From contig NC_037594.1 of assembly GCF_003073045.1 (NCBI RefSeq), positions 26,108,927 through 26,172,926 on the forward strand: 64,000 nucleotides of DNA, given 5' to 3'. Shown one piece after another: positions 1-64,000 of this stretch. The translations under genes were made by a program, and so were the position numbers. The stretch is from Pomacea canaliculata (Eukaryota; Mollusca; Gastropoda; Architaenioglossa; Ampullariidae). The notes under the pieces were generated by a model. The model searched no databases and had not been told where the DNA came from. It was given only the letters and a program-made list of their open reading frames with translations. Each line of letters opens with the position of its first letter. The first letter of the stretch is position 1.

Positions 1-19
1 TGTACTTTGCAGAGCTTAA

Positions 20-360
20 TCAGTTGATGATCACAAATCAGTCCTTTTTCATAAACCGATTCCCCAACTGTTTCTTCTCCAGCCCCAAAGTTTGTAATTC
101 TCTGCCCCCTAGGTTTGTAATTCTCTGCCCCTTTTTCTTCAAACTAATTTGAAAGTCTTCAGGTCTGGTCTCAAAACCCACCTTTTTATAAACGTCTTTT
201 AAAATCCACTCAGTCTTTTGCTCACTCCTCAATTCAAATATTGATCCACACACCGTCAGTGTTTGCCAATGTTTGTGTTATTTGTCCACTGTGCTTCATC
301 ACTTTTTTGTATTGTATGTGCAACTGCCATTTCATTTGTCATCTTGTGAGCATAATATTA
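20..360 (+). repeat. LINE 3'-terminal relic (end of ORF2 plus tail)
   Basis: Conceptual translation on + gives a frame-broken match to the usual C-terminal end of CR1/jockey-like LINE ORF2: a 'PKVCNSLPP' block (the W-N-S-L-P signature with W lost), then a degraded F-K-S-x-L-K-T-H-L-F-like block. A T-rich tail follows to about 360. An 18-base segment is repeated in tandem (91-108 and 113-130, period 22). Frameshifts and stops show it is dead. Family assignment is by motif only. Confidence 0.45.
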
Positions 361-377
361 TAAGCTTGCTTCCACAG

Positions 378-576
378 AGGGTTGGGAGGGGGGGGGGGGT
401 TGGTGTTTAGCGCCAAGCCAGCAACGAAGGCTATATCACAGCAAGGCAGCCAGCCCTGTAAACAGATTCCACTTGCAGAGAAAGAATGACGTGCCCAAGA
501 TGAGAGCTGAACCCAGGACAGCCAGCCTTCACTATATTAGTGACAGGCATTAACTGTTTGGCCACTGGACCGCCTT
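378..576 (-). mobile_element. tRNA-derived SINE with 12-bp target-site duplication
   Basis: The insert is flanked by the perfect direct repeat TTGCTTCCACAG (366-377 and 577-588), a target-site duplication. Read on the - strand it starts with a tRNA-like head: a box-A-like TGGCCAAACAGTTAATGCC followed by a box-B-like GGGTTCAGCTC. A core segment and a terminal GCGCTAAACACCAAC plus a C-rich tract (the G-run at about 388-400) follow. This arrangement resembles molluscan tRNA-headed SINEs. The intact duplication suggests fairly recent insertion. Most likely non-autonomous and mobilised by a LINE. Confidence 0.75.
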
Positions 577-588
577 TTGCTTCCACAG

Positions 589-2179
589 GGGAAATTCACC
601 TTAATTCAACTGTTGCTATTATTCACCTTTTCTCTGATGCAGAATACTGTTGATTTTCAGTTATCACACAAAATCAAGATTCTAAAATGACTGACTTATG
701 CCAGAAATAAAGAACCTGAAACAAGGTGAAACTATTTTTTTGAATAAACCTTATTGCATGGGGTTTAAGCCAAAGTACAGCAATGCATATATGTTTTTTA
801 ATCTGTGTTTATTTACGTTATCACTGTGAGGTACAATGTCTTGTATTTATTTATTACAGGTAGATAGCTACTTAGCTGATGCTTGTCTAAGATTAATAAG
901 TTTGTTTTGCCTAAAGCACTTTGGAGCTGGATAGAAACAAAGATAAGAAAGTAATCAGTAAATAATATATTATTGTTTCACGCATACACAAAACAAATCT
1001 GGACAAATAACTGTTTAAAATAAAAAATGACACATGTTACATTCAAATAATAAATATTTTGTTTCTGAATAAGATAGATGAAATGGAACGAAATAAATTG
1101 TGAGATGACGTCGATTTACTAGTCTGTGTGGTAAGAAAATGAATTAAGTGTGAATAGCTTGATTGGCGTTTGTTGTTTCATTTTGTGTTTCAAAGAAATA
1201 CAAAAGAGATACGCAGCAAACAATGCAACTAGAATGGGCCAAATATTTTACTTACAATTTTCGGCACTTTTTAAATATCTCACAAATCGTGTCCATCTTC
1301 GGTTGAATGTGTTGTGACTGGCCAATGTTTTGTGATAAGCATACGCAAAAATTCTCAAACTTAAGATTTCAGCATGCACACAAACGTAACTTGCTGACAG
1401 ATAACTGCCCAGGGACTAGTGCAATATACATATATAAAATCGTAAATAGTTCAGCGTGCATAACAAGGTCCCTTTTTTTTCGAAAAGTATCCGTGACATG
1501 TTCTCACTCTAAAACTGTTTTCATACTCACGGATTGTCTGCCGATCTTTTCCGCTTTCTTTCTGAACTCTGCTGCTCTTCATGAGGTTGATTATGCCAGA
1601 GAGAGCGTATCCTGTTTGAAAATGATTTCAACATTGGGGAAAAAATTGTCGTTAAGATATCATGGAAAACTGTTTCCCCTCGCGCGAGCGCCACGGAAGT
1701 TGACTTTCCTGGTTTCATAGCGAGAAGATGGACAGCATTGCATTACTACCTCCCTTGAAGGCGAGCACACGTCTGAAAGCTTGCGATGAACTCCTCGGGT
1801 TTTTGTTCTTAATTCCTGCTTGACCATCGTACGGTCAGATTATATAAAGATCCTTGCTGCGTTGCAGAAGAAAGGCATTGTGTTCGTCTTTCAAACCATT
1901 TGTCTATTCGGGTTTTCTCATAAAATGCTTTCAATCAATAAAATTTAAAGGAAAGGATCAAATTTTCGATATTTTCAGTTTTTCACTGCCATCTACTTGA
2001 ATCAAAGTTGCTGAATACTCTGTGAGTGAATCAAAAGTACTGCTAAATGGTTGGAGGTTTGTTTTATCACGAACTAATATCCTAGACACGTCCTTGGTTT
2101 TATAGGCCCTCCAATAGTTTGATAAATCATGTTTGGAGATCACATGTTGGAGACAGACATACTGTAAGCCCAGCAATGA
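589..2179. other. Non-coding, AT-rich stretch; no gene seen
   Basis: No frame shows a family motif or a convincing exon with splice sites. A slightly CpG-richer patch at about 1480-1860 has short open frames on both strands, but none has recognisable protein features. I see nothing I can support here. Confidence 0.5.
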
Positions 2180-2950
2180 ATAGAAAAAAACTTCTCAGAA
2201 CAAAGAAGAAAGAATTTTAATGATGGTATTATCCATAAATTGACAGCATCTATTCATGATCAGTATACTTTCTTGGATAATTTGAAGAAAATCTCTTCAA
2301 AGTTAAATACTTATAAAAATGATATTTCAGTTGATATTTGGTTCCAGCACTTGACTAAGGTGTTTGACAAGGAGGTAGATAACTATATGAAGAAGTGTGG
2401 TAGATGATAGGGAGAAAGCTTTTAACCGCCCAATTTCAAAATAATAAATTGCACTAGATTTTAGAAAATTAAAGAATAAAAAAGCTACTGGACCAGATGG
2501 GATAAAGATGCATGTCCTGAAAAATGGATTGAATCAATTATTCTACCACTTAACAAAAAAAAAAAAAAAAAGGTGACAGAAGCAACCCTAGTAATTATAG
2601 AGAAATTCAACTGTGTGAATTTGGTAGTAAGGTGTGTGGATATATATGTATTAAATAGTAGTTAAAACAGTGGGTAGAAGAAAATAATATTGGAAAATGT
2701 CAAGCAGGATTTAAAGGAGGTATTCAACTGTTGATCACATGTTTACACTGTTGGTATGTATACAAAAGCAATTTGCAATGAACTGTAAATGTATTGGGCA
2801 TTCATTGACTATAAAATGGTTTTTGATTCAATTAAAAGGAATTTGTCGTTGGCTATTTTGTTAAAAAATAGAGTAAAGGGTAAATTAATGAGAGCTGTTA
2901 AAGCAATGTATGATAATAGAGTTTTAGTTTTATTTAGTATATTTTCACCA
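2180..2950 (+). pseudogene. LINE reverse transcriptase relic
   Basis: Translation in shifting + frames recovers consecutive non-LTR reverse-transcriptase landmarks in the right order: 'KNKKATGPDGI' (about 2470-2505), 'NPSNYREIQLCEFGSKV' (2584-2634), 'QWVEENNIGKCQAGF' (about 2670-2715), then 'AFIDYKMVFDSI' (about 2800-2835) and 'GKLMRAVKAMYDN' (about 2880-2920). The last pair is the F-I-D-Y-K-K-A-F-D-S-I block holding the first catalytic Asp. An A-run at about 2557-2571 and several stops and frameshifts break it, and the YxDD region is missing. It is a dead, 5'- and 3'-truncated element. Confidence 0.8.
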
Positions 2951-3343
2951 TTATTTCTTGCTAATTTCCTGAACTTTCATGAAAATCTCACACCTTAGTA
3001 TCATTTAAATCTCCTCCATCAGAGATTTCAAACTTTCCATTAAACTAGCTTATTTCCCACCTCTGTCAGACACCTTGTCTGGAACTGAATAACTTATCAT
3101 TATCTGGACATTTGTGACTGAGAAGGTTGCCACCTGGTGTGCTCTAAGAAGAAATGGCTTATATGTTATCACCAATAAAACAGCTGCACTGGTTAATTGT
3201 TAAGCAAAGGATTAAGTAAAAACTAGCGATGTTTGTATTTTGTCATTTTCAAGCTAGCCTTCTTTTGTACTTGTCACTCTTGTACAGCCTGTGATTTTCC
3301 TAGAAGTTTGATGTCAAGTTTGGAAAAGGCTGTCATTGTTCCT

Positions 3344-3423
3344 TGTATTTGTCAAATCTTTGGCATAATGTCCTTTCAGTATATATATTTGTCAAATCTT
3401 TGGCATAATGTCCTTTCAGTATA
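3344..3423. repeat. Two-copy tandem duplication, period 40
   Basis: TATTTGTCAAATCTTTGGCA and the bases after it, through TTTCAGTATA, occur twice about 40 bp apart (from about 3346 and from about 3386). A short AT insert separates the copies. It lies just ahead of a LINE C-terminal relic. Confidence 0.85.
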
Positions 3424-3570
3424 AGGCACCTAAAATTTGGAATTCTCTTGTACCTCACATGCATCAGTCCTCCTCACTCCCAATCTTTACGCAGTAGCTT
3501 AAAACACACTTTCACTTAAGTTCGACTTACCAGAATACTGGTGAAAAAATTTTAAAAAAGTATTCCCATT
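3424..3570 (+). repeat. LINE ORF2 C-terminal relic
   Basis: The + frame reads 'APKIWNSLVPHMHQSSSLPI', then a stop, then 'LKTHFHLS'. This is the standard end of many LINE ORF2 proteins (APKxWNSLP ... SLxxFxxxLKTHLF). Only this tail remains. It may belong with the RT relic upstream (2180-2950), with intervening sequence lost or scrambled. Confidence 0.6.
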
Positions 3571-4840
3571 ATAATAATTTGTGCAGCGTTAGGTGCCATA
3601 GTTTTAAAAATGAATTTAATTTTTTTATTTTACTCACATATCATGTCTCATCCCAACAACAAATAAATTAAATCTACTCCTAAATCTACAAGGTTCTATG
3701 CTTAATTGTGGACAGGGTTATCCTAACAATAATGTACACAAAAAACCCTCGATCCTCTTTCATTAGGAAAAAAAAACCTCACCCAAACAACTTTAAAAAT
3801 ATTTGTATTTAAGTCTACATGCGGTCTTAGATCAGCCTATAGAAAGCTGCCCCAGAACAGGTGTATTTTGATTATTTGTCTTAATAACTGGTGCACGCTA
3901 TGCACCATGAGTGCCGAGTACTATTTATAGCGTTACCATGGATGTGTAGAGGCTGTGTAACACAAGTGCGTAGTGTTACGAAACCGAGGCTTACAGAAAA
4001 AAGGCGCGTGTATTTGAGCGCGTAAAGCAGCAGGACTTGATCAAACACTCTTAATTTGGTTATAATTAAATTGTAAGTACATTTTTACCGTTATTCTAAA
4101 ATAATTATTTTGATACGGTGCATGTGGCACCTAAAATATGACGAAAGATAGGGATATTTGTTTTTTGGAGCGTACTAAAGCTTATTTAGTGTAACCACGA
4201 CGATCAAGAGAAACGAAAAGAGTATTGACCACCGCGTCGAGTTAGGTATCTTTTTGGCGGTTTACACTAATTGTGACCGATGAATGTAATTTTGATTATG
4301 CTGCTGTCATATAAATTGATTTCCGTTCACTTTTATACCTAAACATATACTACAGGTAAAGAGATTTCCATCTCGATTGGCTTTTAATGTTTCCTCGATC
4401 GACATACAGTTCATTATGATTGAATTGCACTGTTCCGTTCTCACCATTACAGCGACTTAAAGCGTGCTGCTGCTTTTGGTGAATGTTGACTTTATTTGTT
4501 TGAATTGTACAGCAAGATAAACATAATTTTGTTACGAAAGTAATGTATGCAGGCAACACAATCGGCGATACCGTTGAGTGATCTTCGCAGTTTTGTGGTG
4601 TTGTCTAGGCTTGTTTGTGCTCTCATTTGTTGTTGGTGTTTAGGAAGTTTGTCAAGTTTTGGTGGTGAACAGTTTCTCAAAGTTTTAATCTGTGAGGCCG
4701 TCCAAGCTTGAGTTCGTGGTATACTATGCTGGTGCCCTCTTTTCCTGCTGCCACCGCTTGCTATTACTGCTTAGAAAGCTGTCAAGTCCGCCGTAGCGGT
4801 GAACTGTATATATAATTGGCCTTTGTACCATATATGTGTT
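3571..4840. other. Non-coding stretch; no gene seen
   Basis: AT-rich sequence without recognisable protein motifs, splice-bounded exons or clear repeats. Several short frames on the - strand (4350-4680) lack any family signature. Confidence 0.5.
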
Positions 4841-4849
4841 GTTTTATTC

Positions 4850-5335
4850 TAGATTTTGAAAAAACTTCTGTATAGGTAGTTATATCAGAGAGGGTAGATA
4901 TTTCATGCATAAAATACTGACGGGTAAAAACTATCGCAAAGACTCGATATCTACTATTTTCCTCCAGTAACTCTAGAACCTCTCGAAAACTGAATATTCC
5001 CATTCCTAGACTAGACCTTTTAAAATCAAGTCTGAAATACTCAGGAAGCGTGCTATGGAACAGCCTTATAATTCCTCTCCAAATCGACCTCCCTGAACTG
5101 CTTTCTAAATACTTTCAAGACATGTAGATGAGGCTTCTAGAGATTCCTCAGAACTCCAGGAAACCTTTTAAATTTATACATTTTTTTTTTCTTAACCACC
5201 ACTTTTGTACATATCCACCTTCCTTTATGTTTACTACAATTTATTCTACAATTCTTAATGACTTCATTTAGGTAGTTAATTTTCTTCCCTTTAAAGGATG
5301 AGGGCTAAATAAAAAAAAAAATTATTATTTTACCT
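4850..5335 (+). repeat. LINE (jockey/CR1-like) ORF2 C-terminus and 3' tail
   Basis: The + frame gives 'FMHKILTGKNY' at about 4900-4935. After a frameshift it gives 'LKSSLKYSGSVLWNSL' followed by 'LLSKYFQDM' and a stop (5020-5127). Y-S-G-S-V-L-W-N-S-L is a strong signature of jockey-type ORF2 ends. About 200 bp of 3' UTR-like sequence follows, ending in an A-rich AAATAAAAAAAAAAA tract (about 5308-5321), as expected of a reverse-transcribed tail. Broken by stops. Confidence 0.7.
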
Positions 5336-5889
5336 CTCGTAAATAAAGAATTGTCTTTGTCATTGACATAGGTGGGTTGAGGCAGTTGTATATTTAGTGC
5401 CATTCTGTATTTAAACTAAAAAATAAGATCATGACATGACACACTTGCATGATTGCCAGTGAGAAAATAATTACAATGATTTGAAAGAGTTAAATGTATT
5501 TTGAAACTTTCCGTGAGCAACGCTTTCTTGTAATGATTTTGTGTACAGCAATCCAGCGTGTACACGCGCGCTTGTGTCGACACGTGCATGCCGACTGCCG
5601 CACCCTTTCACCTCGGAACTCGATCCGTGCTTTCACACTTCGATTTTCTTGCTCATTTCGAGAATCGGTCCTAACGAAAGTAAAAATTATTAGTCCCAGG
5701 AGACAGTTGTTGATTAATTAAATGTAAGCTTTATAAACGTACGGTACAAAATCTTCGGAGGCTATAATAGGGTGATGGCTGCTGTGCCGGGTGGGTTGTT
5801 GTTTTTTTTTTTTCTCTTTCAACCCCGATTCTGCCACCCCCGCTCCGCAGCCTTGCGTCATCAGTCTGGCGCACATGTCAGGCAAGCAA

Positions 5890-6058
5890 CTCGAGGGCTT
5901 TATAAGCCGGTGCATTCTAAGATCGGCTGAGATTTGTTTTAAAATTCATCTACCTTTCATTTCCCTTTTAGCCTGCTTAGCAGGCAAGTCGACATCAGTT
6001 GAGAGGAAACGATATTGTCGGTTCTAAAAGACTAAAAAGGTTCGATCTGATTTGAAAG
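5890..6058 (+). promoter_or_regulatory. Candidate promoter and 5' UTR exon of CNT copy A
   Basis: TATAAG at 5901-5906 lies in a CpG-rich patch. About 150 bp downstream, TTTGAAAG|GTGAGT is a strong splice donor (exon end 6058). The next good acceptor, AAACAG|GGC (exon from 6830), lies 20 bp before the proposed CNT start codon. The simplest reading is a non-coding first exon from about 5930 to 6058 spliced to 6830. RNA evidence is absent. Confidence 0.4.
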
Positions 6059-6849
6059 GTGAGTTATGGTGTGGCAGTTTTTCAATGGATTTGTTGGGGA
6101 AACAGCATAAAATGGTGATGGGGTATTTTGATGAGTGACCTGTGGTGTTTGATAGATAAAGCCGTGATTTTGTCGTTTTGTGAGATCGCAGATTTTCAGC
6201 TGCCAGACACTCGAATGCTTTGAGCCGATTGGCGTGCTCGCTGTAGCGTTCAACATCGCGAAGCACAGTCTTAGGCAAATTAGTCATCACAGACTAAAAG
6301 AATTATTTTCTGACAGCATTTTAAAGAAAATAGCAGGACATAGAACGATCAGTTAAAACCTTTAGCAGCAACGACAGCAGTAAAATAAAGATGTCATTAT
6401 TGGAATAGCCATTTTTTAAAATCCATGTTGTGTCTGTGTGGGGTAGTGTAAATTGTTGCTATACTTTATCTAGAGCATTAAATAACTTTAACAATTGCGC
6501 TTACTTTAGAAACATCAACAGACTTAACAACAATTTTGTTGTTGTTAGCAGCATCTTGATCACAACTATATAGAGATTATAAAGCCCTTTGTCTCCATTT
6601 CCAAGCCCCAGACAGGTTTGTACATAGTATTTTTTTCACACCTGCCTGATGGGTGACATAATACTGATGATAATGATAAAGATGACAAAAGAGAGCAAGT
6701 GGAAACAGAATTTGCTGGTATGAAATTCCTGCCCTGCCAGGATACTCCTATCCATGCAATAGATTTTTTGTGAAAGACAACAAACTGAAAAGTGATTTGA
6801 TCACAACTCATTTTTTTTTTGTGAAACAGGGCAATAATTTTTGTCAAGG

Positions 6850-7433
6850 ATGCCATTTGCCACAAGCACACCAGCCAAAAAGCATGGAACTTCTGATGAC
6901 TCTAGAGTCAGCATCGAGCTTGATGAAACAGCAGAGCATGAGAATATGCTGAGTGCTGAAGGTGGTGACAACTGCACTCAAACAACCAGCATCACTCTTG
7001 ATGATGGTGAGGTCCTTGCACGGGTTTATGTTTATATACTCTCCATATTAATGTTTATGAACATACTGTCTCAGAAAATTATCAGTTTTGTTGATTTTAT
7101 TGCTTGTATTTTTTAAAGTGATTCTTATATTTTGTGTGTGTGTTTTTAAAAAAATTTATTACTTACAGAATTCACAAGCTCACAAGTCAAAAGGCCTATG
7201 GTGCCAGATGATTCTGGAGTCATCATTGAGCTTAATGAGACAGCAGCAGAGTGTGAAAAAATGTTAGATAATGATAACAGCAACACCATAATAAGTAAGA
7301 ATCACAACCAACCTGCCTTACTTATGTTTCAAGAGAGAGTAGTATTATATTCTTGCCACCTATTCTGGCACATAGTTAATTTAAAATGTCTTCATGACTT
7401 CAAACATTGTCCTCGGTAATCTTTTTGTACGCT

Positions 7434-7466
<33 letters not shown>

Positions 7467-10400
7467 CATTTTTGTTTAGTTTTATTTTGTGAATTGATCA
7501 TTTCTTCTCAGCAGAGACAGAAGAATCAGATATCACCAGCACTGCATCATGGTTAATTTCCATCCACTCCTCTATTTCAAGCTTCTTTTTAGACAAGTCT
7601 TCTATGCTAAAAAAGGTGAGGGTTTTTTTTTTTTTTTTTAAATTTAGTCAGTGAAATATTCTTTTGTACCTATCAATTTGGAAATGAAGACTATATTTGC
7701 TAGTGTGTCTGTAATTGTTGGTGTGTGAGAAAAAGAGAGGCATTTTTTTTTTTTTTTCTCCATAGATCTGTTACTGAAAACTATCGAATCCATGCCTGTG
7801 ATGCAATTTGACAAGATTATTAAAAAATATCAAATCTGACTATGAAAGTTTTGGTTTTATTATTTTTGCCAGGTGTTTGTAGCTGTAGTGGTTGCTTTGT
7901 GCTTCGCTTACTTTGCTGCATCCATTGTGTTCCACATCATTGACTTCTGCCCAGAGCGTCGTGACATAACACCTCTTGTTGCTGTGACCTGTGTGGGTCT
8001 GTTTTTGGGTGTCATGACATTCATGTCTTCCCACTTTGGTCATGACATTCAGCAGAAAGTGCTGGTGCCTGTACATACGGTCATCAGACGTCATTGGAAT
8101 TTTCTGAAATGGTGAGAATAAGAAAGACTGCTTGAGTGATAGAGCAAGGAACTAGCTTTGGCACAAAGGGTTAAGGGGGAAACAGTTGGGTTCATAAGCT
8201 GATTAGCTTATTATAAGACCATATGTGGAAAGTAGTAGAGTGTGCTAAAGGAAGATGCAGCAGCTTCCACAATCATTCAGTCATTGAAAGTATTAAAGCC
8301 GTATAGTATACCTTTTTGCATGGCAATCATTGAGCAAAAGGTTTTTAAAAGCCAGTGACAAGAAATTTAATTAGGTGCATGTTCTGTTTCAGGGTGGTGG
8401 TGGTTGTGCCTCTGGCAGGCATTGTTGCCATTATCATTGGCACTGTCTACAACCATCCAAGGAACCTCCTGTCTCTCGCAGGCTTGGCCACCTTCTTTCT
8501 TTTACTCTTCATCTTCTCTGCACATCCAACAAGAGTAAGTTAAAGTTGGATTAGCCTATCAGTAGTAAGTGTGATTAACCTATGTTTGTTGTAGCATAGA
8601 GGTGGCTTTACCAATCCTGACTGGAATCCTCCCACTATGAAATTGATAGCCATGTATTAATCTTGCTTTTCTTCCTAAAATTAGCTCCCTTTACATCTCA
8701 CCCTCCATAAATGTAAATCCCTTGATTTTTGTTTTTATTTCTCCTATCCTGCTCTTCTTTTTGAAGTACTTTTCTATAAACAATTTGAATGGCACCTGTG
8801 TGTGAGATGGAGAGTGAGTGAGAAATTGGTAGAATGTGTAAATCAGTTTAATGGGTTTGGTGGCTTTCAGGTGAACTGGCGTCCTGTGATTGGTGGCTTC
8901 ATTCTGCAGTTTTACTTCGCTGCTCTGATTCTCAAGTGGGAAATGGGCTACAATATGTTCCGTTTCATGGGAGAGGAAGCTCGTAAATTTCTTGCATTCA
9001 CTGATATTGGATCCAGATTTGTCTTTGGTGATAAATTCACAGACCACATCTTCGTGATGCAAGTATGTTGGCAGATAATACGTCCACTACAAATCTTCTG
9101 TATTGCATGTATGAATGATTTTTGTGTGTGGAAAGTGTATATAATTTTGGGTTGCTGTGTTTTGTTTTTTGCACCCTTTTTATGTCATTTTACATTTTTG
9201 CACACCTCTGCATCCACTTTTTTTTAAAATATGAAAGTTCAACTGTAGGGAGAGCAATATACACATATTTTAATTTAAAGAAATAGAGATTTGGTGACTA
9301 GTCAGTATTTCAATGACTAATGTCCCTTCATTTTTTCCTTCTTACCTTCTTCACTTTTTTCTTTCCTGTCCATCACCCTGTGAATCAAAAGCTGTTGCTT
9401 CTATTGCAGGTGTTGCCTGTCGTCATGTTTTTCAGCTGTGTTATTACAATGTTGTATCACCTAGGCATCATGCAGGCCATCATCGGCAAGATTGCACTAG
9501 TCATGCGCTGTACACTGGGTACCACCGCAGCAGAATCACTCTGTGCAGCAGGCAACATTTTTGTCGGCCAGGTTAGGATAAGCTCTTGTGTTAGTGAAGT
9601 TTGCCAGTCCTAGATAATATCTGTGCATTAGTTATAGAAATCTGTCTTAGTGTTAATCATAAAATGAAGGGATTTTTAGAGACACCCACTTATAATGATT
9701 GGATTGGTTTAGATCTGATAAAAATAAATTAGAAGTCTTATTGGCTTGTCACTGAAGAGAGTACATAACAATGTGCATGTGTCAATATTATCATGATCTA
9801 GATTTCTGTAACCAGAAAATTGCTTGAATTATTAGTGTCATGTTTTCTGCATCAAATAATGTGTCATTGACATTTGATAACAATGTCATAACATTAGCAT
9901 TCATGTCTTTTTATTAATTCTAAATGTCGTATTCAATGACACTTCCATCTTAACTCTTAAACATTTTCAGACCTCAGTGGCAATTTTCTTGAGATCTTGA
10001 GCCCTCTTATGTTTTTTGTGCAATATTTCTGTCCGATAAAACTCAGTGATTATTTTTTTGCTTCATGTGGGTTAGGTTAGGTTAGAAAGTATCAATGCCA
10101 GTAAGATCTAGATTATTACAATGTTTTTGTGTCATCATTTGTTAACTTGGAAATAATTAATTTCAGAGTCAAAATTTATTTTCTTGCCTTATTAAACTTA
10201 CAAAACTCATTAAGCTTTGGAAAGTTTGTTATTGTTTTATTCTCATCCATCTCCGCTTATGATATTGCTGCAGACGGAAGCACCTATCATGATCAGACCC
10301 TTCTTGTCACTGATGACCAAGTCTGAGCTCCATGCTGTTATGGTTGGTGGATTTGCCACCATTGCAGGGGGTGTTCTGGCAGCATATATTAAGTTTGGAG

Positions 10401-13400
10401 TAAGTTAACTGCTGTGACATATTTTATAAAGTTGTCATGAGCTATTTACTTACCTCATTTTAATGTGCTATCAAGCAGTAAAGAGAAAAGTAAAAAAAGC
10501 TCCAAATCTTGGTGAATTGTTGCAACTGTGTAGAATTTTCCAGTTATTTATTTGGGATATTGTTTATAAATAATTTCATAAAGATATGACGATATTCTGA
10601 AAGATTTGATGATTTGTGTTCTGTATTTCCAGTCATATAATCAGTCATATCAATTTTTGAAAACATATTTTCCGTCATTTATCCTTCAGCTTATTGTTTT
10701 ACTTAAGGTGACATGCAAAAGATTCAGTTCTCTAGGTTATTTAGTAGATAATTCAGTCATCTATTTTCTACAAGTAGTTTTATTTGGATTTTGTTCTTAA
10801 AGATTCCTGCAGAGCATCTGCTATGTGCATCTGTCATGAATGCACCCTGTTCCCTGGCTGTGTCAAAACTATTATATCCAGAGACAGAAAAGAGCAAGAT
10901 CTCAAATGTGAATGCTGTGGTGAAGACAAAAGGGTATGACCTTGTTCATATAGGCCATTGATACCTTACAGAAGAATGCAAACAATTTATTTTCTTGAAA
11001 TGCAAAGTAGAAATTTTATATTATTTGTAGGCAGCTGTTATCAGTTACATTACAAACAACCAAAAATTAAAAATGCAGTTTACTGCATTTCATTTCAGCA
11101 TGTCACATCTGCTTGTTTATGTCGAAGCAGGAAGTACTCAAACTTGCTGGAGGCAGCGGCAGCAGGCGCATCACAGTCCATAGCATTGGTGGCGAACATT
11201 GCAGCCAACCTAATTGCATTCATTGCTTTGTTGGCATTTGCCAATGCTGTCATTGCATGGCTTGGTGGGTTTGTCTGCCTCCCTGACCTTTCCTTTGAGG
11301 TGAGCACTTTTATTTTTGCATGTCCATTTGTATCCCATGCTGGCCACTGTCTTCAAACAAGTTTATCCTGGGGTATTGGGTAAACTTTATAAATCAAATT
11401 ATATTACTTGAGTGCATCTAGTCTGCTATTAGACTGTCCGCATCATTTTAATTTTTAAGCAAATATGTCATGATATTAGGTAAATTTAAAGACTGTTCAT
11501 TTCTGCCAGACGTTTGGGAGCGAATGTTCTCACAAACTTGAAAACCAGTGATTTGATTCTCTTTGCTTGCAGCATTTTTTTTCTCAGCTCTCCACAAGAA
11601 AATTGAAAACTCTTGAAAAGAAATGTCTGATGTACCCATAATCACATACAAACTATAGTTTCTTCATACTGAATTTAGCTTTATTTTTTAATCTCACAGG
11701 AATGGTCAGTATTTTCTGTCATCAGATATCTTTTATAACCTGACTATAAAGGATAATGGAAGAGTTATATTAATGACTTTTCATCAAAATTATAATTTCA
11801 AATGTGTTTTCATTATTAGAATAAGTAGACATTGAATTCATAAAAAGTTTTATTTTTGCAAAAAATTTATACATATCAGCATACTTAAAACTATTCAAAA
11901 AAGAGCGACAGTTGGTGCTTGGTACATATGTAATATAAATAAAGAAAAAAGACTAAAAAAAACCCAATAAAACTTGTTATTAATTTCATCACTTGATAAC
12001 TAAAATTATCTTTGTGAATCAAGATAATGCAGAATGAGGCAATTACAAGGTACATATTAATTCTGACTTTGCTGTACCTCACTGTCAGAAAACATATTCA
12101 TTCAATTATGACTCATTTATACCTTGACTGGGCCTGGGGAACAGGTCCTGCACGGAATCACCACCTCACTCCTTTGCCTTCCTTTGGAAAGGGTGGCAAC
12201 ATAATACTTAAAGCTGCTTACTTATTGGAGCTGTACACTGTTCATGCAGATATCTGCTTTACCATTGCCATTATGTTGAGCTGTTTCATTCACCACAAAA
12301 GAATAAATTTGAAAAAGACAAATATAAGCTGATTGAAATATTAAGTAGAGAAAAAAATTCAGTTTTCCAATGCAACTTTTTTTACTTCTTTATAGCTTTA
12401 ACCGCTCACAAATATTTTTGACGTCAGCAACAGCACAGCTAAATTATAGTCTTTCCTTTGAGTTTTTATTTTGTTGTTATTTGCTGACATATATTAGACT
12501 GTGTCCATATGTGTGTGTTTTGAACATTTTTTACCCTTTCTCATGTAAAGGGCATTGAGGCGTCTATTAAATCTGGAAATGCGCTATATAAATTTCCCTT
12601 AGTATTCAATGAAAAGAAGAACAATTAAAATGAAAAGAATAACATTTAACATTTGTTGGGTGCATCAGCTGCATCCAGGCACATCACAATCTTCAACAAA
12701 CTGATGCATCTATGCTGTGTTAAATTTCACACATGCAAAGTGTGATTTCACCTGTAAATGTATGCCATAAAATCATGAAGTTTTATCTTTTCAGAAAATC
12801 TGTCACTACCTGTTAATGCCCTTGGTCTACCTGATGGGTGTCCGGTGGGAGGATGCTGGTCAGGTGGCAGAGCTAATTGCCGTGAAGACATTCCTTAACG
12901 AATTTGTTGCATATGAGAAGTTGTCTGTGTTCATCAAGGCAAGGAATGAGTGCAACCTTGACTACCACATTTTGTCAGTAAGTGTCGTGAACTAATAGAA
13001 TTATCAATGTTCTTGGAACCAGTGCATTAATGTGTCTAAAAAGAAGATTAGGCACTTTCAGTAACAATAATCACAATAACATTTTTTAATAGAGAGTTCA
13101 ATGTACTTGAACAAAAGAGCAGCCTGAGAAACAGATAAGTAGCACTGTTTTAAATAATGAAAAAAAGAGCAGTAGCTGGTTTTGTGTGGTCAGTATGTAA
13201 AGCATAAGAGTTATTTCATCTGGGACCCTGGAGGTTAGAGAAAGAACAGGAGCAGCTGCAAGATATTTTTCTGATACTGCATGTGACAGTGATCCATAAA
13301 GTGTGTGGTATTGTACTAAGAAAGACAACAAATCAAAAACTAAGATTGAGGAGTGGCACATGACCTTTAACGTTACCAGTTTGGTGGTCAGCAAAGACAA

Positions 13401-14198
13401 TTACTGCATTTAATTCACAGTGGAAACTTTGTTGCTTTGTGGTTAGTGCACCTGATTTACAAGTGAAACTTGCATGGGCCAGAATGAGTTGAAAACTCCT
13501 TGACAGAAGGTGTTATGCTTTTAGACACAAATACATAAATGATTGACGACAAGCTGTATTTAAGTTTCTAGTAAAACTATGATTTATCAGATGTTTGTAT
13601 CAAAACATTTATATAACTTATGTAATAAGCATACTAGATTTGCATAGAAACAAATTTTGTGTGTGTGTGTGTGTATACAGCCACGATCAGTGACCATTGC
13701 CACATATGCCTTGTGCGGCTTTTCCAACCTGAGTTCCATTGGAATAATGCTGGGTGGTCTCGGACCCATGGCACCTGACCGAACTAGGGACATGGCACAT
13801 GTTGTTGTGAGGGCGCTCTTTGGTGGAGTCATTGTTTGCTTAATCACAGCATGCACTTCAGGTAAAATACAATCAGCTGCTTGTACTTTAGAAGTGTGCT
13901 GGCCTTTTCTTTTCCCTGAATAATCTCATATTTAAGTTTCTTGTTTTTATTATTTCAAATCTGGAAGATTTTATTTAAAACAGTTGCTGATCTGGTGACT
14001 CTAACATTTTTGTAGAATAAACTATTCAGATATCTTCTGATTTTTGTTACAGGGTTGCTGGTCCCCGAGGCATCATTAGATCTTGAGGCTTGTATGTCTG
14101 CTATGAGAAATGAAACCCTAACAAGTCAAGTCTTTCAAGACAATGTCACTGATGTTACACTGGGGCTTACTACAATCAATATTGGGGCTTTTGCATGA
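6850..14198 (+). CDS. SLC28A3-like: Concentrative nucleoside transporter, SLC28 family (copy A)
   Basis: Na+-coupled nucleoside importer of the plasma membrane. Model of 13 exons, 685 aa: 6850-7006, 7169-7294, 7512-7615, 7873-8111, 8393-8534, 8871-9062, 9410-9571, 10274-10399, 10803-10933, 11131-11299, 12795-12977, 13681-13861, 14053-14198; every junction is GT-AG and phase-consistent. A hydrophilic acidic N-terminus (1-129) is followed by hydrophobic segments from [10 protein letters not shown]. Family signatures: LGTTAAES (356-363), GNIFVGQ|TEAP (368-378), NEFVAY with Glu552, and GFSNLSSIG with Asn593 and Ser596. These match the Na+ site Asn and the ribose-binding Glu, Asn and Ser of bacterial vcCNT. 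The specificity positions are Gly373-Gln374 and Gly407-Val408, closest to human CNT3. The C-terminal tail has N-glycosylation sequons NET and NVT. Length fits human CNT3 (691 aa). The start at 6850 is the first ATG after the acceptor at 6829. It is a tandem paralogue of the copy at 27.7-37.1 kb. Confidence 0.93.
6892..7270 (+). repeat. Duplicated N-terminal exons 1 and 2 of CNT copy A
   Basis: Exon 1 encodes [20 protein letters not shown] and exon 2 encodes [20 protein letters not shown], and the two DNA segments (6892-6960 and 7201-7270) align base by base over much of their length. Exon 2 is 126 nt, phase 1 at both ends, so it can be duplicated without changing frame. Copy B has only one related segment ([20 protein letters not shown]). 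The encoded region is the cytoplasmic N-terminus. Confidence 0.75.
12536..12600 (+). repeat. LINE 3'-end remnant in CNT-A intron
   Basis: The sequence runs TGTAAAGGGCATTGAGG, then AAATGCGCTATATAAATT. The spacing 'TGTAAAGxGCxTTGAG ... GCGCTATATAAAT' is a common 3'-terminal consensus of L2/CR1-type LINEs in invertebrates. No ORF remains. Confidence 0.4.
13425..13530 (+). repeat. Degenerate tRNA-like SINE head in CNT-A intron
   Basis: TTTGTGGTTAGTGCACC resembles box A. About 45 bp on, GAATGAGTTGAAAACTCC is a decayed box B. Similar heads occur at 33020-33130 and 43046-43110. Too degraded for family assignment; no duplication of the target site was found. Confidence 0.3.
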
Positions 14199-16534
14199 AA
14201 AAGAGGCAAAAGCAGCATGAAATGTAGGAAATAAGGAGAGTTATGCCAGAAAAGGATGCATGTTTTCTGTATCACTGACATTGTTTGTATGTGATTTTTT
14301 TTTTTTAAACAAGGGAGTGACATTGGTTGCAACACATATCACTAGGTTAGCAGTTGAATTGCTGGTGCTATTTTCACATTCTGGCATTATTTATGGGATG
14401 TTAAAATGAACCACTGTTCAAATTTATTGAGCCACAGAGAGGTGTTTCACAGAATGAATGCTCAGATTTTCACTAAACTCAGTTTTACCACTGCCATGCA
14501 CCAGAAGTTCCAACTTTTTGTTGGTGATGCATTTCCTATAAATTGTGTGAAACATTCATTTCTAAATGAGACAAGGTCAAGTTGGGTAATTAAAATCTGC
14601 AATTAAAAAAAAGGTGTCATTCATAAGAAATTCCATGTTTTCCAAGTAACCAGTTGAAAGAGTAAGCCCAGACTTGTTGGCGATGTAATAGGTCCTGGTC
14701 TGAATGTTACTTTGACAACAAGGCATTGAAAATAATTTTTAATAAAGGTACACATAAATCAACCTAAATTCTTTTGACGTCACTTAAAATTTCAGCCTCT
14801 ACAAGAGCTTAGAGCACCTGCTTTTGAAGATGTGCCATACAGCAAACCTACTATTGTGACATCTTGAGAATTAAAGTTTTGACCTACTGTTCAAAGGGAA
14901 GATGAATAACAGTGTTCAAAGACTTGTATCTCACAAGTTATTTGCTCAGATTTGGGGAAATAGTATTTTGAGGTGAGCCCTGGTCTGGTATTTGAAGATA
15001 ATTTTCACTTGAACTGACCTTTAAAGAATGTACTAAATGTTTGTGTCTTTATCTGATGGTAAACCTGTAAATTAATGGCTTCCATAGTTTCTCACTTTTA
15101 CCCGGTGTAGAGAACAGGGACAAAACTGTTCAACTCTTTAGACAGGCTCATTGTGTTTTGTGCTGACTTGCATGCATAATATAAAATGTAGATGTGCAAA
15201 GAAATATCAGTCTACATGGTGCAAGTTAGTTTAACATAAAGAATTAACTTGCTACTTTTGTGAAGGTATCCCACCATATGTGCTCATAATATACCAAAGG
15301 TAATATACTTTATGTGCAATGTTTGAACCTGCAGATGGTTATTTATCTTGTCAATAATAGAATCCACAAAATTGCATGGGGAGCCTAAAATATACAGCTC
15401 CTCAATGGTCTCAATGGCAGCATTATGTACTAACATTTTACAACCTCAGCACAGCCATATGAAAAAATGCAATATTGGTTTCTTTGCTTGAAGGTAGAAG
15501 GTGTAGTTGTAATGGCAGTTTGGTCAAATTTTAACACATATTCTACCCATTAACATATCCAAGACTGAAAAAAAGAATGTGCTTGCAATGAACATTCCAC
15601 ATATACTGAGGATGCACAGGAAGTTATAGGTCATGTGTACCAGGGCAAAGTACCAATAACTGAAACAATAGGTGCCAACACCGTGTAATATTCAAAATCA
15701 ATAATATATTTTATCATATGCCCTTAGCTTAGTGAGGGATTTCTATTTATAAATTAAAAATTTTATTTATTCTTGTTTTGGATTTGTAAGTAGAAATAAA
15801 TTTGTGCTGCTTCTGCTATTTAAGCATTTTATGACAGCAGTTGGATTTCTTTAGGGGCTGGAGAAGTGGCGAGATAGCAATATTGCATGTTTTATTTATC
15901 AATACATTATTGTTCCCTAAATTAAACATGAAGACCATCAATGGATTTTAAGTTTAGTACACACCCTATTGTTTCTTTTGAGTATTTTATGGTGTCTTAT
16001 TCTTCAAAGTACACCGCATTTGTGTGCCATTTGATTATTTTGCTGGTTTTATTTTATTTTTTTGTTTGCTTGCTGACTTTATTAGACAGCATTTACTTAT
16101 TGTCCTAAAAAGAGGCTGTTTCTTACTGCTGCTGTTTTCTGTTTGTTTTTTTGTTCCTATTGGATGTGTGTCCATTGGCTTATAAACTTATCTTTGACTG
16201 TCCAGAGGTTTCTAGATTGAATTTACAGCTTTATGACAGATTGATATTTCTTTCTATAATAATCATTTGGTTTTTATCATGGTTATAGTCTTTAAGATGA
16301 AAAATTGTTAAGAACCCTGAACAGTACTTCTGATCTTGAATTTAAGTACATATTAATTTTCATTACTTTTTGTGCTGATTTTTTGTGTATTTATTTGTCA
16401 ATAATGTTGCTTAGAAGGAAAATGTAGTTTCGTAACTACGTAATCTGGTGTCACCATGGCCTTGTAACGGAAATGTGTAGAAACTGACACTGCCCACTGT
16501 TCTCATTTGTTAAAATAAAACCAAAAAAAAAAAA
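14199..16534 (+). other. 3' UTR of CNT copy A and AT-rich flank
   Basis: No reading frame of interest. AATAAA signals occur at 14741-14746 and at 16514-16519, the latter followed by an A-run (16523-16534). Either could end the transcript; the first gives a 0.55-kb 3' UTR, the second about 2.3 kb. Confidence 0.4.
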
Positions 16535-19500
16535 TTGTTACATCTGGGGAAGAAGCCATGAACCCTGTGTCAAAGATATGACTGTACTAAGAATGGGGAC
16601 CAAAGCGATAGGTCAGAAACATTTGTTTGCATCCATGTGAAATATCTCTGCTGCTGTAGTAATGTCAACACCACCGGAAGCAATGGAGGATGGGAGGGGG
16701 GAATACACCGACGAGTAAGACGACAGCGACAACCACTGCAAGGACTGACGGACACTTACAGCAAAGATCAACATGCGCTGTGTGGTTCTGCTTCCATCTC
16801 AAGCTTTTGTTAGTACAGTTACAGAGAGGCGCTTGTTCGTGTATTAATTAATTTGTGCTTGGGTGAAGTGAAACCTGATCGTAACAGTATTTAGTAGATA
16901 TTAATACACTTGGCTCGGGGTTTTAGCCTCTTGCCTTTAGCGGATCCAGTGCCATTACTTTACCGCCCTTATAAACTTGTTTCGATGAATTATAAGCTGT
17001 GAGTGAAGAGTGTGCCAGTCTAGACACTATAAGTGGTTTCGGGTGTGATAACAGATGCAGCATGGCGGGAAGGGCAGCTAGAGGCTGGAGTATGCTAAAG
17101 TATTAGAGTGACGGGGTTAGTAATGGCTGAGAGAAATAATTTGAATTCCGTGACTACGCTGGGGTTGATGTCGATATCACATCTTATAAAATACAAATCG
17201 AGCAGAGTGCACGAGCACATCGTGATGACTTGTCCTTGGGTGTCAATCTGTTACATTACTGCTAACGTCTTGTAGCAATCTAAAATTAAAAGAAAAAAAG
17301 TTTAGCTGACTAGCATTCAGTAGCGCGAGTGTGTCTCTGTAATTATATGCACAGCCATTAGTTTGATCTGTCCAACTCACACTTTGCAGTACTCCTTTTC
17401 CTCTAAGGAAAAAAAAAGATTATAAACTTATTTGATTGGTATATATGTTTATTTCAGTGTTCGTTTTACCCACTATAATATGTTACCAGTAGATACAAAT
17501 GAATATAATCTACTACCTTAGAGGAAATTTTAACAATGATGTAATTTAAGATTTTCCAAAATAGGGAAGGGGGAGCACATACCTATATATCAAAGATGCA
17601 TGTCCTTGGAGGGAGCAAGCACCTCCGCAATATCTATCTGTACCCCTCCACCTGTCCGCGGGCGCACAGAGTCACGGGTATCACCCTGTACATCACCACA
17701 ATGTGTATCTCCCCTTCGCTCGAAGCATGGTATGCACGTTGCCCGTTATCCGATGAACATCAAACTGGCAATATTACAATATTGCAGTGTTGGGGCGTGT
17801 GAATGCAAGTTTTGTTTTGTTTGTTTTTTTTTGTGGTGTGTGCAGGGTTCTATTGTGGGTTATTTCCCTAGATTGTGCCATAAATAGACAAAATAGTATA
17901 TATATAATCACTAAATTAAGGTGCGCGTTATTGACGAGAGAAAGATGAGCTGTCCACCTCAACCAGTTTGAGAAGGAGCATAACAAGTGCAGCTATTCCA
18001 TGTCAGTAGAAATATAAAAATCAAAGGGCCGCTGCTTGCTGTTTCAGTGACTTTCAGATCTGCCAGACCTCGACACTTCTGGACATGATGGGTCAGACGA
18101 CAGGTAAACATGCAATTCTTAAATCTGTGACCGAGTCACGTAAACGCAGACTAATATACTGAGGTCACGGGCAGGTCAAGACGAGTTATATTTTGATGAC
18201 CGCTACGACGCTACCTCAGCAGACGGGAGAGGAAGAGGAATGTGTGAGTGGAGATCGAGGTGTCACAAATCTTTGCGCGAAACCCTTTCCATCCAACAAC
18301 AACAACAATATTTCATATTTGAGAACAGTACTTAGATTACACCATTTTATCTGTACGCCCACTTCCGTTGGCGGAAATGAGAGTTCAGTTCCTGAAGCCG
18401 AAGGCCAGTTTCCTAGAAACATACCGTGAACCACTTTTCTCCCTAAGCTAATATATATCACGGCCTAATTTAAGAGAAACTGAGGTTTATGTGAAATAGG
18501 CAGCGCTCAAATGTTGAATTAGTGTCATTTGCCAAACAAGTGTAACTGCTGATATGAAAAACAATAAAGAAGTATTTTTTGTGGGAAAACCTTAATGAAA
18601 TATTTTGCTGTGATTATCAGCCACTCAAAGACTTCATTTAAATGCTCAGACGTCCTAATTATAACTTAAATTATAACTTAAAACATGAGTGACAAAAATA
18701 TTTACAATAACAGACAAACAAAGTTCTAGAAGATTTTAGTCGGTGGGCAGAGAGAGAGGGAGAAACAGGGAACTTGTCAGGTTTGTTGGGGTTTTATACG
18801 TGCTTGTTATTGGCATAGCTAGGTGGGATTCTATATGTTAAGTATCGATATTTATTAAAGTATTTTGGATATTACTCGTGAGATATATGTCTCTATTTTC
18901 CTTCTGTTGCTCCTTTTTCTTTCATCTCTCCCTTCTTTCTACTCTCATCTGTCAATCCTATCATGACGTAGCTCCCGCTATATCTGAACAGGGCGGCCCT
19001 GTTACACTATTACCACTAATAATAATAATACTAAACGTATTTATAGAGCACGTGATCATGGTAAAACACATGAGACAAAAACATCAACGGGATATTTAGG
19101 ATGAACAACAGTACTAAGGACTAAAGGACAAACATAGAAGACAAAGAATTGGGTAGCAAACAATGCAGTAACGACAGAGTGAGCTACATTCATCTGCAGA
19201 GGGAGAGGGGGAGGCAGAGAAGTCATTAGAAGTGAGAGAAAGTAGTGCTGGTAGAAGAGATGTATTTTTATTATATGTTTAAAAGATTTGATACTAGGTA
19301 AATGGCGGATATGGAAGGGGAGACAGCCACACCATTTTACTTCACAGTAGCTATAAAGCTGTTGACCATATGCTGTTGTTTCGGTGACACAGAGAGCCTT
19401 ACCACCGACTGGCTGGGACCTGAATTCAGCATCCTCGCAAACCGTTTGAATTTGCATAAATATGTTTCAATGTTGTCTTTGTCCTCGCAACACGACAGGA

Positions 19501-21906
19501 AGAACTTGCATCAGCAATGTTACACGACGACAAGTAAGCCAGTGCGATGTTTTGTCAGCACTATTCAAATCACATTAAAAATAACATCATCAGACTATTT
19601 GCAGCGAAAGGATTTATTTTCGCTGCTGTAATGCCGTTCACCGGTAAATGCGCTTACCAAGTCCACCCCACCCCCTATCCACCATTTTGTAGAAACCAAA
19701 TGTGACTATCAAGGACTAATCTAATAACTGCTGTTAATTTTTTAATTTGTTGAAATCAAAAGTAGGGATAAGGAAGTTTTTGTGGAAAATTATTTAGATT
19801 ATTATATATTATAAAATAATTATATAATAATATCAATAATTTTCCACAAAATTCCCTTACCCCCTACTAAGGCCATGGGATATACCAGTAATTGCCTCCT
19901 CCAAACCAGATGTTGGTGTATGAAATCATGACTTAGTTCGTGCTTTAAACCACCGCACTTACGTCTCGTGAAAGTATGCAAAGAAAAATATTACACACGC
20001 AAAAAAAACAACAAAAACAACAACAACCAAAAAACCCTCACAGCTCCCATTGTTGACAACTGACTTTCTCACATGTAGAAAACTGGAAAAGTTATAACTG
20101 TTAGTTAATTGTTAGTTATTAATTTTACTATGTGCCGCACACTCGTCTATGACACTCTAAGTGTGAAAGTGACTGCAAGTTTAATAACTGTGTGGTGCGT
20201 GTCTTTTGTCCCAAATTGTGAACAGGATGCGCACCAATGTGATTCTACTCTCCTCTCCCCTCCCTCCAGCTCCACACACACACTCTCTTGAGAGTGCTGA
20301 GAGTGCTTAATTCCTCTGATTGGATAAAAAAAAAAAAAAAGAGGAAAGTACAATGACCCCTTGTTGAATCATATACCGAGCTAGACAATGACGTCACTGG
20401 AGCCAGATGTGGCACTCACATCGAGCAAAAACGAGGCTCCATCATATGCATTTAAGGACCTTTTCCACCGCCAAGAAAACATTGATATTGGTACTTCAGA
20501 GTCACGTGAGTACATTTGTGCATGTTCCTTTTAATGTCATTTTCCTCGCCAGTGTCAGGCTAAAGATATACACTGTGATGAATTGTCGTTATATTGCTGG
20601 GAAAGAGAAGGGGGAGGAGGGACCAGTCAAAGTGTCCAGCTAGACAATATACTGCAGTCCTTGTGTACTAGCCTTTACTGGTCAGCGTGACATAGACACA
20701 CTTCACTAACATCCGCAGGGTTAGACTGGATGGGACTGCTATAGCGATTTCAAAAGTACTTATTTTTAAATATATCTACAAAGGTAAGAACTGTATTAAA
20801 CGTTTTGTTATGTTATAATTATACACTCTCTCTATATATATGTATAATTATATTCCACGAGACGAAAGAAAGGAAAAGAAAGGAAGGCAGGAAGGAAAAA
20901 AGAAACCATGGTTACAGAAAGAATTCGATCAGAATTGACTTTGGAAGACGGCCTGGTGACCTGGCAACATATATATATATAAAGGAACGCATAATATACG
21001 TCGTCTGCTAGTGTTCACTTGCCTTGTTTTAAAAGTAGTTTTGTGTCAAGCTCGTTTGATCTTCTTTGCAAACTCTGGTGGCAAAATGGGGCATTTTATT
21101 CCATTCGTACTGCGTTCAAAAGTGACAATGTGAATTTGTTTTAACATTAATTGTTGACTCGATCACCTCCACATGCAGTGAAACAAAATTAATTCTTGTT
21201 GAACAAAAGGGATAATTGTGACAAATTTAAAAATGATAGGAAAAGGAGAGAGGTCAAGACACACAACTTCTGCCTTGATTGACAACAACATTCGGAACAC
21301 TTGGTAGCAATCTAAATTGCTGTGCAACAGTACTACTTCGATCTCGGTAACTTAATTGTTAAACACAATCGTACATCAATGTCGTGCGTTGTCCTCAATA
21401 AGAAGTCGAATGTTCCCACGCGCTGAACTCTAAGAACGCGAGCTAAAACAAATTGATGAATATTAACTAATCTTTTCTTAAAACTGTTGATTGGTGGCAC
21501 AATCTCCACCTTTTCATCTTACCTTATGTACAAGGGTTGGTAAAGGTAAGACAGCAAGGGAGAGAAGGGCACCACCCTCACGTAAAGCTGGCCACGAGAA
21601 AGGGTTAGAAGACCTGGAGAGGTTATGGGATGACCTTTACCCTTTTTTATGTAAAATGACGGTTTGTAACATTGATTTCAATGATATCTTTTTGTCAAAG
21701 GTCTTTAGTTAGCGTAGCAGTGAGATACCACGAGCAGACGACAGTTGAAGTAAGCAGAATAATATGTGTGCGCGCGCATACAAAACGGAAACGGAAGTAC
21801 AAGCTCTGTTCCTAGTATGCGCTTTCGATGACTGGTCTGCACGTAACGTTGTTTTCGCTACATAGCTTCACCTTATTCCACTCGGTTTACTAATCTTTAC
21901 TTGGTG
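16535..21906. other. Intergenic DNA; no gene supported
   Basis: Apart from the palindrome at 19763-19866 I see no motif-bearing frame. Short open frames at 17596-17887, 18193-18461 and 19302-19631 have no recognisable domains and no matching splice context. A perfect TGACGTCA lies at 20389-20396, and an A-run at about 20327-20340. The last few hundred bases are presumably the promoter of the SWIM gene. Confidence 0.5.
19763..19866. mobile_element. Long imperfect palindrome, MITE-like
   Basis: The left arm (from 19763: TAGGGATAAGGAAGTTTTTG, then TGGAAAATTATT) and the reverse complement of the right arm (ending 19866: TAGGGGGTAAGGGAATTTTG, then TGGAAAATTATT) match over about 40 bases with a few substitutions. 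A short AT-rich centre (TATATTATAAAATAATTATA) separates them. The whole unit, about 104 bp, would fold into a single hairpin. This fits a small foldback or MITE element. No target-site duplication is obvious. Confidence 0.6.
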
Positions 21907-24900
21907 ATGAATCAACCTTCAGGTGAGTTTTTTTCAGTCTGTCTTATCTTTGTTTGAATTGTCCTATTCCAGTCATTTGTGCATTACACATATCATTTCT
22001 TTATTGAGTTGGTTCTTATGCATTTGTTCTAGCGATGCTATAGGACTTCTGCGTCTTATAGTTTTTTTCCAAGTCGCTAGAATATAACTGCATGAGACTT
22101 ACACACACACAAATGAAGTGCAGCGAAGCAGAACTTTTATTTCAGAATTGAATTTGATTGCAATTAATTTTTGTTTTAAATAAAAGAATCCCAGAAATGA
22201 TGGGCGGGGAGGTGATGATACCCCATTCTTTGGTCTTTTGAAGCAAAATACCCCGAGCAGGTATTCTGAACAATCGAAGAAAGTAAAAGAAATTCGAATA
22301 AGAGAAAATACATCGTGTATAGTTGTAGTAGTACTAGGGTGTGATATCATATGATATAAAATATTATATTAACTTACCATTGACTTGCAAAAATATTAAT
22401 TTATTTTAAAGACAATATATGTTTGTGACATCACAGTCACAGTATGTGTTCGATAACTTTTTTTTCATTTTTGGTAAAGTTCAGTCGCCACCACTTCTCA
22501 CGATTTAGAGGAGATAAACAATTAGCTTAACACACTACAAAGCTGCTCTTCATGTAGATAGTTAAATGGGGAAATCGGCATAGAAGTTAATGAAAAAAAA
22601 ACAAACAAAAAAACTCATCTGCAGACAGTCCAGAGGTATGTGTCCTTGGTTTCATCTACATCTTCAGCAACTGATGTTTAGGTATATTAAAGTAAATAAG
22701 GTAGAGTGTTTTGGAGACATAGAGGCAGTGGATGTAAATGGTTAGCGTTATAGGCTATGCCATGCCTGTCTGCATCTTCTTATCTTTCTATTGCAGAGGA
22801 TCCTCCTGCCAATAGACCACAGAACTCAGAAGAATATGACGATGAAAGAGGATGGTTTCCAGATGACTTTCCTCGTCCAGTTGAAGTTCTCTCCAGTCTC
22901 CTGCTTGATTCCCACATTCCTCCAGAGCCAGAACCAGTATCAACCACTTACAATAGTCATGGTACAAGCTCACAGGATTTTGACCATATGTACGCATTGC
23001 CATCATCATATACCAATAAAAGAAAATGCAGTGAGCCAGAGATAAACTCATCAGACCAGCAACTGCCAGGCTTGAGTGAGCTGAATTCAGAATTTGAATC
23101 AAAAAAACCAAAACCAGCCAAAAGTTATATCTGTCCATGCTGTCATAAACAGTTGTCTTGCAGACAGTCCTTATACCAGCACAAGCAGACTCGCCATCCA
23201 GGATACAAAGCAGAAACTTCTCACTTATTCCATTGCGATAGGTGTCCAAACTTTAAATACACAAAAGTTCGAGAGCTGATTATGCACTGTCGGTCATTTC
23301 ATCATGAAGAGAAAAGAGTGTTATACAGAACTTTCAAAACAGAGAAGGATTTTGATGAATGGAAAAAAGAAACTGAAAGATCATACTCAGTAAAGTATGT
23401 CCAAGGGACAGGACATAAGAAACAAATAAAATGTACAGTTACATACTACTACTGCAGTCGCTCAGGTGTTTATAGAGCTGTTACTAATCGAAAACGAGCC
23501 ACAAAGGCCCAGGGTTCAAGCAAAATTGGTGGAAGGTGCACTTCATATCTGGTAGTTCGCAGAAGACTACGTAATGGAAAAGTTGATGTTGAGTACTGCC
23601 TTGACCATGTACCTCACAGAGTACAGCTTGGGTATTTAAAGATACCAGATGACTTGAGAAATATGATAGCTGCTAAGCTTACTCAGGGAGACAAGATAGA
23701 TAACATTCTAGATGATATTAGCACCAGCATCTCAAATGAGGACCAAGACACTTTGGTGACAGGAAGAGACATTAATAACATCAGTAGTCAGTATAACATT
23801 TTATATACACAGCAACATGCAAACGACAGCCAGAGTGTGGAGTTATGGGTGCACAAATTGAAGGAAAGCTCTAATAATCCTGTGATATTTTATAAAGCAC
23901 AGGGTGCTTCCCATGGCATCCTACATGACAGTGATTTCCTCCTTTGTCTGCAGACTCCTTTCCAAAAAGAGACAATGAAAAAATTTAGTACAAAAATCAT
24001 TTTCATGGATTGCACCTACAGCAGTGCAGAAGACGAACTCCTTCTCACTACAGTTTTTGTTCTTGATAGTGCTGAGGAGGCTGTACCAGTAGCGTGGGCT
24101 ATATCAAATCGTAAGGATACAGAAATAATTCAAGTCTTTTTGACTGCATTAAAAGCATCCTGTGACCAAGATTTTCCAACTGATGTTTTTTTGAGTGACT
24201 TAGAAAGTAACTTGTACAGTGCCTGGTGTGAAGTGTTCTCAAAACCACAGAAAAGACTTTGTTGCTCTTGGCTTATTGACAAGAGATGGCGAAGGAAACT
24301 ATATGAGGTTATTCCTTCTAAGGAAATTATGTTAGAAATATATGCCTTTTTAAAGATCATGCAGAAGGAAACAAAAAAGTCAATATTTCAGAAAATGGTC
24401 CAGGACTTTTTGAAATACCTGACAGAAAAAGCTCCAGAGTATTTAGAATACTTCTCCTCAAATTATGGGCTTGATGACAGAATTTCTCTGTGGGCTGGGT
24501 GTTTTCAGACTAATTCTTGTGCAAATGCTAACACGTTTAGGGATGCGTTTTGGCATGTCTTAAGGGACATCAACTTCAACAAAAAGCAGAACAGACGGGT
24601 TGATCATTTACTTATTGTGCTTCTAAAACTGGCTCGAGACAAAGAGGTGGAAAAGCTGGTAAATTTAGAAAGGGGAAGTGTGAATAATTTCTTAACAGAA
24701 ATCAGAAACCAGCACAAAGATGCTAAAAATTTGACTGGAATAGTGGATAGTACTGTTATTGGTGGAGAATGGTGTATACCTTGTCAGATCATAAGTGGGC
24801 ATCAGTACAGTGTGAAAAAAGTCAGTGATTGTCAGTGTAAATTACTGTGCAGTTCATGTAATGTCTGTATTCATATGTATACATGCACATGTCCAGATTA

Positions 24901-25321
24901 TCTTATGCGCACTGTCCCATGTAAGCATATTCATGCAGTGCACATGCTTGTAGGTTTGTCTGATCTTTATTCAGATGCAGATCCAGACCAGAATGAGACA
25001 GATGACCCAAATTTCTTTTCATCTCTTAACTGTCAGGGCACCTCTAGAGCCACAGAGAACAGTGATATTGAAAAAATGCGTACAGCTGCCTTGGCAAAAA
25101 TAGAGGAGTTGGTTGGTCTTCTAAACACTGCATCGGACCTTGAAATCATCCACTTTGTTTCTGAGCGTTTAAATGATGCCCTAAAGGTTGCCAAGGGTAT
25201 GCAATGCACAGAAGTAGAACATACTTCTCCAGCAGGCAAAGCCTTTGACACACAAGACATACATGTTCCTACAAAGGGAAGGCCAGCAATAAAGCTGAAC
25301 AAGCCGTCTAGTCATGATTGA
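21907..25321 (+). CDS. C2H2/SWIM zinc-finger protein with MULE transposase-like core
   Basis: Proposed two-exon gene: ATG at 21907, tiny exon 21907-21922 (donor GTGAGT), then 22797-25321, joining in phase as MNQPSEDPP; 846 aa. An alternative start at 22757 would read through the acceptor TTTCTATTGCAG. Domains in spliced numbering: a C2H2 finger (CPCC ... HKQTRH, from Cys118), a second finger-like Cys/His cluster (CDRC ... HCRSFH, from Cys152), a MULE/FAR1-like RNase-H region with Asp410 (FMDCTYSS) and Asp473 (FLSDLES), and a SWIM finger of form CxCx9CxH (CTCPDYL ... CKH, 702-716). The third catalytic acid is not evident, since the expected T-N-x-x-E block reads TNSCANANTF. The protein therefore looks like a domesticated ZSWIM-type nuclear factor rather than an active transposase. 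AATAAA lies at 25585-25590. Confidence 0.8.
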
Positions 25322-27712
25322 AGAGCATCACGGTATTTCAAGCCGCACAGTAGTCAAAGTTTAACATCGGACAAGACGGACACAGTTGCTCGTGAGGTAG
25401 CACGAAAGAGAGCGTGCAGTGTTAGTTTAAGTTTTACTGGTGTATCTTGTTATTTAATGTTGACAGGACTGTCGTTTATTTTGTGGAGTGAAAAGAGCAC
25501 GTAGACGTCAGCGCGTGCGTGAGAGTGCTGGTGCGCGTGACGTGACACGTACTATTATCCAATCAATCAGAACTTTTATTTGTAAATAAAACCAACAACT
25601 TGTCTGCATATATGGTGCTATAAGACTACATGTTATAATAAAGGAATGTATTCGTTTGTGGTGGATTCTAATATTTAAAATGCATTTATTGGGGTTGCTG
25701 TGTTTGCTCAGATTGATCTTGATGCTCTTCAGGCGAAGTTTTGAGTGAAGAGGGCGATAAAATATCTCTGGTTTCATTCACGGTGCAGTTATCTCACTTG
25801 CTTTGCCATTTCCCCTTCAATATTTTTTGTAGGTTTACTTCTCCCTCTTTTCCTTTCACTCTCTGTAGGTCTGTTGCTGACATTGCTTCCCTCCTTTCTC
25901 TCTTTCTGTAACTTCTACATACCTAGTGTATACATAATCCCTCGATTGGTACCTATACTGTGATGGTAGTAAAAATTATCAATGTTTTCTTTATCCTAAT
26001 GAACAATGAAGTTTGATGCTCATCAAAATCATCTACATTAATTATCTCAAGCCCTCGATCATATTTCCCAGTCATGTGACAGATGCACTTCAACCTGGCT
26101 TCTGATTGGCTGAGTCGGTCACATTGGTGTCACTATGACCTGTGGAAATCCGACATTTAACTGCAACACGCACTGTAACAGATTTTCAAGCTTTTTAATT
26201 AGAAACCGTATACTATATGATGGGGCATTGCAGGCAGAGGACATTTATAGCTGTATGCTGTTGATAAAATACACTTTCTTTTGCGACCCAGATGTAGCAA
26301 AACATGTAGGACGATTTTACGTATGAGCGGGGTTACCACGTGATCCAAACAACCATAGGGGAAGAAGTGAGGGTGCTGCATGTAGACGCAAGTAGGTTGG
26401 GATGCTGACCTCTAATGCAACATGCTTGTCAAGCTGTTACCTCACGTGGGTAACACGTGGGTGCAGACAAACTCATTCAGCTCTGATCAGACTGGTACTT
26501 AATTTCAGAACTGGTTCTCATAATACAAAAAAAGGTAATTGTATTATTAGCCTGCTTTGTTATCTTTGTGAATGCGAGATTGCGACAGCATCAACACGCA
26601 TAATGCACAGTGCCAATAGAAGATAACAAGATTCCCTGCAGGATAAAATGTAACCATGGACGTGTAAGTTCGTGATGTACCAATCTCAAGGTGTTGGATG
26701 CAGTTGCAGTTGCAGATAATGCATCTGTCTGATGGCCCGGCCTTTGGTCATTTAATTTATTCTTGTCCTGATCACGGACAGCACGTGCAGAAATATTCAG
26801 AAAATAGACACACTTGCATGTACACACACACACACAATCATAGCTCACATACAGACGCACAGATTGACATTAAAACTAAAGAAGTGATCTTGGACGCCAT
26901 TATTTTGTATACGGCAAGGCGTGCATGCTTAGGAAGAATACAAGTGCAAAACTGCACATAACTACAGAGATTAGTGTAATAGCACTTCTTGTCTCAATTA
27001 TTTTTGTCCCACCATAAATTCAAATTCACGAGGAAATGCTAAGGTATCAAAATAACTAGTGCAGATACTAGTAAACATGTCATAAAGTTTAATATATGAT
27101 TTCATATTGTGAATTTGCTATGAAAGTGTAAACATGAAGGTATAAGCAATAGATATAAGTAAGCATAAAAAGAAGGCCTTTCACCTTCTTGAGGGTATTG
27201 ATGTATCCAAAAGTCAGTTTCTTAGCTCTTTGCCAGGCCAGAGTCACTTTACAGAGTTTACTGCTGTTTTAAAGAAGTGTAGTTAATCACTTCACGTTTT
27301 AAAAAGGCAGCCTTCTACTATATCTGTCTGCATTATGAAAAGGTATTTGGAAATTTTATTTTAAGGGGTAAGAGGTTAGTCATCAGAGATTATCTTGACC
27401 TATTTAAATTGATGTTCTGCCACAGAGTTCTTATGCATGGATGATGGGAAGGGGGATGGAGATAAGGGGGTGTACATTTATTGAGCAGTTGTGAGCTGTA
27501 TACAGTTTTTGTCTTATCTTAAGGCATGTCATATCACAAGGCATATCTTACACTACAAAGTGTTCTTTCTTGGAAGGAGAGAGAATCAGAAGGTTGTCAG
27601 TTTCTTTTTTTTATGTTTAAACTGTCATTTCTGTTGTATCACATGCTCTCCATTTAAGCATTTACACTATTTAATTTTTTTTTCACTTGTGCTATCTGTC
27701 TCTTTAGATTAA
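25322..27712. other. SWIM-gene 3' UTR and upstream region of CNT copy B
   Basis: No coding motif. AATAAA at 25585-25590 may end the SWIM transcript. Four CACGTG E-boxes lie at 26337, 26443, 26454 and 26782. A good acceptor (TCTCTTTAG at 27699-27707) lies 5 bp before the copy B start codon, so copy B should have at least one upstream non-coding exon that I could not place. Confidence 0.45.
26337..26787. promoter_or_regulatory. Cluster of CACGTG E-boxes upstream of CNT copy B
   Basis: Palindromic CACGTG at 26337-26342, 26443-26448, 26454-26459 and 26782-26787. The middle two form a tandem CACGTGGGT repeat 11 bp apart, roughly one helical turn. Such sites bind bHLH factors (Myc/Max, USF, TFE-type). 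Position 0.9-1.4 kb before the first coding exon fits a promoter, but this is inference. Confidence 0.3.
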
Positions 27713-30700
27713 ATGATGTCGCTGACACGAAGAACGCCAGCCCTAGGGTCTGTCGCTCCTGAAGATCCTGTAGCCAATATAGAACTTGATAAGGTGAAGC
27801 CAGAGAGTGAGAACTTGTTGGAATCAAAAAATGGAGACACCCCTGATGGTGAAATCAATCATGTTAGAATTATATTAGGAGGTGAGTGACATTTATTAGA
27901 GTCTTTGTATTTTGAGAAGTTTTAATGTAATTAGTGGTAGATTTAATATGAGACATTTTTGTTAAAACACTTGGACATACCTGTTTTTTCATTAACCTAC
28001 ACCCTTTGCTCCTTACTTTTGTGTGTGTGTGTGTTTTTTGCTTAGCTGTGAGACCTAAATAGAGATATACTTGTGAAAGTTTTGCCTGGGATAAGATTGT
28101 TTTTTACATTCGATGGAAGCTGCCAGTCCAGCACAATCCATGAAAAAAATTCAGAAATAATTAAAATCTACATAAATACAAAGCTTGTAAGAGCAGAAGA
28201 GAGGGATCAAAAAGAAACAAGTCTGTATTATGAAAGGAAACAGAACTGGTGCTAAGGGGTAGCAAGGCCTTGAGCAAATAAAATTGTGGGGCCTTTGGAA
28301 GCCAGCACAACATACGTAGCAGGGCAATACAAAATTACGGACTCTCATCCCGACGGTGCACTTAGTGCAGGGCCCCCATCAAGTGTGGGGCCTTGGTCAG
28401 TTACCATTGCTCCCCAACCCCCATAGCACTGGCTCTGAAAGGAAAGGTGTTTAGAGAGAAAATATAAGATGTATTACATTTTACCCAAAAATTTCAGGAT
28501 ATGCCAGACTCATTGAAAGCAGTTTGTTTTTGTTAGGGGAATCAGAATCAGATGATGAAGATGCAGGAAGGACAAGTTCCAACTCCTGTATCGATTCCAT
28601 TCACTCTGCTGTTACTGACTTTGTCTCAAAAAATTCATCGATCTTAAAGATGGTGAGGTTTGCTTTTCATAGTAGTATGTTTGCATGGAGATGAACACTC
28701 TCTCCCATATTCACACATGCATATACCACATACATATATATGCACACTCTGTCTCACACAAAATACATGTTTAGTGAGAAGAATACACATGTATTTTGCT
28801 ACAGAACATGTACAAGTAAAAAAAAAGGCAAAAAATGATAACCATGGAAAAATGAAATATAATTTCCAGTGTTCATTTTTTGTTCACTATATGTGGATAG
28901 AAGAACTGGTTATAACATATAACATTAAAATTAAAATGTATCAACATTAATCATAATTATAAATTCATACTTAACCTTTGTACATCTAGACACACTCAAT
29001 CTCTCACATACATCATCATGGATGCACACACACATGTGAAGAAATGAACTTTTCTTTTTTTCCCTGCCACTTGACAGTCTACAACCTGATGTAAGGAGCG
29101 GGTAACTCCTTGCCATTAAATGGAAAGAAACTTTTTCCTGAATGTTGATTGCCTTTCTACACACATTAACCAGCTTACTGAGCACCTAGTTGTTTCTGAC
29201 ATGGACCGTCATACCAACCTAGGAAGCTGAACTTTATCACCAATTCAATGAAGACTATAAAAATTGTAATCTTTTGTAAATATTACTGAAGGAAAATTGC
29301 TTGGTGACATTCATGGCTTTAACTGGAATTAAAAACTGTCAGAATATCATGGATATGTTAATATCTAGCAAAAGAATTAAATATGCCTAGTATTACCTAA
29401 AAGCTTAGATTTATCCAGCATTGTAATTTAATATGGAGTGCAAAATCTGTAAGTGGTAGTAATAACTGATAATGTTCACTGACCATCAGTGGATTTTGAG
29501 AATACCCATCCTAGAATGAACTTGACATGAATAGGAAACTTGAAAGTGCAGCTATATGAGATTACTTTGCAGATAAGTGCAAAAAGAGACCACAGTCTCC
29601 CATGTGATGTGTAAGAGGCACTAACCACAAACTTTAAGCTATTTTGCAGAAAGCACTTTTGACTAAGACAGGAATATCTGTGTAGAGAGCAAAGGAAATC
29701 AGACTCTTTGATAGAAACACTCATTTTCAAGACACTTCTAACTGAGCTCAAAAGAGAGATAAACAACATATCCGAGACATCCTTATTCAAAGACTTGTTC
29801 CTTATGCTGAGTGGAAGAGATAATGCAGACATGTAAATATTACAACAGACACAAGTTGATGAGTTTGGTTTGACATAATTTCTATACTACTGATTTTTTT
29901 AAAGTACAATATTGAAATAGTTCAAGTAATACAGAATATCCTGTTTGCTATATCTTTTAATTAAATGTTATGACGTTTATTTTCAGGTGTTTCTAGGTAT
30001 GGTGGTGGGAATATATGCAGCATACTTCATCACTGCTATTGTGTTTCACCAAATTTATCATTGTCTTCAGAGGCCTAATTTGACACCGCTAGTTGCATTA
30101 ACATGTGCAGCTCTTTTTTTGGTGTCAGTGTCATTCATGTGGACCCACTTCGGCAACAAATTTTTATCAAAAGTGGTGAAACCCATTCACCAAGCTGTCA
30201 ACAATCACTGGGAAATTCTGCGGTGGTAAGTTGTAATCATATGTAACTTGTTTAAGATGTACCTTTGTTGTTAGAATGATTACGAAGAAAAAGAATTCAT
30301 TTATTTCCTAAGTAACATTGCACAAGGAACATGTCTTGATGATGGCTGCTATATACCTGCTTGGCAGATGTCAACCACACACGCCCACCCACTACTCGCA
30401 CTATTATATTTACTCCCCAAAAATGACTCCTTCCATATATGCAAATACATGCACAGACTTCAAAGACACATTCAACATAGATAATCCTAAATAACATTCT
30501 CAATATCTCAAATATGAGCCCAGCATCCTTTATGTTTCATTTGACTGGCTCTTTTAGTTTGCTACTAAATAGCCACTACGCTATGGACTTTTATGCTTTT
30601 TAAATTAAAATTAAAAAAAATCATCTAAGCAAATTCAGTTGAAAAATGTTGCATATAGGTGGATCTTTAAACAAGAAGTTAGCAGCTTTTAGCTGAACCT

Positions 30701-33700
30701 GTGGTGGATGACCAGGTGAGACAACTGATGGGAGAATGAGTGAAAGAGGTTGTACTAATGTAATGTCAGCAAGGGAGAGGAAGTGTCGGTCATTGTTAGG
30801 ATTTAAACTCAAGTGATCGGTGGTGTACTGTTAGCTGGATTAGTGCATGATACCAATCAAGATCGCTGTGAACAATGTTCAACCATATCATTTCATCAGC
30901 TCACACTGGGATCAAGTTGACGTCATTGGAGGACGAGACTTGTTGCAACAAATGAAAGTTCTGTGTAATTTATCATATTAAACACAACATCATGTAAAAC
31001 ATTCAACTTTTTCTACATAAACAGACATGAAAATAGACAAGATTCAAGCTGATCCTACTCTTTACGAGATTCTAAGCAGTTTTATTTTTTGCCTTTACAA
31101 TCCCTTTAAGGGTTGCAGTCCTGCTGCCTGTAGCAGGTATTGTTGTCATCATCATTAGCACCGTGTACAAGAACCCAGAGAACCTCCTGTCCTTAGCTGG
31201 TCTAGCCATTTTCATTTCTTTGCTTCTCATATCTTCTGCCTTTCCAAGCAAGGTGAGATTGTTCAAAGTGTTTAAATATTTCTTAACTTTCGCAACCTGT
31301 TTAATCAGCTTTTGACTTTTTCCCTTTGCATTTTTTCCAGCTATGTAATACTATTTACAGGAGCGAAAAAATTTTGCTTGTCGTTTTTATATCTTGTTTT
31401 AAAACAGTGAAAGAGAATAAGTAAGACTTTATTGCAGAGGGTAATAGAATAAACAAATATGCTTTTTTACATCTAGCCCTCGAACCCCATGCAAAAAAGA
31501 AACCAAAATCTCAATGTGACTAGAAAAAAAGGCACAATAAAACAAGAAGAAGGAGTATATGTACAAGAATTACTGAAAATTTTTGTGTGAGAAACCCCTG
31601 AGGGAGAAGAGAGAGTGCAAAAACAGTTAATATGGTCATGCTTCTATTACATGCTTTTAGGTGAACTGGCGGCCAGTGATCGGTGGCTTCATTCTGCAGT
31701 TCTACTTTGCTACTCTGATTCTCAAGTGGGATGTGGGCTACAAGGTGTTCAAAACCATTGGTGAAGGAGCACAGAAGTTTCTGTCATACACAGATAGCGG
31801 ATCAGTTTTTGTCTTTGGGGAAAAATATCGTGATCACTTCTTTGTAATGCAGGTTTGACTGTTTTCACTTATGTTGCAAGAAATATTTTTGTAAAAAAAG
31901 TAGTCCTGTAATCTTTGTGTAACATGTAATCTGTAAGCTTTTTGAGAGTAAGTTATTTGAGACTACACTTGTCTCAGTGTTATTACACTGTGCCACATAT
32001 AATTTTTAAACCAGTCAGTGCGCATGCCTTGGTTGCCAGCAGTTTAACCACAGAGATTTTTGTTTGTCCTCTAGACATTTTTAAGGCAGAAAAGGCTTGC
32101 TCCTGCTTCAGATCAATAGTTTATTTCATTTTTAATTATATCTAATTCACAGTATATGATGTTGTATTGTTCAGGGGAAGTGTAAACCAACACATTACTT
32201 CAGATATAGGCATCCCATACTTCTTATATGAACATACAACTAAACACATTGCCATTTACATATTGGTTTCATGCTAATTATTGCATTTTAGGTGACAGAT
32301 TGACTGTTGTTTTCATGCTATCATGATGTATCTATTTTATCATCAGTCTTTAGTCCAGTGAAGAATTTTAGCCTCATTTTGACTGAGAACTGTATGAAAT
32401 AACACAGCTTGCCTGTTCTCCCCTACTCCCTTCACAGCTAGTAAAATATTTTAAGGAACAAAATTCAGAGACTAAAGGAACTCTGGCTCCATAGACAATA
32501 GATTCTGCATGTGAATGCAAGAGTTTCTTAAATGATCGATTAGAGTAAAAAGTTTCAAAATTTCTGTAAGCAAAGCTACAGAATATTGGTAAATATTATA
32601 CACTCTTCTTGGACTTCCAAAGCATCGATCATGATTGTGTTCGAACAATTAAATGGAAGCAACACACACCACAATCTCTTCTATTTTTAGTCACTGAAGG
32701 TTCTTGCAAAGGTTTCATTTGTCTTTTGGCAGGTGTTGCCTGTTATGGTGTTCTTCAGCTGTGTCACTACAATATTGTATCACTTGGGCATCATGCAAGC
32801 CATCATCAGCAAAATGGCATTTGTCATGCATTTCACACTGGGCACAACAGCAGCGGAGTCTCTTTGCGCAGCTGCCAACATTTTTGTTGGTCTGGTAAAA
32901 ATACCTTTTCACCCAGAAATAATATTTAAATTTCAGTTCACTGTACAGTAAGTTTAATGAACTTGGTGCAGCAACTAACCTAATAAGTTATAGACATTTG
33001 TAAGTTTGACTACTTTTAGTGTCACAAATTATAGTTGCATGGTTAGTGGTCTTGATCTCAAAGCAGGTCATGAGTTCAAATCACTCTTAGACCAATGGCT
33101 GGAAAACTTCTGTGGTCCAAAGATCAATTAGCAGGGATAAAGGAAGTAGACATTTGGGCTTTGGTTTCTTAATGTTGTACTCTATTCATCTCACATATCA
33201 CCAGGATATTAAGAGTTAATACCTTTTTCTTTTAAAAAACTTAGCAGGCCATATTAGTAAGATTCTAACTTAGGATATTTGTGGGATGTAGGTGAATTAA
33301 CATGGAGGAGGGAATCGTGAAGTCCCAGTTTGTAGAGGCTAAACACAGAAATTTTGATATTTCACAGAAATGAGTTGCAGTTCATGTTAAATGTTACCAC
33401 AAACAGCTTATATTTTTTACGTCTTCCATATAACGATTTGGAAACATTAATGTTACTTAATGTTAATGTTTGATTCCAGACAGAAGCACCTATCATGATC
33501 AGACCCTTCTTGCCACTAATGACCAAGTCTGAACTCCATACTGTCATGGTTGGAGGGTTTGCCACCATTGCAGGGGGTGTTCTGGCAGCATATATCCAGT
33601 TTGGAGTGAGTTTTCTAAACTTCTGCGGTTGAGACTTGTAAGCCTTTCTGAAAATTGGACCATTATCACTTGACTTTACCAGCCAATAATTAAGCTATTC

Positions 33701-36700
33701 ATGTTTTCCTTATGAAAGAAAAAAAAAATTGGGTGTATATATATATATGTATGTAATACAATTTGATGCATATTGATCACTTAATGTAGCTTGGCTAATA
33801 AAAATAGTCTTTATAAACTTTGTCAGCTGGATTTTTTGTGAGACATTTTTCATTATATTCTTGTGCTTGGCCTAAAATTGTAAGAGCAGTTTTATGTTGT
33901 TTATTGAAACTGTCTTGAAATGCAATTATAAAACACTAAAATATGATAATTGTGAGGGAACATTTAAAAGGTTAGGTACCAGTTCCTATTTCCACTCTGC
34001 TCTTTCATTGTAGATGGCCATTTGTTTTTGCACAGGTCTTTGTAACTTGTAGATTGCACATATTAATTAGATGCAACATTGCATTCAAAAGTATATTTAC
34101 TTAACATGGCTTATGGATAGTGTATACAAATATATTAACTTGGTGTGCACTAGGTAATCAGCATCTATCTTGATTATTGTGGCCATTTTTTTAGGAGGAG
34201 TAGCATAAAATCTGTATGATGCTGGCTAACAAGAAATGCCATGAACTTTTAAAGTTATGATAATAATTGGAAAATGTAGTATTAAGTATTTTTCAGGTCA
34301 TATAGAATACAAATCTTTTATGATCACCTTTAACTCTTTCACTTTCTGCACCATAGAGTTAAATAAGATATGTTTAATTCTTAAGATTCCACCAGAACAT
34401 CTGTTATGTGCCTCGGTCATGAATGCACCCTGCGCCCTGGCTGTTTCCAAGCTGTTGTATCCAGAAACAAAGAAGAGTAAAATCTCACAAGTGAATGTTA
34501 TAGTACAAACTAAGAGGTAATATTTTATCTTTTCAGTTCATCTACATTTATTCATGTTTAGAATCTTCAAGCTCAAAGGTAAAAATCAAGGGAAAAAAGG
34601 GAAAAATAAAGAGTTCATTTGCATGTGTTGGGAATGCTTCTTGTCATGATAGTTGGACACATTCTTGTAGAATATAAATTTGCACTGTGTTGGGATTACT
34701 TTTATAGTGAATATACAAATTTTCATAAAATACTTTGCCATTTATTGTATAGAAATATAAAGATTTGTACTTCTTTAGTCTGACCTATGTGAGCAAGATC
34801 ATGATGTCAGGAACTTAAGAAGAGCTTGTTTTAACATGTTCTCTGCAGAGAGTACAGGAACCTGTTAGAAGCTGCTGCTGCAGGTGCTTCACTGTCCATA
34901 GCCTTGGTGGCAAATGTTGCAGCCAACCTCATTGCATTCATTGCTCTGCTGGCATTTGTTAATGCTGCCATGGGATGGTTTGGTGCATTTATCTGTTATC
35001 CTGACTTGTCTTTTCAGGTGAGTTCCACTGAAATCTGAATTGATATTTCTGGTTCTTGTCTCCTTTATCTGTCATTATCCTTGAGTGATGTTAATGCAAT
35101 TCCTGTTTCAGAAAATATGCCGCTATCTGCTGATGCCCGTTGTTTATCTGATGGGTGTTCGGTGGGAAGATGCTGGAGAGGTGGCTGAGATGGTTGGCCT
35201 CAAAACGTTTCTGAATGAGTTTGTTGCATATAAGAAGCTGGCTGAGCTCATCAAGGCTAAAAAAGAGTGCATTCCTGACCAACCCTTTCTCTCTGTGAGT
35301 GCTTTCTGCATGCTTTTTAGCCAATAGTGTAGCGGATGACATGGTTTAGCTGTTGATTTTACTGCATTAAGATTAATGTGTTTGCATAAAACTTTGATCC
35401 TCAAAAAGCTGAGCTTTAAATAACCTCAGAGTTGGTAAGGTATTTTTACAGATGCCAAGTAGCTCTGACAAGTTATACCTTAAAGGTCCAGGGACCGATC
35501 TGCCCACTTTGATGACTTTATTATAAAAGCATCAGAAGGCCCTCTGTATCACAAGAGACACATGGTGCAAGGGTTAGAGTTTGAGTGCAAGTCAATGCAT
35601 GAGAGTGGGTGCAGTATGGAATTTAGTAATTAAGTATTGGTGATTTGCTTGTTATTTGGATAGTGGAAGGAAAAGATTATAAGATAAACTAAGCAAATAG
35701 ATGTTATTGATGTTCCGCTGCCCACCTATAATTACCTACCTGGCCTCTGCCCTGTTATTCTGGCCTTGAACCAGCGTGGTTCATGACAGAAGGCGTAATC
35801 ATGATAGACTACATGGAAAAGGGAAAAGCTATCAATGGATAGTACTATGCCTTAGAATTAACACCACTGAAGGAAGCAATTAATTCAAAATACAGAGGGC
35901 AGCTCCAGAATAAAGCGCCTGTTCACTCTGCTCAGATTGCAGCTGCTGAAACAGCCAACTGTGGCTTTGAATTGCTACCCCAGCCGCTTTAGTATTTTAT
36001 TCCTTGTTGCTCCTTTGAGGATCATAGGGCCGTAACAACACCTCGCCAGCGGACCTGGTTTTGGGCAGCCCCCTTCAGTTGGGCCCATGTGGTTTCGATG
36101 TCCTTTGCCTCGCTCTCTGCTGTTCCTTTCCAAGTCTACTTTGGTCTCCCAACTCTCCTCTTCCCCTGAGGGTTCCAGTTAATACCCCAGCCCTTTTACT
36201 CACCAGACTTCTACCTGTTTCCTAAACTCAAATCCCATGTATGTGGTTGCCATTTTGGAAATAATGATGAAGTCATATGGAGGAGTTTTTCATGGACCAA
36301 GACACTACCATCCTCAGTGATGGGATTGCAATATTTAAGCACCATTAGACTAAGTACATTAATGTCAAGGGGGATTACATAGAAAAATTGTGTAAATGTC
36401 TTGTTTCTGCTACTCCTTTTGGGTGAGGCTTAGAACCTTTTAAACCACCCTTGTATGCAGTATGAAATGTTTGAAAGAATTATTATCCAGACATCAAAAC
36501 CTTCTCAAACAATATTTTTATACAGCAACGATCAGTGACCATAGCTACTTATGCATTGTGTGGATTTGCCAACCTGAGTTCCATTGGCATCATGCTGGGG
36601 GGTCTTGGACCAATGGCACCAGACAGGGTGAAGGACATGGCACAGATTGTATTCAGAGCCCTTTGTGGGGGAGTTGTTGTCTGCTTGATTACGGCCTCCA

Positions 36701-37069
36701 TTGCTGGTAAGGACACATTTTGCTTTGATAACAAAGTGTTTTAGCTCAAAACAAGCATTTAAAAGGTTACGCATAGTCTTGAGATTTAAGAGATGAAAAT
36801 CTTGTAAAGGATTGTAATCAAACTTTAAAGATCTAGTGGGGATGAAACAATCAAAGCCCTCGCTGCTCTGTGCATAAGACTTTATGAATGCAAAGAATGG
36901 ATGCAGTCACTAGTCTTGATCATTTTCTTTTTTTCCTATAGGGTTGCTGGTTGTAGAGCCCCCATGGGATCATCAAACCTCATGCAATGCAAGTCAAAGT
37001 GCGACTGAAAACTTTACTCAAGCTGGTCACCTAATTTCCTCCACCATCAGTACCATACTGACAACGTAA
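27713..37069 (+). CDS. SLC28A3-like: Concentrative nucleoside transporter, SLC28 family (copy B)
   Basis: Na+/nucleoside symporter, 645 aa in 12 coding exons: 27713-27881, 28537-28652, 29987-30225, 31111-31252, 31661-31852, 32733-32894, 33480-33605, 34386-34516, 34849-35017, 35112-35294, 36526-36706, 36942-37069. Exon lengths 239, 142, 192, 162, 126, 131, 169, 183 and 181 and their phases equal those of copy A exactly, so the genes are tandem duplicates. Conserved: LGTTAAES, the Na+-site Asn335, TEAP, NEFVAY with Glu518, GFANLSSIG with Asn559 and Ser562. Odd points: ANIFVGL replaces GNIFVGQ, so the base-contacting Gln is Leu340 (codon 32892-32894) and a Gly is Ala334. There is one fewer N-terminal exon than in copy A. 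The C-terminal tail diverges but keeps two sequons (NAS, NFT). No stop or frameshift; it looks functional. Two start ATGs are adjacent (27713 and 27716). Confidence 0.93.
28250..28440. mobile_element. Possible DNA-transposon end fragment in CNT-B intron
   Basis: A GC-rich island in an AT-rich intron reads GTGCAGGGCCCCCATCAAGT, then GTGGGGCCTTGGTCAGTTAC, and ends near CCATAGCACTGGCTCTGAAA. Similar 'GGGCCCC ... GGGGCCTTGG ... AGCxCTGGCxCTG' ends occur in hAT-like elements. No transposase frame is present, and the matching opposite terminus was not found. Confidence 0.3.
33020..33130 (+). repeat. tRNA-like SINE head in CNT-B intron
   Basis: GCATGGTTAGTGGTCTTGAT (box-A-like) is followed at tRNA spacing by CATGAGTTCAAATCACTC (box-B-like, GTTCAAATC). 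No A-tail or target duplication was identified. It may be a SINE relic or a tRNA pseudogene. Confidence 0.45.
35774..35993 (+). pseudogene. Mariner-family transposase relic
   Basis: The + frame reads [20 protein letters not shown], a stop, [20 protein letters not shown], then [10 protein letters not shown] and GFELLPQPL, followed by a stop. This follows the mariner order 'W..xGIxxxDFLEKGxTING-EYY ... LKEAIxxKRRGKL ... DNAPxH ... GFELLPHPPYSP'. The Asp of the D-N-A-P-x-H block is lost (NKAPVH) and about ten residues before it are deleted. Two in-frame stops make it inactive. It sits in the intron between copy B exons ending 35294 and starting 36526. Confidence 0.8.
36024..36180 (-). pseudogene. 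LINE reverse transcriptase C-terminal relic
   Basis: The - strand reads [14 protein letters not shown], a stop, [20 protein letters not shown], then [17 protein letters not shown] and a stop. This matches the C-terminal tail common to one group of LINEs (WNPQGKRxxGRPxxTW ... WxQLExxAQNRxxWRxxVxGL). One internal stop. It lies about 30 bp from the mariner relic on the opposite strand, in the same intron. Confidence 0.75.
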
Positions 37070-38866
37070 TATAAAAACGATATGCATTTTAGGTTTGGAA
37101 GACTGGAGAAAAAAAAGGTGCTTTGGCTTTCACTGTATATAAACAGGCAGCAAGATTTTGCTTATTTTCTTTTTTGTGCTTGGTAATGTATGAAGCTGGA
37201 CCAGTAAAACTGGGTGAAATTGATGTGTATCAGTTTGTTGCTTATACAAATAATTTAATAGCTGAACAACTTCCAACTTGAAGACTTATTGTATATCTTC
37301 ATGCAAGTAACTGCCAAAGATGAAAGAAGAGAATGCCAAAACTTTTTTCAGTGCAAAGACATTCCTTATGTTTAGACTTTGTAGCAAAATGCATTTTGAG
37401 ATGGTATGTTATCATGCAAGTAAGCTCAGTTTATAAATATCACAAAGAGGCAGTCTTCCTAGACTTTCCATTTTTATGCAGATGAAAATGTTCAGAAACT
37501 GGGTTAAAGATTTATGAAAATTACATCATAATCAAAACTGAGACCAGATTTTAGTGATGGGTTCTAAAACGTGACATTTTTCAGAAGCCATGATCCATCA
37601 GAAAATGTTGTTGAGTGTATTCATGTGCTTGTTCCTCCATGTGGAAGGAAGGGAGCAGTGTATGTATACATTAATGTAGTCATAATTTAAGGGCATTGTG
37701 GATGCAAAACTGTTTGAAGAAACAGTTTTGACAAGCAGACTGGTTTAAGTCATTGAAGCATTTTACTTTCTAGTCAGTAACAGCTTTTATTAAAGTTGTA
37801 GTAAAGCTTTACATAATTAAAAATATTTTACTTACACATATTTATATACAGTTATTGAATTAGATTTTTTTATATTGGCAAACACTTTTCACATGTATGG
37901 ACTTGCTATTGAATGGGGGGAAATCTGAAAAAAGGCTTGTTTTGCTGCATTATGCCATGATTCCAAAATGCTATATCCTACCGGTGACACTGTACAATCA
38001 CTTTGACCAGTGGATTATATACAAGTTTTTCACAAGGGCACTAGATTCCATTTGCAGATTGTAACACTGCAGTTAGGAAAATCCCAACACCATGACAGTT
38101 TATGCTTTGTGCAAAACTGCTTCTGGGTCTACAATGACTGTGGCAGTGTTCCGTGACTACTGATATGTCATCAGCTCTAGACCTGGAAACAGTTTACTGA
38201 CATCCTAAATACACAATAATAATCTTAAGAATTTGCACCAGACAGTTATGAAGGTTTTAAATCATGTTTACATTTCACAAGTGTCATAATAATTGCTAAT
38301 ATATGATTGTGTTCATTATTTACATTATGGTAAGGTGTGTTTTTTTAAAAAATATTCATAAGCTTTCAATATTCATTTTTATATGGTATTAAAATCAAAA
38401 TTTTCCTTTATATTTTTGATATATCCAGACAAGCGCTATTCTAGTGCTTACTACCACTGTGTCTGCTGCAATATCTTCCTGACAAGCTTTTAAAAGTGTT
38501 CAACAGTATGAAATCAACTGTGTGCTTTGGTGCTCATACCTATTGTTCATCTAGGGAGATTTATTTTTCCTAGATACCACAAGAAATTTTAGTTGATACA
38601 TGTGTTGTTATTTGTGCTGTTGTCTACTATAACGGCAATAAATAGTGGGACAATTGGGTCTTGTCAAAGCTTCTTGCATTAGAGGTATTGCAGTCATGTA
38701 ATTAATGCAAGTCTATTAATATATTCATGTTATCCTTAAAAAAAAAGATTTAACTGTGGTGCATAAGATATTCAATTTGTATTCCTGACCATTCCTTTAA
38801 ATTTTGGGGAAAGGTAGAAAGCATTTACATGTATATGGATGTATGGAAACAAACCTTTACAATAAA
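37070..38866 (+). other. 3' UTR of CNT copy B
   Basis: AT-rich with no coding motif. Candidate AATAAA signals lie at 38637-38642 and 38861-38866. The second is 11 bp from a minus-strand AATAAA (38878-38883) that could serve the converging CYB5D2 transcript. Confidence 0.4.
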
Positions 38867-40018
38867 ATTTACTACTATTTATTATGTGAGTGGAAAATTG
38901 CCTTTTTCATTGTCTCTGATGTTAATATCAGTCTGACTATAGATGATAGAATCACTAGATAATGAAGCATTTGGAAATATGATGGTTTTTACTGTCGATA
39001 ATACACTAGACAAGTCGTGCATCTGATGTTCACTCTCGTGCATGTGCTGGTATCTATAGGCTCTTCCACAAAATACAAGACAGCTTTGCCTTTACAGGCC
39101 CTGTCAGCATTTAATAACAAAAAATAATTAAAAAACTTCCCACAAGCACCCACTCACCAATAAAACTAATCATTACACACTTGCTTCCTCACTCCCTCAC
39201 CAGAAATGTGTCCGTCTTTTTCTTGCATATACGGAATTGTTTCACAGAGATGTGGTGAAGCAAAGTCACATTCCTAGTGTTCAAGATAGGTCCTCCTGTT
39301 TACGCTCTGAATTCTGTTCGATGCAGATGGGGCACCCCAACTTTTGATGTCCAGAAACACTTATCCTATTAATAGAACAAACAAGGTGCTGTTTTGTGCA
39401 CACTGTGCATTCCCCTTCAAGGACACGAAAAATACTCTCACTCTTTGATCAGAAATGAAGGCTCAAGAGAATGGATTCTTAGTATCTTAGCTCTGGGAAA
39501 AACTAATAAATACAATTTACTCACCCTGCAACACATTCAAAAGTAACATTGGAAGACAACTCTATATATAAACATGGTAAAAAAAAATCTGTTTTATGGA
39601 TGCAGGAACTTAAATTAGCATTTTAGCAGGAACATTTCCTGGCTGATGTAAGCAACCAACACTTGCTGTAAGTGGCTGTCTTGTACAGGTTTGATTGCTA
39701 TTTTGGTTTTGCTGTTTCACGCTATCTGCTGTTCTCCATGTAAAATAGCTGTCACTTCGCCAACACCATGTAGCTGAATATGGGATTTTGTCCATTTGGA
39801 ACTTCTTTTCGCTTAGAAATGCTATGTCCATGACTGATGCTCACAGTAAAACTATGGATGTGTATAACTGTACATGTTTTGAGGGAATATAGGTCATCAC
39901 CTTTAAAATTAATAAATATTTGCATCAAAACCAAAATAAATGATCCTAGGAAAAAAAAATGAAAGGTGAAAACTTAGTAATTTGAACTATACAAAGTTTA
40001 TAAACTTTTATCTATTGA
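38867..40018 (-). other. Probable 3' UTR of CYB5D2 (minus strand)
   Basis: No coding motif. A minus-strand AATAAA lies at 38878-38883, which would give a 3' UTR of about 1.1 kb. Short open frames at 39610-39934 show no domain. Confidence 0.35.
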
Positions 40019-40888
40019 TCAGGTATTAATGATAACACAAGAGTCTGCCTGAGTATCACATAATGGATAAGGTTTCAGATTGGGGTTGTCTAGGTCACCA
40101 TTGTTGGTATGAAGCATGCTGTTCATCTCATTGGATGGTGGACCAATGTTTCTAACACAAACACATCGGGGTCTGCTGTTCGGCATCCCTGGCTGGTTAA
40201 ACTGCCTTGGTACACCAACCCAGGATCTCTGTATACCACCACTAAGGTTTGAGCACCAAACACGGGTATGTCCACCTTGACTCCATTCTGAGTTACAAGG
40301 TGGAAATTGCCTGTCAATATCTTCTTGGCGTTTTTTGTCGTCCAATGCCCGCAGTAAACTGTTCTGGTACTCCTCTATCACTTTAGTTGCTTTTCCCTCC
40401 GCAGTATAAAATGTGCCAATCAGCTTCCCAATGTAAATGTAGTCTTTGTCGTAAAACTTTTTCCAATCCTCAAGAGACAGGATGTTATCATTGGTCAATT
40501 CACTGAGATCGTCTGTCAAACCATTTTCGAAATCTCCAGAAACGAAAGCACGGGAGGCATCTCGGCCGGCAAAAAAACTATAGCCTCCACCTGGTCCGTA
40601 ATGTTTTCGCCCCCTAGTTACATCATAAATATGTCCTAAAATGGACAAATACACATCCGTTCCATCTTCTCCGGTATATTTTGAAAGTTCCTCTTGTGTC
40701 ATCAGACGTTCGGATCGAGATGGATGCGGAAACCATCCAGAAAAAACGGGCATTCGTGACACGGCATCTTTCATGCAGTCAGGAACAAACTGTCCAAGTT
40801 TGTAATAAAACGGTGTTAACAAATTCAATTTAAATGCTAGAGAGAGAATACAAACTGCAAGGGAAGTCAATAAAATGACGCGCCCCAT
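40019..40888 (-). CDS. CYB5D2: Neuferricin (cytochrome b5 domain-containing protein 2), MAPR family
   Basis: Extracellular or membrane-associated haem-binding MAPR protein; the vertebrate orthologue affects neuronal differentiation. Single uninterrupted frame, 289 aa (human 264 aa). N-terminal hydrophobic signal/anchor (VILLTSLAVCILSLAF, about 4-19). Cytochrome b5-like domain at about 63-158, with LGHIYDVTRGRKHYGPGGGY and SFFAGRDASRAF, the MAPR signature containing the haem-binding tyrosines. A C-terminal conserved block follows: FPPCNSEWS, VWCSNLSGG, WVGVPRQ, PRCVCVRNIGPPS, GDLDNPNL, all hallmarks of neuferricin. The start is the ATG at 40886-40888, followed directly by the hydrophobic segment. 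It is divergent from NSUN6 (start codons separated by 196 bp) and convergent with CNT copy B. The lack of introns is notable, since the human gene is, to my knowledge, multi-exonic. Confidence 0.93.
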   Translation of the reverse strand: MGRVILLTSLAVCILSLAFKLNLLTPFYYKLGQFVPDCMKDAVSRMPVFSGWFPHPSRSERLMTQEELSKYTGEDGTDVYLSILGHIYDVTRGRKHYGPGGGYSFFAGRDASRAFVSGDFENGLTDDLSELTNDNILSLEDWKKFYDKDYIYIGKLIGTFYTAEGKATKVIEEYQNSLLRALDDKKRQEDIDRQFPPCNSEWSQGGHTRVWCSNLSGGIQRSWVGVPRQFNQPGMPNSRPRCVCVRNIGPPSNEMNSMLHTNNGDLDNPNLKPYPLCDTQADSCVIINT

Positions 40889-41084
40889 TGAAAAAATATG
40901 TTTTGAAACACAACACCATCACATCCGTCAACATCAAGTAAAGAGAAAGCTACTCTCATAAAGAAAAGAGAGTAGCCTCCCTTGCAAAGGCATGCGTCTG
41001 CTCTTGTGAATGTTGTGAACGTCAGTTGATGGATATACAGAAATTTTTAAATTATAAGATCTGTTTTTCTTATCCCTGTGTGAA
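40889..41084. promoter_or_regulatory. Bidirectional promoter between CYB5D2 and NSUN6
   Basis: Only 196 bp separate the two divergent start codons, so both 5' UTRs and the core promoter must fit here or overlap the genes. No TATA box is obvious. A perfect 9-bp inverted repeat, GCTACTCTC (40949-40957) and GAGAGTAGC (40968-40976) with a 10-base loop, lies on the CYB5D2 side. It may be a dimeric factor site or a 5' UTR hairpin. Confidence 0.6.
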
Positions 41085-44000
41085 ATGGCGAATCTTTCTT
41101 TAACTTTAGATTCTGCAGTATTGACAAAATTAAGTAAATCATATCCTGAAGAGGTAAGATTTATGTTCTTGGCCTGATTCAAAGAATGGACAAATAATCT
41201 TTAATTGATGTTTTACAATCGGGATACTAACTTCAAGTTTACAGACTTAAGTGGCCAGAAGTAAATGCTCAGCGCTCAATGTAACATGAAATTGTCTTTT
41301 TTTTCCTCCGCATGAAGTGTTATTTTCACGACGCTACAATACGTGCTTCACTAGACAAACCTTTCGTTCACTAACGTCAATGAGTATACCCTCTTTTAAA
41401 AATTGCATTAAAAGAACAAGCGGAGTAGATTACATTGTATTTGTAGATCAATTTGAATCATGTCCACATTGTTTAGGGGCTAATTGACTTCTGATTTTTG
41501 TTCTTTTGATAGTGTTGCGATGATAGTTATAACGGCTCTGGGTAAAACGGCAATCTCTCTCTCTTCCCCCACCCAACTTCTTTTGGTAGGTAACAATACG
41601 CATGCATTTGTATTCTCATTCATTCTGTAAATAATGACACAACAGAAATTTAATAAAAGTATTATCTATTTAAATCTGAAGGGTTTTCATATCTTCCTCA
41701 TTTTGATTTCATCAGGTATCTGATGGCAAAAGTTCAGAATGTGCATCAGGCAGTCTTAAAGACCTCCTGGAATGGTTAGCAGTGCCTCCAGCATTCAGCA
41801 CTCTGCGAGTCAATACTTTTGTTGTATCCAGTAGTGAAGCTTTGATGCAAGTTGTGAAGCAACTTAAAGAGGTAGAGGAGCACACATATTGCAACACATT
41901 TCAAGAGAAAAATTCTGCAGTTTATATACATTTTATTGAGGGATAGGTGTCATTGCATCCTCTAGCCATTTTCTCAATCTAATAAGCATGACTGTGTCAG
42001 TCTTTGTTTGAAAGAGGAAGTCTGTATGGAGTCCAGTGACAAGTTATTTCACTGGGTGCTGCTGAGGTCTTTTAGACTTATTTACCAGTATGCCTTTAGA
42101 AACTACATCATCTGAAAATGCTAAGCAGGTGATGCTTTGTAAAGTTATGAATGGTGTGGAAGATTGGAGAGTAAAATACACACAAATAATAACATACAGA
42201 AACTGATGCATTGTCTAAGTACCATATCCCTGAAACCAGGCTCAAAGATCATTACATAAAAACACACACACAATGCAGAACACAGAGTGGAGGAATACCT
42301 AGAGGAAACACATTGATATTGTTTTGGTATAACTATTTTACGGTTAGAGAAACAATTTCATGGTTATGTGGTTACTGGGGATCACATTTATAGACATGGC
42401 CATGCAGTTTCATATCCTATTTTTATTTTGTTTAGTCATTGTGTCTTCTTTTTTCCATTTTTTAAGACATGTAATTTGCAAGGAAAACCTGAATTGAGAG
42501 TGGAAATACACCCAACTCTCTTTGACTGTCTACTTGTACACAATACTGGTCCACACCTTCCTCAGCAACAGGTATGTCAGACTTTGTTGTTTTTTCGCTT
42601 TGCCTCCACTTTGTAACAGTGTTGTACTCTGATTGAAATGTACTGCTAAGGTTCTCCTCTTATGTAGGACAATTTTTTAGAATAGTGGTAAAACATCCAC
42701 TTACCACTATAGCCAGCATCTTAAGGTGCTGTGTTCATATTTTGAGTCTAGGCATATGTGACACCTGTCCATCAAATGATTTTTTTTCCTTTCCTTTCAT
42801 CACTCCTTCCTCTATTTTTTAAAACCCAAAGAGGAGGAAATACTGTTTTTTTGTCAAACCAATTACCCAATAAACCATGCTGTACCTGTAATTTATGTAG
42901 GCAGCTGGTTGGTGCAAAGGTGCTTGTCACCAGTAAAGGAGGATTAGGCATCTTGGGCATAGGTCTCTTCTTGGACTTGTTGCACATTCTCTGTACTTTG
43001 CGCTCATAAAACGTTAGTTGTTGGCTTGGTATAAAACACGAGTGGTCTGGCAGTGTAGTGGTGAAACATTCATTTATCATGAGCACGATTGTTGCTGCGA
43101 TCACATTGTCATCATTGTGTGTAACAAAACAAAGACAACTATGTTGCTTTGTCATTTTGCCATAAGGACACATATTAACATACATTCTTGACATGCTTAT
43201 TCTTGATTACTAATAGTTTATCAGTTCCAGATTTAATGGCCCTGTGTCCTTCGCTACATTGTTGTTATCATTAGGAATAGTCTGGTCAGTGTGCTTTTTC
43301 ATTCAGCTTAGAAAAGTCATCAGTTCTGGAAGATTTTTGATAAGAATTAATTGTCTGTGGAACCTTATTGTGTTGATAACTTGTGTGTGTGTTGTTGGTG
43401 TGCTGTGTGATAGCTACAGTGTATGAGATTTGTTGATTTTAAGTGGGCTGTTACTATGTTTCATATGTAAGGGTTAGGGTAAGGGTTTTTGAATGCTGTT
43501 TGGTTGTGTTTGACATCATGCTCATTTTATCATTGTAAAGTGCCTTTAGCATGTTTAATGACATTGTACTATGTAATTATGCTGTATGATGATGATGATG
43601 TGTGCACGATCATGCAAATACATATAAAAATACACATGCATAAATGCACAAAAATTCTAGTGACAGTTATTCATTGTTTTGCATGTTATGCATGTATGAT
43701 GGATTGTTTATAGCACTGCATATATAAGTATTACAAAGACAATTGCTAATAACTGAAGACTGTGAAGATGACAGTGGTTGAAGTTTGTTTTTATTATTAC
43801 TGCTCTCAGGTAAGCATTAGACCAAGACTCCTGTACATTTTTTGGAAAGGAGAAAGCTTGAACTTTGCAATAAAAGTAAGGAAAATTGCCTTCCCCGTGC
43901 TTCCCTGGCAAAGCCACAATCATGGCTCATCGTGCTATAAGGGTTAAGTTTCTGAAAATCAACATAGTTTGTGCTAAAAAATTTGTGGCTAGCAATAGGA

Positions 44001-47000
44001 CATTTGAAGGCATTTTTAATATATGAGGGATGATAGCAGCTTTGGAAACTTTCATTGTGGCTTTTTTAAATTCATGTTTAAGGCAGAGAAGGAGGTGATT
44101 GTTGATCATGCCTGTGGCATGGCAGTTCTTCGAGGTGCAGATGTCTTCAAACAAGGCATTGTTGGAGCTCCTTTGTGTGAGTAATACTTATAATAAAGCA
44201 GAATCAAATGCATGTACAAGGTCTGCATTACATATGTAATTATTTCAGTTTTCTATACATAAAACGCCCCGTCTTCCATTTAGTTGATCAAGTTCATGGT
44301 CACTGATTGTGTAGAACGTTTGTATCAAATGTTTGTACAGAAAGTAGATGCAGATGTCTTAGCTACTCAGTAAATTTATTTCCAATCTGTTTTTATATGG
44401 GTTGTCTCATGGCTGAAACACATTCATGTGAGTGGGGGAACTTTTTATAATTTAAAATAAAATCTTATACTTTTATGAAAATATAGTTCTTTCTCTTCTT
44501 TTACCTCTTACTTTTATGGAGCTTTGTTGACACAGTTTGGTTTCAGTTATTTCAGAGATTTCTTGTACATGATTGCAAATTTAGTAGTTTTTAATTAATT
44601 TTTTTGGGGGATGGGGTGGGGTTAAGGTGTGAGGGAGTAAGGATTCCTTCATTTGGTATTTTTATTTCACATTTTTATCAGTTGATCATAAAATATCACA
44701 AGGTAAATTACTTCCAGAGGCAGTCCACAATCTTCTAAAGAGATTATATCTGGTTAACAGCTATTCTAATGACTTTGGATTTGATTCACATGTGCATAGT
44801 ACACTTATGCTTTGTGTGTGTGTGGATGCTTGCGTGTGCATATGTGGGTCCATGTGTGTGTGTTTATGTGTGCATGCACACATACATGTAAATATTCAGC
44901 AATGAAATGTGGTGAAAGGGTGAGAGTTATGGCTGACTTAGATGCAAGATGTCTTCGAGGTTTCAGCCGCGTGTACCAGGGGAGCAAAATGTATGTGGGG
45001 ACAGGTGTGGCTCTGGTAGACAGAGATGAGCTCTTCTGCACGTCAGCAGTGTCAAGGTTGTATTAGCAAGATAACTGTGGCCTGTGTGCCTTAAAAAGCT
45101 TGAATTTGTTTCTTTAAAAATAAACAGGTACCATCAGTAGTGTCAGCACCCTTTAAGCCAGCTGACCAGCTGGACTAGTCATCCACCCCACCCATGCATA
45201 CTTAAAGGCTATCCTTGTTAGCAGACTAAAAGACTTTGTCATTGTTATGGATGTAATAAACATAGGTTGTTTTTTTTGTTCTAGTATTAAAGTATGAAAC
45301 GCGGAAGGAAAATACAACAGTGGATCAGGCAAAATCTAATTAGCAATCTTAAACCAGTGTTTGTTTTTTTTTAATTGCATGTGCTTGAATAAGTTCCTTA
45401 CATTTAGACAAAAAATAAGAAAAAACCAGCAGTGTGTGTGTGGTTTTTTTTTTTTTTTTGTATATGTATGTATTTCTCTCTCTGTGTTTAAGAGAGAAAG
45501 AAAGACACAGAGAGAGCATGTGTGTGTGGATGTAGACATAACCTCCAAGAGAATGAGATGATGAGTTATTTAAAGACATAAAACTTTTACCATTCATAGA
45601 GGTGTTGGTGTACAGATGTCAGAAGCCTTGTACCATTCACCATCTTTATCAGATTTTCTACCAAAGATTGTATTTCCACAAAATCTTCCATCTATCATCT
45701 GTGGCCATGTTTTGGGGCCTAGGCCTGGTGAAACCATCCTGGATATGTGTGCAGCACCAGGTAATTATTGTGTGCATGTATATATGTGTGTATATATATA
45801 TATGTGTGTGCAATGAATATGTGATCATGTGTACATAGCATGATTTTTGTTTTTGTTCTGAAGGTGGAAAAACAAGTCATATAGCTGCACTTATGAACAA
45901 CGAGGTAAGTCACTTCAATTTCATTTTGAAAGTGTATCCATTATATACTTACTGCAATTTGTGACAAAGTAACATTTTAAAATGATATTTAGATGATATT
46001 TTCCTTTTAATGGACTCTATAAGAAACTTGTATAAAGACAAGGCAGACACACTTCCATCCAGTAGGTCAGGAGGAGAAGATGTCATTGTCTTCTGTTTGA
46101 AAATGATCATGCAGTTTTATTTCACCATCAGAAAGTCAGCTTTACAACAGAAACTCTCTAGGTGCCACAAAAGAAAAATAATATATCAAATGGGTTTTAC
46201 ACTTGTCAAAACTTTTATTAAGAAAGCAGTTATAAAATGCTGATTTCATAAAAATGCAAACCACATAGGGAGCTAAGTGTTATACCTTTATAAAGTTATA
46301 GTTGGAAAGTATTTAATATTACCTAAATAATTTATGTTATTACAACATACTCTGTTAAAAATATATGCCATCTTTAAAAGCAAAAGATGAAATAAAAATT
46401 CATTGATCATTGAAAGAATAGTATTATTATATACAGTTTATTTTTGTAAGGGCAGAGTAGTGGCATTGGACAAGACAGCAGACAAAGTTGCCAAAATCAG
46501 AAGTAACCTGGAAAACTTTTGCCTCACATGTGTAGAATCATACGTGTTTGATGCAAGGAAAGCTTGCAGCAAGGACTCAGGTTGGTGCATGCATGTGTGT
46601 TTTGTGTGTGATTTGTTATTTCACAAGTTTGTGTGACTCCTTCCTTTTCTTCAAGTTCAAGGTCTCTCTTTCCTCACTTGTTCCTGAATCAAGGTAGATC
46701 CCTAAAAAAAAAGGAAACTCATGATAACCTGCTGGATAATTAAAAATTACAGTTAATCTCCAGAGTAGTTAAAGACAAACAACATAAGCCTAATCGTTGG
46801 TACCTTGACTTCTGTACTAGAAGCTTTGCATAAGTGACCGGTAGGCATAGACATTAAGTTTGGCATGAGTATATTAAGATACACGCAGTTAAACTGAGTT
46901 CAGAAAGTGTTTTTGTGTTAGTACATTATCGGATCAGCTTGTTTTAAGTTGTTACAAAATATGGACCGTATTGTGAAAAAGACTTCCAAAGGGGTAACCA

Positions 47001-49485
47001 CCATAACTTGCCTTTGGCTTTAGTGCTGTATCTGCTTTCCCACATTTTTCTTAATTAAGATTGAAGTTCTGATGGCTGTTCGTCCTTCCTTGCATGACAT
47101 TTGACACATCAGATGTAATCGTCACTTCGTTCACTTGCTTTAGCACCAGAAGAAACTTTCTTAAAACATCAAGAGACAATCTTAATACGTTTTGCTACAA
47201 CAGAGATCTTCAATCTAGATAGAAAAGAGGTGTAAAGTGGGATGGAAAGAATTCCTTACATAGACCATGGAAAACACTCAGCGCCACCTACCCAAGGGGA
47301 GAAAGTGCACTTGACATAAGTGCAAGGGGCTTGCCAAACTGAGCCCTTATTAACGCAGGAAGAAATAAAATAAAGCTGAAAGAACATTAAATTGCTGCAT
47401 GCAGTGACTTCGTTCCTCTCTTCTGTATTGTTCCTGATGTAGCTGACATTGAGTGCAAGCAGTAGCTTCTACTTTCTCTACTTTCTGACCAACATCGGGT
47501 GTCTGTATATTCTCGGTGCACCCTGAAGATAATCATCTCACAGTGCCTTCTAGAATGAGCAGAGGGATGTAGCTCTGTGATTCGAAAGTGTACAGCGGTT
47601 TCAGTCCAGGAGACAGCATGTATTCAGCCCAACTCTCTTGTTCCACCGTGTCCATGACATGGTGAAGTCTATGTGATTTTGCTATAATTTCCGAAATCAC
47701 CACAAATAAGGCAGAAAAAAAAATCATCACCCAACTTTATTTCTTAAAAATAATGATTCTGATATTGAACCTGATTCTCTCTAGAAACTTCTTACTGCGT
47801 ATAGACACCCTCCCTCACTCACATACGCACACACGCACGCGCACACAAAGGAGTCAATCTTTGAAGTACTTTATGGAAAAATAATGTACTTTAGGAATTT
47901 TTTGAAAGTTCCATGTGTCTGTGTATGTGAGTGCATTGGCAGGGAATTCCAGACTGTGGGTCCAAACGTGGGTTAAAACGTTCCACTACAATCAATTATA
48001 AATAAAGTTATCGAATATTTTAAATATGAAGTTTTCCACTCTAACCCTGTAGAGAGGAGAGACAGTGTGTGTGTGTGAGAGAGATAGTGTGTGAATGATT
48101 AAGATGTCGCTAAACACGAAGAAGAAAATGAGAAAGAAGACAAACGTCAACGAAACTTAAATATTTTGCAGAGGACGTGGGAAAGGGTTTGGGGCGAGAG
48201 TCGACATAATTTAAAGGGGAGACAACTAAGGTGGTTTGTTGTTTGCGCGGTTGCCTTTCTTGGACTGCTCGCCAAGAAGGGCTCTACACCTGCTACATGT
48301 GTAATATTGCAGATGAGGTTGGAGAGCCGCCCTACCCGCCGGCCACGTTTGACCGCGTGCTGCTGGACGGTCCGTGCAGTGCGTTGGGTCAGCGCCCCGC
48401 AGTCCGTAACAAGATGACAGCCGGCTGTATGGCCTCCTTCCCCAAACTACAACGCATGCTGCTGACCGCGGTAAGTCCGTGCACGCGCGCGGTGAGTTCG
48501 CTCTTGTACATTGCATGTCTACGCTCACGTGTTTACATACGTTCGTGAATATGAATACGTTCTAAAATATGAAAACATTCCTAAAATGAAGACCAGCGTC
48601 TTGACTTCACCCCCTCGCACAAATCCGTCCCCCCACCCAGCGAGTATTATGATTCCTACCGTGCTGAGGTGTCTGACATGATTTCTAATATGCAAGTATA
48701 GCAACCATTGGTGAATGTATTTCATAAAAGACAGCTTGTATCATAAAAACAGGTAACAAACACGATACTATTAACATGTTGAACAGCATCAGGTCATATT
48801 TAACAAGATGAGGTTAACATTTTACAAGTTAAATATTCTTAACGTACGATAAACATATCTGCTGGAGTCTAGGATTTTGGTATAGGGCAGCAGTTTTATT
48901 TCTTTATGCACTGAAAAACAGTTCTGTATCAGTTTAAACTTTATCAAAGTTCAAGACCGCCTGTGAGTACAATAAGCATGTATTGCAGGCGGTGCATCTA
49001 GTGCGTGAGGGTGGAACTCTTGTGTACAGCACTTGTTCGTTACCTGTGGAAGAGAATGAAGATCAGGTAGCTTGGGTACTGGACAATTTTCCAGCACTTG
49101 TCCTTGAAGAGCAGGTAACGACTTTTAATCATACAGACATCATTTTCTATTTCTCTCACTCCCATGTGTGTGTGTGTGGTCAGTAACTCTTAAAACTATG
49201 ACAGTATTTTCTCGTAGAATTGTCGGTTTTTGTGTAGGAATAATTTAAGATGAAGCATGTTGCTTTATCGTTTGATTTGTCTCCGGTTTCTTCTTTATGT
49301 TTGCTTTCTGATGTCAGACCCCTCACTTGGGAGGATGCGGCCTCGCCCACTCGTCATTGTCAGCTGCAAACTGTCGCCTGGTGCAACGGTTTGACCCAAG
49401 CCGCTTATCTCGAATTGCCACCAGAGACTGTAATTCTGACACTATCGGCTTTTTTATCGCCAAGTTCCGCAAAGTGTCTCGATAA
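41085..49485 (+). CDS. NSUN6: tRNA (cytosine-5) methyltransferase NSUN6
   Basis: S-adenosylmethionine-dependent RNA m5C methyltransferase; the family modifies C72 of tRNA-Cys and tRNA-Thr. Eleven exons, 454 aa (human 469): 41085-41153, 41716-41871, 42467-42571, 44083-44176, 44900-45056, 45600-45760, 45864-45904, 46451-46580, 48313-48470, 48989-49114, 49318-49485. All junctions are GT-AG and in phase. A PUA domain spans about 111-200 (HACGMAVLRGADVFKQGIV, YVGTGVAL). The Rossmann SAM site is DMCAAPGGKT (CAAPG at 244-248). LDGPCSALGQ carries Cys326 and LVYSTCSLPVEENE carries the nucleophile Cys373, the same residue numbers as in the human enzyme. The end is DTIGFFIAKF, typical of the family. A BLAST-type search should return NSUN6 unambiguously. 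Exon 2's donor (GAG|GTAGAG) and exon 4's acceptor (TTTAAG) are the weakest junctions. Confidence 0.95.
43046..43110 (+). repeat. tRNA-like SINE fragment in NSUN6 intron
   Basis: AGTGGTCTGGCAGTGTAGTG and the following ATCATGAGCACGATTGTTGC resemble a decayed box A and box B pair. A second similar fragment may lie at 42690-42760. Weak evidence. Confidence 0.25.
43538..43600 (+). repeat. LINE 3'-end remnant in NSUN6 intron
   Basis: ATTGTAAAGTGCCTTTAGCA, then an AATTATGCTGTATGATGATG-type ending, resembles the L2/CR1 3' consensus TTGTAAAGCGCxTTGAGCA. A short GATGAT microsatellite follows. Low certainty. Confidence 0.3.
44812..44880 (+). repeat. TG-rich low-complexity tract just upstream of an NSUN6 exon
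   Basis: Irregular (TGTG)n mixed with GCATG, ending about 20 bp before the acceptor AATATTCAG (44891-44899). UG-rich intronic sequence can influence splicing, but nothing here shows that directly. Confidence 0.5.
47279..47290 (-). promoter_or_regulatory. CTCF-like motif 1 (in NSUN6 intron)
   Basis: CAGCGCCACCTA, which read on the - strand is TAGGTGGCGCTG, matching the conserved bilaterian CTCF core AG[GA][TG]GGCGC. First of three near-identical sites in the same orientation. Confidence 0.4.
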
Positions 49486-49489
49486 TAAA
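49484..49489 (+). terminator. Polyadenylation signal overlapping the NSUN6 stop codon
   Basis: The stop codon TAA (49483-49485) is the beginning of TAATAAAT, so AATAAA starts at its second base. If used, the NSUN6 3' UTR would be only a few tens of bases long. I saw no other convincing signal immediately downstream. Confidence 0.45.
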
Positions 49490-50519
49490 TATTGGTCATC
49501 GAATTTCATCTTGTTTTTAAGCAAGCGAACGAAGAAATGAAATGGTAACAATTGCATAGTAACAGTGAAAATACAAATACACGTGAGAGAAAAAGAGAGA
49601 GAGAGAGAGGAAAAAAAATAGAGCGCTTGTACAACAAAGAGCTGGTGAGTTGAGAGACCAGGTGCCGGACCAGCTCGCTGTCTGCGATGTGTGAGGAACG
49701 CTCGGCAGTCATACAGGCAGGTCTGACAGGTGTTAGGGTGGAGGCGCTATCACCTGCTTTCTGACTGGCGCAGGTGTGTGATTAAAGTCTTTATTCGAAA
49801 TGCTGGTGATGATTAGCGCGCTTATTAAGCTGGCCCGTAATTCACCTGCCTTCTGCGGGCTTACAGCCAGGTTACAATCGCCTGCCCTTTCCGCACCGGT
49901 ATGAGGTCGTCTGCACTGGCTGCTCTGTCTTCCGCCCGGAGAGGTCTTCCAAACTATGCATGGGCCACACGGAGGGAAATTTCCCAAAACTAAGCGGACA
50001 TGACCACGCTTTTTAAAAATTAAACTTTTATCTCTTCTTCCTGTAAATCTGAATCAAGATTAGAGAATCGGGATTCACAATGGAATGAAAGGAAGATTAG
50101 AGAACTGTGAGAAAGAAAGTCTAATCTTTCCCTGGACATGTGGACAAACAGCCCAAAAATCGTATAATAAATTTGAAGTATATGTGAACATTTATTTGTC
50201 ATGATGCTGAAGTACACACGCAACACTCATGAACTCCTACTCTAATTATTTTGATGAGTGAGGGGCTAGTGAAATAAATTGACAGACAATCTCCTCGATA
50301 ACAGAATGCGAACAAACGATTCGCCCACGTACTGTAAGAGTCAGTTTGGAATCTGAATTGATATATGTTGGCATCTAAGTCCACCCAGTCCACCAAGTAC
50401 ACCCGCTTGCATTTTTACAAACAGACAAATGCATACGTACTCTCGCGCACATAAACAGACTCGAGGCACGTGCCACAAGCGCTAAAAGTTAATTGAACCT
50501 CAATAGTAACCGCGGACAA

Positions 50520-50531
50520 CAGCGCCACCTA
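50520..50531 (-). promoter_or_regulatory. CTCF-like motif 2
   Basis: CAGCGCCACCTA, identical over 12 bases to the site at 47279, same orientation, 1 kb past the end of NSUN6. Matches the CTCF core on the - strand. Confidence 0.45.
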
Positions 50532-52833
50532 GACTCCAGTGAAGGGACACGACTGTTGAGGCGGGAGGAACAACACGCGCACTCCTGTGTGTTCTGGCGA
50601 GAAGGAAGAACTGGAGGAAGTAGGGAGGATGGGCAGGACGCCGCCGCTACTGTCTGTGCGGGTGCGAGGCAAGGCCGCGCCGTTACCACAATCAAAGAAT
50701 ACTGATGATGCACGTGCTTACAGCGCTCGCGGCACTAATGAACCCCTACACTAATTACCGCGCTTTTGATGATCAGGTGCCAATGTTCTGCTTTGGGCAT
50801 GATTTGCACGCGGGCACACGTGCGCAACTAATCCGTGAACGGTGGAGGGGAGGGTAAACGTAATGCCACCTCCCCATCATACCTTTGACATACCTAGTTC
50901 ACAAGGCTGCAGTTTCTTCTCAGTTAAACGAGACTTTGACATCTTCACAGGGCTGAAGTTTGTTGAAGAATGTACAAGTGAATATCAATTATTTGCTTGT
51001 GTGGTCATCGATTTAACAAGTTTTTTCAAAGAAAAAGTGCTCGCGACTAAGATCTGCTTTCTGGATTTTTTTTTTTTTTTTAGGGAGAAGGAATTACTAA
51101 AATCTTGTTATATTAACTACATACGCTGTCCCACAGGAACTCATGCATGTAGAATAATTTATCAAGAGTCAGAAATTCCATGATGCTAGGTTGCAGACAG
51201 ATGAAGATTAGCAAGAAACACCGCATAACTTGTTAAGGTGCAGTATTCAACCCCTTTGATTACCAGAGAGATATATATCCGGTGATAAGAACCTACTCGT
51301 CACAGTGCTTCAAGATCATGTTGCCAGTTGGCTTTCTTCTTATCGGTCATCAGTCATCGGTCTGTGTCAGCCTTCCGTGTGTCTCGTGCGGGTGGTGTGA
51401 CCGGTGTCATAGTCTTTGAAGATTCTGCAGATATACCTGTCATTGTGGTGAATTAATTGCAGAGTCACATTTGCTTCAACTTTTTCTGTGATTAATTCTC
51501 TTCTTAGGAAATGGTTTTAACATTTGTTCTAGGATAAAAAATTCTCATCTATGCATATAAGAAAACATAATTTTTTTCTGGACATTCACTGTGCTCGTTG
51601 TCACAAAGTGTAAATATTAAACATTTATTTGCCAGTCAACTTTTGAAGCAGTTTCCCCAAGACACCACCCTTCTAAAAGTTGCACAGAAAATTCAAAGAT
51701 TAATTTCAAAGATGAAGCTAAATCTGTCCCTAGAGAGAACAGATATCTGTGTTCATCAGCCGTGTCTCCAGCTTGACACCATCACGCAGAAATGACAAAA
51801 TTAAGATTTTCTTCACCACTAGATTATCTATTCTCTGGAAGACAGGTAAAGATACAGATGTAGACGGCCTCGTGCAAAATGACAGCTTAATATAGACAAA
51901 GTGATAAAACCAATCTGATAACTACTGACTATTACAGATATGGCTGCACGAGAACACCGAATTAAATTTTAAAAAACCAAACAAAACTCGACACTCATCT
52001 ATTTCGGGATCTTTCGCTCTTTGTCTTCAAAGTATCGTTCATCTGATACAAGGCCAGTCAGTTTACTACAGAGGCTCGAAACCCGAACCTCTGCCATTGA
52101 AGGCGAGAACACACAGATGGATAAGGGCACGTAATTACCCCATACCTACCCCGCCCCTACCCCACCCCGTTACCCGTGTAGCACATGCGCCTTGGTAGAC
52201 AACAAACTTCTCCGGGGACAGCATGAAGCGAGTTTACTCCAGGCTGAAAACCTCCCGTCACGTGATCACCATGAGACGAGGAGGGCATTCTTTCACGTGC
52301 TAGCTTACGTTGTGACCCCTCGTGACCCCACAAACATCATGCTCCCTTACTCCTATGTCAGTGACGTATTGAAATTGTGAGTGTGAAAAATGTGCTGATT
52401 ACTAGAGGACCTTCACTCACTCATGTCATGGATACCCATACCCACTGGTGTGCGGGCAATAAACTCTGTTGACATATCTTTTGACCCCAACCCCCAACCC
52501 CCAAACGTTGAAAGAAGTTTTTGAAATTCCTCGCTTTTTGTGTGGTTAAGGTTTCGAGGTGGGTGGGAAGGAGTCGACTAGAGTTACACACCTGTTAAAA
52601 CCATCTTTTGAAAGCTTCTCCTCATGAAATATGACATTTTAATTTTCCTCCTGTCTTGCAAGTCGACGGCGGGGACTCAACCATGCATGCAACGAGACGA
52701 TTGTCTCCCCTTGACCGGCACCGAAAATCACTTTTTTTCTCTGGAATCTTCGATCACGAGGGAAAACTCTGTAGCCTGGGAGTTAGTGAGCTGAAGGGTG
52801 ACATCAGAGGTTTGCTAGTTCTAAAAAAATAGT

Positions 52834-52918
52834 TCACTGGTGTCTTCGAGGGCGACGTCACTGGTGTCTTCGAGGGTGACGTCACTGGTGTCTTCGAGGG
52901 CGACGTCACTGGTGTCTT
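52834..52918 (+). repeat. 24-bp minisatellite carrying CRE-like sites
   Basis: Three full units and one half unit of TCACTGGTGTCTTCGAGGGC plus GACG (units start at 52834, 52858, 52882, 52906), almost identical. Each unit junction makes GACGTCA; the junction after the second unit is a perfect CRE, TGACGTCA. Another perfect TGACGTCA lies 150 bp away at 53066-53073. Confidence 0.85.
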
Positions 52919-54458
52919 AATTTAGCCACCACCAGTCCCATCCCCTCTCCTCCCTCTCCTCCCTGCGCACACTTCCTGTTATGACCTCAGGGGAATGCCG
53001 GCTGCTGGCATCTCATGGCGACTGACTTCTGGTTACAAAACGTTCAGCCATTTACGTGAGCAGCATGACGTCAGCAATGCCTCCACGTCATCAGCGGCGT
53101 CGTCATCCCCGCCACGTGCGGCACGTTGATAGGTCGCGGGGTGGGGGTGAGGAACGACAACAATTTTCGAGGCTCCCGACCAGACAGCCACCTGGATCTC
53201 GGCAGCTAGACCGAGGGCGAAGGTGGGGGTAGGTCTCGTGTCGGAGAACGATGGGAATGAGAGAAAGAGAGAGAGAAAAAGGAAAATGAGCTTTGGGAAT
53301 GTCGGGCAGCTGAGCCGCATGAATGGCGAGAGCCATCCCCGTCCTGAGGGAGTTGGGGGGAATTGAACGAAATTCGTGGCGCCTGGGGGTGGAGTGGTGG
53401 AGGCTTGCAGTGTCGTTTGCTGGAGGAGGGGGCTAAAGGGCGGGAAGAGGGGAAGAGACAATGTTTTTAAAAGTCGCTACAATCATGCTTCCGCCCACAA
53501 CTGAAAAGGGAGATGGCCTATAAGTGCGTTCACTTGTTCACCTCACATGTTACTGAATAATTCAAAGCTCAACTACATGGCAACAATAATTCTCTACGTT
53601 ACCAGCATCGAGTTCGGTTGAGACGCAATAACACTTGCACAAGATGGCAGAATTTGAAAGGGAATATGCCAGTCGCCATTTTAAAAAGGAGTCGGTAGTT
53701 GCACTCCACTTTCTTCATTTTTTTTTTCACAAATGGTGCGTGCAAGCCCACGGCTCGCTTCCACCTTACCTTCTGGGTTTTTCCACCGTTTAAAAGCGCA
53801 GGTAAATTATTTTACACGCAGGCTGCGCCAGGTCACCTTTTGCAGGGCGACTAAAAAGGTTGCTCCTGTCCAAGAGGATTTCATGTTGTCACTGATCGCC
53901 ATCTTGGAGATGCTTCCACTGACCTCGGGAATGTTGAAGACAGTGACTGTTGGCACCGTCGTTGGTCTTAAATCCTCCCCCGTCCTCTCCCCCTTTTGGA
54001 TCAGTGTGAGATACGTCACACAACTGATTTCGGGATTTTGGGGATGTGTGTCCTCGAAACCCTCGCTCAGTTAACGCATTTTTCTTGATGTAAGCTCTCG
54101 TCTGACAAGTGTCCAAATGTCATTTGTTGTTATCAACTGCATTATCAACTCCTCTTACATATACAAGTCCATAGTTGTGCGTCAGATTGTGGGTGGGTAA
54201 AAACCCTCGTTGCCTCTGACGTCATAGGGAGGGCACGAACTCCCGGGTCAGTCACGTAGGCAAGGTACATCCGGCAAGACGATGTCACGTGAAAATGATG
54301 AATCTGACATTTGGCGTGTGCGGGAAACCAACCGTTACGTGCTTGCAGCCAGAAGATCAAAGTCACACCGGTGCCGATCTCAGCTCACTCGCCAGCCAAC
54401 GCGTAGCTATTGGATGGGACATATGCGCATGCGTAAAGGGCAAACGGAAACTTGTCAA

Positions 54459-54470
54459 CAGCGCCATCTA
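54459..54470 (-). promoter_or_regulatory. CTCF-like motif 3
   Basis: CAGCGCCATCTA, one transition from the other two sites (AGATGGCGCTG on the - strand, also a good CTCF core), same orientation. Confidence 0.4.
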
Positions 54471-54537
54471 CTTGATCCACAGATCCGATACAACAGTCTC
54501 TCCTCCTTGGAAAACTTCATTTTATGTCAGTCGTATC

Positions 54538-54850
54538 GCAATGGTTGAGACGCTTGGCACTAGTGCAGTGAGGCTGGGTGTCTCGGGTTCATATCTAGTC
54601 TCGGGCATAGTGTTCTTACTTTAAATTTTGTACATTTTGTACAGAGTGGTCTCGCCTTGAGGGGGCCTTAGTTGATGGCACAGCAAAAAAAAAAAAAAAA
54701 AAACAAAAAAAAAAAAAAAAAAAAACAAAATAACAAAAAAACCAAACCAAAAAAAAGAAACCAAAAACAAAACAGGAAAACAAAACCAAAAACAAACAAA
54801 CAAAAAAACCCCAACAAACTTTTCACTCACCCTAAAGAACAAGAGGAGCA
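54538..54850 (+). mobile_element. Probable tRNA-derived SINE with long A-rich tail
   Basis: ATGGTTGAGACGCTTGGCAC (box-A-like) and CTCGGGTTCATATCTAGTCT (box-B-like, GGTTCATATC) lie at tRNA spacing. About 75 bp later the sequence passes into an A-rich tract (54687 to about 54810) with occasional C. Head-body-tail order and strand agree with a SINE. No target-site duplication was identified by eye. Confidence 0.5.
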
Positions 54851-55719
54851 GCATGACCGTCACACTTGTGTAGACTGCTCCCCTCGTCTTCTCACCACCA
54901 TTATTTCCCTCATTATTTCTCCTCACCCTTTCTTGTCAGCATTGTTTTTCCCCTCATTCTTTCCCGCCTTCTTTTCATTCTCTTGTCTACACCACCCACA
55001 CGTGCGACGTTCACACAAAGCTTGTCGAAATATAAATAAAACTAGTGATTACATTCGCAAAGTCAAACAATGTGTTGGTGACCTGTTGGCTTCTGGTTTG
55101 AAGTAACAAGGTTGCGACCTATGACCCACATAAAAGCCACGAGATGTTCTTTCTCTTCCAAGCTTTCTCAGCACCTGGATGGTTAGAAAAACTCAGGGCT
55201 ACCCCACTCTCCATCTCGCAAAGTACCAGCAAGCAACTGCCAGCCACCAAGCCACAAACGCCCTCTCCCCCTCCTCCACCAACCTTTAATCCCGGCTTCT
55301 CATTAGCACGCGCCAATCAACATTCTGCGCGTTCATTTGCAGTGGGGCAGGCAAGCCGTTCAGCCCGTAATACAGTGTCCCGGGATTACATCTGCTCAAG
55401 CTAGACACGGGAAAAAGGAATTACAACCCTCGTGGCAGATCCTTCTTCTAGGCTCACCACCGCGGTAGTCCGTGGGCGACAAAACCTGGTTTGTTGTAAT
55501 TGCTCCGCGGCAACAAGAAGTAGTGCAAGCAGTTAGCGAGTGGGAGAATCACTTCGCAATGAAAACAGTCTGCTGCAAGCAGCCATGACAGATCGTCTCG
55601 CAGACGAAAGAACTGACGAGATTTCTCGGTGACAAAAAAAAAAAAAAAATTGTTGGAAACTTCATAGATGTAAGAGGTAGTCACGTGTACAGCTGTGTGC
55701 CTGAACGCAGCTCACCAGA

Positions 55720-55833
55720 AAAAAAACAAACAAACAAAAAAAACAAACAAACAAAAAACCCCAAAACAACAACAACAACAACAACAACAACAAAACAACA
55801 ACAACAACAACAAAAAACAAACAAACAAAAAAA
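55720..55833 (+). repeat. (AAAC)n/(CAA)n microsatellite
   Basis: Compound tract of AAAC repeats, then (AAC)n, then AAAC again, with A-runs. Confidence 0.9.
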
Positions 55834-56998
55834 CACCGTTCCAGCATGGAGATAAAAATCCTTGCCTCCACTTTCTCTCTCTCACAAGTCGTTAGTTCAG
55901 TTAACCTGTTTGCACCCTTCAAACCACCATCTCAGTTAACCTGTTTGTACGTCTCCTGTCCTGCCCCTGCTGGGGGACTCCATCGCCAGGAGTCGGCGCT
56001 TGTCTCGCTTGTGAGCGACTGTGTACCCCAGCAACCGGAAGTGCAGGAGACGATGCTAACCAGCAGGCTGCGGGAACAAACCGCAAATAAATTCTCGCGG
56101 CACGCCCTCGTTAAAGACAATGACATCTGCCATCACAATGCTCCTCGTGCTTATTTGGTTTTGTTTGCAACTTGTCCATTCAGCCTCTCCCCTCTCCGAA
56201 AGGCAATGGCGGAGGTCAAGGAATGAGCAAAAAAGGCTGAATGTCTTCATGAGTCGGTAAATATTCCACTTCTTGTAGCTCAGTAAGGTCTGTGAAAACG
56301 CTGTCACGTGACTGCTTTAAATAGGAAGACATATGGATACTTGTGGAATAGGAAGACGAGTCTTTCAGATTATAAACAAGAAATAGAATGAGCCAGAAGC
56401 TCAGTCACACCACCAAACAAAGTTTATTTTCTCCTCCATCCCCCGGTCCTTGCACACGCCCCTCCCCAGACACTTCCTTTCTCTGCCCCTGAGAATATTT
56501 TTCGCCGCGAGACATTTTTTCATTTTACATTCACTGTATATCATAAACATGAAATGCTATGTTGGCGATATCTTAGGGTTATAAAATTATTCCCCGCTTT
56601 TTCCTGTCGATCTCCAGAGGAAGTCTAGCCACTGGAGTGTCGTGTGCAAACATCCGAGAGAAAATACATCATTAAACCCGCGGCCAGACCCGCTTCTGGA
56701 TGCTGAGCGCCAGCAGAGATGGTCTAATCGCAACAATAAATTTCTGCCCTCGCCTGTGAGTCGTTTCTTGCCTGTCTCCTGCCCAGGAACCAGGAAGTTG
56801 TTGTTCTCAGGGCACTCAGCAATGCATCATCCCTCGTTAGTCCAACTTCCGGCGCAGCAGACGCAGTCCCCCGAGGTGTCACTGCGCAGGGAGGGCGCTT
56901 CTCCTCCAGCAACTGTCATGGCGACCGGCAGAGGACCAAGTGGCTCCTTCAAGCTGCTGCTTGGGGGGAGTGTCACGATCGGTTGACTAAGGGAGGAG

Positions 56999-57024
56999 GA
57001 TGAGGATGAGGATGAGGAGGAGGC
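56999..57024 (+). repeat. (GAGGAT)n purine tract
   Basis: GAGGATGAGGATGAGGATGA followed by GGAGGAGG; a short all-purine-rich repeat with a T in each unit. Confidence 0.8.
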
Positions 57025-58015
57025 GGGGCATTTCACTGACGTGGCAAAAGATTTAGAAAAGGTTCAACGGTAATTTTATTTTTTAAATCTCGTGACTCTT
57101 ACGTGGTTGGGACGAACATTTTTGTTGCTTTATGTAACAGTCACGAGATATGACAGAAAAAATGTTTGAGAAGTAAGTTTTCAAAGCATAAAGCACTAAC
57201 CCTGACCTATGAACTATCATAAACAAGAACAAGTTTTTTTGCCTCTGACCGGATAACTTAACCGTCTCTTCAATGATCAAAGCGGGATACGAACCGGTGC
57301 ATCCGATCTTGACTGTTTGGTGAGAAGACTTTACGATGCCTCTCGCTCGGAAGGTTTCAAAGTGATATTTGTTTGATGTTTTAAAGAAATGTTTTGCTTT
57401 TTGTATTGTAATTTAGTCTGCTGTCCATGGTAGTGATAGGAACAGGTGTTGTTTTTGCCACAGTGGGTTTTGAACCAGCGAGACCGATTAAAGTGCAGCA
57501 TAACCAATGTATTGCCATAAAAAGTTAGCGGAGCAAGAGATTTAACAATAAAGTCAGCACGTGGCGAAAATAAATGGCTACACCGCCTTGTTTTTGACTA
57601 AAAGTGTCTATGGCTTTTAAATCATTGGAAACAGTGAAAAATGGCGAACTCAGGTAGAAAAGATAATAAACATGGTGGACTGCATAACACCGGGGCACAG
57701 CTGACATCGACTGTCCTTTGACATGTCACCCGTTACTGCTTATTTGACCGACGAAGTGAGGACAAAAAGAAATAAAACACACCTGTAGTGAACCATCGAG
57801 GCCCGACAATGGTTCTCGTGAAACAATAATTTGTTTGTCTCTCTTGTAATATAGTCATGTGACAACCATTGGAGTTACATACAAACCACAGACTGATTTT
57901 GTCCGTGCATTAACAAATATCTGAAACATGAATCAGGGTGGAAGGTCTCATCCAGCCAAAGATATAATTTAATCACATGACACTAGTAATTTTGTATTTT
58001 GTCCTTTTTTTCTCC

Positions 58016-58106
58016 AAAAAAAAAAAAAACCAACAAAAAAAAAAAACACAAAAAAAAAACAAAAAAAAAAAAAAAAACAAAACAAAACAAAAAAAAACCA
58101 ACAACA
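58016..58106 (+). repeat. A-rich low-complexity tract
   Basis: Runs of A broken by single C or CC over about 90 bp; possibly a retroelement tail, but no head was found next to it. Confidence 0.8.
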
Positions 58107-58611
58107 TAACTACACAACGTATAAGAAGTTTGTAAACAGACAATTAAGTTCTCTAACCTCGTGGTCGGCACGTTGACACGTCCTCGTGACGGTCCGACGG
58201 TAGAGCAGCAGCCATCATCTACGTGGACATCGACTGGAGCATTATCTGTCCATCAGTTTATCTGTCCATCGTCTGATGTCTCACAACTGTATCACCAATG
58301 TCATCTGCTACCTGAACTGTTTACAAGTCATCCGGCCACGAATGGACGACATCTGATCTGATGTCAACAAGCAAACAGCTGTATACCTCAGTCCGCATTC
58401 ACAGCCTCCAGGACAGGCGTCGGTTCTTGATGGAAAGATAAACAAGCAAACAAAGAGGCTTTTTGATCAGAACTTTTCTAAACTCTTCTTTTTATACTGT
58501 TTTGTTTTGTACCAGTCTTAATACTTATCGAATTATACGTAAATTAAAATGATTTTTCATCTATGTTCATAATAAAATATGTAATGAACCTCCATAATTA
58601 AAAACAAGAAC

Positions 58612-58620
<9 letters not shown>

Positions 58621-58644
<24 letters not shown>
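58621..58644 (+). repeat. Poly(A) run
   Basis: A run of about 24 A following ACAACAACAGC. Confidence 0.9.
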
Positions 58645-59024
58645 TTCAGAACAAGAGCTCAAGAATTAACAACGATAGTCAACATTGAGAACAAACAAGA
58701 TCTTGTCTTCTTGTTTTCTGATGATGTGTACAGCCTCTTTATAACATTTTACACTGATTAAGTAGGTGTGCCTCACACTTTTCAACCTTCCATGGAGTAA
58801 ACAACAACAATAACATCCTCCGCCCCTCACTCGCAAGTCCACGCCCAGCTCAGTAACCAGTGTAACAGCTTCTCTCCTTCACTTCGATTTGTATTTTCCC
58901 GGCTCCAGCTGTCACCCGACATGTTAAACGAGTGATAATGGTTGTTACAGCAACAGCCACTGTCAATATGGAACAGTAAACAGTGAGGAAAACAACAACA
59001 GCTGCCGACATTAAAACAGGACGG

Positions 59025-59025
59025 C

Positions 59026-59090
<65 letters not shown>

Positions 59091-59092
59091 GC
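59025..59092 (+). repeat. (CTGT)n microsatellite
   Basis: About 17 uninterrupted CTGT units. Confidence 0.97.
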
Positions 59093-59603
59093 ATTAATAT
59101 TTACATAATGGTGAGCACTCACAACCTGGTTAGTGTTACAAGAGAGTGGCTTATCAACGCACTTTTCCTTATCACTTGTTTGTATATATGCATGCATGGA
59201 TGTCTGTGCGTATGTCTGCATGCACGCATGGACACGCAGACAAACAGCAGGCGACTTCCTATGAACTGGAGCTTGTAGGTGGAAAGCACAGTTTGCGAGA
59301 AGCCTGATAGATCGTGCTGCAGTGTCTTATCTAAATAGGCATAACAGATGATTTCCCCTTCCTTCCTCCCATCCTGGGGATCCTCCATTAATTCTGCTCA
59401 CTTGAAGCGTTGAGTTGTCTGCCCCTTGTAAAAGTCTCGCGTGGAGGTTATCTCGCGATATTTCGCTTAAATTATCCCCCAGGCCCTGAATTAGAAGAAA
59501 CATCTGCAGGGTACCCTGCTTTGTCCCTGGGTATGTGTGCGAGCATCAGAAAGTTAAGAGAGTGCTAACTGAAGTCCGGCGCAAGCTATTCATGGTTCCT
59601 CCT

Positions 59604-59604
59604 C

Positions 59605-59692
<88 letters not shown>
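59604..59692 (+). repeat. (CAA)n microsatellite
   Basis: About 29 uninterrupted CAA units. The open frame on the opposite strand (poly-Cys) is an artefact of the repeat. Confidence 0.97.
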
Positions 59693-60344
59693 CCACTTAG
59701 AAACATAGATTAATCTTCCACTGTACACTTTCTTAATTGAAAAGCATAAAGAGACATAATTCCAAATTCTTAACAATTTTTCATTTGTTGAAGCCAATAA
59801 TAAACTCAGTTAAAAACTGTTTGGTTTTATGTACCGTTCTATTTGTATGTATCGTACTCTGAAATATAGGGCTTCACAACCGAGAACAAAGTGAGCTTCA
59901 TCTTCCTCATTTATTCTACAAAATGGACAGAGCAGGTCACGTGAACTGCAATATTGGAAACACCTACTCTAAATTTCGCCAAAACTGTCAGCAAATAAAC
60001 TCTAAATTCATTACAAATATTTGTTATCAGTTCCTGAGATCCCGTATGTAGAATAAAAAGAAAACCTCTCATTATTATTAATGGGATCGTCCCATTCCTG
60101 ATATACACACCAAACTTGTCGTTCTTTTAATTTGCCTGTAAATAAACTGACATTTTGTACCATCTGATTCATTCATATAAAGCCAAACCCGAGAGACAAT
60201 CACTTTGTTACCCAGTTTATTTTACCTTTTCCATCCAAATAAAAAAAACCATACTGTAAAATGACAAATCTTTATCAGAAAGTTCGACTGTCGGAGATAA
60301 GCAGGGAGGCCACAGCACGCTCCTTGTTTCAGGCTGGAGTGAAG

Positions 60345-60401
60345 TCGGTCAGTTCTTTGAATGTGTGTTGAACTCGGTCAGTTCTTTGAATGTATGTTTA
60401 G
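60345..60401 (+). repeat. Two-copy tandem duplication, period 29
   Basis: TCGGTCAGTTCTTTGAATGT is repeated at 60345 and 60374, with near-identical following bases (GTGTTGAAC versus ATGTTTAGT). Confidence 0.9.
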
Positions 60402-60581
60402 TTTGAGGGACATTCGTGTATTGTTTGTGGTAAATAGCGAACAGACTGTAGGGGACATCTTAGTATTTTATAAAAGAATATGCTTTTGTTGTAAATTTTC
60501 TGTCACAAAGGACTCATAAAGAAAGAGAAGAAAGACATGAAAGGAATGAAAGAAAACGAGAGTAAAGAAGGACGGGGAGTG

Positions 60582-60655
60582 GTGTGTGTGAGTGTGTGTA
60601 TCTGTGTGTGTGTGTGTGTTTGTTTGTTTGTGTGTGTGTGTGTGCGTTCGTTCGC
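60582..60655 (+). repeat. (TG)n-rich tract with TTTG and TTCG units
   Basis: TG dinucleotide repeat with embedded GTTTGTTTG and GCGTTCGTTCGCTCG. Confidence 0.9.
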
Positions 60656-61350
60656 TCGTTTTCGTCACATAATTGTCTGTGAGCCTTGTGAGTATTGTCG
60701 TGATTCTAACGAAGTGTCACAGCTTGTAACTAGTCGTGTTGGGTGGTATTCACTTGGAAAATAAAATCTCTCCTGACTTAATTGATTGTAAAATAAATTT
60801 GGGACTTTCCCCCTTGTCCCAAGCCAAAGGCAACAGTTGTCAAGAATAGGTCTGTGTCAACAGCCGGCTGAGTAGTGAGTATACCACAAGTAACTAGACT
60901 ACACTAACAACAATGTCAAGATTATTGTACTATGATGACTGCAGTATCCAATAAGTGAAAAACCAGACAGTTGACAATGTTAAGGAACTCTGGCGACAAT
61001 GTCAACATGATGGTTGTGCGGTCAGTCACTCATGTCTTTTTTTTTCCATTCATATTCTTAATGGCTTTATTCTTCTCCAAACACATGCAGTGCTCATTGA
61101 CATCCAAGACACTTTGTGAGAATATTTGTCCAGAAACAAAACAAACAAGTCAAAACAAATAAACAAACAAAACCCAAGCATAAACAATTCTCAGTGCAGA
61201 GAGTTGAAAGGACAGGTAAGTTGCTGTTAGGTGTGGAAGCGTTCCGGGATCGATCCTCACCTCACTCAGAAAAATAATTCGCACAATCTCTAAATCTCTT
61301 AATGCGCGCCCTCATTGGCTGAACACCCTGACGACCTTGATCATTTGAAA

Positions 61351-61488
61351 TAAATACTGGCACCCACAAAGACGAGACATTGAGGAGTTGTTGGTCGATC
61401 TGTTTGTTCTAGCGGGTACTCCCCTTCAGATACTCACCTACAGGACACCCCGGATCCACTCGCCCTAAAGGTTCTGGAAAAGGCGAAG
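61351..61488 (+). promoter_or_regulatory. Candidate promoter and 5' UTR exon of the VWC-like gene
   Basis: A TATA-like TAAATA at 61351-61356 lies about 30 bp before a plausible start site (about 61380). A strong donor, GGCGAAG|GTATGT, closes an exon at 61488. The acceptor AAATGTTTCAG (ending 62214) lies 17 bp before the start codon of the secreted protein gene. A non-coding exon of about 110 bases spliced to 62215 explains these signals. Confidence 0.45.
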
Positions 61489-61969
61489 GTATGTTGCTTC
61501 ACCCAGAGTTTTTAGTGCTTGACATGCTGTTTCTGTAAAAAAGGTGGAAGATGTAGTATTATTAGTTGTTTGATTTAAATCACATTGAACAAAGTGCTAT
61601 TTCTGGTTTCTGTCCTAATTAAAAAAAGTTACCTTTATATTGTAAAACACTGGAGAACAGTTTTACTCCATAACTTTATATTTTGACATGATAAAGGCCA
61701 GCACACAGCAACAGCCCTTAATACAAGAAAATTTTCTTTTGAAGCAAAAGAAAACCTCAAGACTGGTTTTGATGTTCAAATTAGAGAAGAGAATAAAAAT
61801 ATTTTCAGCCATAACTAAATTACAAGATTTATGAACATATACCAATCACTTTAGTTTTGGCGAAGCGATACTACAACTGTGGAAACCATAAGTCAGTTAT
61901 TTAGAGAATAGTCATTAGCCATTAAAGTTATTCATTCACCGCTTGAAAGGTATGGGGGCATTGACATTA

Positions 61970-62143
61970 TACACACACACACAAACAAAGAAAAAACCCA
62001 AACAAACAAACAACCAAACAAACAACCAAACAAACAAACAAACAAACAAAAAACACAAACAAACAAACAAACAAACAAACAAACAAACAAACAAACAAAC
62101 AAACAAACAAACAAACAAACAAACAAACAAACAAACAAAACAA
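61970..62143 (+). repeat. (AAAC)n microsatellite inside the putative 5' UTR intron
   Basis: Begins as (AC)n, becomes AAAC with AACC variants, then about 25 clean AAAC units. It ends 71 bp before the acceptor at 62214. Confidence 0.95.
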
Positions 62144-62231
62144 TCCACTATGCAATTAGAGGACGTACGAATTCACGAACCCAGATTAACCAATTTTCTC
62201 TGGAAATGTTTCAGAACACCGAGACTTGAAG

Positions 62232-63632
62232 ATGATCTGGTCATTGTTGACATTGACCGCTGGGCTCTTGCTGGTCTGTCTTGGCACTGTCACCAGCATG
62301 CCTACTGACACTTCGGACAAACGTCCAGACTCCTCGAGTTTCCAAGGACAACACCAAGACCATTCCCTGCCAAACCCTAATACCAATAAACAACAGACCG
62401 AGCATGATACAACTGTAAAGACAGCCTCTTCACCCCAAACACCTCTAGACTCATCCACAACAACTGAGTCGACCCAAGACTCATCCACTACACCCTCCGG
62501 CCTCGTCTGCGATCAGGTCCACTGCCCGACACCCATGTGCGTGGACTCCGTCAGGGGACAGGACGGATGTTGTCTCTTGTGTCCTAACGGTCAGTGTCTT
62601 GGACAAAACGAGCAACTAGTATACACACATACACAACATCTTTGTTTATTCTGCACAGGACATTGTTGTGTCAGCAAACGGTACACAATTGAATATTACA
62701 TAAAACGTAAATATATAAACATCTAAAAATAATCTTCCCTGAAAAGAACTTGAAATGTGTACATCCGATGCGAGTTCATCATTTACGATCATTTAGTCTG
62801 GTAATCATAGTCACTAACTGTCCTATTGCAGGGCCCACTGTCATATTAAAGCACTAACTGTCATATTGCAGGCAATAACTGTATTATTGAGGAAACAGGG
62901 AAGATCATCTCAACTAAAGAAAATGTGATGCATAAAGGTTTCCAGAGAGAGGGCTGTATGACAGTCAACCCCGACGAGTGCCCGTGCATCATACAGGACT
63001 CTCTTAGTTATACCCGCCTGCGCTGTGAGGCCCCCAGGTGTGTCGACTATTCCACTGCACCGGGAGGCTGCTACATCTGTCCGAACGGTCAGTGGGTGGA
63101 TCTGACACTTGTCTTTGTATGTCTGCATCAATACTAGCGGTCAATGGTCAATGTCCATAAACCAGACAATGTTGTGTACACTTAAAGTTTCATGATAATC
63201 AGATCACACCTTTGCTGTCAGAAGGACCATGTCTTACCTGCCTGTCTCCTATCTCATGAGAGGGAGGGTGTGTAGGGATGAAGGTTGCTAGAAGAAGGTA
63301 GTTACGCTCAGAAATCTGTATTTCTTAACAAAAAATTATTTTCCATTGCTCTAAACGTTGAGAGAACGTTAAACGTCTCAAAATATTTTTCTCACTAATT
63401 GTTTTTTCCTTCTGTAGGCAGGAACTGCCGCATCAAGCAAACGGGGCAGATAATCTCATCATCAGTGATGTGGAACGGGTCGCAGTGCGTGTGTCCCGCG
63501 GACAACGATCCTCTGCCTGACTTACTGTTAGAAGGAGGTCCAGTAGCTATCTGCACGCCATTACCCAACACAACTACATCGACGACCTCTGACACGACCC
63601 CAGAAACAACCTTCAGGATCACCCCGTCTTGA
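62232..63632 (+). CDS. Secreted cysteine-rich protein with VWC-like modules
   Basis: Three coding exons, 262 aa: 62232-62589, 62872-63087, 63418-63632, all GT-AG. A signal peptide (MIWSLLTLTAGLLLVCLGTV, cleavage near residue 24) is followed by a Ser/Thr/Gln-rich, proline-poor linker (about 25-90) that could be O-glycosylated. Module 1 is C93, C98, C103, C113, C114, C117, ending CPNG. Module 2 (residues 120-192) has a CPC, a C-x(n)-C pair and ends GGCYICPNG. Module 3 starts GRNC and is shorter, with CVCP and a Thr-rich tail. The Cys-Pro-Asn-Gly ends and C-x-C/CC patterns resemble von Willebrand factor C modules. Both internal junctions are phase 1, right after CPN, so each exon encodes a module. 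The start is the first Met after the acceptor. Not assigned to a named family; a matrix, shell or mucus protein is possible but unproven. Confidence 0.7.
62812..62871 (+). repeat. Duplicated splice-acceptor segment
   Basis: CACTAACTGTCCTATTGCAG (62812-62831) and CACTAACTGTCATATTGCAG (62852-62871) are near-identical, 40 bp apart. The second is the acceptor used in the VWC-like gene model. Both copies contain CTAAC, a good branch-point sequence. Confidence 0.85.
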
Positions 63633-64000
63633 TGTCCCACGTGACGACCAGCGTTACACCCAACGTGATGTGAACGTGACCAGCATACGTGGCATCAACG
63701 TGATCAGCTCACTTGCCTCTTGCATACGTCATCAAAAGGCTTCACATTCAAATATAAAAATAAATAAATAACATATAGCATTCAGAAAACTGTTCAGTTA
63801 ACTTCATGGTTCGCCAGTGAGAGAGATGTCATGGCTAAGCTAGCATTCAACGATCAAATATCTCCATTTCTTCTCAGCTGCTTCCTCAAACATTAAAATA
63901 AAACACGCAGAAAATCTGGACAGTCGTCCCCATGATCGACTCTCGCATGAATATTCATGTCACAAATTGTAATCATGATTACTCAAACTATAAAAATCAT
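63633..64000 (+). other. 3' UTR of the VWC-like gene and flank
   Basis: Overlapping AATAAA signals at 63759-63768 are the likely cleavage signal, giving a 3' UTR of about 150 bases. The first 80 bases hold loose ACGTGA-containing repeats (63640-63705). No further gene is seen before the window ends. Confidence 0.5.

Follow-up and report, generated by a model that had tools for sequence, protein, structure and literature searches.

The preference of the CNT nucleoside transporters for purines or pyrimidines is relevant to nucleoside drugs and to salvage. In the Vibrio cholerae transporter vcCNT, Gln154 directly contacts uracil (PMC4139061), and Gln in this position is a nucleobase contact in vcCNT and human CNT3 (hCNT3) alike (PMC4139061; PMC5465479; PMC7440666). 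In a cysteine-less hCNT3 the replacement Q341C lowered the uptake of cytidine and thymidine in Na+ medium (PMC5465479). The mutant set quoted in PMC7440666 reports that hCNT1 S319G/Q320M transports broadly and is not purine-only, and that S353T/L354V must be added for hCNT2-like behavior, i.e., the HP1 pair alone is insufficient. Thus, an aliphatic residue in this position need not exclude pyrimidines. A first-pass annotation of the DNA analysed here had stated that Ser319/Gln320 to Gly/Met governs base preference; according to the quoted mutants this holds for the broadening of transport, yet purine-only transport needs the second pair, too (PMC7440666).

The evidence on preference stems mostly from such engineered human mutants. 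Here, we describe natural tandem paralogues which are otherwise matched in their ligands. Duplicated CNTs have been reported from Drosophila, where Cnt1 and Cnt2 are recent duplicates, removed together by one deletion; the authors assume that the two share one biochemical function and differ in expression (PMC9467524). Like the pair presented below these are invertebrate CNT duplicates, yet a difference at the selectivity residue is not described in the excerpted text of that paper. Among the papers listed in a literature search there was no study of this residue in molluscs; PMC9993606 names nucleoside transporters solely in the title of a cited reference.

Two tandem CNT genes in Pomacea canaliculata

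The window, i.e., the whole stretch of DNA analysed, comprises 64 kb of the Pomacea canaliculata genome. Two CNT genes, copies A and B, were modelled:

6850-14198, + strand: CNT copy A, spliced model with 13 coding exons, 685 aa, all introns GT-AG
6850-7006, 7169-7294, 7512-7615, 7873-8111, 8393-8534, 8871-9062, 9410-9571, + strand: exons 1-7 of A
10274-10399, 10803-10933, 11131-11299, 12795-12977, 13681-13861, 14053-14198, + strand: exons 8-13 of A
27713-37069, + strand: CNT copy B, spliced model with 12 coding exons, 645 aa, all introns GT-AG
27713-27881, 28537-28652, 29987-30225, 31111-31252, 31661-31852, 32733-32894, + strand: exons 1-6 of B
33480-33605, 34386-34516, 34849-35017, 35112-35294, 36526-36706, 36942-37069, + strand: exons 7-12 of B

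As initially proposed, these are tandem CNT paralogues; in the spliced models both are open, adjacent and on the same strand. Their spliced coding sequences differ by dN 0.24 and dS 1.16 (dN/dS about 0.2), and purifying selection acts on both copies as judged from sequence. That B is a pseudogene was ruled out by its 12 open exons and this ratio. Within the window only the HP1 exons of A and B stand out, which also ruled out an alternative one. An Rfam scan of the whole 64-kb window at gathering cut-offs gave zero matches.

In A and B the Pfam domains PF01773, PF07670 (Gate) and PF07662 occur in order and above cut-offs, and TIGR00804 (NCBIfam, cut-off 442 bits) scores 483.8 bits in A and 484.8 bits in B. 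All seven ligands (Thr155, Glu156, Val188, Glu332, Phe366, Asn368 and Ser371 in vcCNT numbering) and all four Na+-site residues (Asn149, Val152, Ser/Thr183, Ile184) are present in either copy. The best PDB matches of both are the CNT3/SLC28A3 entries 6ksw and 8tz1 (E about 1e-149 to 1e-153), which we take to be human and bovine CNT3, respectively. By these features A and B are SLC28/CNT (NupC family) nucleoside transporters. A search of viral contigs for CNT relatives found none.

The selectivity residue of the two copies

The region of interest is the HP1 exon with its last codon:

9410-9571, + strand: HP1 exon of A, 162 nt, with the Na+-site Asn and the Gly-Gln dipeptide
9569-9571, + strand: CAG, Gln374 of A, equals vcCNT Gln154; final codon before the donor gttagg
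32733-32894, + strand: HP1 exon of B, 162 nt, with the Gly-Leu dipeptide
32892-32894, + strand: CTG, Leu340 of B, equivalent position; final codon before the donor gtaaaa

The spliced models confirm both codons as originally assigned. Equally borne out are the HP1 motif NIFVGxTEAP in both copies, aligned to vcCNT Asn149-Glu156, the second selectivity pair Gly-Val in both copies, which is also the vcCNT state, and the intact ribose and Na+ ligands in the alignment of pocket and Na+ positions. Of these 15 positions 14 are identical between A and B; position 154 alone differs. The Ala which precedes the Na+-site Asn in B, once listed as a peculiarity, is present, yet it is not unusual because vcCNT and 69 of 80 bacterial relatives also have Ala; as the commonest state it was dropped as a special feature. 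Presumably, hCNT2 Met314 occupies the same position as vcCNT Gln154, as implied by the hCNT1 mutant set.

Compared to vcCNT (3TIJ), A is the same at 14 of 15 positions, with Thr for Ser183. Both copies share its Gly-Val pair, and B also shares the Ala ahead of Asn149; B has Leu for Gln154, and the animal genes possess extra N-terminal exons. CNT3 resembles A and B in its ligands and shares the HP1 pair Gly-Gln with A, yet has Ser-Val in TM7 where A and B have Gly-Val, and B has Leu for Gln341; identity over the core is about 55%. Copy A, with Gly-Gln/Gly-Val, matches the CNT3/vcCNT-type code (Gly-Gln; Ser/Gly-Val), whereas B with Gly-Leu in HP1 does not. The purine-selective hCNT2 (SLC28A2), its residues being deduced here from the quoted mutants (PMC7440666), shares with B a Gly plus an aliphatic residue in HP1 and the Val in TM7. 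Since B has Gly-Leu instead of Gly-Met and Gly-Val instead of Thr-Val, neither code pair agrees, and B was rejected as a CNT2 member.

Gln occupies position 154 in hCNT3, vcCNT and 77 of 80 bacterial relatives (the best 80 of at least 578); therefore, by parsimony Gln is ancestral and Leu derived. The 80 bacterial loci were found by the patterns NIFVG[QL]TE and KT[FV][LFA]NEFV, so that Q and L are over-represented in them compared to other states at 154. The change from CAG to CTG is a single transversion, and no aliphatic residue other than Leu can be reached from CAG by changing one base. A splice-driven origin of Leu was ruled out, the donor score being 1.50 with CTG and 2.59 with CAG.

How exceptional is this difference? 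Among 71 columns conserved to at least 95% in 82 sequences, Q340L is the sole private break of B; in the same columns A has two private changes, G545A and A637S. Further, the residue that separates the ligands Phe and Asn in A is Ser592; Ser occurs there in 15 of 80 bacteria (again the best 80 of at least 578). Hence, the unchanged copy is not necessarily A. Over 522 sites A has 30 private sites and B 27; a second comparison gave 11 and 14. Faster evolution of B was dropped on the private sites, although its branch is slightly longer in the trees (0.23 versus 0.14 with 41 of the 80 bacterial loci included, 0.20 versus 0.15 with 14 of the 80). Neofunctionalisation of B, as originally envisaged, is not supported by these counts, the more so as A, too, has changed at conserved columns. 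Assuming even placement, at least one of the 27 private B sites (of 522) falls on the four selectivity positions with P = 0.19 and, when the set is widened to ten pocket positions, with P = 0.41; for one of the three private A and B changes in the 71 conserved columns to fall on the four positions P = 0.16. The A/B difference is real; alone it is not statistically remarkable, and a chance match is not unlikely.

One might conclude that the difference leaves uptake unaffected, whether as a neutral change, a variant of recent origin or an error in the sequence. The chance of about 0.16-0.19 for the four positions, the single base involved and the somewhat lower donor score of CTG would agree with this. 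Yet Gln prevails in 77 of the best 80 of at least 578 bacterial relatives, and Leu, Met, Ile, Pro and His recur at the position, sometimes with all other ligands kept. We consider neutrality very unlikely.

The exon downstream of the selectivity codon

Across the intron lies a short exon:

10274-10399, + strand: exon of A, 126 nt, TEAP..GGVL, with Thr155, Glu156, the Na+-site Thr/Ile and the Gly-Val equivalents; likely a conversion tract with B
33480-33605, + strand: counterpart in B, DNA about 92% identical to that of A

The synonymous difference between A and B is 0.22 in this exon versus 0.52-0.75 in the eleven others, and 29 of 36 codons are identical. In a best-of-12-exons permutation 95 of 20000 replicates were as extreme; the longest run of identical codons was not significant (537/5000). 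The similarity does not extend past the splice sites, and none was found in the introns. Gene conversion between A and B has probably made their copies of this 126-nt exon alike.

A codon-level constraint, e.g., by splice enhancers or RNA structure, could likewise produce a similarity that ends at the splice sites with dissimilar introns, and it would agree with a mild excess of identical codons between A or B and five more divergent paralogues (83/189 in the exon, 291/791 elsewhere). However, with the four least divergent paralogues there is no excess (68/216 versus 366/971), far below the 29/36 between A and B. These comparisons are restricted to exon pairs of equal length, and the near-identical 14.41/14.42 and 14.48/14.53 genes count twice. 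Moreover, conversion needs homology, so that a tract confined to the exon is expected once the introns have diverged. Constraint as the cause appears quite unlikely to us. As the selectivity codon is the last before a conserved intron, conversion proceeding exon by exon could leave the remaining pocket the same in both copies even as residue 154 diverges.

Position 154 in the family and the predicted base preference

The genome contains at least eleven CNT loci including A and B, a lower bound. In the models of all eleven the selectivity codon is the last before the donor, and the HP1 exon is 162 nt long also in the nine other paralogues. The HP1 dipeptides are GQ (4), GM (2), GP (2), GL, SM and EG (1 each). 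A and B are sisters with a support of 100/100 in the tree with 14 bacterial loci. The paralogues at 14.41 and 14.42 Mb have Gly-Met/Ser-Val and are, by these residues, more CNT2-like than B. The degenerate C3 gene, whose borders are unsure, has Gly at 154. Models failed for exon 10 of the 13.0-Mb and C3 genes and for exon 11 of the 29.0-Mb gene (three of nine paralogues); the 14.41-Mb gene has poor models of exons 5 and 11, the 29.0-Mb gene also of exon 10.

In this genome and in bacteria, states other than Gln recur at 154, mostly Leu, Met, Ile, Pro and His, and every other ligand may be kept, e.g., in the 14.42-Mb gene and in L007, a Planctomycetota CNT with the Gly-Leu/Gly-Val code of B. 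Among 28 readable Planctomycetota loci position 154 is Gln in 23, Pro in two, and Leu (L007), Met and His in one each; this sample was selected by the C-terminal domain, which matched in 43 of 99 genomes, loci being listed for the best 30. In a single clostridial genus, two genomes (Clostridium hydrogeniformans, L033 = G001, and G003) have adjacent CNT paralogues which differ at exactly this dipeptide, SQ with GL or GI. One partner carries the Gly-Leu/Gly-Val code of B (Gly-Ile in G003); unlike A, the other has Ser-Gln/Ser-Val instead of Gly-Gln/Gly-Val. The clostridial genes have Asn at position 155 and are intronless. Their neighbours (fructose-bisphosphatase, urocanase) gave no purine hint, nor did the context of the bacterial Gly-Leu/Gly-Met genes, the neighbour of L007 aside, hint at a substrate.

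The models, residues, conservation, paralogue survey and conversion signal were computed. From them we infer function, Na+ coupling and the direction of the selectivity change. An old tandem duplication would have generated A and B, both since under purifying selection. Copy A keeps Gly-Gln/Gly-Val and most likely carries purines and pyrimidines; of the earlier view that A is broad and CNT3-like the code holds, and breadth of transport is predicted from it. In B, one transversion would have replaced the nucleobase-contacting Gln by Leu and left the other ligands untouched. Binding of ribose and Na+ should persist; lacking the polar base contact, B is expected to take up cytidine and thymidine more weakly and to largely keep uridine and purines, i.e., it would not be a strict CNT2. 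Conversion would have homogenised the downstream exon, which encodes the remaining base pocket, while the selectivity codon across the intron stayed different. We lean towards this reading, in which both are working Na+-coupled CNTs, A broad, B broad and purine-leaning, with the downstream exon converted. Judging by the residues, an altered base preference of B is most likely, and a purine bias is possible.

The first-pass annotation had gone further and made B purine-shifted and CNT2-like via neofunctionalisation; in the strong form of this view B would be purine-selective. Gly plus an aliphatic residue in HP1 and the TM7 Val do resemble Gly-Met and Val of hCNT2 (PMC7440666), and Leu was the sole aliphatic residue within reach of one base. 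Yet of the four selectivity residues of hCNT2 B shares only two, Gly and Val, having Leu in place of Met and Gly in place of Thr; the 14.41/14.42-Mb paralogues have three of four, private sites reveal no rate difference from A, and Gly-Met in HP1 alone left hCNT1 broad (PMC7440666). Strict purine selectivity is a distinctly unlikely outcome. It is also unlikely, if somewhat less so, that Leu mainly alters cation use, with B strictly Na+-driven, poor in H+-driven uptake and little changed in its base range: the residue touches the base in structures (PMC4139061; PMC7440666), and hCNT3 Q341C lowers cytidine and thymidine uptake also in Na+ medium (PMC5465479).

Position 154 has changed several times within this family of eleven or more genes, which makes its effect on uptake directly testable; with the further paralogues that have Met and Pro, a natural series is at hand for uptake assays. 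The functional divergence of these genes may be shaped by gene conversion in concert with an intron boundary. Tentatively, and with considerable doubt on our part, Gly-aliphatic (Leu/Ile) plus Gly-Val might constitute a separate base-recognition code beyond the three human CNTs, evolved repeatedly upon tandem duplication in this animal and in clostridia, with a lone Planctomycetota gene in addition. If so, the family would offer a naturally occurring set of selectivity variants with Gln, Leu, Met and Pro.

Copies A and B and their substrate pocket

The two tandem SLC28/CNT gene copies, A and B, were modelled with consensus splice sites required at all introns. They are located among the following features:

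6850-14198, + strand: copy A, 13 coding exons, 685 aa (spliced model)
9569-9571, + strand: CAG, Gln374 of A (spliced model)
22754-25318, + strand: 855-aa frame without interruptions, lying between the two copies; MULE transposase domain (E 1e-7)
27713-37069, + strand: copy B, 12 coding exons, 645 aa (spliced model)
32892-32894, + strand: CTG, Leu340 of B (spliced model)
40022-40918, - strand: cytochrome b5-like domain protein beyond copy B (PF00173; neuferricin-like by eye)
48210-49183, + strand: RsmB/F-type RNA methyltransferase frames (PF01189 in two frames; NSUN-like by eye)
59604-59692: perfect CAA run, about 30 units; one frame reads polyglutamine
61973-62139: ACAA array, 167 bp

The frame between the copies, which also has a sub-threshold ZSWIM1/3 RNaseH-like match and, by eye, zinc-finger-like motifs, may represent a domesticated transposase gene. 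The first two exons of copy A (6850-7294) resemble an exon duplication (DDSxVxIELxET..., with 55% identity across 31 positions; E 7e-4); copy B has one exon of this type, copy A two.

Three CNT domains (Pfam) and the NupC/CNT subfamily model (NCBIfam) are above cut-off in A and in B. The closest solved structures are the CNT3 entries 8tz1, 8tzd, and 6ksw, followed by vcCNT (3tij) and a further nucleoside permease. The residue numbers and codon coordinates which the first-pass annotation assigned to Gln374 and Leu340 are exact according to the spliced models. Both residues correspond to position 154 of vcCNT, the numbering used below for pocket residues.

Fifteen positions, i.e., Na+ site, HP1 tip, TM7 pair, and ribose and stacking ligands, were selected from passages of PMC5465479, PMC4139061, and PMC7440666. 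Copy A and vcCNT are the same at 14 of these, the exception being Ser183, which is Thr in A. Copy B departs from A exclusively at 154. Together with the spliced models this bears out the claim that the tandem copies differ at the base-selectivity residue, Gln in A and Leu in B. The Gly-Val TM7 pair is common to A, B, and vcCNT. The Ala ahead of Asn149 in B, initially singled out as a feature, is of no special interest because vcCNT and 69 of the 80 best bacterial relatives share it.

The CNT family of the genome

A search of the genome (440.16 Mb, 24 contigs) with the C-terminal domain yielded at least 11 CNT loci (41 exon matches, grouped by the author); the N-terminal domain gave 11 matches, again at least 11 loci. 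These are A, B, and nine others, seven of them on the contig of A and B. In all eleven models the HP1 exon has 162 nt and the next exon 126 nt, with the borders of locus C3 being least certain. Thus, the selectivity codon directly precedes the donor in every model.

HP1 dipeptide of the CNT loci (spliced models for A and B, paralogue models otherwise; loci named by position or handle)
Gly-Gln: A, 5.0 Mb, 13.0 Mb (next residues Ser-Asp in place of Thr-Glu), C4 (Ser for Asn149, Pro for Thr155)
Gly-Leu: B
Gly-Met: 14.41 Mb, 14.42 Mb
Gly-Pro: 14.48 Mb, 14.53 Mb
Ser-Met: 29.0 Mb
Glu-Gly: C3

In the paralogue tree A and B are sisters (support 100/100), and the genes with Met, Pro, and Leu are not placed in a single group; the root is arbitrary, and two rows are very long. 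The 14.48-, 14.53-, 29.0-Mb, and C3 genes are, as far as read, without the ribose-binding Glu or other ligands (29.0 Mb and C3 read in part); they are perhaps not nucleoside carriers of the ordinary kind. The 14.41-Mb gene (L091, C5:14408200-14417999), next to the 14.42-Mb gene, has apparent frameshifts in two exons and adjoins the 90% identical L092; it is either a pseudogene or an assembly error.

In a separate tree hCNT3, A, and B cluster with filamentous cyanobacterial CNTs (L001, L003, L005; about 50% identity, support 97); with the other paralogues included, their position changes and becomes less clear-cut.

Origin of the leucine codon

In hCNT3 and vcCNT position 154 is Gln, as it is in 77 of the best 80 of at least 578 bacterial relatives, found with patterns favouring Gln and Leu (others: Leu 2, Met 1). 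Thus, on this comparison Leu is the derived state. From CAG it is the sole aliphatic outcome of a single-base change. In the 71 columns with a conservation of at least 95% over 82 sequences, B deviates at eight; seven are common to A and the single private one is Q340L. A deviates at nine, with G545A and A637S being private. Ala545 of A (12879-12881), seven residues N-terminal of the ribose-binding Glu, stands in a column which is Gly in 82/82 compared sequences and in B.

Between A and B, a dS of about 1.16 and a dN of about 0.24 argue for an old duplication and for constraint on both copies. Private-site counts do not differ between A and B (30 vs 27 with hCNT3 as outgroup, 11 vs 14 with vcCNT); the tree branch of B is somewhat longer (0.23 vs 0.14; second tree 0.20 vs 0.15). 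With even placement, changes would hit at least one of the four selectivity positions with a probability of 0.16-0.19; for a set of ten pocket positions the value is 0.41. The substitution in B is well placed; the count by itself is no proof of selection.

Splicing as a cause of Leu was considered, as the codon ends its exon in A and B, and rejected. In a donor scoring built from the 23 donors of both copies CTG scores 1.50, and CAG put in its place 2.59. The donor is weaker with CTG, leaving Leu unexplained by splicing.

The exon starting directly after the codon has an A-B synonymous difference of 0.22, compared with 0.52-0.75 in 11 of the 12 exons. Its DNA similarity (92%) stops at the splice sites, and 29 of 36 degenerate same-amino-acid codons are identical, matched in 95 of 20000 permutations (best-of-12-exons). 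The longest identical-codon run in this exon is not significant (537/5000 permutations). When A or B is compared with the 5.0-, 13.0-, 14.41-, and 14.42-Mb paralogues, the excess is absent (68/216 same codons vs 366/971 in the other exons compared); the five more divergent paralogues show a mild excess (83/189 vs 291/791). In these comparisons exon pairs of unequal length were excluded, and the near-identical pairs 14.41/14.42 and 14.48/14.53 count twice. Both exon values are well short of 29/36, making ectopic conversion between A and B, confined to one exon, the better reading. The probably converted exon includes Thr155, Glu156, and the Gly-Val pair; the Gln/Leu codon is just outside, on the other side of the intron.

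Recurrence in bacteria and base preference

One Planctomycetota gene is identical to B at 15/15 pocket positions, including Leu. Clostridium hydrogeniformans has two adjoining CNTs, 73% identical, with Ser-Gln/Ser-Val and Gly-Leu/Gly-Val (HP1/TM7 pairs); the second of two genomes compared in this genus likewise has two adjoining CNTs, with Ser-Gln/Ser-Val and Gly-Ile/Gly-Val. This animal and the clostridial genus are thus two unrelated lineages in which an aliphatic residue is found beside a Gln-bearing partner gene. In a Planctomycetota sample picked regardless of position 154 (the 30 best of 43 matching genomes) 28 readable genes have Gln 23, Pro 2, Leu 1, Met 1, and His 1. Of 61 genomes sampled from the clostridial phylum, 4 have a CNT; among these 4, position 154 was read in C. 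hydrogeniformans. From these counts and the clostridial pairs, departures from Gln are, in the sequences sampled, uncommon yet recurrent.

Gln154 of vcCNT directly contacts uracil (PMC4139061), and its hCNT3 equivalent Gln341 is within the base pocket (PMC7440666). Q341C in cysteine-less hCNT3 is described to lower the uptake of cytidine and thymidine in the presence of Na+, and that of uridine, cytidine, thymidine, and adenosine with H+ (PMC5465479). According to 1999 work quoted in PMC7440666, hCNT1 S319G/Q320M has broad transport, and S319G/Q320M/S353T/L354V is hCNT2-like. Thus, an aliphatic residue after Gly, alone, need not bar pyrimidines.

B had been proposed to be purine-shifted, CNT2-like, and neofunctionalised, a claim that oversteps the evidence. 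An altered base preference is likely, purine-only transport is unlikely, and selection is unproven. A Candida CNT reportedly carries uridine and purines, with thymidine and cytidine excluded (PMC9431476). At the level of transport it is a natural precedent for a profile of the kind expected for B. A better candidate for a purine carrier is the 14.42-Mb gene, because it retains the other ligands and its code, Gly-Met/Ser-Val, matches three of the four hCNT2 selectivity residues, as inferred from the quoted mutants. The more interesting result is a family of at least 11 loci in which one codon has changed repeatedly; this codon lies beside an intron and a probably gene-converted exon.
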